NCBI RefSeq assembly: GCF_016861605.1
Contig: NZ_BOLM01000013.1
Span: 1-64,000 of the forward strand
DNA length: 64,000 nt
Direction: 5' to 3'
DNA from: Levilactobacillus wangkuiensis
GTDB lineage: Bacteria; Bacillota; Bacilli; Lactobacillales; Lactobacillaceae
The position numbers were made by a program, and so were the translations under genes. The notes below the pieces were generated by a model, which had not been told where the DNA came from, did no database searches, and saw nothing but the letters and a program-made list of their open reading frames with translations. Shown here one piece after another: positions 1-64,000 of this stretch (position 1 is the first letter of the stretch; every line of letters begins with the position of its first letter).

Positions 1-476
1 TAAGCAAGATCAAAAGCCGTCAGTTTTTGAAAAACATGAAAACTGACGACTTTTTTGGAAGGTATGAATAATTCAGGGTAGTTGTTCTTATGTAAGTTTG
101 AAGGATTCGTTTCTTCATTATCTTGTAGGGTAACATTTTTATCAGGCGCATCACTAGGTGCAGGGTCGTTATCTGGTTGACTGTCCTTAGGCTCAGTCGG
201 GATGTTATCTTCAGAGGATTGAACTGGGGCAGAATCAGAATCGGCCTTGGGCAGAGTAGTGGGGTTGTCTTGGCTTGATGGTTGTTCAACTGTTTTTTCG
301 GGACTAACTTGTTCCGTCTGTGGTGCGGCAGAATCTGAATCTGCGGGTGTATCAGCGAAGGCTGTTTCACCACCAAAACTCAATAGTAGGCCAGCCGAAA
401 TGAGGCCGGCGAAGACCCACGACTTGCCACTCTTGTACATTTTATAATGAATTGAATGATTATTAGTATCTAGCAT
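1..476 (-). CDS. Partial KxYKxGKxW-signal surface protein
   Basis: Reading the minus strand from an ATG at 476, a frame stays open to the window edge (158 codons) and is cut off there. An SD (AGGGGAGGA) lies just upstream. Residues 11-20 read HYKMYKSGKSW, the KxYKxGKxW long signal peptide seen on large lactobacillus adhesins, followed by a hydrophobic stretch and an AFADT cleavage region. After that comes a low-complexity Ser/Asp/Pro/Gln-rich stalk with two DSDSAP repeats. No stop occurs before a strong hairpin at 17-52, so the frame runs through a terminator-like sequence, which is odd: the 3' part may be frame-shifted or truncated. Export and surface location are inferred from the signal. 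Confidence 0.7.
   Translation of the reverse strand, partial: MLDTNNHSIHYKMYKSGKSWVFAGLISAGLLLSFGGETAFADTPADSDSAAPQTEQVSPEKTVEQPSSQDNPTTLPKADSDSAPVQSSEDNIPTEPKDSQPDNDPAPSDAPDKNVTLQDNEETNPSNLHKNNYPELFIPSKKVVSFHVFQKLTAFDLA
14..57. terminator. Bidirectional terminator-like hairpin
   Basis: CGTCAGTTTT pairs with AAAACTGACG around a short loop, and T-runs follow on both strands. It lies inside the open frame of the truncated surface protein, which suggests that gene's true end is close by or lost. Confidence 0.55.
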
Positions 477-739
477 GACAATTCCTCCCCTAATGTCTGT
501 GCAATCACTGCTAAGGTCAATGATGGTGGGGGATGACTGCCTATATTTATCAGTTGCTAACCCACACCATTCATCACCAGTATAGTGGGTAGTTTAAATA
601 AAATCTACCATATACTAATAAAAGTTAAACATAGTTATTATATGAAAATACCGTCAACGTCTTTAGCAATTATAAGCTGTCATAGTCGTATTTATCCCCC
701 ATGGAAGGACATGCCCTTTTACGGATTTGTGCCTATATT

Positions 740-986
740 TTAGTTGGATTAACTAACCACACGCTTTTCCTTAGTTGGCTAAATCAACAAACGAAAGTAA
801 ACTAACCTGCGAGAGTCAGTCAGATTCGACGATTCACCAAGCAACTTTCGAAAATCACGCCATGAATCACCCCAATACGCTCACCAAAAAGTTTTTCAAC
901 TTTCTTCAAGAAAACGCTTGCAATAACGAAAAAAGATTGTATACTAGGATTTGTAAGTTGGTTGTCGCAACGAACTAACTAGGAGG
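740..986 (+). promoter_or_regulatory. xylA promoter with cre and XylR-like operators
   Basis: A cre-like site (AGAAAACGCTTGCAAT, about 909-924) overlaps a -35 TTGCAA (918-923), and a -10 TATACT lies at 940-945 with a 16 bp spacer. Directly downstream, 955-978 carries the dyad GTTGGTTG-TCG-CAACGAAC, with the geometry of the Bacillus/Lactobacillus XylR operator. Two further TTAGTTGG half-site-like sequences are at 740-758 and 771-788. Inference: xylose induction by XylR (no xylR in the window) and CcpA repression. The SD AGGAGGG is at 981-987. The rest of 477-739 shows nothing I recognise. Confidence 0.7.
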
Positions 987-999
987 GTATTATAAAATT

Positions 1000-2349
1000 A
1001 TGACTGAAGAATACTGGAAAGGCGTCGACAAGATTCAATACGTCGGCCATCAAGATAAAAAATCAGGTTTAGGTTTCCAATACTACAATCCAGAAGAAGT
1101 TATTGCTGGTAAAAAGATGAAAGACTGGTTACGGTTTGCCGTAGCTTACTGGCACACCTTTGATCAACGCTTAGTCGACCCATTCGGTGACGGGACTGCG
1201 CAACGTCCTTACGACAAGTACACCGACCCAATGGACTTAGCTTTGGCTAAAGTTGACGCTGCATTTGAATTCTACAACAAATTAGGCGTTGACTACCTTT
1301 GCTTCCATGACCGGGACTTAGCTCCTGAAGGCGACACGTTACGTCAAACTAACGCTAACCTGGACAAGGTTGTTGACAAGATTGTTGAATACCAAAAGAC
1401 TTCTGGCATGAAGGTTCTCTGGAACACCTCAAACATGTTCTCCAACCCTCGTTTCGTCGAAGGTGCTGGGACTTCTCCATACGCTGATATCTTTGCTTAC
1501 AGTGCTGCCCAATTGAAGCACAGCTTGGAAATTGGTAAGCGTGTCGGTTCTGAAAACTATGTCTTCTGGGGCGGCCGTGAAGGTTACGAATCACTCTGGA
1601 ACACCAACATGAAGCAAGAACAAGAACATGCTGCTAAGTTATTCCACATGGCTAAGGACTACGCTAACGAAATTGGCTTCGACGCACAAATGCTGCTCGA
1701 ACCAAAGCCTAAGGAACCAACGACGCACCAATACGACTTTGATGCCGCTACCACGATTGCCTTCATGAAGGAATACGACTTGGAGAAAGACTTCAAGCTG
1801 AACCTTGAAGGTAACCATGCTAACTTGGCTGGTCACACTTACCAACACGAAATTCGCGTTGCTCGTGAAGCCGGCATGCTCGGTTCATTGGATGCCAACC
1901 AAGGCGACAAGCTGATCGGCTGGGATATCGATGAATACCCATCTAACTTGTACGAAACCACTGCCGCAATGTACGAAGTTGTTGAAAACGGCAGCATCGG
2001 ACCTCGTGGTGGGTTGAACTTCGATGCTAAGCCTCGTCGTTCATCATTTGCCCCAGAAGACCTCTTCTTAGGCCACATTGTTGGGATGGACAGTTTCGCT
2101 GCCGGCCTGCGTGTTGCTGCTGCTATGAAGGAAGACGGCTTCTTGGACAACTTGAAGGCTGACCGTTACAGCTCATACGAATCTGGTGTCGGTGCTGACA
2201 TCGAAAGCGGCAAGGCTGACTTCAAGTCCCTTGAAAAGTACGCTATCGACAAGCCACAATCAGAATTGATTGCTGCTACGCACTCAGATCACCTTGAAGA
2301 AGTTAAGGACACGATCAACCATTACATCGTTGAAACCCTTAGCAAGTAA
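1000..2349 (+). CDS. xylA: Xylose isomerase
   Basis: 449 residues, the usual length of class II xylose isomerases. It interconverts D-xylose and D-xylulose in the cytoplasm with divalent metal. The catalytic His/Asp region FHDRD (His103, Asp106), the [15 protein letters not shown] signature and the metal-ligand segment [17 protein letters not shown] are all intact. The ATG follows an AGGAGGG SD with a rather long spacing of about 12 bases. It is first gene of the xylose region, followed by a strong terminator and then a Family A repeat before xylB, so xylB is probably reached by readthrough or its own promoter. Confidence 0.96.
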
Positions 2350-2380
2350 TCTTCAGTTGAATACGAAATAACTGACATTA

Positions 2381-2419
2381 AATTGGCGGACGAACGGTGT
2401 GTTCGTCCGCCAATTTTCG
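2381..2419 (+). terminator. Terminator after xylA
   Basis: A perfect 15 bp stem (AATTGGCGGACGAAC with its complement) around a 5-base loop, followed by a short T run. Confidence 0.8.
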
Positions 2420-2558
2420 TGACTGGATTGTGCGAAGTGGGCAAGTGTTATTGAGAAGTACAATCCGGTAAAATAAGGCTAGCTGATTGGGCGGTTTAAA
2501 CCAATCTAACAACCAGTTAGTCAATCAATAAGTGAAATGCGATTAGTTTTGTTGGGCT

Positions 2559-2769
2559 AAACACCCGTTAGCCGCAGGGGTAGTGAAAATGAGCCTAGCC
2601 GTGGGAATTCTCTTAGCAGCGGACCTTGCTGGTTAGAGAATTGATAGTTTTGAGACTCGCTTTTGGAGGCTCAAAATAAGTCTGGAGACCGTTCTATGGC
2701 TCCAGACGTTCGCCCACAGCGTCCCGGTCTCATTTTCACTACCCCGGAGGCGCTGCCAACGAGGTGTTT
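2559..2769 (+). repeat. Family A structured repeat, copy A1 (small subtype)
   Basis: Outer arms AAACACC/GGTGTTT enclose a perfect 16 bp stem (GGGTAGTGAAAATGAG at 2578-2593, complement at 2729-2744). Inside are the conserved AGCCGTGGGA and TTCGCCCACAGCG strands, which pair with each other, and three hairpins: one with arms AATTCTCT/AGAGAATT, one TTTTGAG/CTCAAAA, and one GTCTGGAG/CTCCAGAC that contains the conserved GACCGTTC loop. It sits between xylA and xylB in the orientation of xylB. Confidence 0.85.
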
Positions 2770-2822
2770 CACACAATTCAAAACCTAAACCAAATGAAAA
2801 AGCCATCTAGGAGGTATAACCC

Positions 2823-4331
2823 ATGGGGAAGTACGTACTCGGCGTGGACCTCGGCACCAGTGCCGTCAAGGTTTCCGCCCTCGACCATAGCGGGCAGATT
2901 GTTGCCCAAGAAAGTTTTGATTACGATTTGATCCAGAAGCAACCCGGCTACAACGAACAGAATCCGGAAGACTGGGTTTCTGGGACGACCGTGGCCATCG
3001 TGCGCTTGATTTTAAACGACCACCTGGCCGCTGAAGACATCGAAGGCCTGAGCTACTCTGGTCAAATGCACGGGCTAGTTTTGTTGGACGAAAACAAAAA
3101 GGTCCTGCGTCCGGCCATTCTCTGGAACGATACCCGGAGTACGCCACAACGTGAAGAGATCGAAGCCAAATTGGGCGACGAGTTTGTGGACATCACCCGG
3201 AACCAACCGCTGGAAGGCTTTACGCTGACCAAGCTGTTGTGGGTCAAGGAAAATGAACCCGACATCTGGGCCAAGGCCAAGTACTTTGTGCTGCCGAAAG
3301 ACTACGTGCGTTACCGGATGACCGGCAACCTTGCCATGGATTACTCCGACGCCACCGGGACTGTTTTACTCGACGTTGCCAAAGGTGAGTGGAGCGAAAA
3401 AATCTGTGACACCTTCGACATTCCGATGAGCATGTGCCCACCATTGATCAAGTCGGTGGACTTTGCGGGGACGGTCACGGCCGCTTACGCCGAATTCTCT
3501 GGATTGACGACTGCCACCAAGGTCTTTGGTGGGGCCGCTGACAACGCTGCTGGGGCCGTGGGCGCGGGGATTTTACACCCGAACATGGTGCTCTCCAGCA
3601 TTGGGACCTCCGGCGTTGTGCTGAAATACGAAGACAATGCCGACGTGAACTACCATGGCGTCCTGCAGTTTGAGGACCACGCCATTCCTGACAAATACTA
3701 TTCCATGGGTGTGACCTTGGCTGCCGGCTACTCGTTGAGCTGGTTTAAGAAGACCTTTGCGCCGGCCGAAGACTTTACAGAATTCGTGTCGAGTGCTGCC
3801 AAGTCTACGGTTGGGGCCAATGGCCTGCTGTACACGCCGTACATCGTGGGTGAACGGGCGCCATACGCGGACGCTGATATCCGGGGAAGCTTCACCGGTG
3901 TCGATGGGACGCATCAACGCTACGACTTTGTCCGCGCCGTGCTGGAAGGCATCAGCTACTCTTTTAGAGATCTCTTTGATATCTATGAGGAAAATGGCGG
4001 TGACTTCGATACGGTCGTGTCCATTGGTGGTGGGGCCAAGAGTCCCCTCTGGCTGCAGATTCAGGCCGACATCTTTAACCGTAAAGTGGTCAGCCTGACT
4101 AACGAACAGGGACCAGGGATGGGGGCGGCGATGATTGCGGCCACCGGTCTGGGCTGGTTTGACTCGCTCCAAGACTGTGCCGAAACCTTCGTGCACTTCG
4201 GCAAGGCTTACGAACCAAACCCTGAGAACGTCAAGAAGTATGCCAAAATGCATGCGATTTACAAGCAAGTTTATCAACAAACCAAGAGCATCAGTGCGCA
4301 GTTACTGGCGTACCGGAAGGCTGAACTGTAG
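2823..4331 (+). CDS. xylB: Xylulokinase
   Basis: 502 residues of the FGGY carbohydrate kinase family. It phosphorylates D-xylulose to xylulose 5-phosphate, the entry point to the phosphoketolase pathway. Seen: N-terminal [11 protein letters not shown] phosphate-binding motif, [11 protein letters not shown] and WNDTRS substrate-contact segments, an internal [13 protein letters not shown] stretch, and C-terminal [12 protein letters not shown] adenosine-binding motif. SD AGGAGG precedes the ATG by 8 bases. It lies in the xyl cluster after a Family A repeat, with no XylR-like operator of its own visible. Confidence 0.95.
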
Positions 4332-4371
4332 CCTGCTGGTCAGTGGCGACTGGCAACACGCTGTTTAATAG

Positions 4372-4415
4372 AGACAATACCCGAACTGACAATGACGTTG
4401 GTTGGGGTATTTGTC
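4372..4415 (+). terminator. Probable terminator after xylB
   Basis: GACAATACCC and GGGTATTTGTC form an imperfect stem 40 bases past the stop codon. Confidence 0.45.
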
Positions 4416-4423
4416 GTGGGATG

Positions 4424-4457
4424 AAAAAGGACCCGGAATAGGATTCCGAGCCCTTTG
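4424..4457 (-). terminator. Terminator of the 93-residue membrane protein gene
   Basis: AAAGG..GGAAT/ATTCC..CCTTT hairpin just past the stop on the minus strand; in the minus-strand sense it ends in a short T run. Confidence 0.5.
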
Positions 4458-4463
4458 TGTTAA

Positions 4464-4745
4464 CTAAATTAAGTGTAGCGACTGGCTAACGATGGTGGCG
4501 GCGAAGGCAAGCAAGGTTAAGCCCAGTGCGAGCCAACGTAACGCCCAAGCCACGGTATGCATGCGATTCACGCCCCGGTTGTCAGAAACAAATCCGTGAA
4601 AGGCAAAGTAGGTGATTGCTAGAATGATTAGGTAATTGACGATTGGCTTGTAAAAACCGCCCATATTATAGATGAGTGGCAATTGTGCAATGGCTAAAAG
4701 GCACCATAGATCGAAAAGGACCAGTAAAGGTGTTGTGGTTTTCAT
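4464..4745 (-). CDS. Small membrane protein, unknown function
   Basis: 93 residues with an excellent SD (AGGAGGAAA) before the ATG. Three hydrophobic segments are visible at about residues 7-26, 35-52 and 66-90, with an Arg/His-containing loop (DNRGVNRMHT) between the last two. I recognise no family. It is transcribed opposite to xylB and xylT and separates them, so it is unlikely to be part of xylose catabolism. Confidence 0.7.
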   Translation of the reverse strand: MKTTTPLLVLFDLWCLLAIAQLPLIYNMGGFYKPIVNYLIILAITYFAFHGFVSDNRGVNRMHTVAWALRWLALGLTLLAFAATIVSQSLHLI

Positions 4746-4985
4746 GTAGATTTCCTCCTAAAAATTTCCCCATACCTTTAGTGTAGCAGACCGCCCGCGA
4801 AAGATGAAGGTTGGTGGGAAATAGGCAGACTGACTTAACGTGGTTAGACCAATTTCACGGAAAATTTTCAGCCGAGAATTTTGGGTAACTCGTAAACCGC
4901 TAAAGCAAGGATTAAACCTAACCTTAGCGAGTGGTCGATGGCTTTCAGAAACTCGTCAAATAAGCTAAGATTCATATTTTTTAAA

Positions 4986-5056
4986 AGAAAACGCTTTCAA
5001 AAATAACTGAAAGATGGTATTCTACTTGCTGAGGTTGGTTTACCCGACCAACCAAC
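4986..5056 (+). promoter_or_regulatory. xylT1 promoter: cre and XylR-like operator
   Basis: cre AGAAAACGCTTTCA at 4986-4999 overlaps -35 TTTCAA (4995-5000); -10 TATTCT is at 5018-5023 with a 17 bp spacer. The operator dyad GTTGGTT-9-AACCAAC at 5034-5056 lies just downstream. The same layout precedes xylT2. The remaining 4746-4985 shows no gene or clear signal. Confidence 0.65.
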
Positions 5057-5149
5057 AGCAAAACCAACTTACATGTTCAGCTATACTTCCACATACGTTG
5101 TCACTTTTTAAAGAATTTATGGCGCAAAGCCACATAAGGAGCGAAATCT

Positions 5150-6523
5150 ATGCGAAAAGTTTCGACCGGATTTGTTTATTTTTTTGGCGCGTTGGGCGGC
5201 TTACTCTTTGGTTACGATACCGGGGTAATCTCTGGCGCAATCCTATTCATCCAAAAGCAGATGCACCTGGGTTCCTGGCAACAGGGCTGGGTCGTGAGTG
5301 CCGTGCTCTTGGGCGCGATCCTGGGGGCCGCCATCATTGGGCCATCCTCTGACCGCTACGGGCGGCGCAAACTGTTACTGTTATCAGCTATTATCTTCTT
5401 CGTCGGGGCGATTGGCTCCGGGTTAGCGCCAGAATTCTGGACGCTGATCATTTCCCGAATCATTCTCGGGATGGCCGTGGGGGCCGCTTCGGCGCTGATT
5501 CCCACGTATTTGGCCGAATTATCTCCCGCTGACAAACGGGGAACGGTCTCCAGTCTGTTCCAGCTGATGGTCATGACTGGGATTCTGCTGGCCTACATTA
5601 CCAATTATGCCTGGGCAGGTGTGCCAACCGGCTGGCGGTGGATGTTGGGCTTTGCGGCGATTCCCGCTGCCTTACTATTCTTGGGGGGATTGATTCTGCC
5701 CGAGAGTCCTCGGTTCCTGGCAAAAACGGGGCATATGGATCAAGCCCGGGCCGTCTTGGATACCATGAACAAACACGATACGGCCGCAGTTGACGCGGAA
5801 TTGAACCAGATTCAAGAACAGGCTCAGATGAAAAATGGCGGCTGGTCCGAACTGTTTGGGAAAATGGTCCGGCCATCGCTGATCATTGGATTGGGCCTGG
5901 CCATCTTCCAACAGGTCATGGGCTGTAACACGGTGTTGTACTACGCCCCAACCATTTTTACCGACGTTGGTTTCGGCGTGAACGCGGCTTTGCTGGCTCA
6001 CATCGGGATTGGGGTCTTCAACGTGATTGTCACGGCGATTGCGGTGGCTATCATGGATAAGATCGACCGGAAAAAGATGTTAAACATCGGTGCCGTTGGG
6101 ATGGGAATTTCCCTGTTCGTCATGAGTATCGGGATGAAATTCTCCGGTGGCTCACAAGCCGCAGCCATTATTTCTGTGATTGCGCTGACCATCTACATTG
6201 CCTTCTTCTCAGCAACCTGGGGTCCCGTGATGTGGGTCATGATTGGGGAAGTCTTCCCACTCAACATTCGGGGACTCGGAAACTCCTTTGCCAGTGTGAT
6301 CAATTGGACGGCTAACATGGTCGTTTCCCTGACGTTCCCAGCCCTTCTGAACTTCTTTGGGACCGGGAGCCTGTTCATCGGTTACGGTGTGTTGTGTTTC
6401 GCTTCCATCTGGTTCGTCCAGAAGAAAGTCTTTGAAACGCGGAACCGTTCGCTGGAAGACATTGAAGCAACACTGCGGGCCAAGGCTGGCGAGACGGCTA
6501 ATGACTTGAGTACCGCTAAATAA
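5150..6523 (+). CDS. xylT: D-xylose/H+ symporter, copy 1
   Basis: 457-residue MFS sugar porter with 12 expected membrane helices. It has the family signatures FGYDTGVISGA, DRYGRRK in loop 2-3, LIPTYLAELSPADKRGT, PESPRFL, QQVMGCNTVLYYAP and DRKK in loop 8-9. From memory it closely matches the L. brevis xylose-proton symporter XylT. SD AAGGAGCG precedes the ATG. A second, nearly identical copy follows in the same direction with a near-identical promoter, indicating a tandem duplication. Divergence is highest around residues 150-230, in the central loop. Confidence 0.93.
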   Translation: MRKVSTGFVYFFGALGGLLFGYDTGVISGAILFIQKQMHLGSWQQGWVVSAVLLGAILGAAIIGPSSDRYGRRKLLLLSAIIFFVGAIGSGLAPEFWTLIISRIILGMAVGAASALIPTYLAELSPADKRGTVSSLFQLMVMTGILLAYITNYAWAGVPTGWRWMLGFAAIPAALLFLGGLILPESPRFLAKTGHMDQARAVLDTMNKHDTAAVDAELNQIQEQAQMKNGGWSELFGKMVRPSLIIGLGLAIFQQVMGCNTVLYYAPTIFTDVGFGVNAALLAHIGIGVFNVIVTAIAVAIMDKIDRKKMLNIGAVGMGISLFVMSIGMKFSGGSQAAAIISVIALTIYIAFFSATWGPVMWVMIGEVFPLNIRGLGNSFASVINWTANMVVSLTFPALLNFFGTGSLFIGYGVLCFASIWFVQKKVFETRNRSLEDIEATLRAKAGETANDLSTAK

Positions 6524-6622
6524 TCTAAACACCCACGTGACTGTAGGCGTTTGAACACTAAAGATGGTTGTTCGCAATTTGCAGGCAGCCATTTTTAATT
6601 ATTACAAAATAAACCGTTAAAC

Positions 6623-6693
6623 AGAAAACGCTTTCAAAAATAGATGAAATGTGATAACATAATTGTCATGGTTGGTTGCGACAATCAACCAAC
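6623..6693 (+). promoter_or_regulatory. xylT2 promoter: cre and XylR-like operator
   Basis: cre AGAAAACGCTTTCA (6623-6636), -35 TTTCAA (6632-6637), 17 bp spacer, -10 TAACAT (6655-6660), and the dyad GTTGGTTG-7-CAACCAAC at 6671-6693. The arrangement copies the xylT1 promoter. The 165-base leader 6694-6858 shows no other recognised signal. Confidence 0.65.
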
Positions 6694-6858
6694 TGGAATA
6701 CCAACTTACACTTATTCACATAGATAGGCGTTTGCCACGCTACCAATCCAGAAATCAGACCGCGAGACGGCCGGTTGCCCGATTCCTAACTGACAGAACA
6801 CCACAAGATTCTCGAAATTATTACGTCAACGGCTAAGGGCCGCATAAGGAGCGAGATT

Positions 6859-8232
6859 ATGCGAAAAGTTTCAACCGGATTTGTCTATTTCTTCGGTGCG
6901 CTCGGTGGATTACTCTTTGGGTATGATACCGGTGTCATCTCCGGAGCCATCTTATTCATTCAAAAACAAATGCATTTAGGTTCCTGGCAACAGGGCTGGG
7001 TCGTTAGTGCCGTCCTGTTAGGGGCCATCTTAGGGGCCGCCATCATCGGGCCATCGTCTGACCGTTACGGCCGGCGGAAATTATTACTGTTATCTGCTAT
7101 TATCTTCTTCATCGGGGCGTTAGGCTCTGCCTTTTCACCCGAATTCTGGACGCTGATTGTGTCACGGATTATCTTAGGGATGGCCGTCGGGGCTGCCTCA
7201 GCCTTGATTCCCACGTACCTGGCAGAACTCTCACCAGCTGACAAACGGGGGACCGTCTCCAGTCTGTTCCAACTGATGGTTATGAGCGGGATTCTCTTGG
7301 CCTACATCACCAACTACAGCTTTTCTGGCATGTACAGTGGCTGGCGCTGGATGCTCGGGTTCGCTGCGGTTCCAGCAGCCTTGCTCTTCTTGGGTGGGTT
7401 GATTTTACCCGAAAGTCCGCGGTTCTTGGTCAAATCAGGCCACATGGATCAGGCACGTGAAGTTCTCGAAACTATGAACAAGCATGACGAAGTTGCCGTT
7501 AAAAAGGAAGTTGACGCCATTGAAGCTTCAGCCCAAATTGTGAGCGGCGGCTGGTCCGAATTATTTGGAAAGATGGTTCGTCCTTCATTGATCATCGGGT
7601 TGGGCCTGGCTATTTTCCAACAGGTCATGGGCTGTAACACGGTGCTCTACTATGCACCAACCATTTTCACCGACGTTGGTTTCGGGGTGGACGCTGCCTT
7701 ACTGGCCCACATTGGAATTGGGGTCTTCAACGTGATTGTGACCGCGATTGCTGTGACCATCATGGATAAGATCGACCGGAAAAAGATGTTGAACATCGGT
7801 GCCGTTGGGATGGGAATTTCCCTGTTCGTTATGAGTTTTGGGATGAAGTTCTCCGGTGGCTCGCAAACGGCGGCTATCATTTCCGTGATTGCCTTGACCA
7901 TCTACATTGCCTTCTTCTCCGCAACTTGGGGTCCCGTGATGTGGGTCATGATTGGGGAAGTCTTCCCATTGAATATCCGGGGCTTAGGGAACTCCTTTGC
8001 TTCCGTGATTAACTGGACGGCGAACATGATCGTTTCCTTAACCTTCCCATCTTTGCTGGACTTCTTTGGGACCGGGAGCCTGTTCATCGGTTACGGTGTG
8101 CTGTGCTTCGTCTCCATCTGGTTCGTCCAAAAGAAGGTTTTCGAAACCCGGAACCGCTCTTTAGAAGACATCGAAGCCACGTTGCGGGAAAAGGCTGGCG
8201 AAGAAGCCACGACTTTGAGTGCAACGAAGTAA
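6859..8232 (+). CDS. xylT: D-xylose/H+ symporter, copy 2
   Basis: 457 residues, same MFS sugar-porter motifs as the upstream copy and the same N-terminal 80 residues almost without change. Differences cluster in 145-230 (TNYSFSGMYSG instead of TNYAWAGVPTG, and KKEVDAIEASAQIVSG). It has its own cre/operator promoter and SD (AAGGAGCGAG), so both copies are probably expressed and xylose induced. The two may differ in affinity, which the sequence cannot show. Confidence 0.93.
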   Translation: MRKVSTGFVYFFGALGGLLFGYDTGVISGAILFIQKQMHLGSWQQGWVVSAVLLGAILGAAIIGPSSDRYGRRKLLLLSAIIFFIGALGSAFSPEFWTLIVSRIILGMAVGAASALIPTYLAELSPADKRGTVSSLFQLMVMSGILLAYITNYSFSGMYSGWRWMLGFAAVPAALLFLGGLILPESPRFLVKSGHMDQAREVLETMNKHDEVAVKKEVDAIEASAQIVSGGWSELFGKMVRPSLIIGLGLAIFQQVMGCNTVLYYAPTIFTDVGFGVDAALLAHIGIGVFNVIVTAIAVTIMDKIDRKKMLNIGAVGMGISLFVMSFGMKFSGGSQTAAIISVIALTIYIAFFSATWGPVMWVMIGEVFPLNIRGLGNSFASVINWTANMIVSLTFPSLLDFFGTGSLFIGYGVLCFVSIWFVQKKVFETRNRSLEDIEATLREKAGEEATTLSATK

Positions 8233-8251
8233 GTTAAATAGATAACTAACT

Positions 8252-8283
8252 GAGGGCCTGACACTGTTGTCGGGCTCTTTTTG
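8252..8283 (+). terminator. Terminator after xylT2
   Basis: GAGGGCCTGACA pairs imperfectly with TTGTCGGGCTC, followed by TTTTT. Confidence 0.65.
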
Positions 8284-8384
8284 ACGGATCGGTTTCTTTG
8301 CGCAGAGGTTCCAACCGGAAAATTCTAGGTGGAGTCTTTCAGAAAGCTATCGGCACAGAGACGGCCTTTTTAAGTGAGCAAACT

Positions 8385-8530
8385 GTCAATTGCCCCTGAA
8401 TAAATTCAGAGGCTTGTCGCTCACGTGTCTGGCGACACAGTAGTCCAACATGCCTGGCAGGCACTCCTACTCGTAGTGGCAACATCATCGGGTAATTGAC
8501 GGCTACCCGTTTAACTATCAGGATCTACCC
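8385..8530 (-). ncRNA. Right end and predicted omegaRNA of the IS605-type element
   Basis: The 140 bases after the tnpB stop are rich in hairpins (for example GGGTAG..CTACCC-like, GTGTCGCCAGACAC, and CCTCTGAATTTATTCAGGGG at the very end). In the IS200/IS605 superfamily the region 3' of tnpB encodes the guide RNA used by the nuclease and ends at the transposon right end, so this is inferred here by position. The likely boundary is near 8385-8395, after the last hairpin. Confidence 0.45.
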
Positions 8531-9745
8531 AACAGTCGTTAGTTTCTTAATCTTTGGGTGCTTGACACCATTCAACCACTCTTGACCAAGCATTTCGATG
8601 TTCATGGCTCCTAATCGGTCATTATTACACCGATACTGGCATTGTTTACACCAATACTCATGTGTATCGTGATGGCGGCTGGCTTTCTCAACTAGTCCAC
8701 ACTTGGGACAGCGTTGTGAGGTGAATGCTGGATTCACCTTCACGACGTTGCTTTGAATGGCCTGAGCTTTATACGTTAAGAACGATTCTAGCTGGAAGAA
8801 AGACCAAGAACGATGGCTGTTACGCAAAGACCTAGGTAAATCATCAGTGTTGAATGTTACGTTGGTCAAGTCTTCCAAGACAAAAAGTGTATGCGAACCA
8901 TATAGGGCAACGAGTGTCTTGGCTATCCGGTGATTCAAATCGGACATCCAGCGGTTCTCTCGTTGAGCTAGTTGCTTAAGTTTTTTCTTGGCAGACTTGG
9001 TACCTTTACTCTGCAGTTGTCGCCGAATTTCTAGGAACCTCTTTCGCTTGCGTAAAACTTTCTGTCCGTCAAAGAACAACGTCTTGCCCAAGTGATCATA
9101 GATTGTTGCCAGGAAACGTAAACCGCGGTCAATGCCGACAATCTTCGGACAGCCCTGTTTATCAAAGTCGTCAACTTCCTTGGTGATACCAATATGGAGA
9201 AACCATTTGCCACGATTGTGGACTAACTTTGCGGTACCAAATTTCCAATTTCCGTGAAAATAGTCTTCGAAGCCTTTGTCGGTAAAGCACAGCTTCGTCC
9301 GCTTACCCAGGGTGGTGATTGATATTTGTTTCATCTCATCCACAAAGGAATAATTTCTTTGACGAACTAAATCTGCCTGTGGTCGACGAAAATAGATGGG
9401 TTTCACCAGCCAGTTCAAGTCTCTGGGAACTTGAATCCACTTGTTGTCTTCGTTCTTATAACGGCGAGAATGTTGCTTCATCTGTTCCTGAACAGTTTTG
9501 TAACGTGCTGCGACCGTCCGAAAGACAGACTGAATCATTTGACTGTTCAATGGCGATTCTTGTCTGAGGACTTGGTACAGCTGGTGATTGATTTTTAACC
9601 AACTTAACGGAAACTCGTGGTCAAAGATCCATTGACTGACAATATTAGCTAATCGCTGGTACTCTCGGCTCATTGCCAAAAATTCCGTCGACTGTTTACT
9701 GTCTGGATAGAGTCGCAATTTAATCGTTCGACCTAATTTAACCAA
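8525..9745 (-). CDS. tnpB: TnpB, RNA-guided nuclease of IS605 family
   Basis: 406 residues. The RuvC-like catalytic residues are present: Asp in KIVGIDRGLRFLA, Glu in LFVLEDLTNV and Asp in CNNDRLGAMNI. The zinc ribbon CPKCG..CKQC precedes the last RuvC motif, and the N-terminal OrfB helix-turn-helix domain (KLRLYPDSKQ) is intact. Family knowledge: TnpB cleaves DNA at sites matching the transposon end, guided by RNA from its own 3' end. No frameshift is seen, so it may be active. SD GGGGAGG lies upstream of the ATG. Confidence 0.93.
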   Translation of the reverse strand: MVKLGRTIKLRLYPDSKQSTEFLAMSREYQRLANIVSQWIFDHEFPLSWLKINHQLYQVLRQESPLNSQMIQSVFRTVAARYKTVQEQMKQHSRRYKNEDNKWIQVPRDLNWLVKPIYFRRPQADLVRQRNYSFVDEMKQISITTLGKRTKLCFTDKGFEDYFHGNWKFGTAKLVHNRGKWFLHIGITKEVDDFDKQGCPKIVGIDRGLRFLATIYDHLGKTLFFDGQKVLRKRKRFLEIRRQLQSKGTKSAKKKLKQLAQRENRWMSDLNHRIAKTLVALYGSHTLFVLEDLTNVTFNTDDLPRSLRNSHRSWSFFQLESFLTYKAQAIQSNVVKVNPAFTSQRCPKCGLVEKASRHHDTHEYWCKQCQYRCNNDRLGAMNIEMLGQEWLNGVKHPKIKKLTTVG

Positions 9746-9903
9746 TGGCTACCTCCCCTGAAGATTGGTCTAAGTATACCATGCTTAGTCTTCCAATAGG
9801 AGAACATATGTTTTAGAAAATGTTAAGTTCTGGCATTCATCTCGCGATTGAAATCGCAGGTTTCCTGCTTATTCTTTAATGAACATTTTTTCACGATTTG
9901 TAG

Positions 9904-9941
9904 TGTAATCGCTTTCCTTTTCATAACTTTTCCGTTATGAT
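9904..9941 (+). promoter_or_regulatory. budC promoter with cre-like site
   Basis: -35 TTTCCT (9913-9918), 17 bp spacer, -10 TATGAT (9936-9941). A cre-like TGTAATCGCTTTCC at 9904-9917 overlaps the -35, suggesting CcpA control. Confidence 0.55.
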
Positions 9942-9972
9942 AAGAGCGTACCTGGAAATTTACTTATTCTGA

Positions 9973-10767
<795 letters not shown>

Positions 10768-10798
10768 ACATTTAATGATTCACAAAGATTGATTGGTA

Positions 10799-10832
10799 AG
10801 GTCACCACGCAGAGATGTGTGGTGATTTTTTG
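10799..10832 (+). terminator. budC terminator
   Basis: TCACCAC/GTGGTGA stem with a GCAGAGATGT loop and a T6 run. Confidence 0.8.
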
Positions 10833-10839
10833 TATAAGA

Positions 10840-11010
10840 GTGCGGAACGAGCCGTTTAGGTCCTGAGCATTAACGTCGGCTAAGTGATGACCCTGGGCTT
10901 GGGTCATTGCTTAGCCGGGGTTAAGCGCAGGGACCTGGCTCGTGGAGCACGTTTCGGAAGCTGCCAGGTCCTGGATATAGGGGCGAGAGAAAGATTAACG
11001 GTCTAAGCAA
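10840..11010 (+). repeat. Family B structured repeat, copy B1
   Basis: Closing stem GTGC..CGAGCC (10840-10853) with GGCTCG..GCAC (ends 10950). Second stem GGTCCTG/CAGGGACC, then GCATTAAC/GGTTAAGCGC flanking a 17 bp hairpin CGGCTAAGTGATGACCC. The conserved tail GTTTCGGAAGCTGCCAG follows. Lies after the budC terminator in the same orientation. Confidence 0.85.
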
Positions 11011-11061
11011 ATAGAAGATTATAGGGTTTGACGTTAAGCGGAACTGTCTGCCCGGTAGTGG

Positions 11062-11160
11062 CACGTTTCGGAAGCTGCCAGAATCAAGGATATAAGGGCG
11101 AGAGAAAGATTACCGGTCTAAGCAGGTAGAGAATTATGGGTTAAGCAAAACTGTCTGCAG
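11062..11160 (+). repeat. Tandem duplication of the B1 3' tail
   Basis: GCACGTTTCGGAAGCTGCCAG, the GGCGAGAGAAAGATTA segment, the GGTCTAAGCA segment and ACTGTCTGC recur in the same order as at 10947-11050, with no preceding 5' helices. It is a partial second copy. The following 11161-11250 shows nothing recognised. Confidence 0.75.
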
Positions 11161-11251
11161 TATCACGCCCCAACAGCGATAAGAAAACTGACCCAAATAA
11201 TATGTAAGCGTAAACGCATTACCCCAATATCTATCCCCACAAACCGTAAAC

Positions 11252-11297
11252 AAAAACATCCAGCAACGGAGGGTAAGGACGTTGCCAGGTGTTTTTG
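11252..11297 (-). terminator. Terminator of the 37-residue peptide gene
   Basis: AAAAACATCC..GCAACG pairs with CGTTGC..GGTGTTTTT; it lies directly past the stop of the small minus-strand gene. Confidence 0.65.
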
Positions 11298-11300
11298 GCA

Positions 11301-11414
11301 CTACTTTGATTGGAGTTCTTGGACGGCGGCAGTTAGACTGGGACTGCCAAAGCCGACCAGGAGAAGGGACAGCAAAACTAATTCGATGAGATTGGGTGTG
11401 TTGGTTTGAGACAT
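11301..11414 (-). CDS. 37-residue membrane peptide
   Basis: A short frame with ATG at 11414, a strong SD (AAGGAGG at 11423-11429, 8 bases upstream) and a terminator after the stop. The product starts MSQTNTPNLIE, then one hydrophobic segment LVLLSLLLVGFG (residues 12-23), then a polar tail ending VQELQSK. It is too short to place in a family. The SD, the single membrane span and the terminator argue that it is real. It could be a membrane-active small peptide; no antisense RNA signal is evident next to it. Confidence 0.6.
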   Translation of the reverse strand: MSQTNTPNLIELVLLSLLLVGFGSPSLTAAVQELQSK

Positions 11415-11588
11415 TGATGAGGCCTCCTTAGGTATAATCGAAGTTCATTGTAGCAAGCTTATATAATGATTGCGTGTGGTTTATGTATTGAAGATGTAAA
11501 GGCCAAAATTGACGATTAATGCGGCAATAATCCCCCGGAAAACCATGGTACAATAGGGACGATTAATTAACCGTTTAGGGGTGAAAGC

Positions 11589-11963
11589 ATGATTGCAGAA
11601 TTTGAAGAATATCTCGCTAAGATTGATGATCCAGCGCACCAAGACCGCTTAAGGACCGTGTTGAATTGGGTCCAGGACACCTTCCCACAACTAGAGCAGC
11701 GGTTTGCTTGGAACCAACCGATGTTTACCGACCACGGGACCTTCATCATTGGGTTTAGCGTGGCCAAGGCGCACATGGCTTTTGCCCCGGAAGGACCCGT
11801 GATGGTCCAATTTGCCGATCAGATTGCCGCTGCGAAATATAATCCGGGCAAGAAGTTTGGTCGCATCAAATGGACGCAGGACGTGGACTACGACTTATTG
11901 AAGCAAATTATTGCTTTTAACATTGCCGATAAGGCCGACGTCACGACGTTCTGGCGCAAATAA
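11589..11963 (+). CDS. DUF1801 (YdhG-like) protein
   Basis: 124 residues. Family signs: the N-terminal helix EEYLAKID, RLRTVLNWVQDTFPQLEQRFAWNQPMF, and a C-terminal NPGKKFGRIKW/ITF-type strand. DUF1801 proteins have a frataxin-like fold, and one Bacillus member was described as an iron chaperone; whether that holds here is unknown. SD AGGGGTG precedes the ATG. It is monocistronic and converges on the uspA gene at a shared terminator. Confidence 0.8.
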   Translation: MIAEFEEYLAKIDDPAHQDRLRTVLNWVQDTFPQLEQRFAWNQPMFTDHGTFIIGFSVAKAHMAFAPEGPVMVQFADQIAAAKYNPGKKFGRIKWTQDVDYDLLKQIIAFNIADKADVTTFWRK

Positions 11964-11968
11964 ATCAA

Positions 11969-12012
11969 AAAATTCCTCGCCGGCTGAAATACAGCTAGCG
12001 GGGAATTTTAGC
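11969..12012. terminator. Shared terminator, DUF1801 gene and uspA
   Basis: AAATTCCTCGC..GCGGGGAATTT stem with A and T runs on either side between convergent genes. Confidence 0.7.
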
Positions 12013-12016
12013 GTTT

Positions 12017-12532
12017 TTAAGAAAATTTTGGTTGGTTCTTGTTCTTTGTCGCAACTGTTGAAGCGTCAATGGCCAAACCATTTTCATCGGTCCGGACCAC
12101 GAAGACGTCGACCGCCGTCATTCGGCTAACGTAAGCCGTGACGGAGCCTTCAACCATCCGGGCAACGGCGCTCATCCCGGTGGCCCCAATGACGATCAAA
12201 TCGTTCTTATGGTCGGTGACGAACTCGTGGGAAATGACCGTCTTGGGATTGCCGAAACGCACGTGAATGGCCATATCCTTGAAGCCGGTGGCCGCACGGG
12301 TCGTTTGGACCAGGGAGTCCAGGTAGGACGTGGCGTCTGCGACCAAGTCGTGAATCACGCCACCGGGCATGGAGCCACTCGCATAGAAACCGTAATGGTT
12401 GATGCGCAAGACGTTTAAGAGGTCAATGTGGGCATTGTCTTGTTGGGCAACGATGACCGCTTTCTTTAAGGCCAGTTCCGCTTGGACTGAACCGTCTACG
12501 GGAACCAGGATGTTGGTATAGTGCTGTTCCAT
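12017..12532 (-). CDS. Universal stress protein UspA family
   Basis: 171 residues with the Usp fold: N-terminal NILVPVDGSVQAELALKKAV, a central variable region, and the ATP-binding loop VIGATGMSAVARMVEGSVTAYVSR near the C terminus (GxxG-9-GS/T form). Residues after about 145 form a polar tail. It lies 20 bases downstream of the PEBP gene on the same strand, so it is probably the second gene of that operon. Role: stress protection by unspecified nucleotide-binding function. Confidence 0.85.
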   Translation of the reverse strand: MEQHYTNILVPVDGSVQAELALKKAVIVAQQDNAHIDLLNVLRINHYGFYASGSMPGGVIHDLVADATSYLDSLVQTTRAATGFKDMAIHVRFGNPKTVISHEFVTDHKNDLIVIGATGMSAVARMVEGSVTAYVSRMTAVDVFVVRTDENGLAIDASTVATKNKNQPKFS

Positions 12533-12552
12533 AATTAGCCTTCTTTTTAAGT

Positions 12553-13062
12553 TTAAACGCGTCCGCGTAACGTAATCGTTGCGGTGTCGAGGACGTGGCC
12601 GTTGATTTGATGGAGCAGGTCGTTCAACCAGAAGCCCTCGTCCAGGTCTAGCTTGGTGTTCAGGGCGTAGACGGTCAGGCTGTAATCGTGGTCGCCGTTA
12701 GGTGGGAAGGGACCCGTGTAGTTTTGGAAAATGGCTGGGTCCGTGTTATTAATGAGGGAACCGGCATTGCTGTTGCGGCCGTGAACGTGGGGAATCGCGT
12801 TCGTCCGGGACACATCCGCGGTAATTTCACGCGTGGTGCCAGGGAAGTTCGCGGCCACCCAGTGAATCCACGGAAAGCCACTGACGGGAACGGCATCGAA
12901 GTCGATGAGGTTCAGCGCAATGGTCTGTGTTTTCTTGGGAATCTTGGATAGGCTGATAGGGAACGACTTGACGGGCGTCCCATCGTAAACGTCGTCGCCA
13001 GTGGCGTGCTTACTGTATTCGTCGGCTAAGAAGCCGTTTTCGGTTGGCACAAAAATTCTCAT
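12553..13062 (-). CDS. YbhB/YbcL family PEBP-like protein
   Basis: 169 residues from the ATG at 13062, which has an AGGAGGGG SD 6 bases upstream; a longer frame to 13131 lacks one. Family signs: phosphatidylethanolamine-binding-protein fold with FDAVPVSGFPWIHWVAANFPGTT, the GPFPPNGDHDY motif (DPDxP/GxHR-like region) and TKLDLDEGF. Bacterial members are cytosolic with no firm function. First gene of a two-gene operon with uspA. Confidence 0.82.
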   Translation of the reverse strand: MRIFVPTENGFLADEYSKHATGDDVYDGTPVKSFPISLSKIPKKTQTIALNLIDFDAVPVSGFPWIHWVAANFPGTTREITADVSRTNAIPHVHGRNSNAGSLINNTDPAIFQNYTGPFPPNGDHDYSLTVYALNTKLDLDEGFWLNDLLHQINGHVLDTATITLRGRV

Positions 13063-13256
13063 AAAACCCCTCCTATGATCAATCCTTAACATTATTATAC
13101 CGCAGGAGGTAGTCGTTCCGCGAATATTCATTAATAATGTATAAAAATGCGTATAAAATAGATATAAGTAATAAAATTACAGAAATTGGTTGATTTTTTG
13201 GTTAACGGGCGTATGATGAATAACAATAAGTTTGGTACCGAGAAAGGATGACGCCC

Positions 13257-14441
13257 ATGACGCCCGCAAAGAAAATTGAAATTTTACAAAAATTAATTCA
13301 AATTAAATCCGTTAACGACCACGAAACCGATGTGGCCGACTACATTGCTAGCCTATTCGCCTCGTATCCACAGGCCAAGGTCGAGAAGGTGCCGTTTGCA
13401 GAGAACCGCGACAATCTGGTCGTGACAATCGGCAACCCGGACGGGCCGATGATTGGCCTGTCTGGGCACATGGACGTCGTGTCCGCGGGGGATGAAGCGG
13501 CTTGGCAACACGCACCGTTTGCCGGTGAAGTTGTGGGCGACCAGCTCTTTGGTCGGGGCGCTTCCGACATGAAGAGTGGTCTGGCGGCAATCGTCATTAC
13601 CATGCTGGAATTTTTGGAAACGGGCACGCCGCTAGCCGGGAGTATTCGCTTGCTGGCGACGGTCGGTGAGGAAACCGGTGAATACGGCGCCGCTACTTTG
13701 ACTGATGCGGGCTACGCAGACAACTTAGCCGGGCTGGTCATCGCAGAGCCCAGTGGCCTCGACAACGTCGTTTACACCGCGCGGGGCGTGATTGATTACA
13801 AGGTCGTTTCTACCGGGAAGGGCAGTCATAGCGCGCACCCAGAGAAGGGCATCAACGCCATTGATAATTTGATGAAATTTTATAACGCCGTGGGTCCCCT
13901 GATGGCACAACACACCAAGACCGACCCTGTGCTGGGCGGCCTGTTACACAACGTTGATCTGATTTCTGGTGGGGAGCAAATCAATTCGATTCCCGCCCAT
14001 GCCGAGTTGATGGCCAACATGCGGACGATTCCGGCTTACCCCAACCAGGTCATCTACGACGAGCTAGAGGCCTTGATCGCCCAACTGAACCAGGAGGATG
14101 GCGTGCAGCTTGAACTGAGCTACAGCTACCCTGAGGAGGCCATTCCGGGTGATCCCGATGCGCCACTGGTGCAATTGGCTAAGCAAATCAGTGATACGGT
14201 CTGTGATCACGATACGCAGGTGGTCGGGTCAGGCGGCGCCAATGATGGGGCGGAATTCTTGCGAGCTAAGGGCGATTTCACCAGCATTGAAATGGGTCCT
14301 GGCAGTAATACCTCACATCAAGTTGACGAGTACATCTCCGTCACGGAATATCTGCAGGCCATTGAGGTCTACAAGCAGTTAGTGCCGGCCTTCTTTGACC
14401 AGGTTGCTGTGAAAAATGCGCACGCAACCGCTAATGATTAA
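13257..14441 (+). CDS. M20 metallopeptidase, ArgE/DapE family
   Basis: 394 residues from the ATG at 13257, chosen because the SD (GAAAGGA, 13242-13248) overlaps the earlier ATG at 13248. Zinc-site motifs: LSGHMDVVSAGD (His, Asp), GRGASDMKSG (Asp), VGEETGEYGA (catalytic Glu-Glu) and a late NTSHQVDE His. A dimerisation domain is expected at about 175-290. The likely reaction is removal of an acyl group from a diaminopimelate or amino acid precursor (succinyl-DAP desuccinylase type), but substrate cannot be read from sequence. Confidence 0.85.
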   Translation: MTPAKKIEILQKLIQIKSVNDHETDVADYIASLFASYPQAKVEKVPFAENRDNLVVTIGNPDGPMIGLSGHMDVVSAGDEAAWQHAPFAGEVVGDQLFGRGASDMKSGLAAIVITMLEFLETGTPLAGSIRLLATVGEETGEYGAATLTDAGYADNLAGLVIAEPSGLDNVVYTARGVIDYKVVSTGKGSHSAHPEKGINAIDNLMKFYNAVGPLMAQHTKTDPVLGGLLHNVDLISGGEQINSIPAHAELMANMRTIPAYPNQVIYDELEALIAQLNQEDGVQLELSYSYPEEAIPGDPDAPLVQLAKQISDTVCDHDTQVVGSGGANDGAEFLRAKGDFTSIEMGPGSNTSHQVDEYISVTEYLQAIEVYKQLVPAFFDQVAVKNAHATAND

Positions 14442-14451
14442 CTAAATTGAA

Positions 14452-14497
14452 CCGGGTCCAACCAGTTGACTAGGAACTGGTTGGGCCCGGTTTTTGC
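14452..14497 (+). terminator. Terminator of the M20 peptidase gene
   Basis: CCGGGTCCAACCAGTT pairs with AACTGGTTGGGCCCGG, followed by T5. Confidence 0.85.
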
Positions 14498-14737
14498 TTG
14501 GGTGGAGAATGATTTGGGGGATGGGTACGATGACTGTAGAAATGACTTTGCCGTTTGGGTATACTGGGGAGAACTTTGGCTAGAGACACCTTTTTAGACG
14601 AAACATTAAGTTTGCAATTATTTTCTTACTAAATCACTAAAATTAACGATTATGGCTGGAAAAAATGTGGAATCTGACTATATTAGAAGGTAACTTATGT
14701 CGGACAACAAATAAGTCATGGGGGAAGGGGAAACACT

Positions 14738-15499
14738 ATGGCCAAGCAATCACGTGGCCTGATTGCCTATCACGTGGGGGTTACTGCCTTGACGTTGGGC
14801 TCGGTACTGAATGTCGGGTTACTCTTTTTAAAGCAGGGAAACTACGCAGTCGAAATGGCGATTGCCAACGGGTTGTTGGCGATTTTTGCCATGGATTATT
14901 TGGTGCGCCTGATGATCACCAAGAATCGTAAAATTTTTCTGATTCAGTCGGCGTTTGACCTGCTGGGTATCATCCCGTTACACCCGGTCTTCGCCTTCTT
15001 TCGGCTGGCCCGCTTAGTCCGGCTGATTCGGTTCCATCATCTGTTCTGGCGGTTAGGCATCTCTGGTAAGTGGACCAAAGCCTATCACCGGTTCATTTAT
15101 CAAACGGGGTTTATCTATTTATTCTCAATTAGTGTGGCGATCATTGTATTGAGTGCTTTTCTCTTTTCGCTGACGGAGAAGCAGAGCCTGGCCGATTCGC
15201 TGTGGTGGGCCATCACGACGGCGACCACCGTGGGGTATGGGGATGAGACGCCCCACACGGCCTTTGGTAAAATCATTGCCAGCTTCCTGATGGTTGGCGG
15301 TATTGGTTTTATTGGGTTGCTGACCAGTACGATTACGGACTTTATCGCTGACCGGGCCTCTCAATCGGCTACGGCGCAAGAGGTCCAGCAGCAGACGGAT
15401 ATCACCGCGCTCTTAACGAAAATTGATACGCTAACCGGCAAGGTCGACCAGTTACAGAATCAGCTCGACCGACTGGAAAAATCGACGCCAAAAAAATAG
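14738..15499 (+). CDS. Potassium channel protein, 6-TM type
   Basis: 253 residues. Six hydrophobic segments are visible, with a pore loop carrying the K+ selectivity filter TTVGYGDE (about residues 164-171). Segment four has regularly spaced Arg residues (FFRLARLVRLIRF), like a voltage sensor. A cytoplasmic C-terminal coiled coil (TALLTKIDTLTGKVDQLQNQLDRLEK) probably tetramerises the channel. SD GGGGAAGGGG precedes the ATG. Role: K+ flux across the plasma membrane. It stands alone. Confidence 0.9.
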   Translation: MAKQSRGLIAYHVGVTALTLGSVLNVGLLFLKQGNYAVEMAIANGLLAIFAMDYLVRLMITKNRKIFLIQSAFDLLGIIPLHPVFAFFRLARLVRLIRFHHLFWRLGISGKWTKAYHRFIYQTGFIYLFSISVAIIVLSAFLFSLTEKQSLADSLWWAITTATTVGYGDETPHTAFGKIIASFLMVGGIGFIGLLTSTITDFIADRASQSATAQEVQQQTDITALLTKIDTLTGKVDQLQNQLDRLEKSTPKK

Positions 15500-15529
15500 C
15501 CCGAACCCGGTTAGGCTCGCGCTAAAAAG

Positions 15530-16153
15530 TTAACGGACAAACTGTAAATTGTAATTACCTTGACCATCGGACGTGATGGTATAGGTGGTGTAGCCTGCCT
15601 GCAACCATTGGTCCTTAGACGCTTGGGCCCAGTTTTGAGCGTCAGCGACAGAGGAGAAGGTATGGGTGCTAGCAAACGTGGCATCGGCATGGCTGCTAGC
15701 CGAAGAAGAACTCGTTGAATTGGCCGAACTCTTTTTGGTTTGGGCCTGATTCAATAATTTCTGCTCGCGGTCTTGCACGGCGCTGTTAGACTCTTCATTG
15801 ATGGTGCTTTGTAATTTTTGTTTTTGCGTCACGGTTAACCCGTTGTCATTGTAGCTGCTGTACGTTGATTTAAAGCTCTCGAAGGCGGCCTGTTCCGACG
15901 CGGATGATGACTTGGCCACGACGGAGGCACTGGTGCTCGATGATGCACTGGTGTTGGAGCCAGCGTTATTGTGATGATTGATGGCTAAGACCAACAAGAT
16001 GGCAATCGCCAACGTAATCAGTGTCATGATCCAAGGCCACCAACGTCGCGGCTTCCGTTGCCGCTGGCGGGTAGGTTGGTCCGGCCCCTGATTAAAGTTA
16101 TACCGTTGTACGCGTGATTTTGGTTCTTGGTTGTTCAACTGAAAAACCTCCAT
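15530..16153 (-). CDS. Membrane-anchored Ser-rich extracellular protein
   Basis: 207 residues: a basic N-terminal 38 residues (RQRQRKPRRWW), one membrane segment (about 40-60, ITLAIAILLVLAI), then Ser/Ala/Thr-rich linkers and a small C-terminal module (about 160-207) ending YTTYTITSDGQGNYNLQFVR. N-in/C-out topology is predicted. No family recognised with confidence; the C-terminal part resembles small domains found on lactobacillus secreted proteins. It converges with the channel gene. Confidence 0.75.
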   Translation of the reverse strand: MEVFQLNNQEPKSRVQRYNFNQGPDQPTRQRQRKPRRWWPWIMTLITLAIAILLVLAINHHNNAGSNTSASSSTSASVVAKSSSASEQAAFESFKSTYSSYNDNGLTVTQKQKLQSTINEESNSAVQDREQKLLNQAQTKKSSANSTSSSSASSHADATFASTHTFSSVADAQNWAQASKDQWLQAGYTTYTITSDGQGNYNLQFVR

Positions 16154-16344
16154 GTCCAGAACGGTGTGAAAAAACGAGTTTGCCGCCGAGACGACAAACT
16201 ACCACACCCTCCATAATACCTCAAAACGCCAAGAGAAGAAAATTTTACTCCTGATTTCGGCCATTTTTCAATCATTCTAATCCCGATATTTCCGAACGTA
16301 TTGTATGATAGGAGTGGAACTAACTTTGAAAGGTGGTTTTATTT

Positions 16345-17208
16345 TTGCATAATGATATTCCCGAATTACCATTAAATAATGGCAACCGGATTCCACAGCT
16401 CGGTCTGGGTGTCTTCCAAGTCGATAACGCTGAGGATACGAAGAATTCAATCAAGTGGGCCTTGGCCGCTGGCTACCGCCACATTGATACGGCCGCATAC
16501 TACGGCAACGAGCAGTGGGTGGGCGAAGCCATCCGCGAGAGTGATGTCAAACGCGAAGACGTTTTCGTGACATCTAAGCTTTGGAACAGTGTCCGGGGCT
16601 ACGATGAAACCAAGGCAGCCTTCCAAGAAACGCTGGATAAGTTAGGCTTTGACTACTTAGATATGTACCTGATTCACTGGCCAGCACCTGGCTATCTGGA
16701 TAGCTGGCGGGCCATGGAAGACCTGTACAAGGCCGGCAAGATCAAGAACATTGGGGTGTCTAACTTCAATCAAAAGCAGATGGAAGATATCCTGGCAAAC
16801 GGCACGGTTAAGCCCGTCGTTGACCAGATTGAAACTCATCCCTACTTACAACAGGACGAAATGCACGCCTACCTGGAAAGCAAGGGAATCCTGCATGAGG
16901 CCTGGAGTCCATTAGGTGGCGGTTCAAACAACGCCTTAACGGACCCGGTCATCAATGAATTGGCCGCTGCCCATGACGTGAGCGCCGCCCAAATCATCTT
17001 ACGTTGGCACGTGCAACGCGAAGAAATCGTGATTCCAAAGTCCATCCACGAAGAACGCGTCCAACAAAACCGCGACATCTTCGCCTTTGGCTTGGATGAA
17101 GACGAAATGAAGGCCATCGCAGACCTCGACGCTGGCAAGCGCGTGGGTCCTAATCCCGATGACGAAGAATGGTTGAAGAAGTCCCAGACCTATTCGGGAC
17201 GGAAGTAA
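16345..17208 (+). CDS. Aldo/keto reductase
   Basis: 287 residues starting at the TTG at 16345: SD AAAGGTGG ends 8 bases before it, and a GTG at 16333 falls inside the SD. TIM-barrel AKR motifs: GNRIPQLGLGVFQ, the tetrad residues in RHIDTAAYYGNE (Asp, Tyr), FVTSKLWN (Lys) and LIHWP (His), and IPKSIHEERVQQN for NADPH. Similar lactobacillus proteins are annotated 2,5-diketo-D-gluconate reductase or glyoxal reductase; the natural substrate is unknown. Family B copy 2 starts 10 bases after the stop. Confidence 0.9.
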   Translation: MHNDIPELPLNNGNRIPQLGLGVFQVDNAEDTKNSIKWALAAGYRHIDTAAYYGNEQWVGEAIRESDVKREDVFVTSKLWNSVRGYDETKAAFQETLDKLGFDYLDMYLIHWPAPGYLDSWRAMEDLYKAGKIKNIGVSNFNQKQMEDILANGTVKPVVDQIETHPYLQQDEMHAYLESKGILHEAWSPLGGGSNNALTDPVINELAAAHDVSAAQIILRWHVQREEIVIPKSIHEERVQQNRDIFAFGLDEDEMKAIADLDAGKRVGPNPDDEEWLKKSQTYSGRK

Positions 17209-17217
17209 AAGAGAAGA

Positions 17218-17390
17218 GTGCGGAAAGAGCCGCTTAGACTCTGAGCATTAACGGAAATAGGGCTTCTGGTCGACAACGTCGGCCAGAAGTCCTATTTTGG
17301 TTAAGCGCAGGAGTCTGGCTCTTTCCGCACGTTTCAGAGGCCGCCAGTTTCCGGATAGACTGGCGAGAGCAAAGTTAGCGGTCTACGACA
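17218..17390 (+). repeat. Family B structured repeat, copy B2
   Basis: Closing stem GTGCGGAAAGAGCC (17218-17231) is perfectly paired with 17317-17330. Second stem AGACTC/GAGTCT replaces AGGTCC/GGACCT of B1. The inner hairpin AATAGGGCTTCTGG/CCAGAAGTCCTATT is unrelated in sequence to that of B1 and B3, yet sits between the same GAGCATTAAC and GGTTAAGCGC flanks. Tail GCCGCCAGT..ACTGGCG and GCGGTCTA follow. Confidence 0.85.
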
Positions 17391-17439
17391 GTATCATCAG
17401 CTAAAATTTTACTAACTCAAAAATATTCGGACAGCAAGT

Positions 17440-17488
17440 AAAAGCCCCATAAACACCTACGCAACATAGCGTGAGTATTTATGGGGCT
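17440..17488. repeat. Inverted repeat
   Basis: AGCCCCATAAA and its complement TTTATGGGGCT lie 24 bases apart. No T run on the plus side; it may serve as a processing or termination hairpin. Confidence 0.4.
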
Positions 17489-17559
17489 AAAATGATATCT
17501 GAAAAGTTCGACGGAGATAATCCGATACAGAACAAGGGCCTAAACGTACAATGTAAAAA

Positions 17560-17682
17560 GTCCACCAATGTAAGTGACCAGAGACGGGCCAAGTTGACCA
17601 GCTGCGAGGCGGAAGACCGTTTCTCAGGCTGGAGCCGTTCCCCACAGCAGGGCAGCTTGAGCCCGCCGCCGGGAACGTAAAT
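17560..17682 (+). repeat. Family A fragment (large subtype, copy A14)
   Basis: Contains GTGACCAGAGACGGG, GACCAGCTG, GGAAGACCGTTTCTCAGGCTGGAG, TTCCCCACAGCAGGGC and CCGCCGGGAACG in the order of the large subtype. It lacks both terminal arms and the central segment, so it is a decayed copy. Confidence 0.6.
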
Positions 17683-17693
17683 TTACCAATAAA

Positions 17694-18083
17694 CTACTTA
17701 TACAGCGAAATCCCCTGTTCCTTAGCCAAAGGAATCAGCTTATCGGATAAGACGTTTACCACATTAATCGGTACCTTCGCAAAGGGACTAAAGAAGTCCG
17801 GATGGTCGGGGTCGGGAACGTCCTGGGTCTCCTTGCGATTGGGCACTAACGCCTCTAAATCAGCCTTATGGAGACCCAGTTCCTTAGCATAGTAGACGAT
17901 TTCACGGTAGGTAACGTTTTTAAAATAAAAGTAGTAACAGAGCGCGGCAACGACAAAGTACCAGAAGATGGTCCACTCTAGACCAATTTTACTGGGGTCT
18001 AAAAAGCCAATCATGATGGCCGCAACCACGAAGACGACGTAAATCAGGGCTGAAATAGCGGCCCAACGCTGTTTGTGCGTCAA
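17694..18083 (-). CDS. Small membrane protein, unknown function
   Basis: 129 residues from a TTG at 18083 with a GAGGTAC SD about 8 bases upstream. Two membrane segments lie at about residues 7-27 and 36-55, then a cytoplasmic tail with YREIVYYAKELGLHKADLEALVPNRKE and a Pro/Asp-rich linker. No family recognised. It is transcribed opposite to its neighbours, with a terminal decayed Family A copy just past the stop. Confidence 0.65.
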   Translation of the reverse strand: MTHKQRWAAISALIYVVFVVAAIMIGFLDPSKIGLEWTIFWYFVVAALCYYFYFKNVTYREIVYYAKELGLHKADLEALVPNRKETQDVPDPDHPDFFSPFAKVPINVVNVLSDKLIPLAKEQGISLYK

Positions 18084-18253
18084 ATTTAAGTACCTCGATT
18101 TCCTTAATTGTGTTGGTACCAGTGTACGGGGTTTGGGGTGGTAAATTCAAGCGATTTCGCTAAAATCTAACTGGAAAGGTCGATTTTCCGCGTCAATCGT
18201 GTATAATAACACGGTAATGTTGCCAATCGCTTAGGAAATGAGAGGTAGACGAA

Positions 18254-18790
18254 GTGAGTTTAAGTTTTGAAACAATCCAACCAACAGATTTCAAACAGGT
18301 AGACCAATTGGTTTCAGCAGCGTTCACCCCCGTCGAAGAGAGTGACGGTCGCGAGGTCGACTTGATTCACCAGCTCCGGTCAACGTATGAGTACCAGGGC
18401 AGCCTGGAAGTCGTTGCGAAGCCCGCAGTTGATCAGGTCGTGGGCCACGGCTTACTGAGCCCGGTCACGATTCGAGGCAACCAACACAAGACGACGGTGG
18501 TTGCCTTGGCGCCACTGGCCGTTCATCCCGACTGGCAAGGCAAAGGTGTCGGGAGCCAACTACTAAGTGAGTTAGAGACACGGGCCCGGCAAGCTGGCTT
18601 TCCCGCTATCAGCGTGGTCGGCGACATGAACTACTATGGCAGTCGCGGCTACGTGATGGCCGAAGACTTTGCCATCCACAACACGTTACCCGTGCCGATG
18701 GGCAGCCACTTGATCAAGCCATTAACGGCAGGGGCCTTGGCCCACGTTGGTGGGATGCTAGAATATCCCGGCGTGTTTTACAATGATTAA
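18254..18790 (+). CDS. GNAT family N-acetyltransferase
   Basis: 178 residues from a GTG with a GAGAGG SD. The acetyl-CoA loop is VHPDWQGKGVGSQLLSELETRARQ (Q/RxxGxG/A), preceded by the LAPLAV strand and followed by ISVVGDMNYYGSRGYVMAE. This resembles YhbS-type GNATs. It transfers an acetyl group from acetyl-CoA to an unknown amine. Monocistronic. Confidence 0.85.
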   Translation: MSLSFETIQPTDFKQVDQLVSAAFTPVEESDGREVDLIHQLRSTYEYQGSLEVVAKPAVDQVVGHGLLSPVTIRGNQHKTTVVALAPLAVHPDWQGKGVGSQLLSELETRARQAGFPAISVVGDMNYYGSRGYVMAEDFAIHNTLPVPMGSHLIKPLTAGALAHVGGMLEYPGVFYND

Positions 18791-18915
18791 CGTTTGCTGA
18801 GAACGGCTGAACTTGATGGCGGAAAAATTAATTAAACTTTTTTGAAATCACCGTTAAAGTCAATGGCCGCACCGGATTCAACGACCAACCATTAAGATTA
18901 AAATTAAATTAGAGG

Positions 18916-19213
18916 TTGACGGGTATCTGTCGTCGTGATAGTATCAAAGTCAATCAAATACAGAACGCTAATTTCCATTACCAAGTAGCGTGTCATCTGA
19001 GTGTCAGAAAGTCGGTGGTTGCTGCGAACCGATCAGGGTGATTACGATGAAATACAGTGGAATGTCCTGGTACGCCAGGCGGAGAATGACTAGAACCGTT
19101 ACCTTCTAGAGAGTGGAGTTACTGGGTCTAGAACCAGTGGCTCAAGTTGGGTGGTACCACGGTTTAGTCTTAATCGTCCCTGTTGCATAGTTGCAGCGGG
19201 GACGATTTTTTTA
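18916..19213 (+). promoter_or_regulatory. Promoter and T-box leader, tyrosine-type specifier
   Basis: Promoter -35 TTGACG (18916-18921), 17 bp, -10 TAGTAT (18939-18944). The leader has a stem I with distal loop (GTCGGTGGTTGCTGCGAACCGAT), a specifier loop GAAATACAG in which TAC (19053-19055) reads Tyr, the diagnostic AAGTTGGGTGGTACCACGG T-box (19144-19162), and a terminator AATCGTCCC..GGGACGATTTTTTT (19172-19212). T-boxes sense uncharged tRNA and antiterminate. Thus the downstream transporter should be induced when tyrosine is short. The codon assignment is by alignment by eye. Confidence 0.88.
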
Positions 19214-19250
19214 TTACATAAAACTTGGCAAATAAGAGGGAGCGATTTTT

Positions 19251-20693
19251 ATGAAAGAACAATCCAACAAGAGTCACAAGCCGGTTAGTTTCGGCGAAGC
19301 CATTATTATTTTATTAGCAATGTTAGCCATCATGGGTCTCGGTGTTATCAAATTTGGGCTTTCCCCAACTACGCCAGTCCTGCTGGTTATCGCGTTAGTG
19401 ATTCTGTGGGCGAAGGTCCGCGGCGCCGACTGGGATACCATCCACGGCGGGATTACTGAAGGAATCAAGACCGGGATCATTCCCATCTTTATCTTCCTGT
19501 TGATTGGGGCCTTGATCAGTGTCTGGATCGCCGCTGGGATCATTCCATCTATGATGGTCTTCGGGTTCCATTTGATCTCTGCGCAATGGTTCGTGCCATC
19601 CGTCTTCCTGGTCTGTGCCATCGTTGGGACGTCCATCGGGAGTGCCTTCACCATCATCTCCACGATTGGGATTGCCCTGTTCGGGATGGGGACCACGATG
19701 GGCTTCAACCCCGCATTAGTCGCTGGGGCCATCATCTCCGGAGCTATCTTCGGTGACAAGACTTCACCTCTATCTGACTCCACGAACCTGGCATCAGCCA
19801 TCGCTGAATCCGAATTATTTGCCCACATCAAGAACTTAATGTGGTCCACGATTCCCGCATTCTTTGTTTCCCTGATCCTCTACTTCATTCTGGGGACCGG
19901 GGCATCCGACAGTAACGCCATGGGTAAGATCAATACGACTGTGGCCACGTTAAACGCCAACTTCTCCATTACTTGGTGGGCGGCCTTACCAATCATCGTC
20001 ATGTTCGTCTGTGCTTGGCGGAAAATCCCAGCCATTGAAACCTTGTTGTTAAACGTTGGTTTAGGGATCGTGATGTTATTCATCGAAAAGCCTTCAACGT
20101 CAATTAGTAGTGTCGCTACCATGATTGAATCTGGATTCGTTTCTAAGACCGGTAACGCCAGTGTTGATGCGTTACTGAGCCGTGGTGGGATTAGCGCCAT
20201 GATGGCGACTGTCTCCTTGATTATCTTGACGCTGACCTTAGGTGGCCTCCTGATGCAGTTTAACATCATCCAAACGGCCATGGTGCCATTGGCTAAGCGT
20301 TTAAAGAGTTCTGGTTCCTTAGTCACCGCTGCCATCCTGTCCGGGATCGGTGTGAACATCTTCGTTGGGGAACAATACCTCTCCGTGATCTTACCAGGGA
20401 AGGCTTTCAAGCAAACCTTTAATGATCGTGGATTAGACAACTTGGCCTTGAGCCGGGTCTTGGAAGATGGCGGGACCGTCATCAACTACTTGATTCCTTG
20501 GGGGGTTGCGGCCGTCTTCGCTGCCAATACGTTGGGCGTCTCCACGTTGGCTTACCTACCATTCTGTTTCTTCAGTCTCTTCTCACCCGTCTTCTCCATC
20601 CTCAGTGGGTTCACTGGCGTTGGCCTGAAGCGGTTGCCATCATCTGATGATCAAAGCGCCACGGCTGCCTCAATGGCCGCTGACGGACGTTAA
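19251..20693 (+). CDS. NhaC-family antiporter, candidate tyrosine transporter
   Basis: 480 residues, about 11-12 hydrophobic segments. Diagnostic NhaC motif GDKTSPLSDSTNLAS at about residues 165-180; GGTVINYLIPWG and NIFVGEQYLSVILPG are further conserved loops. SD GAGGGAGCG precedes the ATG. The family was named for Na+/H+ antiport, but members placed behind Tyr T-boxes have been proposed as tyrosine transporters; the T-box here supports that reading. Alternative: simple Na+/H+ antiporter. Confidence 0.88.
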   Translation: MKEQSNKSHKPVSFGEAIIILLAMLAIMGLGVIKFGLSPTTPVLLVIALVILWAKVRGADWDTIHGGITEGIKTGIIPIFIFLLIGALISVWIAAGIIPSMMVFGFHLISAQWFVPSVFLVCAIVGTSIGSAFTIISTIGIALFGMGTTMGFNPALVAGAIISGAIFGDKTSPLSDSTNLASAIAESELFAHIKNLMWSTIPAFFVSLILYFILGTGASDSNAMGKINTTVATLNANFSITWWAALPIIVMFVCAWRKIPAIETLLLNVGLGIVMLFIEKPSTSISSVATMIESGFVSKTGNASVDALLSRGGISAMMATVSLIILTLTLGGLLMQFNIIQTAMVPLAKRLKSSGSLVTAAILSGIGVNIFVGEQYLSVILPGKAFKQTFNDRGLDNLALSRVLEDGGTVINYLIPWGVAAVFAANTLGVSTLAYLPFCFFSLFSPVFSILSGFTGVGLKRLPSSDDQSATAASMAADGR

Positions 20694-20820
20694 TCGCTAG
20701 TTAGAATAGAAGCATCGCGGGTGGTTGCACGACCAGCAGTCGTTCTTGTGGGTGGCCTCAGGTTAGGGGCCGAGGATGAGTGGGTGGTTGTGAAATGACC
20801 GTGATGGATATGAATGTTAG

Positions 20821-20876
20821 TTAAAATAGTCGTTTTCGCTGGATAGTCTTTCCAGCGGGAGCGGCTATTTTTTTTG
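20821..20876 (+). terminator. Terminator after the NhaC gene
   Basis: AAATAGtCG..CGCTGG pairs with CCAGCG..CGgCTATT and ends in T8. The remaining bases 20694-21019 hold no gene or signal I recognise. Confidence 0.8.
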
Positions 20877-21019
20877 AAATTGGTGAGTTAAATGGTTTTT
20901 GGCTATAACTATTAGCGGTAAAAATAGAAAAGGTATTTACTATGCTTGACATTAGGCTTACTCTTAAATGTAAAGAGATGAAAATAGCCACGGTAGCAAA
21001 TGTGTGTGGGTAACAACAA

Positions 21020-21592
21020 GTGCAAAAGATGGTTAACAGTCACTTTTACAGGATGTACACTGTTAGCCTATTAGAGCCGTTACAGCATAGTGGGAAAATG
21101 GCTAATTTATGGGGACAGGAACTCAGTAGAAATGGATTTGATTGGATGAACTTCGTTACTAAACGGCAACTTGCAATAAGCGCTCTATTCTTTAATTTAG
21201 TCTCTATAGGAGTACTGACAAAATGGAGAATTGGGTGGTTTCATCTGAATCAATCAGGGACTATTTCCGCTGTCTTGTGTTTGGGGTGGTGTGTAGTAGC
21301 GCTGGGACTGGTGATGTTTCAGCATGGAGAAGAAACTAGCGAGAACATCGGTAGTTTTCGCTACAGAAGTTTATCCGAATGGGAAAAATTTGGTGTTGCA
21401 ATAGTCTTTATCGCGGACGTTTTCCTGGCCAATACGGTCATAATTGGGTTCTTCATTATTTTCTTTATGATCTATTGGATTGTGACTTTTCGGATTGGTC
21501 ATCGTCATATTTCAGGTGAAGCTGGCTATCAAATTGTGGGATCCATGCTGTGGGTTAATTTGATACCTATTTGGACGCTGTTCTCGGTATAA
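21020..21592 (+). CDS. Multi-pass membrane protein, unknown
   Basis: The longest frame has 190 residues from a GTG without an SD; an internal Met near 21146 (MNFVTKRQL, preceded by a GGA) is a likelier start and leaves about 148 residues. Four hydrophobic segments follow, with a short acidic loop (HGEETSENIG) after the second. No family recognised. First gene of an AT-richer cluster of membrane proteins whose base composition differs from flanking genes, suggesting acquisition. Confidence 0.55.
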   Translation: MQKMVNSHFYRMYTVSLLEPLQHSGKMANLWGQELSRNGFDWMNFVTKRQLAISALFFNLVSIGVLTKWRIGWFHLNQSGTISAVLCLGWCVVALGLVMFQHGEETSENIGSFRYRSLSEWEKFGVAIVFIADVFLANTVIIGFFIIFFMIYWIVTFRIGHRHISGEAGYQIVGSMLWVNLIPIWTLFSV

Positions 21593-21671
21593 ATTAGTTG
21601 TGCATCTGTCTGGTCAATCTTAAGCCGGTGAGGGTTCTACAGGTAATTGGCTTACAAGTAAAGGGGCAAAC

Positions 21672-22046
21672 ATGAATCAGAGAAGAACAATCGCAACGTG
21701 GCTAAACATAATCATGGCCCTCTTAGTATTGGCTATTGCATTGGTAAATGGATTAAGCACTGTGGCAAGCAATCACGAATTGGCTCCAGGACCATGGAAA
21801 GTAAGCTGGATAGTTGTCAATATTGAGATGTGGGTAAACTTGTTTTGGGGCGTAGCTATCTTGATTAAGCGGGTTCCAAATTGGTTCTTATTTATCTTAG
21901 GATTAATGGGAACATCTTTATTTGGTTATCTGAATATCTACGTTCAGTATTTTTTCTGGTTCCAGGACTTGATCTTAAGTCTGGCTTGTCTATTCTTCGC
22001 ATATGGGACTTATCGCAATTATAAAGTTAGGACGAGCAATGCTTAA
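21672..22046 (+). CDS. Small membrane protein, tandem paralogue 1
   Basis: 124 residues, ATG with AGGGG upstream. Four hydrophobic segments. Shared with the next paralogues: the start MN(Q/R)(R/K)R, a VNIEMWVNLFWG segment, the basic (K/R)R(V/L)PNW turn, an aromatic YVQYFFW stretch and the ending FAYGTYR(N/D)Y. The family is unknown to me. The tandem arrangement suggests local duplication. Confidence 0.7.
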   Translation: MNQRRTIATWLNIIMALLVLAIALVNGLSTVASNHELAPGPWKVSWIVVNIEMWVNLFWGVAILIKRVPNWFLFILGLMGTSLFGYLNIYVQYFFWFQDLILSLACLFFAYGTYRNYKVRTSNA

Positions 22047-22086
22047 CGTGAGACTTGTATGAGAGCGGGTGGCGGAGGAGTTTAGT

Positions 22087-22449
22087 ATGAACAGAAAAAG
22101 AACAATGAACAAATGGGGCAATATGATAATCGGGTTGGTGGTACTGTTTCTAGCTTTGGGACACGGACTAGAAATTTTAGCAAGCAATGCTGGTGCTGGT
22201 TCGGAACCGTGGGGAATACGCTGGACAATCGTGAATATTGGCATGTGGGTAAATTTACTCTGGGGTATCTTAATTTTCGTGAGGCGCCTACCTAACTGGA
22301 TTTTACTGATTGTGAGTGTGAGTGGCTTAGCCTTTTTTGCTTATTTTAATTATTATGTTCAATATTTCTTCTGGCTTCGGGTTTTGATTCTGACAATTGT
22401 TTGTGGGTATTTTGTGTATGGGACTTATCGAGACTACCGGGAACGGTAG
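22087..22449 (+). CDS. Small membrane protein, tandem paralogue 2
   Basis: 120 residues from the ATG at 22087 (MNRKRTMNKWGN), chosen because GGAGGAG lies 6 bases upstream and paralogues begin the same way; an upstream GTG at 22069 overlaps that SD. Four hydrophobic segments with the same landmarks as paralogue 1 (VNIGMWVNLLWG, RRLPNW, YYVQYFFW, YGTYRDY). Function unknown. Confidence 0.7.
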   Translation: MNRKRTMNKWGNMIIGLVVLFLALGHGLEILASNAGAGSEPWGIRWTIVNIGMWVNLLWGILIFVRRLPNWILLIVSVSGLAFFAYFNYYVQYFFWLRVLILTIVCGYFVYGTYRDYRER

Positions 22450-22520
22450 CTAAAGGTGCATCAGATATGCTTTACAGAGTCTATTTTAAGCAGTGATTCG
22501 AAAAAATATAAGGAAAGTTG

Positions 22521-23183
22521 GTGAGTGGTATGCGCGATAACATTAAGCAATGGCTCAAAAAGCCTGTTAGCTGGTTGGAGATGATACTAGTATTGTTGGT
22601 GTTGTTTCTGACATTTACCCCATTTATTCCGAGCAATGCCGTTAGACTGTGTATTTTGCAAAGTGGTCATCCAATTGCGGCTGTGCTTTCAGGACCCAGC
22701 AAGCTGCCTAAATCAGAAATTAAGTACTACAGTGGCAGCAAGAGTCAGTTACATTATCAAATCAATGTGCCTTTTTCTACAGAGAGCGCAGACGTGGACG
22801 TTGTAGTGGTACATAAGGTTTCTAAGAATCATTTCTATGATAAATATGTTGCGACGCCTGCCTATGCGGTTGGACCGTGGTTAATGTACTTATGGAATGG
22901 TTGGGGAGAAGGGATGACATTGCGTAATAATCAAATACCCATGAAATTATTTGGATTCTTTGGGCTCGTAGTTACGGCATTTTGTATTCTAGGTTACATG
23001 ATAAATGAGGAAGCCATTTCCGCTCAGGCGGCTTCCCCGATTAATAATTGGGTGTGGGGGATAACCACAGTCTTTGCGATAGCATTTACAATCTGTTCAT
23101 TCTTAAATCAAAAGCGATTCGCGATTATTAGTTTTAGTTTTATGGTGCTGGGGATGGTTATCTATTTTGGATTTTTGAGTTAG
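22521..23183 (+). CDS. Membrane protein with extracytoplasmic domain
   Basis: About 220 residues. GTG at 22521 is 6 bases after AAGGA; an in-frame ATG follows at 22530. One membrane segment (about 20-40), an extracytoplasmic stretch of about 100 residues (GSKSQLHYQINVPFSTESADVDVVVVHKVSKN), then three C-terminal hydrophobic segments. Not a paralogue of its neighbours. No family recognised. Confidence 0.65.
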   Translation: MSGMRDNIKQWLKKPVSWLEMILVLLVLFLTFTPFIPSNAVRLCILQSGHPIAAVLSGPSKLPKSEIKYYSGSKSQLHYQINVPFSTESADVDVVVVHKVSKNHFYDKYVATPAYAVGPWLMYLWNGWGEGMTLRNNQIPMKLFGFFGLVVTAFCILGYMINEEAISAQAASPINNWVWGITTVFAIAFTICSFLNQKRFAIISFSFMVLGMVIYFGFLS

Positions 23184-23219
23184 ATAACGTTCTAAGCGAA
23201 CAGATTGAAGGAGCTTGGC

Positions 23220-23603
23220 ATGAATAGAAAAAGAATGACGAACAAATGAGTCAATCTTGCGTTGGGTACTGTGATACTGTTCGTTGCACTTAGTAATGGA
23301 GTAGATATTTTGGGGAGTAATGCCAGTTGGGGACGGAATTCATGGGGAATAGGCTGGACAGTTGTGAATATTGAGATGTTGGTGAATTTGTTTTGGGGCG
23401 TTTTGATTTTCGTAAAGCGTGTACCCAATTGGATTTTAATGGTATTTGGTGTGATTGAAATTCCTTTGTTTATCTATTTCAATTTCTATATCAAATATTT
23501 TTTCTGGTTTCAAATCGTAGCCTTGATGATTGTTTGTGGCTATTTTGCATATGGCACCTATAGAGATTACCGGGAAAATAACAGGGTGTGTATTGGCAGA
23601 TGA
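23220..23603 (+). pseudogene. Tandem paralogue 3, interrupted by an early stop
   Basis: A good SD (GAAGGAG) and an ATG at 23220 give MNRKRMTNK, then TGA at 23247-23249 exactly where paralogue 2 has TGG (NKWGN). The frame afterwards is open and matches paralogue 2 to the end (VNIEMLVNLFWG, KRVPNW, YIKYFFW, YGTYRDY). So a single G to A nonsense change has inactivated it, unless translation restarts at a weak internal start near 23262. Confidence 0.8.
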
Positions 23604-23654
23604 TTGTCGTAAACTTAAGGCTAATAATTTTCCATTTTATCTCCATAACAATCT

Positions 23655-23706
23655 AAAAAGGCAGCAGGCACGACGTAGTTTCTAAAGTCGTGTCCGCTGC
23701 CTTTAA
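23655..23706. terminator. Shared terminator hairpin
   Basis: AAAGGCAGC.GG.CACGAC and its complement form a long stem between the membrane-protein array and the convergent regulator gene. Confidence 0.75.
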
Positions 23707-23720
23707 CGTATTCTAATCGT

Positions 23721-24386
23721 TTAACTTTCAACCGAAGCCATAACTGGCACCGTATACAAGTACGTGGCCACCAGCGCGTTCACGGTCACTTCCCGGTCGT
23801 CCGGCAGCTGTAGATAGAGCAGATGGAGTTCCTCATCGCGCGCGGTAATCGTAATTGGCACGTTCAACGGGAGGTCCAGGTGATCGACGTAAGCCACCAA
23901 ATTAGCCGTTTCCAGGTAGCCGGTCAGGGTGACGGTCGTCGCCACTGGCACGTCACTGAGACGGGTGATGTGGCTATCGTCCGGCAGGGCCGTCGAATCT
24001 AGCAGGCCGCCAAAGGGACTCCGCTGTGGGTGGTCGAGGTACTCGGCCAGCGCACGCACCGTGACGGGGGTTAAGGCATCGGCCATTTGCCAGGCCTGTG
24101 CTGGAATTTGCGCGAGAGGTAGGTGTAACTGCTGATCACAAAAGACCTCGCACAACCGGTAAGCGTAGAGCAACTGGCCGGCGACGGCCTTACCCTGTTC
24201 GGTCAGGGTCACCCCCGTATAGCGGCGTCGATGAACGAGGCCCTGCGCCTGTAGCTGGCGGGTCGTCTCGGTGACCGTGGCGGGTGTCACGTTGGCGAAG
24301 TGAATAATCTGTTTATTGCTGACGCGAGTGCGGGCAAAACTACACTCCGCGATGATCTTTAAATAAGTATTTTGATGGTTCGACAT
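23721..24386 (-). CDS. DtxR/MntR-family regulator with altered metal site
   Basis: 221 residues: an N-terminal winged HTH (residues 1-65, KQIIHFANVTPATVTETTRQLQAQGLV..GVTLTEQG), a dimerisation domain (70-140) and a C-terminal FeoA/SH3-like domain (about 150-215). It is divergent from mntH, so it probably controls manganese uptake. The ligands expected from MntR are replaced: Tyr in AYRLCE for the His, and Trp, Ala and Asp in AWQMADA for Glu, Glu and His; the N-terminal Asp and Glu are also absent. Metal response therefore may be lost or different. Confidence 0.82.
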   Translation of the reverse strand: MSNHQNTYLKIIAECSFARTRVSNKQIIHFANVTPATVTETTRQLQAQGLVHRRRYTGVTLTEQGKAVAGQLLYAYRLCEVFCDQQLHLPLAQIPAQAWQMADALTPVTVRALAEYLDHPQRSPFGGLLDSTALPDDSHITRLSDVPVATTVTLTGYLETANLVAYVDHLDLPLNVPITITARDEELHLLYLQLPDDREVTVNALVATYLYTVPVMASVES

Positions 24387-24416
24387 CCAATCAACTCCCC
24401 AGTGAATTGAAAATAG

Positions 24417-24710
24417 TTAAGTACCCCTAAAAATTTATTTTACTAGTTTAAATTCTACTGGTAACGGCCGAAAGTTGCAAATCTTTCTGCGTAATCATAA
24501 TTATCGTGATAGTCTTATATGCTTATTTTAAAATAAATTGTCTAATTAACGGCATTTATCGTGCAAAAGTTTTGTGAACCAAAAAATTTTTTCGATGGAT
24601 TTCACTTATTCAGTTCACTAAATTCAGTGGCGAAAGGCCGGGGATGAAACCGCTTAAATTACGAATATTATTATTAACAAGTTCACATTTTAAAGTTAAG
24701 TCACCCTAAA
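24417..24710. promoter_or_regulatory. mntR-mntH intergenic region with paired boxes
   Basis: Two related 15-mers, TTAAGTACCCCTAAA (24417-24431, near the regulator start) and TTAAGTCACCCTAAA (24696-24710, near mntH), resemble DtxR/MntR operators read on the other strand (TTTAGGgTgACtTAA). A TACAAT -10 lies at about 24739 for mntH. The AT-rich stretch between holds no gene. Confidence 0.5.
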
Positions 24711-24778
24711 TTTCTATTTGATTTAAGTAAACTTTACGGTACAATGGGCCTTGTAGGAAACAGAAGGGGGTCTTGATT

Positions 24779-26371
24779 TTGAGTGATACACCAAAGAAGC
24801 ACAAACTCATTGAATATGCCAATGGGCGGTCACTTGAAGAGATTAACGGTACCGTTAAAGTACCAAAGGGGAAAGGGTTCTGGAAAACACTATTTATGTA
24901 CTCCGGGCCTGGTGCGTTAGTTGCGGTCGGTTACATGGATCCAGGTAACTGGTCAACGTCCATCACTGGTGGGCAAAATTTCCAATACTTATTAATGTCG
25001 ATTATCTTGATTTCAAGTTTGATCGCGATGTTACTGCAATACATGGCGGCTAAACTTGGTATCGTGAGTCAAATGGACTTGGCCCAAGCCATTCGGGCAC
25101 GGACCAGCAAGTCCCTCGGCATCGTGCTGTGGATCATGACGGAGTTTGCCATTATGGCAACGGATATTGCGGAAGTTATTGGGGCCGCAATTGCCTTATA
25201 TCTGCTGTTCCACATTCCATTGGTCATTGCCGTGTTTATCACGGTGTTAGATGTTTTGCTCTTATTGTTACTGACCAAGATTGGGTTCCGGAAGATTGAA
25301 GCCATCGTGGTTTGCCTGATTTTAGTGATTTTGGTGGTCTTCGCTTACGAAGTCGCCTTGTCTAACCCTGACTGGGGTGGCGTCTTTGGCGGCTTGATTC
25401 CTAGCATGAAGACGGTCGCTTCCACACCACACATTGGTGGGCAAACGCCTATCAGTGGGGCTTTGGGAATCATTGGGGCGACGGTTATGCCCCATAACCT
25501 TTACCTGCATTCAGCCATTTCGCAAACGCGGGAAATTGATCATAACGATGAAGAAGACGTGGCCCGGACGGTTAAATTTACCAGCTGGGACTCCAACATC
25601 CAATTGACCTTGGCTTTCTTCGTGAACGCCTTACTGTTGATCATGGGGGTTGCCGTCTTCAAGAGTGGGTCCGTCAAAGACCCATCGTTCTTCGGTCTGT
25701 TCCAAGCCTTGTCGGATACCAGTACCATGAGTAACGGTGTGTTGGCTGGCGTGGCGCGGACGGGGATTCTGTCAACGCTGTTTGCCGTTGCCTTGTTAGC
25801 TTCTGGGCAAAATTCAACGATTACCGGGACCTTGTCTGGTCAAGTTATCATGGAAGGTTTTGTGCACATGCGGATGCCATTGTGGCTGCGGCGCTTAGTC
25901 ACCCGGCTACTGTCCGTGATTCCCGTACTAATTTGTGTCATGCTGACCAGTGGCAAGAGTGCCATCGATGAACATGAGGCATTAAATGATTTGATGAACA
26001 ACTCGCAAGTCTTCTTGGCCTTTGCCTTGCCATTCTCTATGCTGCCGTTGTTAATGATGACGGACAGTGCGGTTGAAATGGGCAAGCGGTTCAAGAACGC
26101 GATGTGGATCAAGGTGCTCGGCTGGATTTCTGTGCTGGCCCTGACCTACTTGAACCTGATCAACATGCCAGCTTCTATCCAAGGATTCTACGGCAATGCC
26201 ATCACGGCGAGCCAAACATCCACGGCAAATGTGATTGCTTACGTTTTGGACGCGGCCATTATTATTCTGTTAGCTTGGATGATTCTAGAACTCCACAAGG
26301 GGAGCAAGCGGTTAATCGCAGAACTGGCAGCTGAGAAGGCTGAAAAGTCTTTAGGAAATGAGGAGGCTTAG
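24779..26371 (+). CDS. mntH: Nramp Mn2+/H+ symporter, copy 1
   Basis: 530 residues from TTG at 24779 (8 bases after GGGGG; a TTG at 24773 is too close). Nramp signature DPGNWSTSI in helix 1 and MPHNLYLHSAI in helix 6 are the metal-binding residues, both intact; GQNSTITGTLSGQ follows. Eleven or twelve helices are expected. It imports Mn2+ across the plasma membrane. Overlaps an operon with uspA-like gene 3 bases downstream. A second copy of the whole operon follows at 27.3 kb. Confidence 0.93.
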   Translation: MSDTPKKHKLIEYANGRSLEEINGTVKVPKGKGFWKTLFMYSGPGALVAVGYMDPGNWSTSITGGQNFQYLLMSIILISSLIAMLLQYMAAKLGIVSQMDLAQAIRARTSKSLGIVLWIMTEFAIMATDIAEVIGAAIALYLLFHIPLVIAVFITVLDVLLLLLLTKIGFRKIEAIVVCLILVILVVFAYEVALSNPDWGGVFGGLIPSMKTVASTPHIGGQTPISGALGIIGATVMPHNLYLHSAISQTREIDHNDEEDVARTVKFTSWDSNIQLTLAFFVNALLLIMGVAVFKSGSVKDPSFFGLFQALSDTSTMSNGVLAGVARTGILSTLFAVALLASGQNSTITGTLSGQVIMEGFVHMRMPLWLRRLVTRLLSVIPVLICVMLTSGKSAIDEHEALNDLMNNSQVFLAFALPFSMLPLLMMTDSAVEMGKRFKNAMWIKVLGWISVLALTYLNLINMPASIQGFYGNAITASQTSTANVIAYVLDAAIIILLAWMILELHKGSKRLIAELAAEKAEKSLGNEEA

Positions 26372-26374
26372 CGT

Positions 26375-26806
26375 ATGGCAACGACATTTAAACGAATTTT
26401 AGTGGGGGTCGATGACTCGGCAGACGCGTTACTAGCGTTTGACTACGCCATCCACCAAGCTAAACGAGATGCAGCCGAATTGATTATTGTGTCAGTGCTG
26501 GAACACGATGACATGAACGTCTACCAGGCCTTAGATAGCGACTACGTCCACGGGGAACGAGACGAGTTGCGTGAGCACATGCAAGCCTATCAAAAGCAGG
26601 CTCAAGATGCCGGTGTTGCAGACGTGAAAATGGTTATCGCGGAAGGCGAACCCGGGGAAACCATCGTCCGCGACGTGATTCCCCACGTCAAGCCAGACTT
26701 ACTGGTCATCGGCTCAATCGCCAAAAAGGGTGTCAGCCGCTACTTCGGGAGCCAAGCGGCTTACATGGCAAAGTACGCACCAATTTCTGTGATGGTCATT
26801 CGGTAG
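26375..26806 (+). CDS. UspA family protein, mntH1-linked
   Basis: 143 residues, complete Usp fold: FKRILVGVDDSADALLAFDYAI at the start and the ATP-loop VIGSIAKKGVSRYFGSQAAYMAKYAPISVMVIR at the end. SD GAGGAGG lies in the mntH1 3' end, so the two genes are co-transcribed. The pairing with an Mn2+ transporter is repeated at copy 2, which suggests a functional link rather than chance. Confidence 0.88.
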   Translation: MATTFKRILVGVDDSADALLAFDYAIHQAKRDAAELIIVSVLEHDDMNVYQALDSDYVHGERDELREHMQAYQKQAQDAGVADVKMVIAEGEPGETIVRDVIPHVKPDLLVIGSIAKKGVSRYFGSQAAYMAKYAPISVMVIR

Positions 26807-26920
26807 GGATTAAAAGTAGAAATATAGAAAATTTGAATTTATTAATGCAGATACTGACTGATTTATTGGCTTAGTAAGTGTTAGTCATAGAGAGAGGTTT
26901 CAGTCAGAGCTGATGAGTGA

Positions 26921-27120
26921 CATCGATGTTAGCCGAGAGGGCAGTTAAAAATAGGCTCAGCCGTGGGATTTCCTGAGGATTTTCCTCAGGAAATGGCGAC
27001 TTTGAAATGCGGTTTATGCGGTTCAAAGCGAGTCAGAAGACCGCTTCTCAGGCTTCTGGCGTCCTGCCCACCGCGTTCCGGCCTATTTTTAACTGCCCGG
27101 TAGGCGATGCAACATCGATG
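26921..27120 (+). repeat. Family A structured repeat, copy A2 (small subtype)
   Basis: Exactly 200 bp bounded by the perfect arms CATCGATGTT/AACATCGATG. Inside is a perfect 18 bp stem GGGCAGTTAAAAATAGGC (26939-26956) with complement. Core AGCCGTGGGA, a TTTCCTGAGG/CCTCAGGAAA hairpin, a TTTGA..TCAAA hairpin, and the CAGAAGACCGCTTCTCAGGCTTCTG hairpin are present. Between the two mnt operons. Confidence 0.85.
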
Positions 27121-27305
27121 TAAGATAGTAAAAGCGTACGAACTAAGCCGTTAGCCCACTAAAACGTGGTTTAGCGGCTTTTTTAATTCCTTAAAATTAA
27201 CCGCCACCCCCCTAAATTTAACGACTCGTCATTTAACAGTGCCGGTAGCTAGGCATTGCCGTACACTAGCTTTGGTCAGAAAAGTTGACCAGGAGGAGTG
27301 AGAGC

Positions 27306-28868
27306 ATGCCAGAAGAAAAGAAGCACAAGCTGATTGAATATGCGAACGGCCGCTCACTAGAAGAAATCAATGGGACGGTCAAGGTGCCCAAGGACATTGG
27401 TTTCTGGAAAACCTTGTTTGCGTACTCAGGGCCTGGTGCGTTGGTTGCCGTGGGGTACATGGATCCCGGGAACTGGTCGACGTCAATTACCGGTGGTCAA
27501 AATTTCCAGTACCTGCTGATGTCTGTCATCTTGATGTCAAGTTTGATTGCGATGCTGTTGCAATACATGGCGGCTAAACTTGGTATCGTGAGTCAGATGG
27601 ATCTGGCCCAAGCCATTCGCGCGCGGACCAGTAAATCACTAGGGGTGGTTTTATGGTTATTAACTGAATTGGCTATCATGGCGACGGATATCGCGGAAGT
27701 TATTGGGGCAGCGATTGCGTTGTACCTGCTGTTCCACATCCCGTTAGTCATCGCCGTCTTCATCACGGTCTTTGATGTGCTGTTGCTATTATTGCTGACC
27801 AAGGTCGGCTTCCGGAAAATTGAAGCCATCGTGGTTTGCCTGATTATGGTGATTCTCTTCGTCTTCGTCTATCAGGTTGCCTTGTCCAATCCCGATTGGG
27901 GTGGCGTCTTCAAGGGCCTGATTCCCACCGGTGAAACGTTCTCAACTGGACATGCGGTTGCTGGAATGACGCCATTAAACGGGGCCCTCGGCATCATCGG
28001 GGCTACCGTCATGCCGCACAATTTGTACCTGCATTCGGCCATTTCACAGACGCGCTCGATCGACCACAACGATGAGGAAGACGTGGCGCGGACGGTTAAA
28101 TTTGCCGGGCTGGATTCGAACATTCAACTGACCTTTGCCTTCTTCGTCAACGCGTTACTGCTGATCATGGGGGTCGCCGTCTTCAAGACCGGTGCCGTCA
28201 AAGATCCTTCCTTCTTCGGCCTGTTCCACGCGCTGTCAGATACGACGACCATGAGCAATGGTGTTCTGAGCAGTGTCGCACGGACCGGGGTCTTATCCAC
28301 GTTGTTCGCCGTGGCTTTACTGGCTTCCGGGCAAAACTCCACGATTACCGGGACACTATCCGGGCAAGTCATCATGGAAGGCTTCGTGCACATGCGGATG
28401 CCCCTGTGGTTGCGGCGGTTGGTGACCCGTCTGCTGTCCGTGATTCCCGTCTTGATCTGTGTCATGTTGACCAGCGGCAAGAGTGCGATTGCGGAACACG
28501 AAGCACTGAATGATTTAATGAACAATTCGCAAGTCTTTCTGGCGTTTGCCCTGCCATTTTCCATGCTACCTCTCTTGATGATGACCGATAGCAAATTGGA
28601 AATGGGCGAGCGTTTCAAGAACTCCTGGTGGCTTAAAATTTTAGGCTGGTTCTCCGTCATTGCCTTGACCGGGTTGAACCTGGAAGGCATGCCGGGGCAA
28701 GTTCAGGCTTTCTTCGGCAGTAACGTGACGGGTGGCACGCTGGCCTTGGCCAATGGCATTGCCTACGCGTTGATTGCGGCCGTATTGGGCTTGCTGGCGT
28801 GGACCATCGTGGAATTACATTTTGGCAACAAGCGCCTAGCCGCATCGCTAGCGGCGAAGGAAAAGTAG
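27306..28868 (+). CDS. mntH: Nramp Mn2+/H+ symporter, copy 2
   Basis: 520 residues from ATG at 27306 (AGGAGGAG SD); the longer frame start at 27285 has none. DPGNWSTSI and MPHNLYLHSAI are intact. It matches copy 1 very closely except near residues 200-230 and the last 60 residues (LNLEGMPGQVQAFFGSN). A tandem duplication with its uspA partner is likely. Expected to import Mn2+. Its upstream CCCCTAAATTTAA partly resembles the boxes at copy 1. Confidence 0.92.
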   Translation: MPEEKKHKLIEYANGRSLEEINGTVKVPKDIGFWKTLFAYSGPGALVAVGYMDPGNWSTSITGGQNFQYLLMSVILMSSLIAMLLQYMAAKLGIVSQMDLAQAIRARTSKSLGVVLWLLTELAIMATDIAEVIGAAIALYLLFHIPLVIAVFITVFDVLLLLLLTKVGFRKIEAIVVCLIMVILFVFVYQVALSNPDWGGVFKGLIPTGETFSTGHAVAGMTPLNGALGIIGATVMPHNLYLHSAISQTRSIDHNDEEDVARTVKFAGLDSNIQLTFAFFVNALLLIMGVAVFKTGAVKDPSFFGLFHALSDTTTMSNGVLSSVARTGVLSTLFAVALLASGQNSTITGTLSGQVIMEGFVHMRMPLWLRRLVTRLLSVIPVLICVMLTSGKSAIAEHEALNDLMNNSQVFLAFALPFSMLPLLMMTDSKLEMGERFKNSWWLKILGWFSVIALTGLNLEGMPGQVQAFFGSNVTGGTLALANGIAYALIAAVLGLLAWTIVELHFGNKRLAASLAAKEK

Positions 28869-28880
28869 GGGGATGAGTGC

Positions 28881-29312
28881 ATGCCAACCACGTTTAAACG
28901 AATTTTAGTCGGCGTCGACGATTCGGCGGATGCCTTGTTAGCCTTTAGGTACGCGATTCATCAGGCGAAACGAGACGGTGCCGAGTTGGTGATCGCGTCG
29001 GTTTTGGAAAAGGAAACCATGAACGTTTACCAGGCGCTGGATACGGATTTCATTCACGGCCAATATGATGATTTGAAACGACACGTCCGCGAGTACCAGC
29101 AACAGGCAGAGGACGCGGGGGTTGCCGACGTCCGCATCATGATTGCGGAGGGGGAGCCGGGTGAGACCATCGTGAAGGAAATCATTCCCCAGATTAAGCC
29201 GGACATTCTCATTGTCGGGTCAATCGCCAAGAAGGGTGTCAGTCGTCACTTTGGTAGCCAGGCCGCGTACATGGCTAAGTATGCGCCGGTCTCGGTGCTG
29301 GTGATTCGGTAA
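28881..29312 (+). CDS. UspA family protein, mntH2-linked
   Basis: 143 residues, the paralogue of the gene behind mntH1, with FKRILVGVDDSADALLAF and VGSIAKKGVSRHFGSQAAYMAKYAPVSVLVIR. SD GGGGGATG precedes the ATG 12 bases after the mntH2 stop, so an operon with mntH2. Confidence 0.88.
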   Translation: MPTTFKRILVGVDDSADALLAFRYAIHQAKRDGAELVIASVLEKETMNVYQALDTDFIHGQYDDLKRHVREYQQQAEDAGVADVRIMIAEGEPGETIVKEIIPQIKPDILIVGSIAKKGVSRHFGSQAAYMAKYAPVSVLVIR

Positions 29313-29344
29313 AGCATAGTTAGAAAATGTTATAATAAAAAACA

Positions 29345-29383
29345 CAAAACGACTCATCCACAAAATAGGATGGGTCGTTTTTG
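29345..29383 (+). terminator. Terminator after uspA copy 2
   Basis: AAAACGACTCATCC/GGATGGGTCGTTTTT stem-loop with T run. Confidence 0.85.
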
Positions 29384-29468
29384 ACTATCGTTGCAAATTT
29401 TTACCAGTAGCTTATGATGAGAGAGTAAGTAATTAAACCAGCGATTAACCGAAAGGATGAATAGAACT

Positions 29469-30176
29469 ATGACGATGAAGGATGTTATTATTGACGATAG
29501 TTTTTGGCAAACGTATCCGGAGGCCCAGATCAATTTGATGTGGCTGACGGGTTTTGATAACCACGATACGGATGATAATCTGGCTGAACGCCAAGAATTA
29601 TTGCGCACGGCGACGGCGGAATCCGACAAATTTACCAAGGTTGACCCCTTCCGGAACAACCCGGTGGTGGCCGAATGGCGGGAGGCTTACCAACAATTTC
29701 CCAAGCGTAAAGGCGCGCGTTCTTCGATTGAAGCCTTGTTAAAGCGGGCTAGTCAGGGCCACGAGTTTACCCCAATCGAGCCACTGGTTGACGTGTATAA
29801 CAGTATTTCACTGCGTTACGGCGTGCCAGTCGGCATTGAAGACCGGGATAAAATTGCCGGTGACCTGCATTTAGGCAAGGCACAAGGCGGCGAATCCTTC
29901 TTCCCATTGGGTGCAGAAGAGGATGACCCGGCCCGGGCTGGCGAAATGATTTACTACGATGAAGATGGCGCCGTATGCCGGAGTCTGAACTGGCGGGAAG
30001 CCCAACGGACCATGTTGACGGACGACACCACCAACGGGATTGTCGTGATGGAATCGGTCAACGCCGACCAGGCTGCCCGTGCCAATGAAGCCATGGCAGC
30101 CTTAGCCGAATTGATTCCAACCTATTTCGGGATCAAACCGGATAAGACGGCCGTTTTGACCGCTGAAACGAAGTAA
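29469..30176 (+). CDS. B3/B4 tRNA-binding domain protein
   Basis: 235 residues from ATG at 29469; the SD AAAGGA (29452-29457) overlaps an upstream ATG at 29457. Family signs of the PheRS-beta B3/B4 domain: AEWREAYQQFPKRKGARSSIEALLKRA, VDVYNSISLRYGVPVGIEDRDKI and GEMIYYDEDGAVCRSLNWREAQRTML. Free-standing B3/B4 proteins are thought to edit mischarged tRNA, or to be of unknown function. Monocistronic. Confidence 0.82.
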   Translation: MTMKDVIIDDSFWQTYPEAQINLMWLTGFDNHDTDDNLAERQELLRTATAESDKFTKVDPFRNNPVVAEWREAYQQFPKRKGARSSIEALLKRASQGHEFTPIEPLVDVYNSISLRYGVPVGIEDRDKIAGDLHLGKAQGGESFFPLGAEEDDPARAGEMIYYDEDGAVCRSLNWREAQRTMLTDDTTNGIVVMESVNADQAARANEAMAALAELIPTYFGIKPDKTAVLTAETK

Positions 30177-30271
30177 CTAGCTTAATCGCTACTGATGCAG
30201 AAATTTCGGGGAAGCTTGTGTTGGTTAGCGATAGACTGAATTTTAAGTGGAAAAAGAAGGGGAGAGTTTTT

Positions 30272-31039
30272 TTGGAATTAAATCAGGGGAGAAGACAACC
30301 GGCGTACCAGCTCATTTTAACGTGGGTACTGGTGATCGTTGTGATGAATGTCGTCGGCTATTTGCTGAAAAAGGCCAGTTTGTCGACGATGTTAACATCG
30401 TTTTTGGAAGAAATTGTTGTCTTAACGATTGTTTGTTTGGCTAATCGGTTTTGGTTAGGTGTGCCGATCCATTTAAAGTCGGAACTGTCATTTTGGCAAC
30501 AGGTTAAGACTAACGGGGTACCCGTATTTTTTATGGTTTTGAACGGGTCCTTACTGGTCACGGCCAAACACTTTACGGGGCACTCAGCCCTGCTGGTGTT
30601 ACTGGCGTTGCTGATTGCCATCTTTGAGGAGACACTGTTTAGAGGCATCTTGCTCGGCGGATTTCTACGGCGGTTTGCCAACCATGTGCGTTGGGGCGTG
30701 TGGCTGGCGGTGATTTGCAGTAGTCTATTGTTTGCTGCGAGCCATTTGATCAATCTGTCACACCAGAGTCTGACGATGACTATCGGGCAAGTTCTGATGG
30801 CGTTCGGGTTTGGCTTACTGACGAGTGCCATGTATCTCCGGACGGGGAGTTTATTGTGGACGATTGCGTGGCATTTCTTGGAGGATGCCCAGGTGTTGGT
30901 CAATACGGGACTGCTTCAGCAGGGCGTAAATTTACCTGCCTGGGCTGGCATCGGACCACTGGTCGTCTATGGCGGCGTTGCCTGGTTCATGTTACGGCGG
31001 TCTAAGTTGGCTGATATTCGGGCTCGTTTTTTAAACTAA
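30272..31039 (+). CDS. CPBP-family intramembrane metalloprotease
   Basis: 255 residues from a TTG at 30272 that lies 7 bases after GGGGAG; the longer frame to 30218 has no SD. Eight hydrophobic segments are likely. CPBP/Abi motifs EETLFRGILLGGFLRR (motif 1), FAASHLINL (His) and AWHFLED (His) are intact. Relatives process membrane proteins or confer bacteriocin self-immunity; nothing in the neighbourhood points to a bacteriocin. Confidence 0.82.
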   Translation: MELNQGRRQPAYQLILTWVLVIVVMNVVGYLLKKASLSTMLTSFLEEIVVLTIVCLANRFWLGVPIHLKSELSFWQQVKTNGVPVFFMVLNGSLLVTAKHFTGHSALLVLLALLIAIFEETLFRGILLGGFLRRFANHVRWGVWLAVICSSLLFAASHLINLSHQSLTMTIGQVLMAFGFGLLTSAMYLRTGSLLWTIAWHFLEDAQVLVNTGLLQQGVNLPAWAGIGPLVVYGGVAWFMLRRSKLADIRARFLN

Positions 31040-31049
31040 ATTATGTAGC

Positions 31050-31099
31050 AAAAAGTCACGCGTCACTTTCCACACCGGAAAGGACGCGTGACTTTTATT
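31050..31099. terminator. Bidirectional terminator between CPBP gene and guaC
   Basis: AAAAGTCACGCGTC with its complement GACGCGTGACTTTT; an inner TTTCC/GGAAA extends the stem. Confidence 0.85.
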
Positions 31100-31104
31100 T
31101 TTGT

Positions 31105-32091
31105 CTAGTAATTGTCGCCGTTCATGATGGAGCTCTTCACGATAACGTAGTCCACGGTCCGAATGTCCAGCAGGTTACGGCCACCTGCGTAGGAAATTGA
31201 GGATTGCAGGTCTTCTTGCATGGCGTTTAACGTGTTGGCGATGTCGCCGCGGTAAGGGACCAGCATCTGCTTGCCCTCAACGTTGCGGTAGGCGCCTTTT
31301 TGCTTTTCAGAGGCGGAACCCCAGTATTGCTTGAAGGTCCGGCCGTCGATCGTTAACAGACTACCAGGCGATTGTTCGTGACCGGCTAACATTGAGCCAA
31401 TCATGACCATGCTAGCACCGAAACGAATTGACTTGGCGATGTCGCCGTTGTAGCGAATCCCGCCGTCAGCGATAATTGGCTTCCGGGCAGCCTTGGCGCA
31501 GAGCCGAACGGCCGCGAGTTGCCAGCCACCGGTCCCGAAGCCCGTCTTGAGCTTGGTGATGCAGGCCTTACCAGGTCCGATACCGACTTTGGTAGCGTCC
31601 GCACCGGCGTTTTCCAATTCCCGAACGGCTTCAGGAGTGCCGACGTTTCCGGCAATCACGAAGCTATCGGGCAACTTGGTCTTGATTTGCTTGATCATCC
31701 GAATGACTGCGTCACTGTGACCGTGCGCGATATCAATCGTGATGTATTCAGGTACCAGGTCGGCTGCGGCAAGTTCGTCAATGAAGGCGTGCTCGTCGTC
31801 TTTGACCCCCACACTAATGGAAGCAAAGAGGGACTTGGCGTGCATCCGTTCAATGAAGCCGCGGCGTTCTTCTGGGTGGAACCGGTGCATGACGTAGAAA
31901 TAATCATGCTGGGCCAGCCAAATGGCTAGGGGTTCGTTGATGACCGTTTCCATGTTCGCGGGAACGACCGGAATTTTAAACCGGTGGGGGCCAAATTCAA
32001 TACTGGTATCGGCCTCGCTTCGACTGTCGATGATACATTTGTTAGGAATCAGTTGAATATCTTCGTAATCAAATACTTCAGCAGGATGCAT
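31105..32091 (-). CDS. guaC: GMP reductase
   Basis: 328 residues of the IMPDH/GMPR TIM-barrel family; it turns GMP into IMP and ammonia with NADPH. The catalytic Cys (about residue 177) is in [17 protein letters not shown], preceded by [11 protein letters not shown] and followed by [20 protein letters not shown]. The short length without CBS domains separates it from IMP dehydrogenase. SD AAGGAGTG precedes the ATG. It lies 25 bases after purA, forming a purine-interconversion operon. Confidence 0.9.
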
Positions 32092-32116
32092 GTGCAGTCA
32101 CTCCTTGTTCGTGGGG

Positions 32117-33403
32117 TTAGGCGTTCCAGACGTCTTGTAAAATGTTGGTCTGTTCACGGTCGGGGCCAACGGAGAGCGTGGCGATATCCACACCCACCAA
32201 TTCGGCGAGGCGTTTGACGTAGTTTTGGGCGTTGACGGGAAGTTCTTCGACTGAGTGACAGCCGGTGATGTCTTCCGTCCAGCCAGGGAATTCTTCATAG
32301 ATGGGTTGGCAAGCGTCCAGGTCAACTAGGCTAGCGGGGTAGTGGTAAATAGCCTCGCCGTTTAATTCGTAAGCCTTGCAGATCTTGACAGTCTTGAGAC
32401 CAGTCAACACGTCGAGACAGTTCAGAGACAGGCTCGTTAAACCAGAAACGCGCTTGGCATGGCGAAGAACGACGCTGTCGAACCAGCCGATTCGGCGAGG
32501 ACGCTTGGTAACCGTCCCGTATTCGTGGCCAGTCTCACGGATGGTGTCCCCAATTTCATCAAAGAGTTCAGTCGGGAAAGGACCATCACCGACTCGTGAC
32601 GTGTAGGCCTTGCAGACACCGACAACGTGGTCGATCTTGGTTGGGCCCACACCGGCACCGATGGTTACTCCACCGGCAACGGGGTTCGAGGACGTGACGA
32701 ATGGGTAAGTCCCGTGGTCGATGTCTAACATTACCCCTTGAGCGCCTTCGAAGAGAACATTCTTGCCGGCGTCAATTGCGTCGTTGATCACGACGGATGT
32801 GTCGGTGACGTGGCCTTTGATTTGTTGGCCCAGTGCATAGTATTCATCGAAAACATCATCAAAGTTAAGCGGTTCGACATCGTATAACTTGGTTAAAACA
32901 TTATTCTTTTCAATTAAGTTTTGGCGTAATTTATCAGCGAAAATGTCGTGGTCCAACAGATCCGCGATACGAATCCCGATTCGTTCGGCTTTATCCATGT
33001 AAGCCGGGCCAATCCCCTTGTTGGTGGTCCCAATCTTGTTTTCCTTCGCCTTTTCTTGCGCTTGGTCTAACAAAATGTGGTAGGGCAAAATCACGTGCGC
33101 CCGGTCGGAAATCCGTAAATTATCGGTAGAAATACCATTTTCATGGAGGTAAGTCAGTTCTGCAATCAGAGACTTCGGATTGACGACGACCCCATTACCA
33201 ATCACACTCAGCTTGTCGGCGTAGAAAATTCCAGAAGGAATCAGCCGTAACTTGAACGTTTGGCCATTGAAAACAATGGTGTGGCCGGCATTGTCACCAC
33301 CTTGGTAGCGGGCAATGACATCAGCCTTCTCACTCAGAAAATCCGTGATCTTTCCTTTACCTTCATCGCCCCATTGACTACCAACTACTACTGTTGATGA
33401 CAT
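32117..33403 (-). CDS. purA: Adenylosuccinate synthetase
   Basis: 428 residues from the ATG at 33403 (GAGGTG SD), matching the normal length; a longer frame to 33442 has no SD. GTP motif [16 protein letters not shown], catalytic His in NAGHTI, and [27 protein letters not shown] and RPRRIGWFD are all present. It joins IMP and Asp using GTP, the first committed AMP step. With guaC downstream and purB divergent, this locus balances adenylate and guanylate. Confidence 0.96.
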
Positions 33404-33460
33404 TGCAAACACCTCATCGTTATTATTTGCCGGGCCGAACACCCAGCAAGAATAAGTGTA

Positions 33461-33655
33461 TCAAGTTCGGAATTAAAAATCAAGTGAAAAGCGAACAATT
33501 TATTTAATAATGCAGTATAAAGTTCTTTTAATTATGGGTAGAAATTAATTAATAAGGGATATAACGCGTAAATCACTAGCTAAAGTGGGATGTTCTGTGA
33601 TAAAATAGATATCAGAGAAAAGAACGAAAATTAAAATTAATGTTCGTGTTTTACC
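33461..33655. promoter_or_regulatory. purA-purB divergent region with PurBox-like sites
   Basis: Toward purA: TTAATTCCGAACTTGA (minus, 33461-33475) and GAAAAGCGAACAATT (33486-33500). Toward purB: AAAACACGAACATTAA (minus, 33638-33653) and AAAGAACGAAAATT (33619-33633). They resemble PurR PurBoxes (AWWWCCGAACWWT) in inverted pairs. PurR control is inferred. Confidence 0.5.
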
Positions 33656-33677
33656 TATTTTCGAGGAGGAAATGTGC

Positions 33678-34976
33678 ATGTTAGAACGCTATACCCGACC
33701 AGAGATGGGCCAGATTTGGTCCCTAGAAAACCAGTACCAGTCTTGGCTTGCCGTGGAGATTGCCATTGATGAGGCTTGGGCAAAGTTGGGCGAAGTCCCT
33801 GCTGAAGATGCACGTAAGATTCGTGAGAACGCGACCTTTGATGTCGACCGCATTGCCGAGATTGAAGCCGTCACCCACCATGATATGGTTGCCTTCACGC
33901 GGGATGTTTCGGAATCATTAGGCGCCGAACGCAAATGGATTCACTTTGGGGTCACCAGCACGGACGTGGTCGACACCGCTCAGGGTTACCGATTAAAGCA
34001 AGCCAACGCCGTATTACGACAGGATTTGGTGACGTTGATTGCGACGCTTAAGGACATGGCGCTTCATTATAAGGACACGGTCATGATTGGTCGGACCCAT
34101 GGGGTTCAGGCCGAACCCACCACGTTTGGCTTAAAGATTGCGCGCTTCTACGCGGAAATGGAACGGAACTTGGCGCGTTTTGACCAAGCCGCAACCGCCG
34201 TGGAGACCGGGAAAATCAGTGGGGCAGTCGGGACGTTTGCCAACGTGCCACCAGAAGTCGAAGCCTCAGTCTGTGAAGAGCTGGGCATCAGTGCGCAACC
34301 AATTGCCAGCCAAGTGCTGCCGCGGGACCTGCACGCGGACTACATTTCAATGTTGGCCTTGATTGGGACGGGTGTTGAAAATATTGCCACGGAGATTCGG
34401 AGCCTACAACGCTCAGAAATCCATGAAGTGGAAGAACATTTTAGTGCCGGACAAAAGGGTTCCTCAGCCATGCCGCACAAACGTAACCCCATCGGTTCCG
34501 AAAATGTGACCGGCCTGGCCCGCGTCTTACGGGGGACCATGGTCACGGCGTATGAGAACGTGAGTCTCTGGCACGAACGGGACATTTCTCATTCTTCAGC
34601 TGAACGCATGATTTTGCCTGAAAGCACGACGCTGTTAGACTACATGCTACACCGGATTAACGGCATCTTGACGAACTTGGATGTTTTCCCAGAAACGATG
34701 AAGGCCAATATGAACCGGACGTACGGACTGATTTACAGTCAACGGCTATTGTTGAAGCTGATTGAATCGGGACTCAGTCGTGAGGCTGCTTATGACTTGG
34801 TCCAACCGTTGACCGCCCAAGCCTGGGACCAACAGACGCAGTTCCGGCCACTGGTGGAAGCCAATGCGGAAATTACGCAACGGTTAACGCCAGCTCAGAT
34901 TGATGATGCGTTTGATTATCATTACCACTTGCGCCGCGTGGACTTTATCTTTAACCGCTTAGGGTTAACCAAATAG
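33678..34976 (+). CDS. purB: Adenylosuccinate lyase
   Basis: 432 residues from ATG at 33678, 8 bases after GAGGAGG; the ATG at 33672 sits too close to the SD. Fumarase/aspartase superfamily signature SSAMPHKRNPIGSENVTGLAR, plus IGRTHGVQAEPTTFG (His) and TSTDVVDTAQ. It cleaves adenylosuccinate to AMP and SAICAR to AICAR. Divergent from purA. Confidence 0.96.
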   Translation: MLERYTRPEMGQIWSLENQYQSWLAVEIAIDEAWAKLGEVPAEDARKIRENATFDVDRIAEIEAVTHHDMVAFTRDVSESLGAERKWIHFGVTSTDVVDTAQGYRLKQANAVLRQDLVTLIATLKDMALHYKDTVMIGRTHGVQAEPTTFGLKIARFYAEMERNLARFDQAATAVETGKISGAVGTFANVPPEVEASVCEELGISAQPIASQVLPRDLHADYISMLALIGTGVENIATEIRSLQRSEIHEVEEHFSAGQKGSSAMPHKRNPIGSENVTGLARVLRGTMVTAYENVSLWHERDISHSSAERMILPESTTLLDYMLHRINGILTNLDVFPETMKANMNRTYGLIYSQRLLLKLIESGLSREAAYDLVQPLTAQAWDQQTQFRPLVEANAEITQRLTPAQIDDAFDYHYHLRRVDFIFNRLGLTK

Positions 34977-35024
34977 GTTTGTCGACGTCGTTAGCTTGTC
35001 TGTGAACTATGGGAGGAATGGCCA

Positions 35025-35255
35025 ATGGAAAAAGTGTATTCACCAATTGATGCGCAACAGAATCTACTAGACTTGTTACGGCAAGTTCATGCCGGAAAGG
35101 CCGTCAAGATTGCATCGTCTCAGCAAACCGATGACGGCGCCATTTTGATGAGTGAAGCCCAGTGGGCGGCCATTCAAGCACAGCTCGTCCAGTCAACTCA
35201 GACGCACGAGACGCAGCACCGGCAGGATCTGTATAAGGCTTGGCGGTGGTTGTAA
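35025..35255 (+). CDS. Phd/YefM-like antitoxin-type protein
   Basis: 76 residues, SD GGGAGGAATGG. The N-terminal part VYSPIDAQQNLLDLLRQVHAGKAVKIAS resembles the Phd/YefM DNA-binding fold, followed by DDGAILMSEAQWAAIQAQL as in the VLMSxxEWxxL strand-turn-helix. No toxin of RelE/Doc type follows; instead another short gene begins at the next base. Could be an orphan antitoxin or regulator. Confidence 0.65.
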   Translation: MEKVYSPIDAQQNLLDLLRQVHAGKAVKIASSQQTDDGAILMSEAQWAAIQAQLVQSTQTHETQHRQDLYKAWRWL

Positions 35256-35423
35256 GTGAGTGAGAAGAATTCGGAAAAGATTGTGGTGGATGCGGATGAG
35301 TGGCATTCACTACAAGAAACCTTGTTTTTGATTAATCAGGGTGTTGACCGGCAGATTAAGGAACGCGGTAACGATAAGACTGTCGGATTTGATGAAGCTT
35401 GGCGGCAGATTAAAGATAAATAG
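35256..35423 (+). CDS. 55-residue antitoxin C-terminal-like protein
   Basis: A GTG start immediately after the preceding stop, with GGCGGTGG 6 bases upstream. Translation: IVVDADEWHSLQETLFLINQGVDRQIKERG, the shape of the C-terminal helix of YefM/Phd antitoxins, ending DEAWRQIKDK. The upstream gene also ends YKAWRWL, so the two are related in that tail. It probably forms a translationally coupled pair with the previous gene. No toxin is seen. Confidence 0.55.
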   Translation: MSEKNSEKIVVDADEWHSLQETLFLINQGVDRQIKERGNDKTVGFDEAWRQIKDK

Positions 35424-35438
35424 CATAAAGCAAACAGG

Positions 35439-35474
35439 AAAAGTCCAGGAGAAGTCTTCTGGACTTTTTGGTGT
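35439..35474 (+). terminator. Terminator of the antitoxin-like pair
   Basis: AAAAGTCCAG..CTGGACTTTTT hairpin. Confidence 0.8.
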
Positions 35475-35569
35475 CCAATGGTGTTCTGCCTTACATCCCG
35501 CACTTTCTAATGTTGGTTAGTTCGTAGTAAGCTGACCGTGAGTCTACACATAATAAGGAGTGACAAGCT

Positions 35570-36022
35570 TTGAAGTTCAAAAGACTGATTTTGATACTAC
35601 TAGCAACCCTTTCCGTTGCCTTAGTATTTGGGAGTACGCCCCGGACGGCACAAGCAGCTAGCTGGAAGACTAGTGTCCCAAAGGTATTGCGGGGGCATTG
35701 GTGGAGTAGCTATGTGCCAGGCAGCGTGCGGGTTCGCTATAAATTCAGCAAGAAGTCTATTAGTGATACAGATTGCTTTTTCAAAAGTCATGGCAGATGG
35801 GTGAATAGTCACCGGGAGTTGAGCTCGGTCAATACGTTCAATCATCTCGTAAAAATTAAGCATTATGCTAAGAACAAGTATGTGATTAAGCCCGCCGATA
35901 AGCTTCCATCTAGCGGTAGTAATCGGGTTAAGATTACCAGAAAAGGTAAGAACAAAATCGTCATGACCTCTCGGTTTAAGCACACGTGGTCAAAGCCAGA
36001 GACTTTAACACGGGCGAAGTAA
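35570..36022 (+). CDS. Small secreted basic protein, unknown
   Basis: 150 residues from a TTG (AAGGAG SD, 9 bases upstream). The first 30 residues form a Sec signal peptide (KRLILILLATLSVALVFG, cleavage near TAQAA). The mature part is about 120 residues, Lys/Arg/Ser rich, with RYKFSKKSIS and KYVIKP-like strands. Similar short secreted proteins occur in lactobacilli without known role. Monocistronic. Confidence 0.75.
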   Translation: MKFKRLILILLATLSVALVFGSTPRTAQAASWKTSVPKVLRGHWWSSYVPGSVRVRYKFSKKSISDTDCFFKSHGRWVNSHRELSSVNTFNHLVKIKHYAKNKYVIKPADKLPSSGSNRVKITRKGKNKIVMTSRFKHTWSKPETLTRAK

Positions 36023-36057
36023 GCTGTTCGCCAGGCGGAGCAGAATTCCAGCCCAAA

Positions 36058-36107
36058 ATAAAAGGTTCGTCGCACTCTCGGGGAAGAGTACGGCGAACCT
36101 TTTTTCA
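36058..36107 (+). terminator. Terminator of the secreted protein gene
   Basis: AAAGGTTCG..CTCT pairs with AGAG..CGAACCTTTTTT. Confidence 0.8.
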
Positions 36108-36149
36108 TGAGGAGTGCATTTACATAGGGGGTGTAAACGCAACTTAGAG

Positions 36150-36213
36150 GGGTGATTAGGCTTGAGGGAACCTAATCAGGAAGGATTCTCTTAGGGGGAG
36201 AGAATCTAAAAGG
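36150..36213. other. Two adjacent hairpins with G-rich loops
   Basis: TGATTAGG/CCTAATCA with loop CTTGAGGGAA, then GATTCTC/GAGAATC with loop TTAGGGGGA. They lie in a 300-base non-coding stretch (36108-36405) that otherwise shows nothing I recognise. Confidence 0.45.
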
Positions 36214-36405
36214 GATTGGATATAGAATTTGGTTAGTAATAGTTATTGGCTAATTACTATGATGTTTACTATACCCGCCGCTTGTGAAGAGAAAAGGGCC
36301 AAATTCGTGATGACTTTTTGACAAATTGCTAAAGAAAAACTAAAGTGTGAAGATTCTACGTTAATCATAAGGAAGCTGTAAACGCCGTTAAGTTAGGCTT
36401 AAGCT

Positions 36406-37344
36406 TCAGTCCTCGTCGAAGTAAGTTTGGAGAAATTCCGTGACGTGTTGTTGATAACGCGCCGGATTAGTCCAGAAACTTTCCGCATGGGAGGCGTTTT
36501 TCACAATCCATAATTGCTTCGGGGCGTGTGTCGCCGCGTAGTTTTCGTAAGCCATGCCCACGGGCACGTAGACGTCTTTTTCACCGTGGATAAAGAGAAT
36601 TGGCCGCCGATTTTTCCGCAGTTGGTCCGTAGCGGTCACGTCGCCCAGGTAGTAGCCCAACCGACGCTTGGAAATGGTGCTGACGAGGGGCTCGATGGGG
36701 TACTTGGGCAAATGGAACTGCCGCTTCAACAGGTAGGTCAACTCGGCTTCAATACTGGAGTAGCCACAGTCGGCGATGATGGCTTTGACCTGCGTGGGGA
36801 GGCTTTCACCAGAGAGCATCTCCATTGTGGCCCCACCCATACTGACACCGAACAACAAAATTTTGACATCGTTGTCGGCCCGGTCGATGACCTGTTGGAT
36901 CCATTGCAGGTAGTCCAACCGGTCTAGCCAGCCAAAGCTGATGTACTTGCCGGCGCTCTCACCGTGGCCTCGGTCATCCGGCAACAGGACATTGAAGCCT
37001 AGGCGATGATACATCTGGGCAAAGTTTGCCATGGTTTCACCGTTGCCCTTGTAACCGTGAGAGATGATCACGGTCTTGGCGCTCGGCGTTTCCGCGGGGA
37101 TGTACTCCGCCACCATCCGGTTCTGCGGGTCGTGTTCGTGCAGGTACCATTTTTCCTTAGGAATCTTCTGGTACCAGTCGACGTAGGCGTAATAGGCGTC
37201 GGCGTATTTTTGCTTGTCCGCGGAGGTTTCTGGGACGTAATTCACGCGTTTAAAGGCAAAGTTAAAGAGGTGCTCACTGGCGGCCAGTGAGGTCAGGGCG
37301 ATTCCAGCAAGTGGAAGGGCCCAAGTCAACGTTTTCTTCTTCAT
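36406..37344 (-). CDS. Alpha/beta hydrolase, membrane-anchored
   Basis: 312 residues from ATG at 37344 (AAAGGA SD; a TTG two codons earlier is possible). An N-terminal hydrophobic segment (residues 5-22) acts as signal anchor. Catalytic triad: Ser in GVSMGGATM, Asp in GEKDVYVPV, His in NASHAESF; oxyanion ISHGYKGNG. Resembles BAAT/FrsA-like extracellular hydrolases of lactobacilli. Substrate unknown. Confidence 0.85.
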   Translation of the reverse strand: MKKKTLTWALPLAGIALTSLAASEHLFNFAFKRVNYVPETSADKQKYADAYYAYVDWYQKIPKEKWYLHEHDPQNRMVAEYIPAETPSAKTVIISHGYKGNGETMANFAQMYHRLGFNVLLPDDRGHGESAGKYISFGWLDRLDYLQWIQQVIDRADNDVKILLFGVSMGGATMEMLSGESLPTQVKAIIADCGYSSIEAELTYLLKRQFHLPKYPIEPLVSTISKRRLGYYLGDVTATDQLRKNRRPILFIHGEKDVYVPVGMAYENYAATHAPKQLWIVKNASHAESFWTNPARYQQHVTEFLQTYFDED

Positions 37345-37377
37345 TAGCAATCAGTTCCTTTCGTATAGGTGAGGTTA

Positions 37378-37413
37378 AAAAACCAGACTACCCGTTAAAA
37401 CGGTTAGCCTGGC
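37378..37413 (-). terminator. Terminator of the phosphatase gene
   Basis: CCAGacTAcCCGTT/AACGGtTAgcCTGG stem with a T run on the minus strand. Confidence 0.65.
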
Positions 37414-37421
37414 GTGGATGT

Positions 37422-38216
37422 TTAGTCCAAATAAAGTCGTTTCAAAGTGGTTAATTCGCTGTGGGATAAGCCCAAAACGTCGTGTAGGTAATCCTGCGTG
37501 CCGCCGTACTGGGTGTTGATGACCTTCGTCGCCGCGGCCAAATAGTCGGGGTTGACCGTGGACAGTGCCCGGATGTTGGTCACAAAGGCTTCTGAATGGC
37601 CTTCTTCACGAGCCTTGTCACTTTGGCGGTCTACTAGTGGCATAACGTTTGGATTCGTTAACAGGTAGTCCTGATGAATGGTTTGGGGATCAACATTTAG
37701 GGCGCTCAAGGCTAAGAATGCCCCCATCCCAGTCCGGTCCTTACCAGCGGTACAGTGGAAGAGCACGGATTGATCGGCTTTTTCGTTGCTGAGGAGCGTG
37801 CCGAAGAAATTGTGGTAGGCTTCCTGCGCCGTGGGCATCGTCACCATCTTTTGGTAAACGTCTAACATGTGGCGGTACCCGGCCTGGTCATCGCCGTTGA
37901 AGCGGGCTTCGAGTTCTTCCTGGGTGGCTGAAGCGTCAGTTTCGTCGCCAGCCGGAAAGACCGGGAGAAAATGATAGGTTACCCCAGCCGGAACCTTGTC
38001 CGGCGCCTGTTTCTTTTCATCGTTGGAGCGAAAATCAACGTCGGCAACGACGCCATAGTCCGTTAATAATTGTTGGTCATCCGGGGTGAGGCGCGCTAGC
38101 CCGTCTGTCCGCAATAACTTGTGCCACTTAACCGAGTGGCCGTCAACGGTGGTGTAGCCGCCCAGTTCTCGGAAGTTCCAGCCGCCCGTCACGTTTAATT
38201 TTCGGTTATTTGTCAT
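37422..38216 (-). CDS. Tyrosine-protein phosphatase (IphP/LipA type)
   Basis: 264 residues. P-loop CX5R motif HCTAGKDRTG with catalytic Cys and Arg; N-terminal WNFRELGGYTT and LLRTDGLARL are typical of the Y_phosphatase3 family; the substrate-binding DFRSNDEK segment is present. Members have dual phosphatase activity on phosphotyrosine and phosphoinositide in vitro. Cytoplasmic, no signal peptide. SD AAAGGGTGG precedes the ATG. Confidence 0.88.
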   Translation of the reverse strand: MTNNRKLNVTGGWNFRELGGYTTVDGHSVKWHKLLRTDGLARLTPDDQQLLTDYGVVADVDFRSNDEKKQAPDKVPAGVTYHFLPVFPAGDETDASATQEELEARFNGDDQAGYRHMLDVYQKMVTMPTAQEAYHNFFGTLLSNEKADQSVLFHCTAGKDRTGMGAFLALSALNVDPQTIHQDYLLTNPNVMPLVDRQSDKAREEGHSEAFVTNIRALSTVNPDYLAAATKVINTQYGGTQDYLHDVLGLSHSELTTLKRLYLD

Positions 38217-38309
38217 TGGTTTCTTGCCACCCTTTCAGATTTACTGTTACGCCTTCTATTCTAACGGTTTTTCGGAAAATTACCTAGTAATTCAATCTGA
38301 GGGAAGCGT

Positions 38310-38335
38310 TTTTAGTGGAAACGCTGTATACTGGC
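38310..38335 (+). promoter_or_regulatory. cre-like site and -10 before the esterase gene
   Basis: AGTGGAAACGCTGTATA overlaps TATACT. Suggests CcpA repression of the downstream gene. Confidence 0.45.
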
Positions 38336-38384
38336 AATATGAGTCGAGCAAAAAACGAAGTCAAAAAAGATAAGGGTGATAGTC

Positions 38385-39269
38385 GTGAGTTTGCGCGGGA
38401 AATGGTTACTCTTCAAGACCCAGCACAGTCAGCTCAAACAGCAGATTCAACAAGCATTTTTACAGCCTAGCCGGCAAAACCGGGCCGTGGTGCCAGAAAA
38501 GTTTCCGGCTACCATCGTGACCAAGGAACGCAAAGTCTTCGGCGGTCGCATCCTGACCGCTGCGTCGGGTGCACCATTACCGCAACACGTGTTGTTATTT
38601 CACGGCGGTGCGTACACCATGCAGGGCATCGACAGCCATCGTGAACTGATGGAAACGTTGGTCCAACAGGCTAATTTGCGAATCTCCTACATTGATTACC
38701 CCCTGGTTCCAGAGGCAACGGTTGACGAGACGGTGATTTTCGCCATGAACGCCTACGATTACCTGCGGGCTCAGTATCCGGACGACCAGTTCTTCTTGAT
38801 GGGGGACTCGGCCGGGGGCGGCTTGGCGCTGACTTTGTTACAACAATTGAAAATTCACCAAGAACCCTTGCCAGCTGGGACGGTGCTGATTTCGCCGTGG
38901 ACCGACCTAAGCATGATGAATCCTGACCTCCAAACGGCGGCCAAGCACGATCCATATCTTACACTGGCCACTTTGAAAAAAATCGGCTTCGATTACGCGG
39001 GGGATCACCCCGTGACCGATCCCCTTGTCAGTCCCATTTATGGCGACTTTGACGACTTGGGACCAATCCTCCTATATTACGGGACTAATGAATTGTTGGC
39101 GGCAGATGACGAACGGCTGATTCAAAAGCTAAACGAAGCCAATGGCACGCCAGCCAAGGTTCACGAACTGAAGTCGATGCTCCACGACTACATCCTGTGG
39201 GGCAAGCTGCCTGAATCCAAGCGGACATTGAAGGAAGTTAAGCAGTTTATTTTGACTGGAAAGTTATAG
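38385..39269 (+). CDS. Alpha/beta hydrolase esterase (HSL-like)
   Basis: 294 residues from GTG at 38385 (AAGGG 8 bases upstream). HSL family: FHGGAYTMQG oxyanion motif, nucleophile GDSAGGGLAL, Asp near GTNELLAADDE, His in SMLHDYI. An ester hydrolase acting on short acyl substrates is expected. No signal peptide. Family B copy 3 begins 8 bases after the stop. Confidence 0.88.
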   Translation: MSLRGKWLLFKTQHSQLKQQIQQAFLQPSRQNRAVVPEKFPATIVTKERKVFGGRILTAASGAPLPQHVLLFHGGAYTMQGIDSHRELMETLVQQANLRISYIDYPLVPEATVDETVIFAMNAYDYLRAQYPDDQFFLMGDSAGGGLALTLLQQLKIHQEPLPAGTVLISPWTDLSMMNPDLQTAAKHDPYLTLATLKKIGFDYAGDHPVTDPLVSPIYGDFDDLGPILLYYGTNELLAADDERLIQKLNEANGTPAKVHELKSMLHDYILWGKLPESKRTLKEVKQFILTGKL

Positions 39270-39277
39270 AGTAAAGA

Positions 39278-39400
39278 GTGTGGAGCGAGCCGTTTAGGTT
39301 CTGAGCATTAACGTCGACTAAGTGATGACCCTGGGCTTGGGTCATTGCTTAGTCGGGGTTAAGCGCAGGGACCTGGCTCGCGGAACACGTTTCGGAAGCC
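39278..39400 (+). repeat. Family B structured repeat, copy B3
   Basis: Closing stem GTGT..CGAGCC/GGCTCG..ACAC (39278-39388), second stem AGGTTCTG/CAGGGACC, conserved GAGCATTAAC and GGTTAAGCGC, and inner hairpin CGACTAAGTGATGACCC with complement. Compared with B1 the pair G-C has become A-T within the inner helix, and GTGC/GCAC has become GTGT/ACAC. Tail GTTTCGGAAGCCGCCAG is conserved. Confidence 0.85.
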
Positions 39401-39556
39401 GCCAGGACCAGAATTGTTCCGTGTAGAACCAGAGCAACGAACCGAGACAATCCAAAATAAAAGGGATATCTCGGGCTAAGCAGTCTCAGACTAGTCCCAG
39501 TATTAACCCCCAACAATCATTATGTGCAAAACACATTCAACCAAAAACACAACCAA

Positions 39557-39608
39557 AACAACAGGTTTCCGCGACCAAAAAACAAGGCCACGGAACCTGT
39601 TTTTAGTT
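39557..39608. terminator. Hairpin, terminator-like
   Basis: AACAGGTTtCCG/CGGAACCTGTT followed by TTTTA. The rest of 39401-39837 holds no gene. Confidence 0.55.
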
Positions 39609-39837
39609 AACCCACCAAAAGTCCGTCAAAATCACGAAATTGCCCCGCCCTTAACCTGTGAAACCATTCTAATTGCTCGCAAACATAAGCGGCAAGACCA
39701 CTACGGTCGGTAACGACCACCCACCATTTAGCGGGACCTTGGTTCGACCATTTAATTATGTCATCATCAACTAGTGATTTGCGCCACCTTTTCGCGGAGT
39801 GACGGGGTATAATAAAGCATAAATGGAGGGGATGCTC

Positions 39838-41682
39838 ATGAGGATTCGTCTGATTGTGGCCGGCTTGATTGTGGGGCTGGGCAGTTTCGGTGGCGTCACA
39901 GCGACCGCGGCTAGCACCAGCACGCTGGCGACACCGTACCGTGAGAGTGAATTAACCAATTTAAAAAATGTGAAACCCGTTTCTGGCAGTAAAACCGTGA
40001 CGCTGGACCTGGTCTTAAACACGCGGAATAGCGCGCAGCTGACCAAGACCGCCTATGCCGTGAATACGTCGGGAAATAAACAGTTCAAGTCTTATTTGAC
40101 GCCCAAGCAGTTTCGGCAAAAATTTGGGCAGTCCACGACCACCACGAAGCGTTTGGCCAAGTATTTCAAGTCACGCAAGTTTAAGGTGACGACCTTTAAC
40201 GATGGCCTGATCATGCAGATCAAGGGGAGCACGGCGGCCGTGAACAAGACCTTCGCGACGAACCTGAAGACGGCGACCTACCATGGCAAGAAGATTCAAT
40301 TTTCCAAGAAGACGCCGAAGTTGCCAAGCAACGTGGCTAAGCCTATCAAGGCCGTCGTCGGTATCACCAACTTGGCGAAAATGAGTAGCTTGGCGGATAC
40401 GTCCAGCACCAGTTCCGACGGCCCAACCAGTGATGGTGCGCCGCAGAATTTCCTGAGCCAATACAATGCGACGAGCCTGGCCAAGGGCAATGACGGCAAG
40501 GGCCAAACGATTGGCATCATTAGCTTCAGTAAGGTCAACAAGAATGACATCACCCATTTCTGGTCCGAGGAGGGCGTTTCGTCGTCCGCCAGCCGCATCA
40601 GTGTGAAGACCACTGGCGGCATGAATATCTGGGGCAACGTCGATCCGGGCAATGAAGAAACCTCGTTAGACATTGAACAGGCCGGAGCCATTGCGCCGAA
40701 AGCCAAGATTCGCGTGTACACGGCTTCGCTGAGTGACGTGGGTTGGCTCAATGCCTTTGCGACAGCCTTTGGTGAAAACCAAGCCAGTTCGTTGTCGTTG
40801 AGTTGGGGCCTATCCGAAGGCGTGCTCCAGAGTCTGAATAAGGAGCACCTGTTAACGCCACTTTACGGTAGCATCATGAACACGTTGCTAGCGCAGGGCG
40901 CGATTCAAGGTATTTCGACCTTTGCGGCAAGCGGGGACACCGGGGCCTACGGCGAAGAGCTCGACAGCCGGGGCAACACCAACGAAGGTATTTACGCCAA
41001 CTTCCCCGCCAACAATCCGTGGGTCACGGCTACTGGTGGGACTACGTTGCCAGTCTCTGGCACGCTGGCCAACGGCATCAAGGTCGACATCCCCAAGGAA
41101 CGGACCTGGGGCGGCGACGAACTCTTTGACGCCTACTTCCAAGATGAAGGCTTTTTCAAAAAGAATTCTGATTTGATGGATACACTTCAGAGCGGCAGTG
41201 GCGGCGGTATTTCCGAACTGTACGCCACCCCGCAGTATCAAAAAGGCGTGTCTGGCGTGAATACCTATAACGCTCGGCAATACCTGACGGCGAGTGGGTT
41301 GCCACGAGAGAATCCGAGCCTGATTACCGGGACGGCCAGTGGGCGAAACTTCCCAGACGTCGTGGCCAACGCCGATCCGTTGACGGGGTATGACGAGTAC
41401 ACTAGCGCGGATGGCTGGGAATTGACCGGTGGGACCAGCGTCGTGGCACCTCAGTTTGCGGCGATGGCGGCCGTCATCAACAGCGGTCGCAGTAAGCGCA
41501 TGGGGCTGTGGAATCCACAGCTGTACGCGTTGGCCCAGACCAGTCAGTCACCGTTTACCAAATTGGATTCGGCCACGAACAACGGGAATTTGTTCTATGT
41601 TGGGCAGCCGGGGAAGACTTATAACCAGGCGGCCGGCTTGGGTACGCTGGACTTTGACCAGCTAGCCAAGGTCTTCAAATAA
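39838..41682 (+). CDS. Secreted sedolisin-family (S53) protease
   Basis: 614 residues from ATG at 39838, 6 bases after GGAGGGG. A signal peptide (residues 1-26, ending ATAAS) precedes a pro-kumamolisin activation domain (about 30-185) and the S53 catalytic domain. Catalytic Glu-Asp in EETSLD, oxyanion Asp in AASGDTGAY and nucleophile Ser in GGTSVVAPQ are all present. It cleaves proteins at acid pH after self-removal of the prodomain, which fits an acidifying organism. A Family A copy begins 2 bases after the stop. Confidence 0.9.
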   Translation: MRIRLIVAGLIVGLGSFGGVTATAASTSTLATPYRESELTNLKNVKPVSGSKTVTLDLVLNTRNSAQLTKTAYAVNTSGNKQFKSYLTPKQFRQKFGQSTTTTKRLAKYFKSRKFKVTTFNDGLIMQIKGSTAAVNKTFATNLKTATYHGKKIQFSKKTPKLPSNVAKPIKAVVGITNLAKMSSLADTSSTSSDGPTSDGAPQNFLSQYNATSLAKGNDGKGQTIGIISFSKVNKNDITHFWSEEGVSSSASRISVKTTGGMNIWGNVDPGNEETSLDIEQAGAIAPKAKIRVYTASLSDVGWLNAFATAFGENQASSLSLSWGLSEGVLQSLNKEHLLTPLYGSIMNTLLAQGAIQGISTFAASGDTGAYGEELDSRGNTNEGIYANFPANNPWVTATGGTTLPVSGTLANGIKVDIPKERTWGGDELFDAYFQDEGFFKKNSDLMDTLQSGSGGGISELYATPQYQKGVSGVNTYNARQYLTASGLPRENPSLITGTASGRNFPDVVANADPLTGYDEYTSADGWELTGGTSVVAPQFAAMAAVINSGRSKRMGLWNPQLYALAQTSQSPFTKLDSATNNGNLFYVGQPGKTYNQAAGLGTLDFDQLAKVFK

Positions 41683-41683
41683 C

Positions 41684-41985
41684 CGGGTTAAACTGGTGTA
41701 GCATCGCCTCCGGGCTGGTGAAAATGGGTCGTGACGTGGTCCTGGTCGCTCCCGACGGCGGACTCAAGGTGTCCTGCTATGGGGCCGGTTCCAGCCTGAG
41801 AAGCGGTCTGGAACCTCGACTTTGAGCCAAAGAACGGTCTCAAAGGTCGTCCCGCGGACTAGGTTGGGCAAGAACCCCAACCAAGACCGCCGACACAGCT
41901 GGACACCTTGGTCCGCCTCTGGTCGCTGACATTGGCCGCGTAGGTTCATTTTCAGTAGCCCTGCGGCTGACACGGGTTTAACCCG
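41684..41985 (-). repeat. Family A structured repeat, copy A3 (large subtype)
   Basis: 302 bp bounded by perfect arms CGGGTTAAAC/GTTTAACCCG. Read on the minus strand it has the large-subtype order: CCGCAGGGCTACTGAAAATG, then CAGCGACCAGAGGCGG, then a TTGGGG..CCCCAA hairpin, CCAGACCGCTTCTCAGGCTGG, and a GCCCGGAGGCG end. Confidence 0.85.
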
Positions 41986-42078
41986 TAAGTTGGTGAGTGG
42001 TTGGCTAACTAGTTTATCTGGTTCGTTGGATAAATGTGTGGCCATGTATTTCTCAATAATTAATCATAAACAACGTAA

Positions 42079-42122
42079 TCAAAAAGCAGCAGCTCACCCA
42101 AGTGGTGGACTGCTGTTTTGGT
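42079..42122 (-). terminator. Terminator of the 554-residue surface protein
   Basis: AAAAGCAGCAG..CTGCTGTTTT hairpin in the minus-strand 3' region. Confidence 0.75.
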
Positions 42123-42216
42123 TTACACAGAAAGTAGATAATCGACGTCACTAACGCAACGGATGTTGGTCAGATGGGTAAACACAATGTTAGCCATGAG
42201 GGCGGCCAACAATGGG

Positions 42217-43881
42217 CTATTTAACCGTCTGAACCAGCTTCTTGTTAGCGGTGACGTAGGTGCCATTGGTGAGGACGAACCGGGTCGTCAGGTTGTGAGC
42301 CACAATTTTCTTCACCTTGAGAATCTGGCCTTGACGGTAGTGGTGGCGCTTGCCCGTCAGTGTTTTCTTACTATAGGCGTTGACGCCGGCTTTGTTGATC
42401 ACGGTGATCTTAGGTTGCTTCTTAGCGTAGTACACGCGAGTGGTGTAGCGGCTGTTGGCCGTGATGTAGCCGGTCTTGCCAGCCGTCTTACTGTGGTGGT
42501 TGACGTCCTTCACGCGGTACCGTTTGACACCGTTCTTGGATTTGGCGTAGCCGGTGACGACAAACATCGGCCGGTTTTGCCGGGACTTTTTCGCGTACCA
42601 TTGTTTACGAGCCTTTTTAGTGAAGGTGGCTGACCGATACAGGCCAATCTTCTTTGTGGCGTAAACGACTGTGCCCTTGGGTGCGACAACTGCGGCCCCG
42701 GCACCACTCGTCAGGATGGCCTGATACACGTAGGTGACGGTCTGCGCCTGGCTGGTAAATTTACCAGTGGCGTTGGTTGGTGTCGTCTTTAAGGTATAGT
42801 TGGCAATCTTCAGTGCGGTACTCTGGTAGCCCGCACCCAGGTCACCCGTCAACGTTTTGGCCGGGGCGATTGCCTTGCCAGCGGTATCGACGTAACGAAC
42901 CGTTACGGGTTGACTGGTCACGGGGTCTGGGTCAGGCGTCGGCTGTGGGTCGGGAGTCGGATCTGGCGTCGTGGTTGGTGGCAGCAATGCGTCATCGAAA
43001 CTGAAAATTTTGAATTCGATGGCCATCAGGAGGCCACTGATTTGGTAGGTGCCATCTCCTTGTGGTAACAGGAAGTCAGCCATCGGTTGATTCAAGGCCC
43101 GTTCCGTTTCCGCCGCGGAGATTTCTGGATTCAATTGGGCCAATTGTTCGTTGGTATACTGGCCTAGGTAGTTCGCTTGGATGAGACCGGGAAATAGCTG
43201 GGTGTAGAGCATGTTCTGAATATATTGGTCTTCAAAATTTTCTTGCGCAGCGAACATGGAGTCATACTGGTTCATAACGCTGGCGTCCGCGCCAGTGGTA
43301 ATCAGGTAGTCACGCAAGAAACTGTGGTAATCCGACTGCATTTGCGCATAATTACTTTGATTGATTTGGTATTGCGCAAGATTCTTCAGCCACCAGGTGG
43401 TGATGAAAGTGCTGAGGCGGCTACTTTCAACATAGTCGGTGGCGCTAGAAAAGTCCTCGGTATTCTGGATGTATAAGAATTCGCCAACAGTCGTGTCCTT
43501 GGCAATGGTTGGGTCGGCGTAGAGGCCTTGATAAATATAAGGCAGGCTAGCGGCCATGTCGTCGTTATTGTTGTATTTGACGAAGCTCCCCATGTAGGTG
43601 GTATCTACTAACTGGCCCACCGTGAGGGCGTTAGGACCACCGGTAGGGTCAACGGTCATATCCTTTTGGAACCAGTAGTCCTTGGTAACTTGCTGGTTCG
43701 CAATCAGTTTCGTGTACGGCAGTTCAACGGAGTTAATGGTGTAGGTTTGTTTGGCAGCTGGTGTCGTAGCGGTCGAGACGGCGGTGGCGGCTTCAGCGTG
43801 AATGACGCTGGGACTGAGAATCCCACCAAATAAAATCATGGCAAGACTCGCGGTCACGAGTTGTCTAAAGCCCCTAGTCAT
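42217..43881 (-). CDS. Secreted surface protein with MucBP-like and DUF5776 modules
   Basis: 554 residues. Signal peptide 1-29 (LVTASLAMILFGGILSP..HAEA). An N-terminal helical region of unknown fold (30-310) follows, then a Pro/Asp-rich linker (TTTPDPTPDPQPTPDP), a MucBP-like module (VTVRYVDTAGKAIAPAKTL..QTVTYVYQ), and repeated SH3-like DUF5776 modules (YRVKDVNHHSKTAGKTGYITANSRYT, NGTYVTANKKLV) that bind the cell wall. Tandem paralogue at 44.2-46.0 kb. No LPXTG motif. Confidence 0.82.
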   Translation of the reverse strand: MTRGFRQLVTASLAMILFGGILSPSVIHAEAATAVSTATTPAAKQTYTINSVELPYTKLIANQQVTKDYWFQKDMTVDPTGGPNALTVGQLVDTTYMGSFVKYNNNDDMAASLPYIYQGLYADPTIAKDTTVGEFLYIQNTEDFSSATDYVESSRLSTFITTWWLKNLAQYQINQSNYAQMQSDYHSFLRDYLITTGADASVMNQYDSMFAAQENFEDQYIQNMLYTQLFPGLIQANYLGQYTNEQLAQLNPEISAAETERALNQPMADFLLPQGDGTYQISGLLMAIEFKIFSFDDALLPPTTTPDPTPDPQPTPDPDPVTSQPVTVRYVDTAGKAIAPAKTLTGDLGAGYQSTALKIANYTLKTTPTNATGKFTSQAQTVTYVYQAILTSGAGAAVVAPKGTVVYATKKIGLYRSATFTKKARKQWYAKKSRQNRPMFVVTGYAKSKNGVKRYRVKDVNHHSKTAGKTGYITANSRYTTRVYYAKKQPKITVINKAGVNAYSKKTLTGKRHHYRQGQILKVKKIVAHNLTTRFVLTNGTYVTANKKLVQTVK

Positions 43882-44112
43882 TTTTGAACACTCCTTTTAC
43901 TTTTTGTCCTATTATCTAGTAGCAGTATATCATGGATAGGGGACTAAAAGCTATAACAATCGCCCATATAACGGCGATTATAGCTAGTCTGGTAAATGAT
44001 TTTAACGGTCGTTAATCAGTTGAATTAACATTGCACAGATTTTATATAATGGGTTAACGTGAGAAGGCCATTTCCATGGCGATTGCTGCAAAAACTGGGA
44101 GAAATCCGTAAA

Positions 44113-44147
44113 AAATAAGCTCCGACCAGTAGGGCCAGAGCTTCATT
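44113..44147 (-). terminator. Terminator of the 620-residue surface protein
   Basis: AAGCTC/GAGCTT stem with interior GG/CC pairs, upstream of a T run on the minus strand. Confidence 0.55.
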
Positions 44148-44160
44148 TCAAGGATCCTCG

Positions 44161-46023
44161 TTAACGAACGGTTTTCACCAGGTGCCGGTTAGCGGTGATG
44201 TATCCGCCAGCCACGTGGTACCGTAGCGTGTCGTGCTTACTGAAATTATTGGCATTTGAGTAAGCCCAGCCGCGGACGGCTAATTTGGTGCCCTTCTTGA
44301 GGTGTCTATTCTGCTTGGTGAGATTAACGTTGCTGTAACGGTTGATGGCGTGTTTCGTCTTGATCTGCCGTGGCATCGTGACTTTGCCCGCCTGAACCAG
44401 TTTCTTGTTAGCGGTCACGTAACGGCCATTCTTGAGAACGAAGCGAGTCGTTAACTTGTTGGTAACCACTTTCTTAACGGTCAGCGTTTGTCCTTGACGG
44501 TAGTGGGTCTTTTTGCCAGTTAACGTCTTCTTGGCGTAACTGTTGACCCCGGTTGGATTGATCACCGTCACGGTCTTGTGCTTAGCCGCATAGTAAACGG
44601 GCGTGGTGTAGGCGTTGTTGGTCGTGAGGTACCCGGTCTTGCCAGCCGTCTTGCTGTGGTGGTTGACGTCCTTGACGCGGTACCGTTTGACGCCGTTTTT
44701 AGAGGTCGCGTAGCCGATGACCACAAACATCGGCCGGTTCATCCGGGACTTCTTCACGTACCAACGCTTCAGGTTCTTCTTGGAGAAGGTGGCCGTCTTG
44801 TAGAGACCGACCTTCTTGGTAGCGTAAACGACGGCGCCCTTAGGAGCCAGCGTGTTGGTCTCAATGGTGTCGGCCGCCGAACCGCTTTGCAGCGTGCCTT
44901 GCTTGGTGTACACGTAGGTCACGGTCTGCGCCTCGCTGGTAAACTTGCCAGTGGCGTTAGTGGGTGTCTTGCTCAGCTTGTAGCCAGCGATGTTCAGGGC
45001 GTCACTCTGGTAGGTGGCATCCAGGTCGCCGGTCAACGTCTTGCTGGGCGCCAGGGTCTTACCTTGGTCATCAACGTAGGTCACCGTCACCGGTTGGCTC
45101 TTGGCAGGCGTTGGTGTCGGCGTTGGGTCGGGGATGACGGGGTCGGGCGTACCAAAGTTTAGAAATTGGAAGCTACCTGACATCAGTCCACTTACTTTAT
45201 ATGAACCATCGGGAAGTTTAGTGTAGTAATTGGAGAGGGGGGCTAACCACAGCTTTAATTGCTCATTGATAGTCTTAGCGGGGTCGAGTTTGATGAACTG
45301 CTCATCAGAAATCTTGCTAAAAAGTTGATTTTCTTTGAGCATGACATAATCGCTTTCGTATACTTTAGTCAGCTTATCGTTAAAGGTTTCTTCTGGGTAT
45401 TTTCCAGGATTGTAGGCGTCAATAATTGATTGAGGTGTGTCTAGTTCGACTAGTTCAGGCGTGACATTTTCTGCATAATCCTTAATAACATCCTCGCGAT
45501 TCATAATATTCAGGCTTAAGTTTACGTGCACATACGCATCCCAAAGCTTCACGTAAGAGTCTAGGAGCGCCCTTTTTGCAGCGTCCTCTGCGGTGAAACC
45601 ATTACCAGCCGGTCCTGCAGAAGCTAGCAGAAAGTCTGCATAGGATTCCTTGGGACCCGCTGTAATTTCACTCATGGCGATTCCAAGCATGCCGTCTCTA
45701 ACGTCATTAGAATCACTGACTGTGTTTTCTGGATGATCAGCGATAAACTTTGTCATGTAGTCGTCATCGTTGAGCTGTTCAGTTGTTAAAGAATCTGGCC
45801 AACCAGTAACAATTGGGGTCTTCTTGATGCCGCTGGTTGAAGAAATCAAAACATATGGTGTTTCGACGGCACCAACGTGATAGGTAATTTTGTCGTCAGC
45901 TTTAGTCGTAGCTGTGACAGTATCTGTCGAAGAATCCGCGTAAGCCACCGCTGGTGTGGCCACGCCCCCTAATAAAATCAGTGTGAAGGTGGCAGTCATT
46001 AATTTGCTAAGTCCCCTAGTCAT
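44161..46023 (-). CDS. Secreted surface protein, paralogue with extra SH3-like module
   Basis: 620 residues with the same plan: signal peptide (MTATFTLILLGGVATPAVAYA), N-terminal helical domain (30-290) quite diverged from the neighbour, PDPTPTPTPAKSQ linker, MucBP-like module, and three SH3-like DUF5776 modules, one more than the neighbour. The C-terminal modules are far more alike between the paralogues than the N-terminal domains, pointing to domain-wise divergence. Attached non-covalently to the wall by inference. Confidence 0.82.
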   Translation of the reverse strand: MTRGLSKLMTATFTLILLGGVATPAVAYADSSTDTVTATTKADDKITYHVGAVETPYVLISSTSGIKKTPIVTGWPDSLTTEQLNDDDYMTKFIADHPENTVSDSNDVRDGMLGIAMSEITAGPKESYADFLLASAGPAGNGFTAEDAAKRALLDSYVKLWDAYVHVNLSLNIMNREDVIKDYAENVTPELVELDTPQSIIDAYNPGKYPEETFNDKLTKVYESDYVMLKENQLFSKISDEQFIKLDPAKTINEQLKLWLAPLSNYYTKLPDGSYKVSGLMSGSFQFLNFGTPDPVIPDPTPTPTPAKSQPVTVTYVDDQGKTLAPSKTLTGDLDATYQSDALNIAGYKLSKTPTNATGKFTSEAQTVTYVYTKQGTLQSGSAADTIETNTLAPKGAVVYATKKVGLYKTATFSKKNLKRWYVKKSRMNRPMFVVIGYATSKNGVKRYRVKDVNHHSKTAGKTGYLTTNNAYTTPVYYAAKHKTVTVINPTGVNSYAKKTLTGKKTHYRQGQTLTVKKVVTNKLTTRFVLKNGRYVTANKKLVQAGKVTMPRQIKTKHAINRYSNVNLTKQNRHLKKGTKLAVRGWAYSNANNFSKHDTLRYHVAGGYITANRHLVKTVR

Positions 46024-46345
46024 TTAGCACACTCCCTTTACTTTTATTCTATTTATTAAATGCAGTATACCATGAGTTTGGCAATAATTGCTAGTGTAAA
46101 TCGTATTATGACGGCATTCATGAAGATTGAATAAAAGCTTAATGTGTAAATGTAACCGCTTAAATAAAATTGCACACAATTGATGTAATGGCAAAAGGGC
46201 GGAACGGTTTTGGCCCGGGAAGTTCCGTGGGGATGGTAAGTTGAACCAAATAACGCGTTCAAAACTGATGAGGTCAGTCTTTTTGAACGACGATAGTTGT
46301 CTTTGAATTTATCGACCGATTAGTTGACTAGAAAAACCAAGGCAA

Positions 46346-46387
46346 ATAAAAAGCGTCGTTCGGCTCCGAGGAGTCAAACGACGCTGT
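46346..46387 (-). terminator. Terminator of the YczE-like gene
   Basis: AGCGTCGTT/AACGACGCT hairpin with T run on the minus strand. Bases 46024-46345 contain only the surface-protein promoter area and no gene I can support. Confidence 0.75.
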
Positions 46388-46424
46388 AGTAGTTAAATGA
46401 GAAAAATGTTAGTAAATTTTGAGG

Positions 46425-47081
46425 TTACACATCCACATGATGTTTTAACTGGGGGAAAACGTGGTAATCCGCCCAACCCATGACGATTCCCTGGGTGACC
46501 AGCGCCCAAACCGTGCCGAAGCCAATCGCGTGTAACTCGCCCGTGAAGATGTAGGAGAGAATGATGATCAGCAGGGGTGGCGCGTAGCTGGCCCACTGGG
46601 CAATGATGGCCGATCCGCGCAGGTATTTGAACCGCAGGATGTAGGCTAGATCGTCGTTAGGATGCATAATAATATTACACCGGTTATAAATGGACACGGC
46701 AAAGGCCACGCCAAACAGGCCGATGATATCGACGATGACCCGCCCGGTTAACGGCAGGCGGCCGACGCCAATCCAGTTCCAGAAGTATCCGATCCACTCG
46801 ACCAGATAACTGAAGGGGATGATGTATAGCAGGTTAGAAATAAAACGCCTGCGGTCAAATTGTCCCAGTAATAGTTGGTTCAACAAGGTAATCACGATGC
46901 CGTACATGAATAGGGTGGTTCCCAAGGGGACGTTGATCCAGTTGGCCAAGTTGACGGAAGACCCCGTCCAGACGGCACTCCCGAGGTTGGTTGAGATGGT
47001 TAAAGCGTTAGCGGCTGAGTTCAGGACGATAGAGAAACCCAAAAAGCGCATGCGTTGCCCAAAGTCCTTCATTTTTGCCAC
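46425..47081 (-). CDS. YczE/YitT-like integral membrane protein
   Basis: 218 residues from GTG at 47081 (GGAGGCGA, 8 bases upstream). Five or six hydrophobic segments with the family marks LGFSIVLNSAANALTISTNLGSAVW, GRVIVDIIGLFGVAFAVSIYNR and HPNDDLAYILRFKYLRG. The family has no settled function. About 80 bases separate it from the amidotransferase-like gene upstream; the two may share a transcript. Confidence 0.8.
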   Translation of the reverse strand: MAKMKDFGQRMRFLGFSIVLNSAANALTISTNLGSAVWTGSSVNLANWINVPLGTTLFMYGIVITLLNQLLLGQFDRRRFISNLLYIIPFSYLVEWIGYFWNWIGVGRLPLTGRVIVDIIGLFGVAFAVSIYNRCNIIMHPNDDLAYILRFKYLRGSAIIAQWASYAPPLLIIILSYIFTGELHAIGFGTVWALVTQGIVMGWADYHVFPQLKHHVDV

Positions 47082-47162
47082 TGATGCTCGCCTCCGATTT
47101 TTTTGCTACAAGGTCTAGTGTATAGGAAGTGGCGGCCAATGAAAAGGCCCTTTACCACAATT

Positions 47163-47888
47163 TTACATGCGCGCTGCGGCCCGGTCGACGAAATTTTGGA
47201 AAATTTGCCGCGATTCGGCATGGTGTTTGTACATGTTTTCTGGGTGCCACTGCACACCTAAGATTTGATCGGTGTCCTTGGATTCCAGGGCTTCGATGAC
47301 CTGGTCGTCGGCCGTCGCCGTGACGCGTAGACTTGGCGCGACAGCCTTGATGGCCTGGTGGTGGCGGGAATTCACGTAGGGCCGGTCGCCAGTTAGCGTC
47401 GCCAGTGTGCTGCCGGGAACGACGGTGACGTGGTGACTGGGTTGGTTGCCCATGGCGGCCTGACTGTGTTTGAGCTGAGCCGTGGGGTCCTCGCTCAAGT
47501 CCTGGTAGAGCGTGCCACCCAGGCCAACATTAATTAATTGAAGGCCGCGGCAAATACCAAGAATAGCCTTGTTGGCGGCAACCGCCTGCTTCAGCAGTTC
47601 GATTTCAAATAAATCACGCTTGCGGTAGGTCTTGCCTAACCGGACGTGCGGTTCCTCGCCAAAGAAGGTCGGGTCAACGTCGGCGCCACCCAAGAAGGCG
47701 ACTCCGTCAAATAGGGACAGGTAATCGGCAACGTCTTCGGGGTCGATACTAGGTAAAATAATGGGCAGACCGCCAGTTTTGACAATGGCTTCAACGGCCG
47801 GTCGGGGCGCAAAGGCCGCGTTTCTTTCATTAATAATGTTCGTCGCCTCGTCGAGTGTGTCGGCGGGCAAAGCAATACGTGGACGCAT
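47163..47888 (-). CDS. Gamma-glutamyl-gamma-aminobutyrate hydrolase-like (peptidase C26)
   Basis: 241 residues, class I glutamine amidotransferase fold. Cys nucleophile in GICRGLQLINV, His/Glu in VQWHPENMYKH, plus GGADVDPTFFGEEP and NSRHHQAI. This matches PuuD-type hydrolases that release glutamate from gamma-glutamyl compounds. Substrate not proven. SD GAGAGGAAG; a Family A copy lies 24 bases upstream in the same orientation. Confidence 0.88.
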   Translation of the reverse strand: MRPRIALPADTLDEATNIINERNAAFAPRPAVEAIVKTGGLPIILPSIDPEDVADYLSLFDGVAFLGGADVDPTFFGEEPHVRLGKTYRKRDLFEIELLKQAVAANKAILGICRGLQLINVGLGGTLYQDLSEDPTAQLKHSQAAMGNQPSHHVTVVPGSTLATLTGDRPYVNSRHHQAIKAVAPSLRVTATADDQVIEALESKDTDQILGVQWHPENMYKHHAESRQIFQNFVDRAAARM

Positions 47889-47911
47889 AGCGTCGCTTCC
47901 TCTCTTTTTTC

Positions 47912-48131
47912 GGGTTAAACTGGTGTTGTCAGCGCCTTACCGGGCGGCCCCAATCGACCGGAACGCGGTAGGCGAACGCACGGAGCTGAAGAGCGGTCTC
48001 CGTACTTACTTTGAGCCTCAAAGAGCGAGTTTCAAAGATGCCAGTGCTCTAAACGGCAAGGTTCACCGTTAAGAGCACTCCTACGGCTGAGTCGATTTGG
48101 GCCGCCCTCACGGCTAACACGAGTTTAACCC
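47912..48131 (-). repeat. Family A structured repeat, copy A4 (small subtype)
   Basis: 220 bp with arms GGGTTAAACTgGTGTT/AACACgAGTTTAACCC. The terminal stem in this copy is GGGCGGCCCAAATCGAC, a sequence very different from other copies but still paired. Core AGCCGTAGGA, AGTGCTCTTAA/..AGAGCACT hairpin, and CGGAGACCGCTCTTCAGCTCCG are present. It lies 24 bases upstream of the hydrolase start, same orientation. Confidence 0.85.
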
Positions 48132-48187
48132 ACACTATTCGTTCTCTAACTGGAATTGACGAATGAGTAAGTGGGCCATAACTGATG

Positions 48188-48407
48188 GGGTTAAACAAAT
48201 GTTAGCCGCAGGGATGGTGAAAATGGGCTCAGCCGTGGGAGTTGCTTTAGCGGTTTACCGCTTAGGCAACTGATATCTTTGAGACGTGGTTTTCGGCTCA
48301 AAGTAAGCCCGGAGACCGTTCTTTGGCTCCGGGTGTTCGCCCACAGCGTCACGGCCCAATTTTCACCATCCCGGAGGCGTTGACAAAGACTAGTTTAGAC
48401 TTAACCC
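48188..48407 (+). repeat. Family A structured repeat, copy A5 (small subtype)
   Basis: 220 bp; GGGTTAA/TTAACCC outer arms and GGGATGGTGAAAAT/ATTTTCACCATCCC stem. Near identical to A6 but with an A-T pair where A6 has C-G. Inverted relative to A4, 56 bp away. Confidence 0.85.
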
Positions 48408-48528
48408 TATTCTAAGGACCCAAAGAACGTTTGTCACCCGAAACTTAGTGAAGGTGTAACAAAATAGTTAACAAACTTTGAAAAGAACCCTACAATAGAG
48501 AAGTAGACTAAATTTAAGCGAGGTAAAC

Positions 48529-48792
48529 ATGATGACAGAACGGCAGTTGATTCAAGAAATTTTGAATTCCGAAGCGGTTGAATACAGTTTCGAAAACGTC
48601 GATGAAGACTCAAAAGAATACACGCTTTTATTGAAACGGCAAGACCAAGATGTTCGCGCCGTAGAGACAATCAACGATGAAATCAAGAAGTACTTCCAGA
48701 GCGCCAACTTCGATTACAAAGAAGAGTTGAACCCAGAAGGTGTTGACGACGATATTCGCTTGGTCATCAAGCGTAATAGCGACGCCAAATAA
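48529..48792 (+). CDS. Conserved small acidic protein, unknown
   Basis: 87 residues (or 86 from the second ATG at 48532), SD GCGAGG. No membrane segment. Charged helix-strand pattern: RQLIQEILNSEAVEYSFENVDEDS, then LLLKRQDQDVRAVETINDEIKKYF, then DDIRLVIKRN. The family is not recognised. It is monocistronic and flanked by two nearly identical Family A copies. Confidence 0.7.
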   Translation: MMTERQLIQEILNSEAVEYSFENVDEDSKEYTLLLKRQDQDVRAVETINDEIKKYFQSANFDYKEELNPEGVDDDIRLVIKRNSDAK

Positions 48793-48805
48793 ACAAAAGA
48801 GTTAG

Positions 48806-48840
48806 CGGCCAGCCACGTTTTTTGTGGTTGGCTTTTTTGA
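48806..48840 (+). terminator. Terminator of the 87-residue protein gene
   Basis: GCCAGCCAC/GTGGTTGGC with T6. Confidence 0.8.
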
Positions 48841-48959
48841 TTTGGTGATAGAGTTGGAGACAGCTAAGTCCCGAATTGATTGCGGTAGTTGTATAATTGA
48901 AAGCCTAGTGTGCACATTGTTAAGTAGAGCATTATTTACAATTGAAGTGTTATTTGGTG

Positions 48960-49175
48960 GTTAAACAAATGTTAGCCGCAGGGCTGGTGAAAATGGGCTC
49001 AGCCGTGGGAGTTGCCTTAGCGGTTTACCGCTTAGACAACTGATATCTTTGAGACGCGTTTCTTAGCGGCTCAAAGTAAGCCTGGAGACCGTTCTTTGGC
49101 TCCGGGCGTTCGCCCACAGCGTCACGGCCCAGTTTTCACCAGCCCGAAGGCGTTGACAAATCATCAGTTTAACCA
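48960..49175 (+). repeat. Family A structured repeat, copy A6 (small subtype)
   Basis: Arms GGTTAAAC/GTTTAACC; stem GGGCTGGTGAAAAT/..TTTTCACCAGCCC; core CAGCCGTGGGAGTTG, AGTTGCCTTAGCGG/CCGCTTAGACAACT hairpin, CTTTGAG/CTCAAAG hairpin, GGAGACCGTTCTTTGGCTCC hairpin. Directly upstream of the glycosylase gene. Confidence 0.87.
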
Positions 49176-49196
49176 AAGAAATAGGGAGAGAATCGG

Positions 49197-49847
49197 ATGA
49201 CAATTGAAGAATTATACCGCGAAATGGGCAAGCAGATGGGCCCACAACCCTGGCTGAAGCCCGGAACACCTTGGGCCGAGACGCCGGTTGAAATTATGTT
49301 GGGCGCCATTCTGGTGCAAAACACCAATTGGCGCAACGTGGAACCGTCCCTGATCAATCTAAAACGAGAGACCGGGTTCGTGCCCGCTGAGTTGCGAAAA
49401 TTAACGCCGGCGACGATCACACCCCTGATCAAGACCAGTGGCTTCTACAATCGCAAGGGACCCGCCATCCTGGCACTCGCTGACTGGTTAGGCCAAGCAG
49501 ATGATAATCTAGACGTGTTGAAGCACCGTGACGGGGCTAGTCTACGCCAAGACCTAATGAGCATCACCGGTATCGGCAACGAAACGGCCGATTACATTTT
49601 AATGTACACGCTGGACCACGGCATCTTCATGGTCGACACCTACGCCCGCCGACTGTTCACGTGGCTGGGCGCAACAATGCCCAAGACGTACCCGGCTTTT
49701 CAAAAGAAAGTCCTTAGCCAATTTCAGTTGGAACTGGCGGACTATCAGGAGTTTCACGCGCTAATTGACGAGTTCGGCAAGAAAATCAAGAATGATGCGG
49801 ACTTTGAGAACTCGTTTCTAGCGGGTCAAAAGCTAGTTGTGGACTAA
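49197..49847 (+). CDS. HhH-GPD DNA glycosylase (endonuclease III-like), no Fe-S cluster
   Basis: 216 residues, SD AGGGAGAG. HhH motif SITGIGNETADYIL (about 120-133) and catalytic Asp in FMVDTYARRLFTW. The Lys of endonuclease III lyases (GVGRKTA) is Glu here, so glycosylase activity without lyase activity is expected. No C-terminal Cys cluster. Role: base excision repair in the cytoplasm; the base removed cannot be predicted. Confidence 0.85.
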   Translation: MTIEELYREMGKQMGPQPWLKPGTPWAETPVEIMLGAILVQNTNWRNVEPSLINLKRETGFVPAELRKLTPATITPLIKTSGFYNRKGPAILALADWLGQADDNLDVLKHRDGASLRQDLMSITGIGNETADYILMYTLDHGIFMVDTYARRLFTWLGATMPKTYPAFQKKVLSQFQLELADYQEFHALIDEFGKKIKNDADFENSFLAGQKLVVD

Positions 49848-50000
49848 ATAGGTTGGCTTAACAGAACGTGTTTAGGACGTTTAGTTAGATACCTTAGCTA
49901 CTAAGCCATTGTCGAATCAAACAGATTCAGTAAGAACAATAACAATTAAAAGTTAACCTAAGAAGACAACTGAAAACACAATCAGGACCGCCGACTTAAC

Positions 50001-50218
50001 GGTTTAAGCGGATGTTAGCCGGAGGGTGGGGGAAAATGGTCTCAGCCGTGGGAATTGCCTTAGTAGCGGGTTGGGCTGCTTAGGCAATTGGTAGCTTTGA
50101 GACTCGTTCTTAGAGGCTCAAAGTAAGTTGGTAGACCGCACTTTGGCTACCAACGTCCGCCCACAGCGTTCCGGTCCATTTTCCCCCGCCCGGAGGCGAC
50201 AAACCATCTGCTCAAACC
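50001..50218 (+). repeat. Family A structured repeat, copy A7 (small subtype)
   Basis: Outer arms GGTTTaAGCgGATG/CATCtGCTcAAACC. Terminal stem GGGTGGGGGAAAATGG, complementary except one G-U wobble, again a new sequence. Core AGCCGTGGGAATTGCC, TTGCCTTAG..CTTAGGCAA hairpin, CTTTGAG/CTCAAAG and TTGGTAGACCGCACTTTGGCTACCAA hairpins. Upstream of glpK, same orientation. Confidence 0.85.
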
Positions 50219-50345
50219 TTAAGAAAGTTTCAAGGGCGGGGGAGGTTGGGACAAACCCTAGCGTTTTTCACAAGCGGCGTGCTATGATAGACGCAGCGAA
50301 TTTGGAACCGCTTACCACAGTGATATTTTGGAGGGAGTTTTACAT

Positions 50346-51863
50346 ATGGCACTTAAACAGCCGGAAAACTATATCTTAGCGATCGACCAAGGGACCAGCA
50401 GCACGCGGGCAATGATTTTCGATCATACTGGACGCAAGGTCATTGAAGGCTACAAGGAGGTTCCCCAGTACTATCCACACAAGGGCTGGGTCGAATCCGA
50501 TGCCAATGAAATCTGGAACAGTGTGTTGTCCGTGATTGCTAGCGCGCTGATTGATGCGTCGATTCACCCGGAAAATATTCAGGCCATCGGGATCAGTAGC
50601 CAACGGGAAACCACGATTGTGTGGGATAAGGTGACCGGCGAACCCATTTATCATGCCATTGGTTGGCAAAGTCAACAGACGGCGCCCCTGGCCAAGGAAT
50701 TGGTTGCGGCGGGCCGGGCGGAAACGATTAAGGAAAAGACCGGTCTGGTGGTTGATGCGTACTTCAGTGCCACCAAGGTGCGCTGGATTTTAGACCACGT
50801 GCCGGGTGCCCAGGAACGCGCTGAGAATGGCGAGTTACTCTTTGGGACCGTGGATAGTTGGTTGGCTTGGAAATTGTCTGGCGGGAATATTCACGTCACC
50901 GACTATAGTAATGCGAGTCGGACCATGCTCTTCAACATTCACACGCTGGAATGGGACCAGGATATTTTAAGCTGGCTCAACATTCCGGCAGCCATGTTGC
51001 CAGAGGTTAAATCGAGTTCGGAAGTCTATGGCGTCACCCAGAATTTCCAATTTTACGGGGTGGAAGTGCCCATCGCGGGAATCGTCGGGGACCAATCGGC
51101 GGCCTTACTGGGCCAGCTGGCCGTGGAACCTGGAACCGTCAAGAACACTTACGGCGACGGGGCCTTCGTCATGATGAATACCGGGAACGAACCGCAACTG
51201 TCGAAGCACAACCTGTTGACGACGATTGCTTATGAAATGAACGGCGAGGTGACCTACGCGCTCGAAGGGTCCATCTTGGTGGCCGGAACCGCGCTGGCTT
51301 GGCTACACGAAAGCATGCAGATCATCAGTAGCGTGCCCGAATCCCGGCAGGCGGCCATGGCCTCGACCGACGAGGATGAAGTCTACGTGGTCCCCGCCTT
51401 TAACGGATTGGGTGCGCCGTACTGGGATCCGGACGCCAAGGGGGCTGTGTTTGGCCTGACCCGCGGGACCGACCGCAACGATTTCGTGAAGGCGACCCTG
51501 CAGTCGATTGCATACCAGACACGCGACGTTCTCTTAACGATGAAGCAGGATACCGGGATCAAGGTGCCTGAATTGATGGCCGATGGTGGGGCGTCACGGA
51601 ACCGCTACCTGATGCAGTTCCAGGCGGATATTTTAAACATTCCCGTTCAACGGGCCGCCGATGAGGAGACTACGGCGATGGGGGCGGCTATCGTGGCCGG
51701 CCTGGCCGTGGGCTTCTGGCAGAGCATTGATGAAATCAAGGAAATCAGAAATGCCAGCCGGACCTTCACGCCAAACATGGATGACGACCAACGGCACCGC
51801 CTCTATGCGGGTTGGCAACAGGCCGTTGCGGCAACGCGGGCGTTTAAACCTAATCAAGATTAA
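50346..51863 (+). CDS. glpK: Glycerol kinase
   Basis: 505 residues (the standard length) from ATG at 50346, 7 bases after GGAGGGAG. FGGY kinase: [72 protein letters not shown]. It phosphorylates glycerol to sn-glycerol 3-phosphate. No His typically phosphorylated by the PTS was checked here. No glpD or glpF neighbours in the window. A Family A copy precedes it and a TATGAT -10 lies at about 50283. Confidence 0.95.
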
Positions 51864-51869
51864 AGGCTA

Positions 51870-51914
51870 ATAAAAAACAGCTAATCCACTTTGCGGCGGG
51901 TTAGCTGTTTTGGT
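51870..51914 (+). terminator. glpK terminator
   Basis: AAAACAGCTAAtCC..GGGTTAGCTGTTTT hairpin. Confidence 0.85.
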
Positions 51915-51918
51915 GTTA

Positions 51919-51956
51919 AGTCAATTGCCTCTGAATTTATTCAGGGACAATTGACT
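51919..51956. repeat. Solo IS605-type right-end hairpin, 38-bp palindrome
   Basis: The 28 bases around CCTCTGAATTTATTCAGGG are shared, with one mismatch, with the right end of the tnpB element (8385-8413, other strand). Here the sequence is extended to a near-perfect palindrome AGTCAATTG..CAATTGACT. It is a likely excision remnant or a non-autonomous right end. Confidence 0.6.
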
Positions 51957-51965
51957 CGGACACAC

Positions 51966-52004
51966 TAAAAAAACCATCCAACTAGGCTGAGTCGGATGGT
52001 TCAT
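51966..52004 (-). terminator. Terminator of the DUF368 gene
   Basis: AACCATCC..GGATGGTT hairpin with T run on the minus strand. Confidence 0.75.
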
Positions 52005-52007
52005 CGG

Positions 52008-52865
52008 TTACTTATATTTTTCTTCGAGCTGACTCATCCAATAGCCCAGGGCAATGCCTGCGACTAATGCCAGGGCACTCCACACCAGCGTCAGCCAGGT
52101 CGCACCGGCATACGAAATGCTTTCGGCGGCATGACTGTTGGGGACGAGAATCAAAATGGTGCTGGCGGTCACGATGCCCAGAATGAAGTGGTAGACTCGC
52201 GAATGAAAATGGTGAATCAGGTAGTCCATGCCCTTAGAGAAGAGCGCCATGGACAGGATGCCGCCCAGTGCAATTGGCAGGTAGACGCCCAAAATGTCGA
52301 AATTTTTAAATCCAGTTAACATGGGCGTGAACAGCCCCAGAATCAATAGGAGGTTGGACGGACTCAGCCCGGGAACCAGGACGCCCAGCGCAATCAGGGC
52401 GCCGGCCACCACGAAGCCCCAGAAATTGGCGGGCAGGGTGCCAAAGAGGTCACTCATGAAATACAAGAGAGCGCCGCTGATCAGCAGCGTGCCCCAGAAC
52501 CAGAGGTGGTCGATGCCATCCCGGGGTGTTTGGGAGCTAGCGGTCTGGGTCAAAGCCGGTAGGGTGCCGACAATGGCGCCGGCAAAGCCCCAGAGGACAA
52601 TGACCTGCCAGTGGTCCAGCAAGTATTCCAGCGGGGCGGACAACAGGGCGATGCCCACGATGCCGCCTAGGCCCACCGGCACAAAGTACCAGAAGTCCTG
52701 TTTGAAATTTTGGCGAAAATGGGCCATGAATCCCAGGAGTCGTTCGTAAATTCCGAGGATGGCGGCCAATACCCCGCCAGAAACACCGGGGAGGATGAAG
52801 CCCAGGGCGATGATGATGCCTTTAAAGAAGCGTTTCACCGGGCTGTCGGGTCGAGTCGTTTGCAT
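52008..52865 (-). CDS. DUF368 membrane protein
   Basis: 285 residues from ATG at 52865, 8 bases after AAGGAG; a longer upstream frame has no SD. Eight or nine hydrophobic segments with family motifs GFILPGVSGGVLAAILGIYERLL and ALIALGVLVPGLSPSNLLLILGLF (two PGxS repeats). Family knowledge: DUF368 proteins are proposed undecaprenyl-phosphate flippases (PopT type), recycling lipid carrier for cell-wall synthesis. Location: plasma membrane. Confidence 0.88.
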   Translation of the reverse strand: MQTTRPDSPVKRFFKGIIIALGFILPGVSGGVLAAILGIYERLLGFMAHFRQNFKQDFWYFVPVGLGGIVGIALLSAPLEYLLDHWQVIVLWGFAGAIVGTLPALTQTASSQTPRDGIDHLWFWGTLLISGALLYFMSDLFGTLPANFWGFVVAGALIALGVLVPGLSPSNLLLILGLFTPMLTGFKNFDILGVYLPIALGGILSMALFSKGMDYLIHHFHSRVYHFILGIVTASTILILVPNSHAAESISYAGATWLTLVWSALALVAGIALGYWMSQLEEKYK

Positions 52866-52972
52866 AAGCGTCTTCTCCTTAGTTCGTCGGTTCGCGTTTT
52901 CCCCTAAGATACCAGAATTGGTGGGCGGAGGCAATCACTCGCCCACAATCACAGGATAACTTAACATTTGCG

Positions 52973-53279
52973 GGTGGGTCTTTGTCATTGCCTCCGCGAT
53001 GGTGAAAATGAGCCGGGACGCGGTGAGCAAACAAGTCGTTCCCGGCGGCAGACTCAAGATACCCTGCTGTGGGGAACGACTCCAGCCTGAGGAGCGGTCT
53101 TCCGTCTCGCCTTGGAGCCTGAAATTCACAGTCTCCAAGGTCGTCCCATGGTCTAAACTGAGAAAATCACTCAGTCAAGACCATCGACACAGCTGGGTAT
53201 CTTGGCCTGCCTCTGGTCACTGATACTTACCCAGCTGGCTCATTTTCACCATCCCTGCGGCGAAGACTGGCCTAACCTA
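52973..53279 (-). repeat. Family A structured repeat, copy A8 (large subtype)
   Basis: A perfect 17 bp stem GATGGTGAAAATGAGCC with its complement closes it. Read on the minus strand: GTGACCAGAGGCAGGCC, TACCCAGCTGTGTCG, CTTGACTGAGTG/..CTCAGT hairpin, GGGACGACCTTGGAGACTG hairpin, GAAGACCGCTCCTCAGGCTGGA, TTCCCCACAGCAGGG, then CGCCGGGAACG. Upstream of the DUF368 gene, same strand. Confidence 0.85.
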
Positions 53280-53447
53280 CAAGTAAGTGATTCCGATTGT
53301 GTGGTGAGGTGTTTGGGTTGTGGTGAGAGTGGTTGTAGTCTAGCAGTTGGCGGGCGTTAACCGTTGCCGTTCCGGCGTGTTGGTACTGCACAATAAGGCG
53401 TTGGCCGTATCCCTGTCGTCAGTCAAAAATTAATTTCAACCGGACGC

Positions 53448-53478
53448 TTGACTTCGAGTCGCTCGAACCTCATATACT
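53448..53478 (+). promoter_or_regulatory. MerR-type promoter of SDR gene 1
   Basis: -35 TTGACT (53448-53453) and -10 TATACT (53473-53478) are separated by 19 bp, and a dyad TTCGAG-TCG-CTCGAA fills the spacer. That is the architecture of MerR-family activated promoters. Confidence 0.6.
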
Positions 53479-53513
53479 AAATGCATCAATTATGAGATAG
53501 GAGCGATTTATTT

Positions 53514-54257
53514 ATGACTGTTGCAAATAAAGTTGTTGTGATTACCGGGGCATCCTCAGGGATTGGGGCTGCGACCGCGAAGTTATTGGCTAGTAATGGG
53601 GCCAAAGTGGTTCTGGGTGCGCGGCGGGAAGACCGGCTACAGAGCCTGGTCCAAGAGATTACCGCTGCTGGCGGGCAGGCTGCTTACCAGGTGACTGATG
53701 TGCGGGATGCCGCTGAAGTTCAGGGCTTGGTTGACCTGGCCAAGTCTCAATTTGGCGGGATCGACGTCATCTTCAACAATGCCGGCATTATGCCAACGTC
53801 ACCCATCAGTGCGCTGAAGACGCAGGAATGGAATGACATGATCGACATTAATTTGAAAGGGGTGCTCAACGGGGTCGCCGCTGTGATGCCTGACTTTACT
53901 GCGCAAAAGCATGGCCAAATTGTCACGACCTCTTCCGTTGCTGGTATCAAGAGTTTCCCTGGCGCTGGGGTTTACGGGGCCACGAAGTTTGCGGTGCGGA
54001 ATTTAATGGAAGTTATTCGGACTGAAAGTGCTCAGGAAGGGACCAACATCCGGACGGCCACGCTGTATCCAGCCGCCATCAATACGGAATTGTTGCACAC
54101 AATTACGGATACCGCGGCTAAACAGGGCATGGACCAATTGTACGATGCGGTTGGAATCACCCCAGATGCCATCGCGCGCGTGGTCAACTTCGCTATCGAC
54201 CAACCGGCCGAGGTCAATGTTAACGAGTTTACAATCTACCCAACCAAGCAGGCTTAA
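53514..54257 (+). CDS. Short-chain dehydrogenase, SDR 1
   Basis: 247 residues. VVVITGASSGIGAATAKLL (cofactor), GARREDRL (Arg for NADPH), NNAGIMPTSPIS, catalytic Ser in TTSSVAG and YGATK. It is very like a second SDR at 55540-56283, with which it shares length and C-terminal sequence (VNVNEFTIYPT). An NADP-dependent oxidoreductase of unknown substrate. SD AGGAG, 10 bases from ATG. Confidence 0.88.
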   Translation: MTVANKVVVITGASSGIGAATAKLLASNGAKVVLGARREDRLQSLVQEITAAGGQAAYQVTDVRDAAEVQGLVDLAKSQFGGIDVIFNNAGIMPTSPISALKTQEWNDMIDINLKGVLNGVAAVMPDFTAQKHGQIVTTSSVAGIKSFPGAGVYGATKFAVRNLMEVIRTESAQEGTNIRTATLYPAAINTELLHTITDTAAKQGMDQLYDAVGITPDAIARVVNFAIDQPAEVNVNEFTIYPTKQA

Positions 54258-54307
54258 TGATCGGATGGCATTCACGGGTGAAAAACTTTGTGGGTTTCGC
54301 CTGTAGC

Positions 54308-54400
54308 ATGGTATACTGAAACGGTCGAAAGTTTAGAGGATGATTTCTTAGATATCCGGATGTTTAAATTGGCACCACGTCTTTTGTAACTTAGTGATAG
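54308..54400 (-). pseudogene. Decayed type I cassette remnant
   Basis: The last 16 codons of a toxin-like gene remain on the minus strand (ITKLQKTWCQFKHPDI, stop at 54348-54350), joined directly to the TGGTATACT promoter core (54309-54317) of the antisense RNA. The body of the antisense gene and the toxin 5' part are missing. A third, dead copy of the cassettes described at 54562 and 56528. Confidence 0.65.
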
Positions 54401-54445
54401 ATTTAAATGGTGGGAATCAATTAACTCTCATGGTATACTGAACGC

Positions 54446-54566
54446 AACAAAGGCGAAGGTGTTGGACCACCCCCGCCAATGGCAGAGTCGTTATTCACGA
54501 CCGACAGTTATAAACCGAACAAAAATCGTCCTAAACCGTCGTAAGTTGAGAGGACGATTTTTTATT
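54446..54566 (+). ncRNA. Antisense RNA (antitoxin) of cassette 1
   Basis: Extended -10 TGGTATACT (54431-54439), then about 120 bases with hairpins GGCGaaGGTG..CACCcccGCC and GTCGTtattcACGAC, ending at terminator AAATCGTCCT..AGGACGATTTTTT (54522-54563). It converges on the toxin gene and overlaps its 3' end by the shared two-way terminator, as in txpA/ratA and fst systems. Function inferred. Confidence 0.6.
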
Positions 54567-54717
54567 TGTCTGGGTGTTTAAACTCACGCCACGTTTTTTG
54601 AAACTTAACGATAGCCTTAACGAGGCTCGTCAATCGATGTACCAGCAAAGTACAGAGCGATATCAGAACGACGCCAAAAGCGACTAGGTCAAGTAACGTG
54701 ACAGCTATCCAAGACAA
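54562..54717 (-). CDS. Type I toxin-like hydrophobic peptide 1
   Basis: 51 residues from TTG at 54717, 6 bases after AAAGGAGG. One membrane segment (about residues 3-26, VTLLDLVAFGVVLISLCTLLV), then a basic amphipathic tail (HRLTSLVKAIVK..KTWREFKHPDK). This is the form of TxpA/BsrG/Hol-Tox type membrane toxins. It is convergent with a small RNA that shares its terminator. The 5' flank is a Family A large repeat. Not proven toxic. Confidence 0.7.
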   Translation of the reverse strand: MSWIAVTLLDLVAFGVVLISLCTLLVHRLTSLVKAIVKFQKTWREFKHPDK

Positions 54718-54734
54718 GGCAACCTCCTTTCGTT

Positions 54735-54980
54735 TGGCATGGTGAAACTGCACTAGCCTTTCGTTCCCGACGGCGGATTCAAGTTGCCCTGCTGTGGGGC
54801 CGGTTCCAGCCTGAGAGGCGGGCTTCCACCTCAACTTTGAGCCTGAGAAGCGGTCTCAAAGGTTGTCCCGTGGGCTAAACTGAGAAAACCACTCAGTTAA
54901 GACCACCGATACAGCTGGTCAGCTTGATCCGCCTCTGGTCACTAACATCGGCCAGGCTTTTTCACCCGACACATGGTGGG
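54735..54980 (-). repeat. Family A structured repeat, copy A9 (large subtype)
   Basis: Minus orientation, with the large-subtype order (GTGACCAGAGGCGGATC, CAGCTGTATCG, GGGACAACCTTTGAGACCG, GAAGCCCGCCTCTCAGGCTGG, CCCCACAGCAGGG). Terminal stem partly degraded (GGTGAAA/TTTCACC). Its end lies 15 bases before the toxin SD, so it is the toxin 5' region. Confidence 0.75.
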
Positions 54981-55071
54981 GTCGCTAGTCTGCCTATTGG
55001 TTGAGAGCATTATGTGGTCTGATATTTGGTATCCCCACGTTTAGCGTCTAAAACAACAATCATCTGCACCA

Positions 55072-55118
55072 AAAAAAGGATTGATCCAGCCATCAAAGCT
55101 GAGTCAATCCTTTTCGCT
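55072..55118 (-). terminator. Terminator of merR-type gene
   Basis: AAAAGGATTGA.CCAGC..GCTGAGTCAATCCTTTT. A near copy occurs at 57056-57103. Confidence 0.8.
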
Positions 55119-55149
55119 TAGATAAAATCTAACTGTCAAATTAGCGGTG

Positions 55150-55527
55150 CTATTGCGACAATTTGCCATGGTAGCCCTCAACGTGGGCTTCATAGTGTTC
55201 AGTTTTTTCCTTGATCAAATCATACGTGTGTTGAATCTCATGCAGCCGCTGGGCAATCGTCTCTAGTTGCTCGCCTAATAGGTCCTTACGTGCCTGCAAT
55301 GTGGTATCTCCTTGCTTGAATAACGTGAGGTACTCAATAAGGTATTCAATGCTGACGCCGGCTTCGCGCATGCATTTTGCAAACGTAATCCAGTCGAGAT
55401 CCTCGTCATCGTAGTCCCGGTAGCCGGCCTTATCGCGACTAACTGGGGGAATGGCGCCCTCCCGTTCCCAATAGCGGAGGGTGTCGGCTGAGATGTTGAA
55501 TTTAGCTGAAACTTCTTTGATTTTCAT
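55150..55527 (-). CDS. MerR-family transcriptional regulator
   Basis: 125 residues. N-terminal winged HTH IKEVSAKFNISADTLRYWEREGAIPPVSRDKAGYRDY, then CMREAGVSIEYLIEYLTLFKQG and a coiled-coil dimer helix (about 80-115). No Cys in a metal-binding loop, so it probably senses a small organic compound. It lies 12 bases after SDR 2 in the same operon, and its predicted binding dyad sits in that operon's promoter. SD GGAGC overlaps the SDR 2 end. Confidence 0.88.
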   Translation of the reverse strand: MKIKEVSAKFNISADTLRYWEREGAIPPVSRDKAGYRDYDDEDLDWITFAKCMREAGVSIEYLIEYLTLFKQGDTTLQARKDLLGEQLETIAQRLHEIQHTYDLIKEKTEHYEAHVEGYHGKLSQ

Positions 55528-55539
55528 AGTAGCTCCAGT

Positions 55540-56283
55540 TTACCATGGTTGATCGGTGGGGCCTACCGTGAATTCATTAACGTTGGTATCTTCAGGTTGA
55601 TCGATGGCAAAAGCAATCACGTTGGCGATACGGTCGGGGTCAATTTGGTAATCGTCGTAAAGTTGTTGCGCATTCTTTAGCGTGGCTTGATCAGTCGTTG
55701 TTTCGAGTAATTCTGTTTTGATAGCAGCGGGGTAAATGGTGGCAGTCCGAATATGACTATTTTCCTGAGCGGATTCCATTCGGAGAACTTCCATCAGGTC
55801 ACGGACGGCCCATTTAGTTGCGCCGTATACTGCACCACCGGGGTAGGCTTTGAGCCCAGCCACGGAAGACGTCGCAATGACGTGACCAGACTTTTGAGCT
55901 TTGAAAGTTGGGAGTACAGCAGCGATACCGTTAAGCACGCCTTTAATATTGACGTCAATCATACTGTTCCATTCGTCCGTCTTCAGTTCAGACAGGGGGG
56001 AGTTAGGCATCAGACCGGCATTAAGAAAGACGACATCTAACCGGCCGAAAGTCTCCTTGGCAAATTGAACGATTTGTTTGTTAGCTTCAGCGTCAGTCAC
56101 GTCAAGGGTTTGGTAAGCGGCAGTCCCGCCAGCAGCTTCAATTTCTTCGGTCAGAGCCTGAAGCTTGTCTTCGCGGCGGGCACCAAGCACCAATTTGGCC
56201 CCTTTACTTGCGAGTAGCTTTGCGGTTGCGGCACCAATGCCAGAGGAGGCACCAGTGATGAGAACAACTTTGTTTTTAATCAT
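55540..56283 (-). CDS. Short-chain dehydrogenase, SDR 2
   Basis: 247 residues from ATG at 56283 (GAAAGGATG); a longer frame to 56343 starts upstream of the promoter region and is rejected. KVVLITGASSGIGAATAKLL, GARREDKL, LNAGLMPNSPLS, ATSSVAG, YGATK. Paralogue of SDR 1. Operon with the MerR-family gene. NADP-dependent oxidoreductase, substrate unknown, perhaps a stress-inducing compound sensed by the regulator. Confidence 0.88.
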   Translation of the reverse strand: MIKNKVVLITGASSGIGAATAKLLASKGAKLVLGARREDKLQALTEEIEAAGGTAAYQTLDVTDAEANKQIVQFAKETFGRLDVVFLNAGLMPNSPLSELKTDEWNSMIDVNIKGVLNGIAAVLPTFKAQKSGHVIATSSVAGLKAYPGGAVYGATKWAVRDLMEVLRMESAQENSHIRTATIYPAAIKTELLETTTDQATLKNAQQLYDDYQIDPDRIANVIAFAIDQPEDTNVNEFTVGPTDQPW

Positions 56284-56317
56284 CAGACAAAACATCCTTT
56301 CAGAATTTGATGACTGA

Positions 56318-56348
56318 AGTATAAACCTTGGAGTCGACTTCAAGGCAA
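56318..56348 (-). promoter_or_regulatory. MerR-type promoter of SDR2-merR operon
   Basis: On the minus strand: -35 TTGCCT (56343-56348), 19 bp spacer and -10 TATACT (56318-56323). The spacer is filled by CCTTGaAGTcgACTccAAGG (56326-56345), a textbook MerR operator. Confidence 0.7.
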
Positions 56349-56410
56349 GTAGAAAATTTTTCTGACGATTAAATGATGGGAATCAGTTAAATCTCATGGT
56401 ATACTGAACG

Positions 56411-56533
56411 CAACAAAGGCGAAGGTGTTCGAGCACCCCCGCCAATGGCAGAGTCGTTATTCACGACCGACAGTTATAAACCGAACAAAAATCGTCCTAA
56501 ACCGTCGTAAGTTTAGAGGGCGATTTTTTATTT
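56411..56533 (+). ncRNA. Antisense RNA (antitoxin) of cassette 2
   Basis: Extended -10 TGGTATACT (56397-56405), then the same 120-base body as cassette 1 with GGCGAAGGTG..CACCCCCGCC and GTCGT/ACGAC hairpins, and terminator AAATCGTCCT..GGGCGATTTTTT, overlapping the toxin gene end. Function inferred. Confidence 0.6.
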
Positions 56534-56683
56534 GTCTGGATGTTTAAACTTGTGCCACGTCTTTTGTAACTTAACGATAGCCTTAACGAAGCTCGTCAAT
56601 CGATGCACCAACAAAGTACAGAGCGATATCAAAACAACGCCAAATGCGAGTAGGTCAAGTAACGTGACAGCTATCCAAGACAA
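56528..56683 (-). CDS. Type I toxin-like hydrophobic peptide 2
   Basis: 51 residues from TTG at 56683, again 6 bases after AAAGGAGG. It differs from peptide 1 at a few residues (DLLAFG, TSFVKAIVKLQ, WHKFKHPDK), with the membrane segment and basic tail conserved. Same neighbours: SDR paralogue, antisense RNA, large Family A repeat upstream. Confidence 0.7.
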   Translation of the reverse strand: MSWIAVTLLDLLAFGVVLISLCTLLVHRLTSFVKAIVKLQKTWHKFKHPDK

Positions 56684-56699
56684 GGCAACCTCCTTTCGT

Positions 56700-56955
56700 T
56701 TGGTATGGTGAAACTGTACTGGCCTTTCGTTCCCGGCGACGGATTCAAGTTGCCCTGCTGTGGGGCCGGATCCAGCCTGAGAGGCGGGCTTCCACCTCAA
56801 CTTTGAGCCTGAAAAGCGGTCTCAAAGGTTGTCCCGTGGGCTAAACTGAGAAAAACCACTCAGTTAAGCCCACCGACACAGCTGGTCAACTTGATCCGCC
56901 TCTGGTCACTAACATCGGCCAGACGTTTTCACCAGCCATATGGTGGGGTCACCCA
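56700..56955 (-). repeat. Family A structured repeat, copy A10 (large subtype)
   Basis: Minus orientation, near copy of A9: GTGACCAGAGGCGGATC, CAGCTGTGTCG, CTTAACTGAGTGG/..CTCAGTTTAG hairpin, GGGACAACCTTTGAGACCG, TCAGGCTGGA, CCCCACAGCAGGG. Terminal stem imperfect. Directly upstream of toxin 2. Confidence 0.75.
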
Positions 56956-57055
56956 GTCTGCCTATTGGTTGAGAGCGTTGTATTAAGCATTATGTGGTCT
57001 GCGATAACGGGTTTTGTATTCTCGCGTTTAACGTCTAAAACAATAATCATCTGCA

Positions 57056-57103
57056 CCAAAAAAGGATTGATTCAGTCATCAAAGCTGAGTCAATCCTTTT
57101 CGT
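57056..57103 (-). terminator. Terminator of the DUF2628-like gene
   Basis: AAAAGGATTGA..TCAATCCTTTT hairpin; a duplicate of the one at 55072. Confidence 0.75.
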
Positions 57104-57138
57104 TTAGGTAAAATTTAGTAACCGAATCCCTAAGCCAC

Positions 57139-57645
57139 TTACTCTTTGGGTTGGGACCAGTAATGGGTCCGCGTTAAGAGGTCGCGTGACCGCGCATCTG
57201 CTGGGCGGAAACCGCGGTTGAATAGGTGCTTGAAGTACATCAGGTTGTAAAGTGATCCCCACACCAGTCCGAAGAACAGGGTGAAGGAGGAGTTGATGAT
57301 CACGGCAAACTGGCTGGCAGTCGTGGTCATCGATAGGAGCATGAACGCGCCCAACTCAACTCCGACAATACAAAGGAAGTTGTACCAGTCCGCCCGAAAA
57401 ATACTAGGGAGGGGACTGAAGAAGAACATCGTCCACGAGAAACCAACCTTGGCGATCCGCATATTCCCCGTCTCAGGGTTAACGACGGTCGCATAGTTTG
57501 GGGGTAACGGCAGTCCTTGAGGGCCGTCACCATTTTGATTGTTTTGATCATCGTCATCGTCGTTAAAGCCCTTGAAAGGATCTTGCATGTCATTTGCCAA
57601 CTTTCTAAAAATTCGATAGGTATCATTGATTTGGTGTTTGTCCAA
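57139..57645 (-). CDS. DUF2628-like membrane protein
   Basis: 168 residues. The frame opens at a TTG (57645) with no clear SD, so the start is uncertain; an internal Met at residue 20 is possible. Asp/Asn-rich linker (FNDDDDDQNNQNGDG), a motif KVGFSWTMFFFSPLPSIFRADWY, and three membrane segments. The K-x-G-F-S-W motif suggests the DUF2628/HrgC-like family. Function unknown. Confidence 0.7.
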   Translation of the reverse strand: MDKHQINDTYRIFRKLANDMQDPFKGFNDDDDDQNNQNGDGPQGLPLPPNYATVVNPETGNMRIAKVGFSWTMFFFSPLPSIFRADWYNFLCIVGVELGAFMLLSMTTTASQFAVIINSSFTLFFGLVWGSLYNLMYFKHLFNRGFRPADARSRDLLTRTHYWSQPKE

Positions 57646-57747
57646 ACATCGGGGGGTACTAGTAATCCAATTAATCCGTTAAGCAGATAATAGATTGCAA
57701 ACTACAAGGTAGTCATTCACAAGTACGCACGTGGAAAATATTCCAGT

Positions 57748-58044
57748 GGGTCATCAACCAGCATGAACCGAGCAGGTAGTGAAAATATCACGACCCATGT
57801 GAGTGACCAGAGGCGGGTCAACCTGACCGGCTGTGTCGGTGGTCTTGGCTGAGGTTCTTGCTCAGCCTAGAGCACGGGACGACCTTGGAAACTCGCGATT
57901 TTCAGCGAGGTTTCAAGTCGAGGCCCCAGACCGCTCCTTAGGCTGGAGCCGTTCTCCACAGCAGGGCTGGTTGAACCCGACGCCGGGAACGGACTGGATA
58001 GCGACTTATTTTCGCTACCCGGTCAGGCGGCTAGTTCAGGACCC
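57748..58044 (+). repeat. Family A structured repeat, copy A11 (large subtype)
   Basis: Outer arms GGGTC/GACCC; GGTAGTGAAAAT stem; large-subtype interior: GTGACCAGAGGCGGGTC, GGCTGAGG..CTCAGCC hairpin, ACGACCTTGGAAACTCGCGA hairpin, CCAGACCGCTCCTTAGGCTGG, TCTCCACAGCAGGGC. Plus strand. It lies between two minus-strand genes. Confidence 0.8.
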
Positions 58045-58098
58045 GTAACCGATGTTTAACTAAAAGTCTAACACGAAAAGTGCATGCTACCTATTAAT

Positions 58099-59655
58099 CT
58101 ATTGACGGCGACTAAGTTTAACGACCGCTTCGCACCGGGCCGTTTGGGGCATCATGTCCACGGACTGGATGTAATCAACCTGGTAATCGCTGGTTAATTT
58201 GACCAGGTCCTTGGCCAAAGTCGAGGGGTTGCAGGAAATGTAAACGAACTTCTCGGGGCGCACGCCAAGGATGGTATCGATCAGCGCGTCGTCCAGACCA
58301 GTACGGGGTGGATCGACCACGATTGCGTCCGGCCGGAAGCCCGCCATCAGCCATTTTGGCAACAGCTCTTCGGCGGTCCCAACTTCGTAATGGGCGTTGG
58401 TAATGCCGTTAGCGGCCGCGTTGGCGTTGGCATCGTCGACGGCTTCGGGGATGACATCCATCCCGCGAACCTCTTCGGCCACGTCGGCTAAGGACAGGCC
58501 AATCGTTCCGATACCGGAGTAGGCGTCGACCACGGTCTCGCCCGGTTGGAGGTCCAGGGCCTTCTTGGCCTCACCGTAGAGGACTTCCATCTGGCTCGGG
58601 TTCAATTGTAGAAAGGCACGAGCGGACAGCTTGAAAGATAGGCCGTCTAATTTTTCAGTAATCGCGTCGTTGCCGGCCAAATGCTTGGTCTCGTCGCCCC
58701 AGACCAGAGAGGTCTTCCCGGGGTTGACGTTTTGCATGACGGAGGTCACTTGGGGCAGCTCCGCGGCGATGCGGTCCAGCAATTCGTGCTTGCGGGGCAG
58801 CTTCTGGGAATTGGTGATGATGGTCAGTTGGACGTCGTCGGTGTGCGCGGCGGCCCGAACGACCAGCGTTTTCACGATACCGGAGCCGGCTTCTTCATCG
58901 TAAATGGGCATGTCCAGGTCTTGAAGCATGGCCACGACGGCGCGCATGACGGTCATGGTGGCGGGCATTTGCACGGAGCAGGTCGCCAGATCGACTAAAT
59001 CATGGCTGCGTTCGGCGTACAGTCCGGCTTCGATTTTACCGTCGGCGTTGCGCCGAACCTGGAATTGGGCCTTGTTGCGGTAGCCGTAAGGGTCGGTCAT
59101 GCCGAGCGTTGGCCGGAGATCGTAGCTGTGGAAACCTTGGGGTTGGTAGCGTTCCAGGGATTGGGCCACGATGTCGCGTTTGAAGGCCAATTGTTCGGGA
59201 TAAGCTAAATGTTCTAGCTCGAAGCCACCGACTTCATCGGCGTAGCTGTCGCGGGGTTCAACCCGGTGGGGACTGGCGAGGCGAATCCGGTGGACTTTGC
59301 CGCGTAAGTAGCGGTTTGCCACGTTGGTGACCTCGACGACGGCCTCTTCACCGGTCAGGGCACCGGGCACGAAGACGGTCATCCGCTTGTAGTAGCCGAT
59401 TCCCTCGCCGTTGATTCCCATGCGCTTGATGGTCAGTGGAAAACGTTGGCCAACCTCCACCTCGACGCTGGGCGCTTCCCGTTCCTGACGCCGGCGGTCG
59501 TTGTAGCCGCGGTCGTGGTGGTTGTCCCCGCGTTGGTCGCGGTAACTGTGCCGGTCATTGCGGTTACGGTCGTTGCTGTGCCGGTCTTGCCGGTCGCTAT
59601 GGTCGTGGCGGTTATAATTGTTGCCACGGTGATTATTGGATTCAAAGTTTGGCAT
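58099..59655 (-). CDS. 23S rRNA (uracil-C5)-methyltransferase, RlmD/TrmA family
   Basis: 518 residues. Residues 1-58 form a low-complexity Asn/Asp/Arg/His-rich extension. A TRAM domain follows (VGQRFPLTIKRMGINGEGIGYYK..VPGALTGEEAVVEVT), then the SAM-dependent domain with GETVVDAYSGIGTIGLSLA, VVDPPRTGLD and catalytic Cys in YISCNPSTLAKDL. No N-terminal 4Fe-4S Cys set, so it is of the RlmCD type, likely methylating U747/U1939 equivalents in 23S rRNA. Confidence 0.9.
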   Translation of the reverse strand: MPNFESNNHRGNNYNRHDHSDRQDRHSNDRNRNDRHSYRDQRGDNHHDRGYNDRRRQEREAPSVEVEVGQRFPLTIKRMGINGEGIGYYKRMTVFVPGALTGEEAVVEVTNVANRYLRGKVHRIRLASPHRVEPRDSYADEVGGFELEHLAYPEQLAFKRDIVAQSLERYQPQGFHSYDLRPTLGMTDPYGYRNKAQFQVRRNADGKIEAGLYAERSHDLVDLATCSVQMPATMTVMRAVVAMLQDLDMPIYDEEAGSGIVKTLVVRAAAHTDDVQLTIITNSQKLPRKHELLDRIAAELPQVTSVMQNVNPGKTSLVWGDETKHLAGNDAITEKLDGLSFKLSARAFLQLNPSQMEVLYGEAKKALDLQPGETVVDAYSGIGTIGLSLADVAEEVRGMDVIPEAVDDANANAAANGITNAHYEVGTAEELLPKWLMAGFRPDAIVVDPPRTGLDDALIDTILGVRPEKFVYISCNPSTLAKDLVKLTSDYQVDYIQSVDMMPQTARCEAVVKLSRRQ

Positions 59656-59894
59656 ATTTTCTCCTATATAAAACTTCAGTCATAAAGTGTCAGACACTTA
59701 CCGATTAACACGGTCCTAAACATTATACCAAACTTTAGCAGTCGCCGGGCCGTGGCCGGTTCGGAAATTAGTGGTGGCGTGCACCCACTAAGTCCCTGGT
59801 GACGATTCGAAAAATTGTGGAGTCGTTTCCATAGTGAAAGGACCGGCGTTTGGGTACAATTAGTGAGAACATTTCAAATGAGGAGGGATGACTC

Positions 59895-60542
59895 GTGAGT
59901 TTGATTGAATTGCAACATGTGGGCTACCAGGTAGACGATACGCCCATCCTACAAGAGATTAACCTGACCATCGATGCCCAGGAGTGGGTGACGCTGTCGG
60001 GACCGTCCGGCGGGGGCAAGTCCACGCTGGTGCGGCTGATCGCGTCGTTGCTGAGTCCAACCAGTGGGACGCTACTGTTTGATGGCCAATCGGTGGAAAA
60101 CTACGACCCCATCGCGTACCGGCGGCGGGTCTCGTACAGCTTCCAACAACCGACCCTGTTTGGGCAAACGGTACGCGATAACCTGAGCTTTCCGTATCAA
60201 ATCCGCCAGTTACCGTTTGACGAGGAACGGGCCGTTAGGGGACTGGCATACGTGGGATTGAGCGCCAGTGACCTGGACAAGGGTGTTAACGACCTGTCCG
60301 GTGGGCAACGACAGCGGGTCGCTCTGTTACGCAACGTGATGATCTACCCGGAAGTCCTGATCTTAGACGAGGTGACGGCCGGGCTGGATGCCGAGAACAA
60401 GGCGTTTGTCTGGTCTTTGGTCGAACATTTTAACCAGGATGACAACCTGACCATCATCGCTATCACGCATGACCAAGCGGAAATCGACGCGGCCAAACGG
60501 CTGGTGACCATTGAGAACGGCCGCATCGTGGGAGGTGCCTAA
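59895..60542 (+). CDS. ABC transporter ATPase, FetA/YbbL-like
   Basis: 215 residues from GTG (AGGAGGG SD). Walker A GPSGGGKST, signature LSGGQRQR, Walker B VLILDE and the H-loop AITHD are intact. A single short ATPase domain followed at once by the permease matches the FetAB iron exporter arrangement (E. coli YbbL/YbbM). Role: energising the neighbouring permease. Iron export inferred from family. Confidence 0.9.
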   Translation: MSLIELQHVGYQVDDTPILQEINLTIDAQEWVTLSGPSGGGKSTLVRLIASLLSPTSGTLLFDGQSVENYDPIAYRRRVSYSFQQPTLFGQTVRDNLSFPYQIRQLPFDEERAVRGLAYVGLSASDLDKGVNDLSGGQRQRVALLRNVMIYPEVLILDEVTAGLDAENKAFVWSLVEHFNQDDNLTIIAITHDQAEIDAAKRLVTIENGRIVGGA

Positions 60543-61301
60543 ATGAATTTAGCAGTGAATAATCAATCCTTGATGTTGGCGTTGGGGCTGGTCGTGATTG
60601 CCCTGGCAATCGGCTGGAAGGAAAAACTCGGCATCGACCGCGACATGATCATCGGGGTCGTGCGCGCTGTGATTCAACTGTTTGTGGTCGGCTATTTGTT
60701 AAAATACGTCTTTCGCCTCAATAATATTTGGCTAACGGCAATTTTGATTTTGATTATTATTTTCAACGCGGGCTACAACGCCAAACAGCGGAGTAATGGG
60801 ATTCCCAACGCTCTACCGATTTCAATTGGGGCCATTCTGATCAGTACCGGCGTGACGCTGGGCGTGTTGATGCTGGCCGGCGCCATCAAGTTCATTCCGA
60901 GCCAGATGATTCCCATCTCGGGGATGATTGCCTCCAACTCGATGGTCGCGATTGGCCTGTGCTATCGCAACCTCAACGCCCAGTTCAGACAGGAGCGCCA
61001 GGCCGTGCTGGAAAAATTAGCATTGGGCGCGGACCTGAAGGATGCCTCCAGGGAAATCCTCCGCGACAGCATCAAGACCGGCATGCAGCCGACGATTGAT
61101 TCCGCCAAGACCGTGGGTATCGTGAGTTTGCCGGGGATGATGTCCGGTCTGATCTTCGCGGGCGTCGACCCGGTGCGGGCGATTAAATATCAAATCATGG
61201 TCACCTTCATGCTGATGTCGGCGACTAGTATTGGGTCGGTGCTGGCGTGCTACTGGGCCTACCGCGGCTTCTACAATGATCGTAAGCAGTTAACGGTTTA
61301 A
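60543..61301 (+). CDS. ABC permease, FetB/YbbM-like
   Basis: 252 residues; ATG follows the ATPase stop at the next base (TAAATG). Seven hydrophobic segments are visible. Family signs: IIGVVRAVIQLFVVGYLLKYVF, PISGMIASNSMVAIGLCYRNL and PGMMSGLIFAGVDPVRAIKYQIMVTFM. Predicted UPF0014 (YbbM) membrane subunit for metal export. The last five codons form an arm of Family A copy A12. Confidence 0.9.
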   Translation: MNLAVNNQSLMLALGLVVIALAIGWKEKLGIDRDMIIGVVRAVIQLFVVGYLLKYVFRLNNIWLTAILILIIIFNAGYNAKQRSNGIPNALPISIGAILISTGVTLGVLMLAGAIKFIPSQMIPISGMIASNSMVAIGLCYRNLNAQFRQERQAVLEKLALGADLKDASREILRDSIKTGMQPTIDSAKTVGIVSLPGMMSGLIFAGVDPVRAIKYQIMVTFMLMSATSIGSVLACYWAYRGFYNDRKQLTV

Positions 61302-61518
61302 GCTTGTCGTTGGTGGCGCCTTCCGGGTGCTGAAAAATAGGCCGGAACGCTGTGGGCAGGACGCCCGAAGCCTGAGGGGCGGTCTTCAGGCTCGCTTTGA
61401 GCCTCCAAGGGCGAGTCTCAAAGTCGCCATTTCCTGAGAAGAACACTCAGAAAATCCCCCGGCTGAGCCTATTTTTCAGCACCCTGCAGGCCTACATGGT
61501 GAGTGTCGTTAACTGCTT
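61284..61518 (-). repeat. Family A structured repeat, copy A12 (small subtype)
   Basis: Perfect outer arms AAGCAGTTAACG (61284-61295, inside the FetB coding end) and CGTTAACTGCTT (61507-61518), then a perfect 18 bp stem GGGTGCTGAAAAATAGGC with its complement. Minus orientation. Inner: CTGAGTG..CTCAGG hairpin, CTTTGAG/CTCAAAG-like hairpin, CTGAAGACCGCCCCTCAGGCTTC. Confidence 0.85.
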
Positions 61519-61939
61519 GCGGTTATGGCTTCATTGGGTTGTTGTGTGGTGGGTTTGATGTTGTGGTTGCGTTTTACTCAGGTAGGGAACAAACTAGTTT
61601 TTACCGACACAAGAAGAGATTGGGTTGTAGAAGGATTTTCTCCAGGGTAACTGCCACTTGAGCTTAATCATCAGGTGATTTGACCCGAAATTCGGAACGA
61701 TTTATCTAGATTTTCAGTCGATACTTTCCAATTAGTAGTTCGCTACATTATTTGGTCAAATCTATTTTCCCAATAATCCCATAAAAGATGTCAGATTAAT
61801 TGCAATCGCTTACTAAAACTGACTATTCTAAAGGCAAGCAACTTTGATGACGGACCATCTAATAACGATGGTCGTTAGAGCTAGTTCAAATAAGACTGAC
61901 ACACAATAGAAGAACGAAGAAAAAAGACAAACGAGGCGT
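61519..61939. other. Non-coding stretch, no gene seen
   Basis: No start-SD pair, no conserved repeat and no obvious hairpin. It contains a weak cre-like TTGCAATCGCTTACT near 61799. Nothing else stands out. Confidence 0.5.
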
Positions 61940-62169
61940 GGTTCTGGGGTTGGGCTTCGGAACCGGAGGCTGAATAGGTTCAGAGACCTGTGACAGTGGT
62001 GTTAGTCGGCGTTTTTTAGCCGGCTTACAGCACGGGCCGACCTTGGAAACTCGCGAACCTTAGCGAGGTTTCAAGGCGCCACTGAAGACCGCCTTTTGGC
62101 TTCAGTGGGTTGCCCCACAGGCGGGAGAACCTAATTCAGCCGCAGGTGGAGAAGCACAACCCCAGAACC
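61940..62169 (+). repeat. Family A structured repeat, copy A13
   Basis: Outer arms GGTTCTGGGGTTG/CAACCCCAGAACC, then a CTGAATAGGTT/AACCTAATTCAG stem. The middle (AGCACGGGCCGACCTTGGAAACTCGCGA) is nearly that of A11, and CACTGAAGACCGCCTTTTGGCTTCAGTG and GCCCCACAGGCGGG are the conserved end parts. A hybrid of small and large subtypes. Upstream of SDR 3. Confidence 0.8.
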
Positions 62170-62197
62170 CAGAACCAACCCAGAGGAGGGTTATTTT

Positions 62198-63028
62198 ATG
62201 AAAAAAGTGGCTTTAGTGACTGGTGCCTCATCCGGCATCGGCAATGCGATTGCCCGCAGCCTGCACCGTAACGGCGTGATTGTTTACGCGGGTGCGCGGC
62301 GGGTCAACCGAATGAATGATTTAGACGACTTGGGCATCACCACGTTGGCGTTAGACGTGACGGACCCCATCAGCGTGGAGAACGTGGTCGACCGTATCGT
62401 GAGCGAAACCGGGCGGGTCGATATTTTAGTGAACAACGCTGGTTATGGCCTGATGGGGGCGCTGGAAGACGTGCCCATGGACCAGGCCCGTGACCAATTT
62501 GACGTGAACTTATTTGGGGCGGCGCGGTTGATTCAATCCGTTCTGCCCATGATGCGCCAGCAACATAGCGGTCGGATCATTAATATCACTTCGGTGGACG
62601 GCAAGGTGGCGCAACCACTGGCCAGCTGGTACGTGGCGTCCAAATTTGCGCTCGAAGGCCTTTCCGACGCACTCCGGCTGGAACTGAAGCCGCTGGGCAT
62701 TGATACGGTGGTCATCGAACCCGGGGCCATCCAGTCCGAGTGGGCCGACATTGCGGCTAGCCATCTTCGTGAGACCTCGGCGCAGGGGCCATACCAGGAA
62801 ACGGCGGACCGGGCGGCAGCCATTTTAACCGCGGTCAAACGGTTCTCCAGCAAGCCACAGGTGATTGCCAGACTGGTCGACCGCGCGGCATTATCCCGGC
62901 GGCCGAAAACCCGGTACCATGCCGGATCTGGCAGTCAAATTTTGCTAGTCCGGCGGTTCTTGTCGGATAAGACCATCGACCGGCTGTGGCGGATCATTGG
63001 TGAAGCGGCACAACGAATTACCCACTAA
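62198..63028 (+). CDS. Short-chain dehydrogenase, SDR 3
   Basis: 276 residues, ATG with GGAGGG SD. ALVTGASSGIGNAIARSL cofactor motif, GARRVNRM, NNAGYGLMGA, Ser in ITSVDGKVA and YVASK (Tyr/Lys). Distinct from SDR 1 and 2: longer, with a C-terminal extension (RYHAGSGSQILLVRRFLSDKTIDRLW). Close to the retinol-dehydrogenase-like oxidoreductases of lactobacilli. Substrate unknown. Confidence 0.88.
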   Translation: MKKVALVTGASSGIGNAIARSLHRNGVIVYAGARRVNRMNDLDDLGITTLALDVTDPISVENVVDRIVSETGRVDILVNNAGYGLMGALEDVPMDQARDQFDVNLFGAARLIQSVLPMMRQQHSGRIINITSVDGKVAQPLASWYVASKFALEGLSDALRLELKPLGIDTVVIEPGAIQSEWADIAASHLRETSAQGPYQETADRAAAILTAVKRFSSKPQVIARLVDRAALSRRPKTRYHAGSGSQILLVRRFLSDKTIDRLWRIIGEAAQRITH

Positions 63029-63039
63029 TACGAGTGACG

Positions 63040-63226
63040 TTGCCCTGTTGTGGAAACCTGTTATACTTAACTTAACTAGAACACTAGGGGTGTCCACGAC
63101 TGGGCTGAGATGCGGGTGACCGCGATCCCTTGGAACCTGTCAAGTTCAGACTTGCGGAGGGAATGTGTCGTGGCACCCAGACGGGCCACCAGTTCACCTC
63201 GATGTGAGCCGGTGACCCGTTTTTAT
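63040..63226 (+). promoter_or_regulatory. TPP riboswitch with terminator and promoter
   Basis: Promoter -35 TTGCCC and -10 TATACT near 63040-63066. The aptamer carries GGGGTGTCCACG, CTGAGATGCGGG, ATCCCTTGGAACCTGTC and CTTGCGGAGGGAA, the thi-box elements (about 63086-63175). A downstream hairpin ACGGG.CACC/GGTG.CCCGTTTTT (63180-63225) is the expression-platform terminator. TPP binding should turn thiM off. Confidence 0.92.
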
Positions 63227-63387
63227 TTGTCCAAACGGTTAGTTAACCACCTGACCGTTGCGAAACACTAGCCGGTCAATTGACTTGACTACCTGGTATT
63301 CTAGACCTAACTAGTGGCTGAAATATCAGCTTGAAGCATCAATCGATCACAGGTAAAGTCAGCGGCGTTAATCAAGGGAGGACAATC

Positions 63388-64000
63388 ATGAAAGTTGCAT
63401 TGTTAGATGAATTGCGAGCCAAGAACCCCATTGTTTTCAACGTTTCCAACTTCGTCACCGTTCAGGACGTGGCCAATGGTATCAACGCGATTGGCGCATC
63501 GCCCATCATGTCTGAGGAAGTGGCGGAGGCCGACGAAATGGTCGGACTCGCTGGGGCCGTTTGCCTGAATTTGGGAGCGGTTACCGCTACGCAGATCACG
63601 CAGATTCGCGCGGTCGGGCAGTCGGCTAACCAGCAACACCGGCCACTGGTCATTGATCCGGTGGCGGTCGGCGCCGTCACATACCGGATGCAGATGGCGA
63701 CCGGCCTCCTGAATGATTTCCACCCGGACGTGATTCGCGGCAATGCCGGTGAAATTGCGGCGCTGGCCGGTGTCGAATGGCAGGCCAAGGGCATCGACGC
63801 GGGTGAGGGCGCTGGTGACATCGAAGCCATCGCCAAGGCCTGCGCGCAGAAATTAAGTTGCGTGGTCATCCTGTCCGGTCCCACCGACGTCATCACCGAC
63901 GGCACCCGGGCGGTCAAGGTCAAGAATGGCACGTCCTTGTTCCAGGTCCACGTGGGCTCCGGCGACATGCTATCGAGCATCGTGGCGGCCTTCTGCGCGG
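63388..64000 (+). CDS. thiM: Hydroxyethylthiazole kinase, 3' end cut by the window
   Basis: 204 codons from ATG at 63388 (AAGGGAGGAC SD), open to the window edge. Ribokinase-like ThiM fold: NPIVFNVSNFVTVQDVANGINAIGASPIMSE, LVIDPVAVGA, RGNAGEIAALAG and the anion-hole VGSGDMLSS at about residues 189-197. It phosphorylates hydroxyethylthiazole in thiamine salvage. The catalytic position usually Cys in ThiM (GTGCMLT-like) is Asp193 here. Controlled by the TPP riboswitch upstream. Confidence 0.92.
   Translation, partial: MKVALLDELRAKNPIVFNVSNFVTVQDVANGINAIGASPIMSEEVAEADEMVGLAGAVCLNLGAVTATQITQIRAVGQSANQQHRPLVIDPVAVGAVTYRMQMATGLLNDFHPDVIRGNAGEIAALAGVEWQAKGIDAGEGAGDIEAIAKACAQKLSCVVILSGPTDVITDGTRAVKVKNGTSLFQVHVGSGDMLSSIVAAFCA

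Follow-up and report, generated by a model that had tools for sequence, protein, structure and literature searches.

The window, a 64,000-nucleotide stretch of the draft genome of Levilactobacillus wangkuiensis, carries 13 copies and one fragment of a structured repeat, as located by a covariance model of the element (R1) together with nhmmer. The element is about 200-300 bp long and exists in at least two core types, besides a third variant. An earlier sequence-only reading had arrived at the same total; its count of 10 copies at 41.7-62.2 kb is here corrected to 11. R1 was built from 56 type-1-like copies, including two from the window (2577 and 26940), and places cores on the main strand at 2577, 26939, 41755, 47940, 48211, 48981, 50024, 53045, 54770, 56734, 57812, 61324 and 61964, two weak reverse-strand matches that echo the palindromes being left out of the count; nhmmer added the fragment at 17564-17681. 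The elements, with the state of the same sites in relatives, are as follows.

2554..2770, + strand: type-1 copy (R1, nhmmer)
17564..17681, + strand: type-2 fragment (nhmmer)
26920..27115, + strand: type-1 copy (R1, nhmmer)
41685..41984, - strand: type-2 copy whose 3' end is 2-3 nt away from the stop of the + strand gene 39823-41682; the site carries type 1 in L. lanxiensis (L174)
47916..48131, - strand: type-1 copy; only an arm remnant is left in L. lanxiensis
48188..48397, + strand: type-1 copy; type 2 at the same site in L175 (G026)
48959..49167, + strand: type-1 copy; in L175 (G026) the site holds type 2, lacking the 3' arm
50002..50203, + strand: type-1 copy; third variant here in L175 (G026), and an element-free intergenic region of 112-118 bp in 6 of 12 other species (L176, L180, L182-L185)
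52977..53277, - strand: type-2 copy; L176-L180 element-free, with 129-160 bp intergenic
54736..54966, - strand: type-2 copy within a local duplication; no element found at the corresponding place in the two sister species
56700..56942, - strand: type-2 copy within the same local duplication as 54736..54966
57755..58022, + strand: type-2 copy; intergenic region only 25-26 bp in L177, L179 and L180
61298..61488, - strand: type-1 copy, 3' end overlapping the end of the + strand frame 60543-61301
61940..62188, + strand: third variant with a type-2-like core (nhmmer 25 bits, R1 54.5 bits), ends set by eye

Distribution of the family

Dense as the stretch at 41.7-62.2 kb is, the clustering is not peculiar to those 20 kb, the family being genome-wide. 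A 264-kb sample of the same genome, non-random in that its C3 and C7 stretches were chosen at earlier matches, holds 53 copies, with elements making up 4.5% of the sequence, and L. brevis has at least 150 copies. Such per-genome copy numbers are lower bounds, because at most 13-150 candidates were scored per genome. A covariance search of lactobacillus genomes, as the sequence-only reading had advised, matched 33 of 35 Levilactobacillus genomes (G021 and G031 gave no R1 match) and, more weakly, nine genomes in four sister genera of the same family. Among eight alignments shown from these other genera, GC-N-GUG is kept in seven and the unpaired GUUCC in five.

That no named family had been recognised holds for Rfam: at gathering score over the whole window, Rfam 15 returned a TPP riboswitch and nothing else, at a place outside the elements, and over 41.6-62.3 kb, with E allowed as high as 5, it gave nothing at or above gathering score. 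Carriage by plasmids or phages was rejected, as neither the plasmid records (type 1, type 2 and an L. brevis copy), at least two of them from the genus, nor the phage records (type 1) gave a match at E 1e-5. The two enzyme families searched, RVT_1 and Y1_Tnp, yielded no autonomous partner. A reverse transcriptase was rejected as the obligate driver since RVT_1 matches occur in 10 of the 35 genus genomes and are absent from 25, against 33 genomes with the element, the window's own genome having two such matches. Y1_Tnp is found in 23 of the 35, including G021 and G031, the two without R1 matches; a Y1/RAYT transposase was likewise rejected on the strength of zero Y1_Tnp matches in the window's own 56-contig draft. 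The family is apparently undescribed: no recognisable account of it came up in the literature searched, most subscription journals and preprints lying outside its reach, and the available passages of PMC3049150, PMC10969869, PMC2267715, PMC3609814 and PMC4377027 do not recognisably describe these repeats.

Fold, covariation and strand

The folded strand forms a closing stem, a core helix in which AGC-GTGGG faces CCCAC-A-GCG, and hairpins, a GACCG...GGC loop being present in some of them. As had been proposed from the window alone, the closing stem varies while its pairing is retained, with 96.8% of cells paired and changes on both sides in 42 of 55 pairs. The covariation score of 0.500 compares with 0.180 (sd 0.006) for shuffled and 0.06-0.09 for slid versions, the control keeping the relatedness among copies. 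Mismatch tolerance is also asymmetric: G-U outnumbers A-C by 108 to 30 among 56 copies, by 64 to 32 when pairs are derived from the opposite strand and by 56 to 33 in orthologous copies (p=0.019). An excess of G-U over A-C on one strand means that one strand is folded, and either RNA or ssDNA fits. The exception is the type 2 closing stem, where A-C exceeds G-U (102 vs 55). In both types change is less frequent at paired than at unpaired positions (0.029 vs 0.089 in type 1, 0.074 vs 0.143 in type 2).

Core swaps, truncated copies and element-free sites

Six sites carry cores that have been swapped between sister species with the arms of the locus retained on one side or both, and in strictly matched pairs the type differs in 1 of 22 (G020) and 4 of 15 (G026). 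Relatives also have element-free counterparts of occupied sites. Most presence/absence differences have no assigned direction, among three sister species no insertion stood out as clearly new, and at the sites compared with element-free relatives no consistent direct target duplication was definable by eye.

Tandem copies that are 3'-truncated and have a duplicated 5' flank are common, and the mirror image is rare. Orphan 5' arms number 25 against 3 orphan 3' arms, and 26 orphan 5' arms inspected by eye over 330 nt looked like truncated copies rather than the ends of a larger element; 3'-truncated copies have a same-strand neighbour downstream in 45 cases and upstream in 6, and tandem pairs repeat the 5' flank. 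Raw truncation is polar in type 2 (53 3'-truncated vs 14 5'-truncated), with no such polarity in type 1 (18 vs 25). The first interpretation of the window, a selected RNA structure or a mobile element spread through structure, thus stands in part. Covariation beyond the relatedness control and the G-U excess support a selected single-strand structure, the type 2 closing stem being the one exception, and the polar, truncated tandems and the core swaps agree with spread through structure.

Gene ends and outer arms

Among 200 copies, 86 have an element-facing stop codon no more than 20 nt from the 3' end, and none has one that close to the 5' end; gene ends were taken from reading frames of 100 aa or longer, not from annotated genes. 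In L. brevis, measured from the closing stem, a facing stop codon occurs at a distance of 100 nt or less at the 3' side of 9/30 copies and at the 5' side of 0/30. For 99 of 184 copies, about half, no gene 3' end is directly adjacent. At 30 sites between codirectional genes the element runs with the transcript 17 times and against it 13 times (10 further sites are convergent and 10 divergent); this lack of fixed orientation removed a cis-regulatory mRNA leader from consideration. A replication-linked strand bias in L. brevis was rejected as weak, with 87-89 of 150 copies co-oriented (p 0.03-0.06) when the terminus is set at 2.0-2.15 Mb from the GC skew of 20 samples, and p 0.09-0.57 at other terminus positions.

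The outer arms pair and yet differ at each locus, in agreement with the sequence-only reading: self-pairing is 22.3 vs 13.5 (sd 3.8) across copies for type 1 (132 copies) and 23.8 vs 13.6 (sd 3.6) for type 2 (49). Pairing extends to the flanks beyond the element ends (16.2 vs 11.6, sd 2.75; 200-208 copies) and takes in gene-end sequence. In this clade the arms pair in part because the 5' flank partly repeats the 3' flank in inverted form, and compensatory selection, as first suggested, is not a sufficient description of them. Nor are they universal copies of host flank, a possibility excluded by site 22511, where host sequence is in neither outer arm, and by L. brevis, in which the inverted flank copy was not seen (15.0 vs 14.2, 30 copies). 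The 200-208 copies behind the flank and stop-codon figures come from loci fetched through type 1 or type 2 similarity or a type-1 pattern, among the matches listed, with copies near locus ends excluded and the same site from several sister species included, so that the p values do not refer to independent events.

Interpretation

Dispersal, covariation, one-strand bias, element-free sites in relatives, core swapping, 3' ends oriented at stop codons, inverted 5' flanks and 3'-truncated tandems with repeated flank together form the observed base from which we infer the function and mechanism of the repeat. They point to a non-autonomous, structure-dependent mobile repeat family with a BOX-like lifestyle, amplified by polar fold-back copying, an explanation that seems to us evenly poised between right and wrong. 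The 3' end of a folded strand would be joined to the target DNA before the other end, which would fold back through the closing stem and copy the target flank, so that the 5' flank becomes inverted. Synthesis that is interrupted or jumps could leave 3'-truncated units with repeated flank, and at a later stage ectopic gene conversion, using homology between closing stems, could swap the cores. The enzymes of host replication and recombination may be enough. A more specific version, offered tentatively and with more doubt than belief, is that the repeat may be a new class of bacterial SINE-like element, in which a structured single strand is inserted directionally at gene 3' ends, 3' end joined first, fold-back priming on its closing stem copies the target gene end in inverted form, and an unrecognised enzyme common to several related lactobacillus genera moves it.

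REP sequences near stop codons have been reported to act in the mRNA 3' region, and the fold could similarly serve the host after stop codons as an mRNA terminator, stabiliser or translation brake. The oriented placement (86/200 vs 0/200), the lesser change at paired positions in both types and the core strands retained in sister genera would all suit such a role; it is nonetheless unlikely, as transcription of the gene would yield the other strand, not the one that tolerates G-U, 99/184 copies lie away from gene 3' ends, 2/35 genus members have no R1 match, and truncated units and core swaps are common. Improbable too are pure DNA-palindrome dynamics, in which hairpins are cut or stall replication and fold-back template switching with ectopic repair perfects the arms and swaps the cores, with neither dedicated machinery nor function. 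Polarity (25 vs 3 orphan arms; 86 vs 0 stop codons) is unexpected from a near-symmetric hairpin, and the strand asymmetry and the core strands kept in other genera, including the unpaired GUUCC in 5/8 alignments, also argue against them, even if they would account for inverted flank copies, remnants of deletions and cores exchanged through short homology, and for the lack of an identified dedicated enzyme (RVT_1 and Y1_Tnp searched). An ordinary MITE, mobilised by a resident insertion sequence whose terminal repeats match its own, is very unlikely despite the high copy number, intergenic location and long terminal inverted repeats (closing stem and arms do pair), given orphan 5' arms that look like truncated copies, an own genome without a Y1_Tnp match (RVT_1 and Y1_Tnp being the only families searched), GC of 0.51-0.61 in the 13 window cores instead of AT-richness, and the absence of clear target duplication by eye.

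Bacteria commonly contain small interspersed repeats; how these spread is mostly unexplained, and the mobile repeat family favoured here keeps a readable record of it. New are the core swaps with locus arms kept, the 3' end at stop codons, the inverted 5' flank and the polar tandem truncation. Because swapped cores, truncated tandems, inverted gene ends and polarity have been recorded, the mechanism can be tested from sequence. For food-fermenting bacteria the family is also an addition to the catalogue of structured elements, and a very abundant one.

Comparison with known systems

Integron attC sites are shorter and lie in arrays, and were set aside on these grounds. Group II introns and retrons are large structured RNAs which target-primed or fold-back copying would resemble; unlike the situation expected for them, 25/35 genus genomes have no reverse transcriptase match and the window copies have no Rfam match. 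ERIC and Correia elements are bacterial MITEs, non-autonomous, structured and dispersed. The Levilactobacillus repeat shares these traits (see also the review PMC10969869). Unlike those elements, it is polar at gene ends, and comparison by eye and the RVT_1 and Y1_Tnp searches gave no consistent target duplication or parent IS. REP/BIME sequences are extragenic palindromes, often close to gene 3' ends, that depend on a RAYT (Y1) transposase. The Levilactobacillus repeat is likewise extragenic, palindromic and often at gene 3' ends, whereas REP units are far shorter and Y1-dependent, and the window's draft genome is without a Y1_Tnp match.

The closest likeness in lifestyle is to BOX, found in Streptococcus pneumoniae and S. 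suis, whose elements have boxA and boxC modules at the ends and a boxB array between them. According to the portions of PMC3049150 available, these are intergenic, high-copy and clustered, with a modular interior between conserved ends and a strong predicted RNA fold; about half of the insertions are common to all strains, and the authors judge BOX parasitic (PMC3049150). Compared by description, both families are intergenic, high-copy, modular, folded and clustered. Unlike BOX as described there, the Levilactobacillus repeat belongs to another genus, shows cross-genus covariation, one-strand bias and core swaps at fixed loci, and is oriented at stop codons, with inverted flank copies and truncated tandems.

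Copies in the window and their core types

The copies in the window were called from two nucleotide profiles of the structured repeat, one for type 1 (about 200 bp) and one for type 2 (about 285-300 bp). A covariance model (R1), derived from type-1-like copies, places 13 cores in the window; these include the type-2 copies and, at 61.94-62.19 kb, a third variant. The three variants thus share a homologous core, because the type-1-like model also recovers the other two. The sequence-only reading had described a cluster of 10 copies between 41.7 and 62.2 kb, and the clustering stands, though the number does not (11 by the profiles and R1). It had also recognised no named family, and Rfam agrees, giving no match to the window copies. 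The following features were also observed in the window:

10836-11140, 17214-17405 and 39274-39414: second, intergenic-looking repeat family of AAGAGTGCGGAACGAGCCG.. and GGATATAGGGGCGAGAG.. units, which reaches the gathering score of no Rfam family
24773-29312: a gene pair duplicated in tandem, products 532/527 aa and 143 aa
54319-57117: a stretch of about 2 kb duplicated locally, with one element per half, neither found at the matching place in two sister species
63076-63180: TPP riboswitch (Rfam RF00059)

Selection on a folded strand

Covariation was assessed over 55 pairs in eight helices, using 56 copies below about 86% identity. Of all cells 96.8% are paired, both sides have changed at 42 of the 55 pairs, and the covariation score is 0.500 against 0.180 (sd 0.006) after shuffling and 0.06-0.09 when partners are displaced by 1-3 columns, which leaves the relatedness among copies intact. 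The earlier proposal that the closing stem varies in sequence while pairing is kept is therefore upheld. Moreover, orthologues in sister species change less at paired than at unpaired positions (0.029 versus 0.089 for type 1; 0.074 versus 0.143 for type 2), and 24 double Watson-Crick changes separate orthologous copies.

A single folded strand should tolerate G-U more than A-C. On the strand with GACCG loops, G-U outnumbers A-C by 108 to 30 in type 1, by 64 to 32 even when the pairs are taken from a prediction on the other strand, and by 56 to 33 in orthologous pairs (p=0.019). Type 2 (63 copies) is less lopsided in total (161 to 132): its interior follows type 1 (90 to 30), while its closing stem is reversed (55 to 102). 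Selection on structure, as first suggested, gains support from the covariation and the one-strand bias; its assignment to RNA does not, since the asymmetry fits RNA and single-stranded DNA alike and the two cannot be separated by this test.

Insertion and core exchange

Syntenic regions of the sister species L. lanxiensis and L. mulengensis (91-95% identical in main anchors, 86% at edges) were compared at 34 clusters of the window's own genome in 125 kb. The element is present at 25 of 31 anchored clusters in the former and 23 of 28 in the latter. Loss and gain are often indistinguishable at the element-free clusters, some of which are deletions with remnants, such as that of L. lanxiensis at window 47.9-48.4 kb. 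More distant species have element-free sites, for example at window 52.9-53.5 kb (129-160 bp in five loci, L176-L180, versus 580 bp here) and 57.6-58.1 kb (25-26 bp in L177, L179 and L180 versus 454 bp). At six sites (S1-S6), type 1 in one species corresponds to type 2 or the third variant in another, with the same locus-specific arms on both sides at S1-S3 and an arm retained on at least one side at S4-S6. Where number and order are equal, the type differs in 1 of 22 pairs for L. lanxiensis and 4 of 15 for L. mulengensis, after setting aside, respectively, 5 and 6 clusters unequal in number or order, 3 and 6 clusters without an anchor, and 3 and 3 pairs that scored low. Together, the element-free sites, the sharing between sisters and the type differences therefore show that the elements are inserted DNA, predating the sister-species split at most compared sites, with cores exchanged since. 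Separately, one related genome has a 1773-bp interval with a long reading frame, TnpB-like by eye, where window 48790-49197 carries an element.

An oriented footprint

Four observations, namely orphan arms with truncated copies, tandem units with repeated flanks, stop codons and flank pairing, point in the same direction. Orphan 5' arms outnumber orphan 3' arms by 25 to 3. Among 71 3'-truncated copies, a same-strand neighbour lies within 200 bp downstream in 45 and upstream in 6; the corresponding counts are 1 and 2 among 39 copies truncated at the 5' end. Truncation itself is polar in type 2 only (53 3'-truncated versus 14 5'-truncated; 18 versus 25 in type 1). Of 44 tandem pairs, 42 have a type-2 truncated unit, cut at positions 71-112 or 217-261 in 39 of these, and in 33 of the 44 the next unit is of a different type. 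The locus-specific 5' flank recurs between tandem units (median local score 46.5 versus 15 for different-locus flanks), with 14 of 44 pairs above the 99th percentile of cross scores (67.9), a threshold probably inflated by orthologous loci in the set. At locus L006, three truncated type-2 units whose flanks are repeated precede a full type-1 copy; locus L165 has one.

The comparison of orthologous tandem sites covered ten sets, and at all of them units may have been lost by deletion between flank repeats. An extra truncated unit occurs in L. lanxiensis alone at X7 and X9 (versus two other clade species) and X2 (versus one), so that gain would be more parsimonious at these three; at X3 and X6 it is the window's own genome that exceeds the other locus in number of units.

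Of 200 copies, 86 have the stop codon of a frame facing the element no more than 20 nt from their 3' end, and none has one that close to the 5' end (95 versus 1 within 60 nt; 101 versus 21 within 200 nt). Where the 3' neighbour faces the element (113 copies), its stop is about 20 nt away or less in 85. For L. brevis (30 copies), 9 versus 0 have such a stop within 100 nt of the closing stem (p=0.004) and 3 versus 0 within 60 nt (p=0.25). Further, the flanks 0-40 nt outside the element pair with each other in 208 copies (16.2 versus 11.6, sd 2.75), a signal absent from the 30 L. brevis copies (15.0 versus 14.2). Of the 38 among the 208 that score at least 24, 19 have a frame 3' end close by, and it is always the 3' side of the element on which it lies; the 5' flank is thus an imperfect inverted copy of gene-end sequence. 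At site 22511, which also belongs to the window's clade, neither outer arm is host sequence.

Extent in the genome, genus and order

Searches of the window's own genome (3.14 Mb, 56 contigs) gave 262 type-1 and 369 type-2 candidate places, 40 being scored for each. In a 264-kb sample, partly picked at places with matches, 53 copies occupy 11,763 bp (4.5%), and three share more than 60 bp with a reading frame. L. brevis CD0817 has at least 150 R1 matches (150 of 150 scored candidates), all on the chromosome contig. Among the 30 best copies of L. brevis, most have a closing-stem sequence of their own, of AGTCCGCCAAATATGGGTTC type, unlike that of the window species, a pattern suggestive of bursts within lineages or of concerted evolution.

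The type-1 DNA query matches 29 of 35 genus genomes and none of 23 others, and R1 matches 33 of the 35. Under stricter filters, an order-wide R1 search found 13 of 295 genomes: this genus contributes three, four other genera of the same family contribute nine (best E in each 3.5e-8 to 2.1e-16), and one marginal match lies elsewhere (E 5e-4); the four genera are not matched in every member (one genome of genus g25, G176, has none). Eight sister-genus alignments keep the 5' core strand GC-N-GUG in seven, the 3'-strand CACAGC in four and unpaired GUUCC in five, while the closing stem diverges. No match was found in 72,556 plasmid and 50,697 phage records. A 20.8-kb IMG/VR viral contig has a single exact core match, either host flank or true carriage, and a 20-base pattern scan lists, among its matches, one contig titled Ferruginibacter paludis, possibly by chance or contamination.

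A possible mechanism

The 3' end of a folded strand may be attached to target DNA close to the end of a gene; the strand's free end would fold back through the closing stem and copy the flank, which would account for the inverted 5' flank. If synthesis were interrupted or jumped, 3'-truncated units could be left behind with that flank repeated after each, and ectopic conversion would swap cores afterwards. This is the simplest single scheme; we infer joining, fold-back priming and jumping from their supposed products, which alone are seen in the sequence. Host recombination alone could possibly make the footprint, but would not easily give its polarity. No partner enzyme emerged from the two families searched, reverse transcriptase (RVT_1, 10 of 35 genus genomes) and REP/RAYT-type transposase (Y1_Tnp, 23 of 35, with no match in the own draft genome).

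Relation to known repeats

We rate the family, which the features tested do not place among BOX, REP, MITE or retroelements, as a small interspersed repeat in which selection on structure is unusually strong and the footprint is oriented and fold-back-like. BOX elements are structured, modular and clustered, with about half of insertions common to all strains, and are judged parasitic (PMC3049150). In being structured, modular and clustered, the present family matches that lifestyle.
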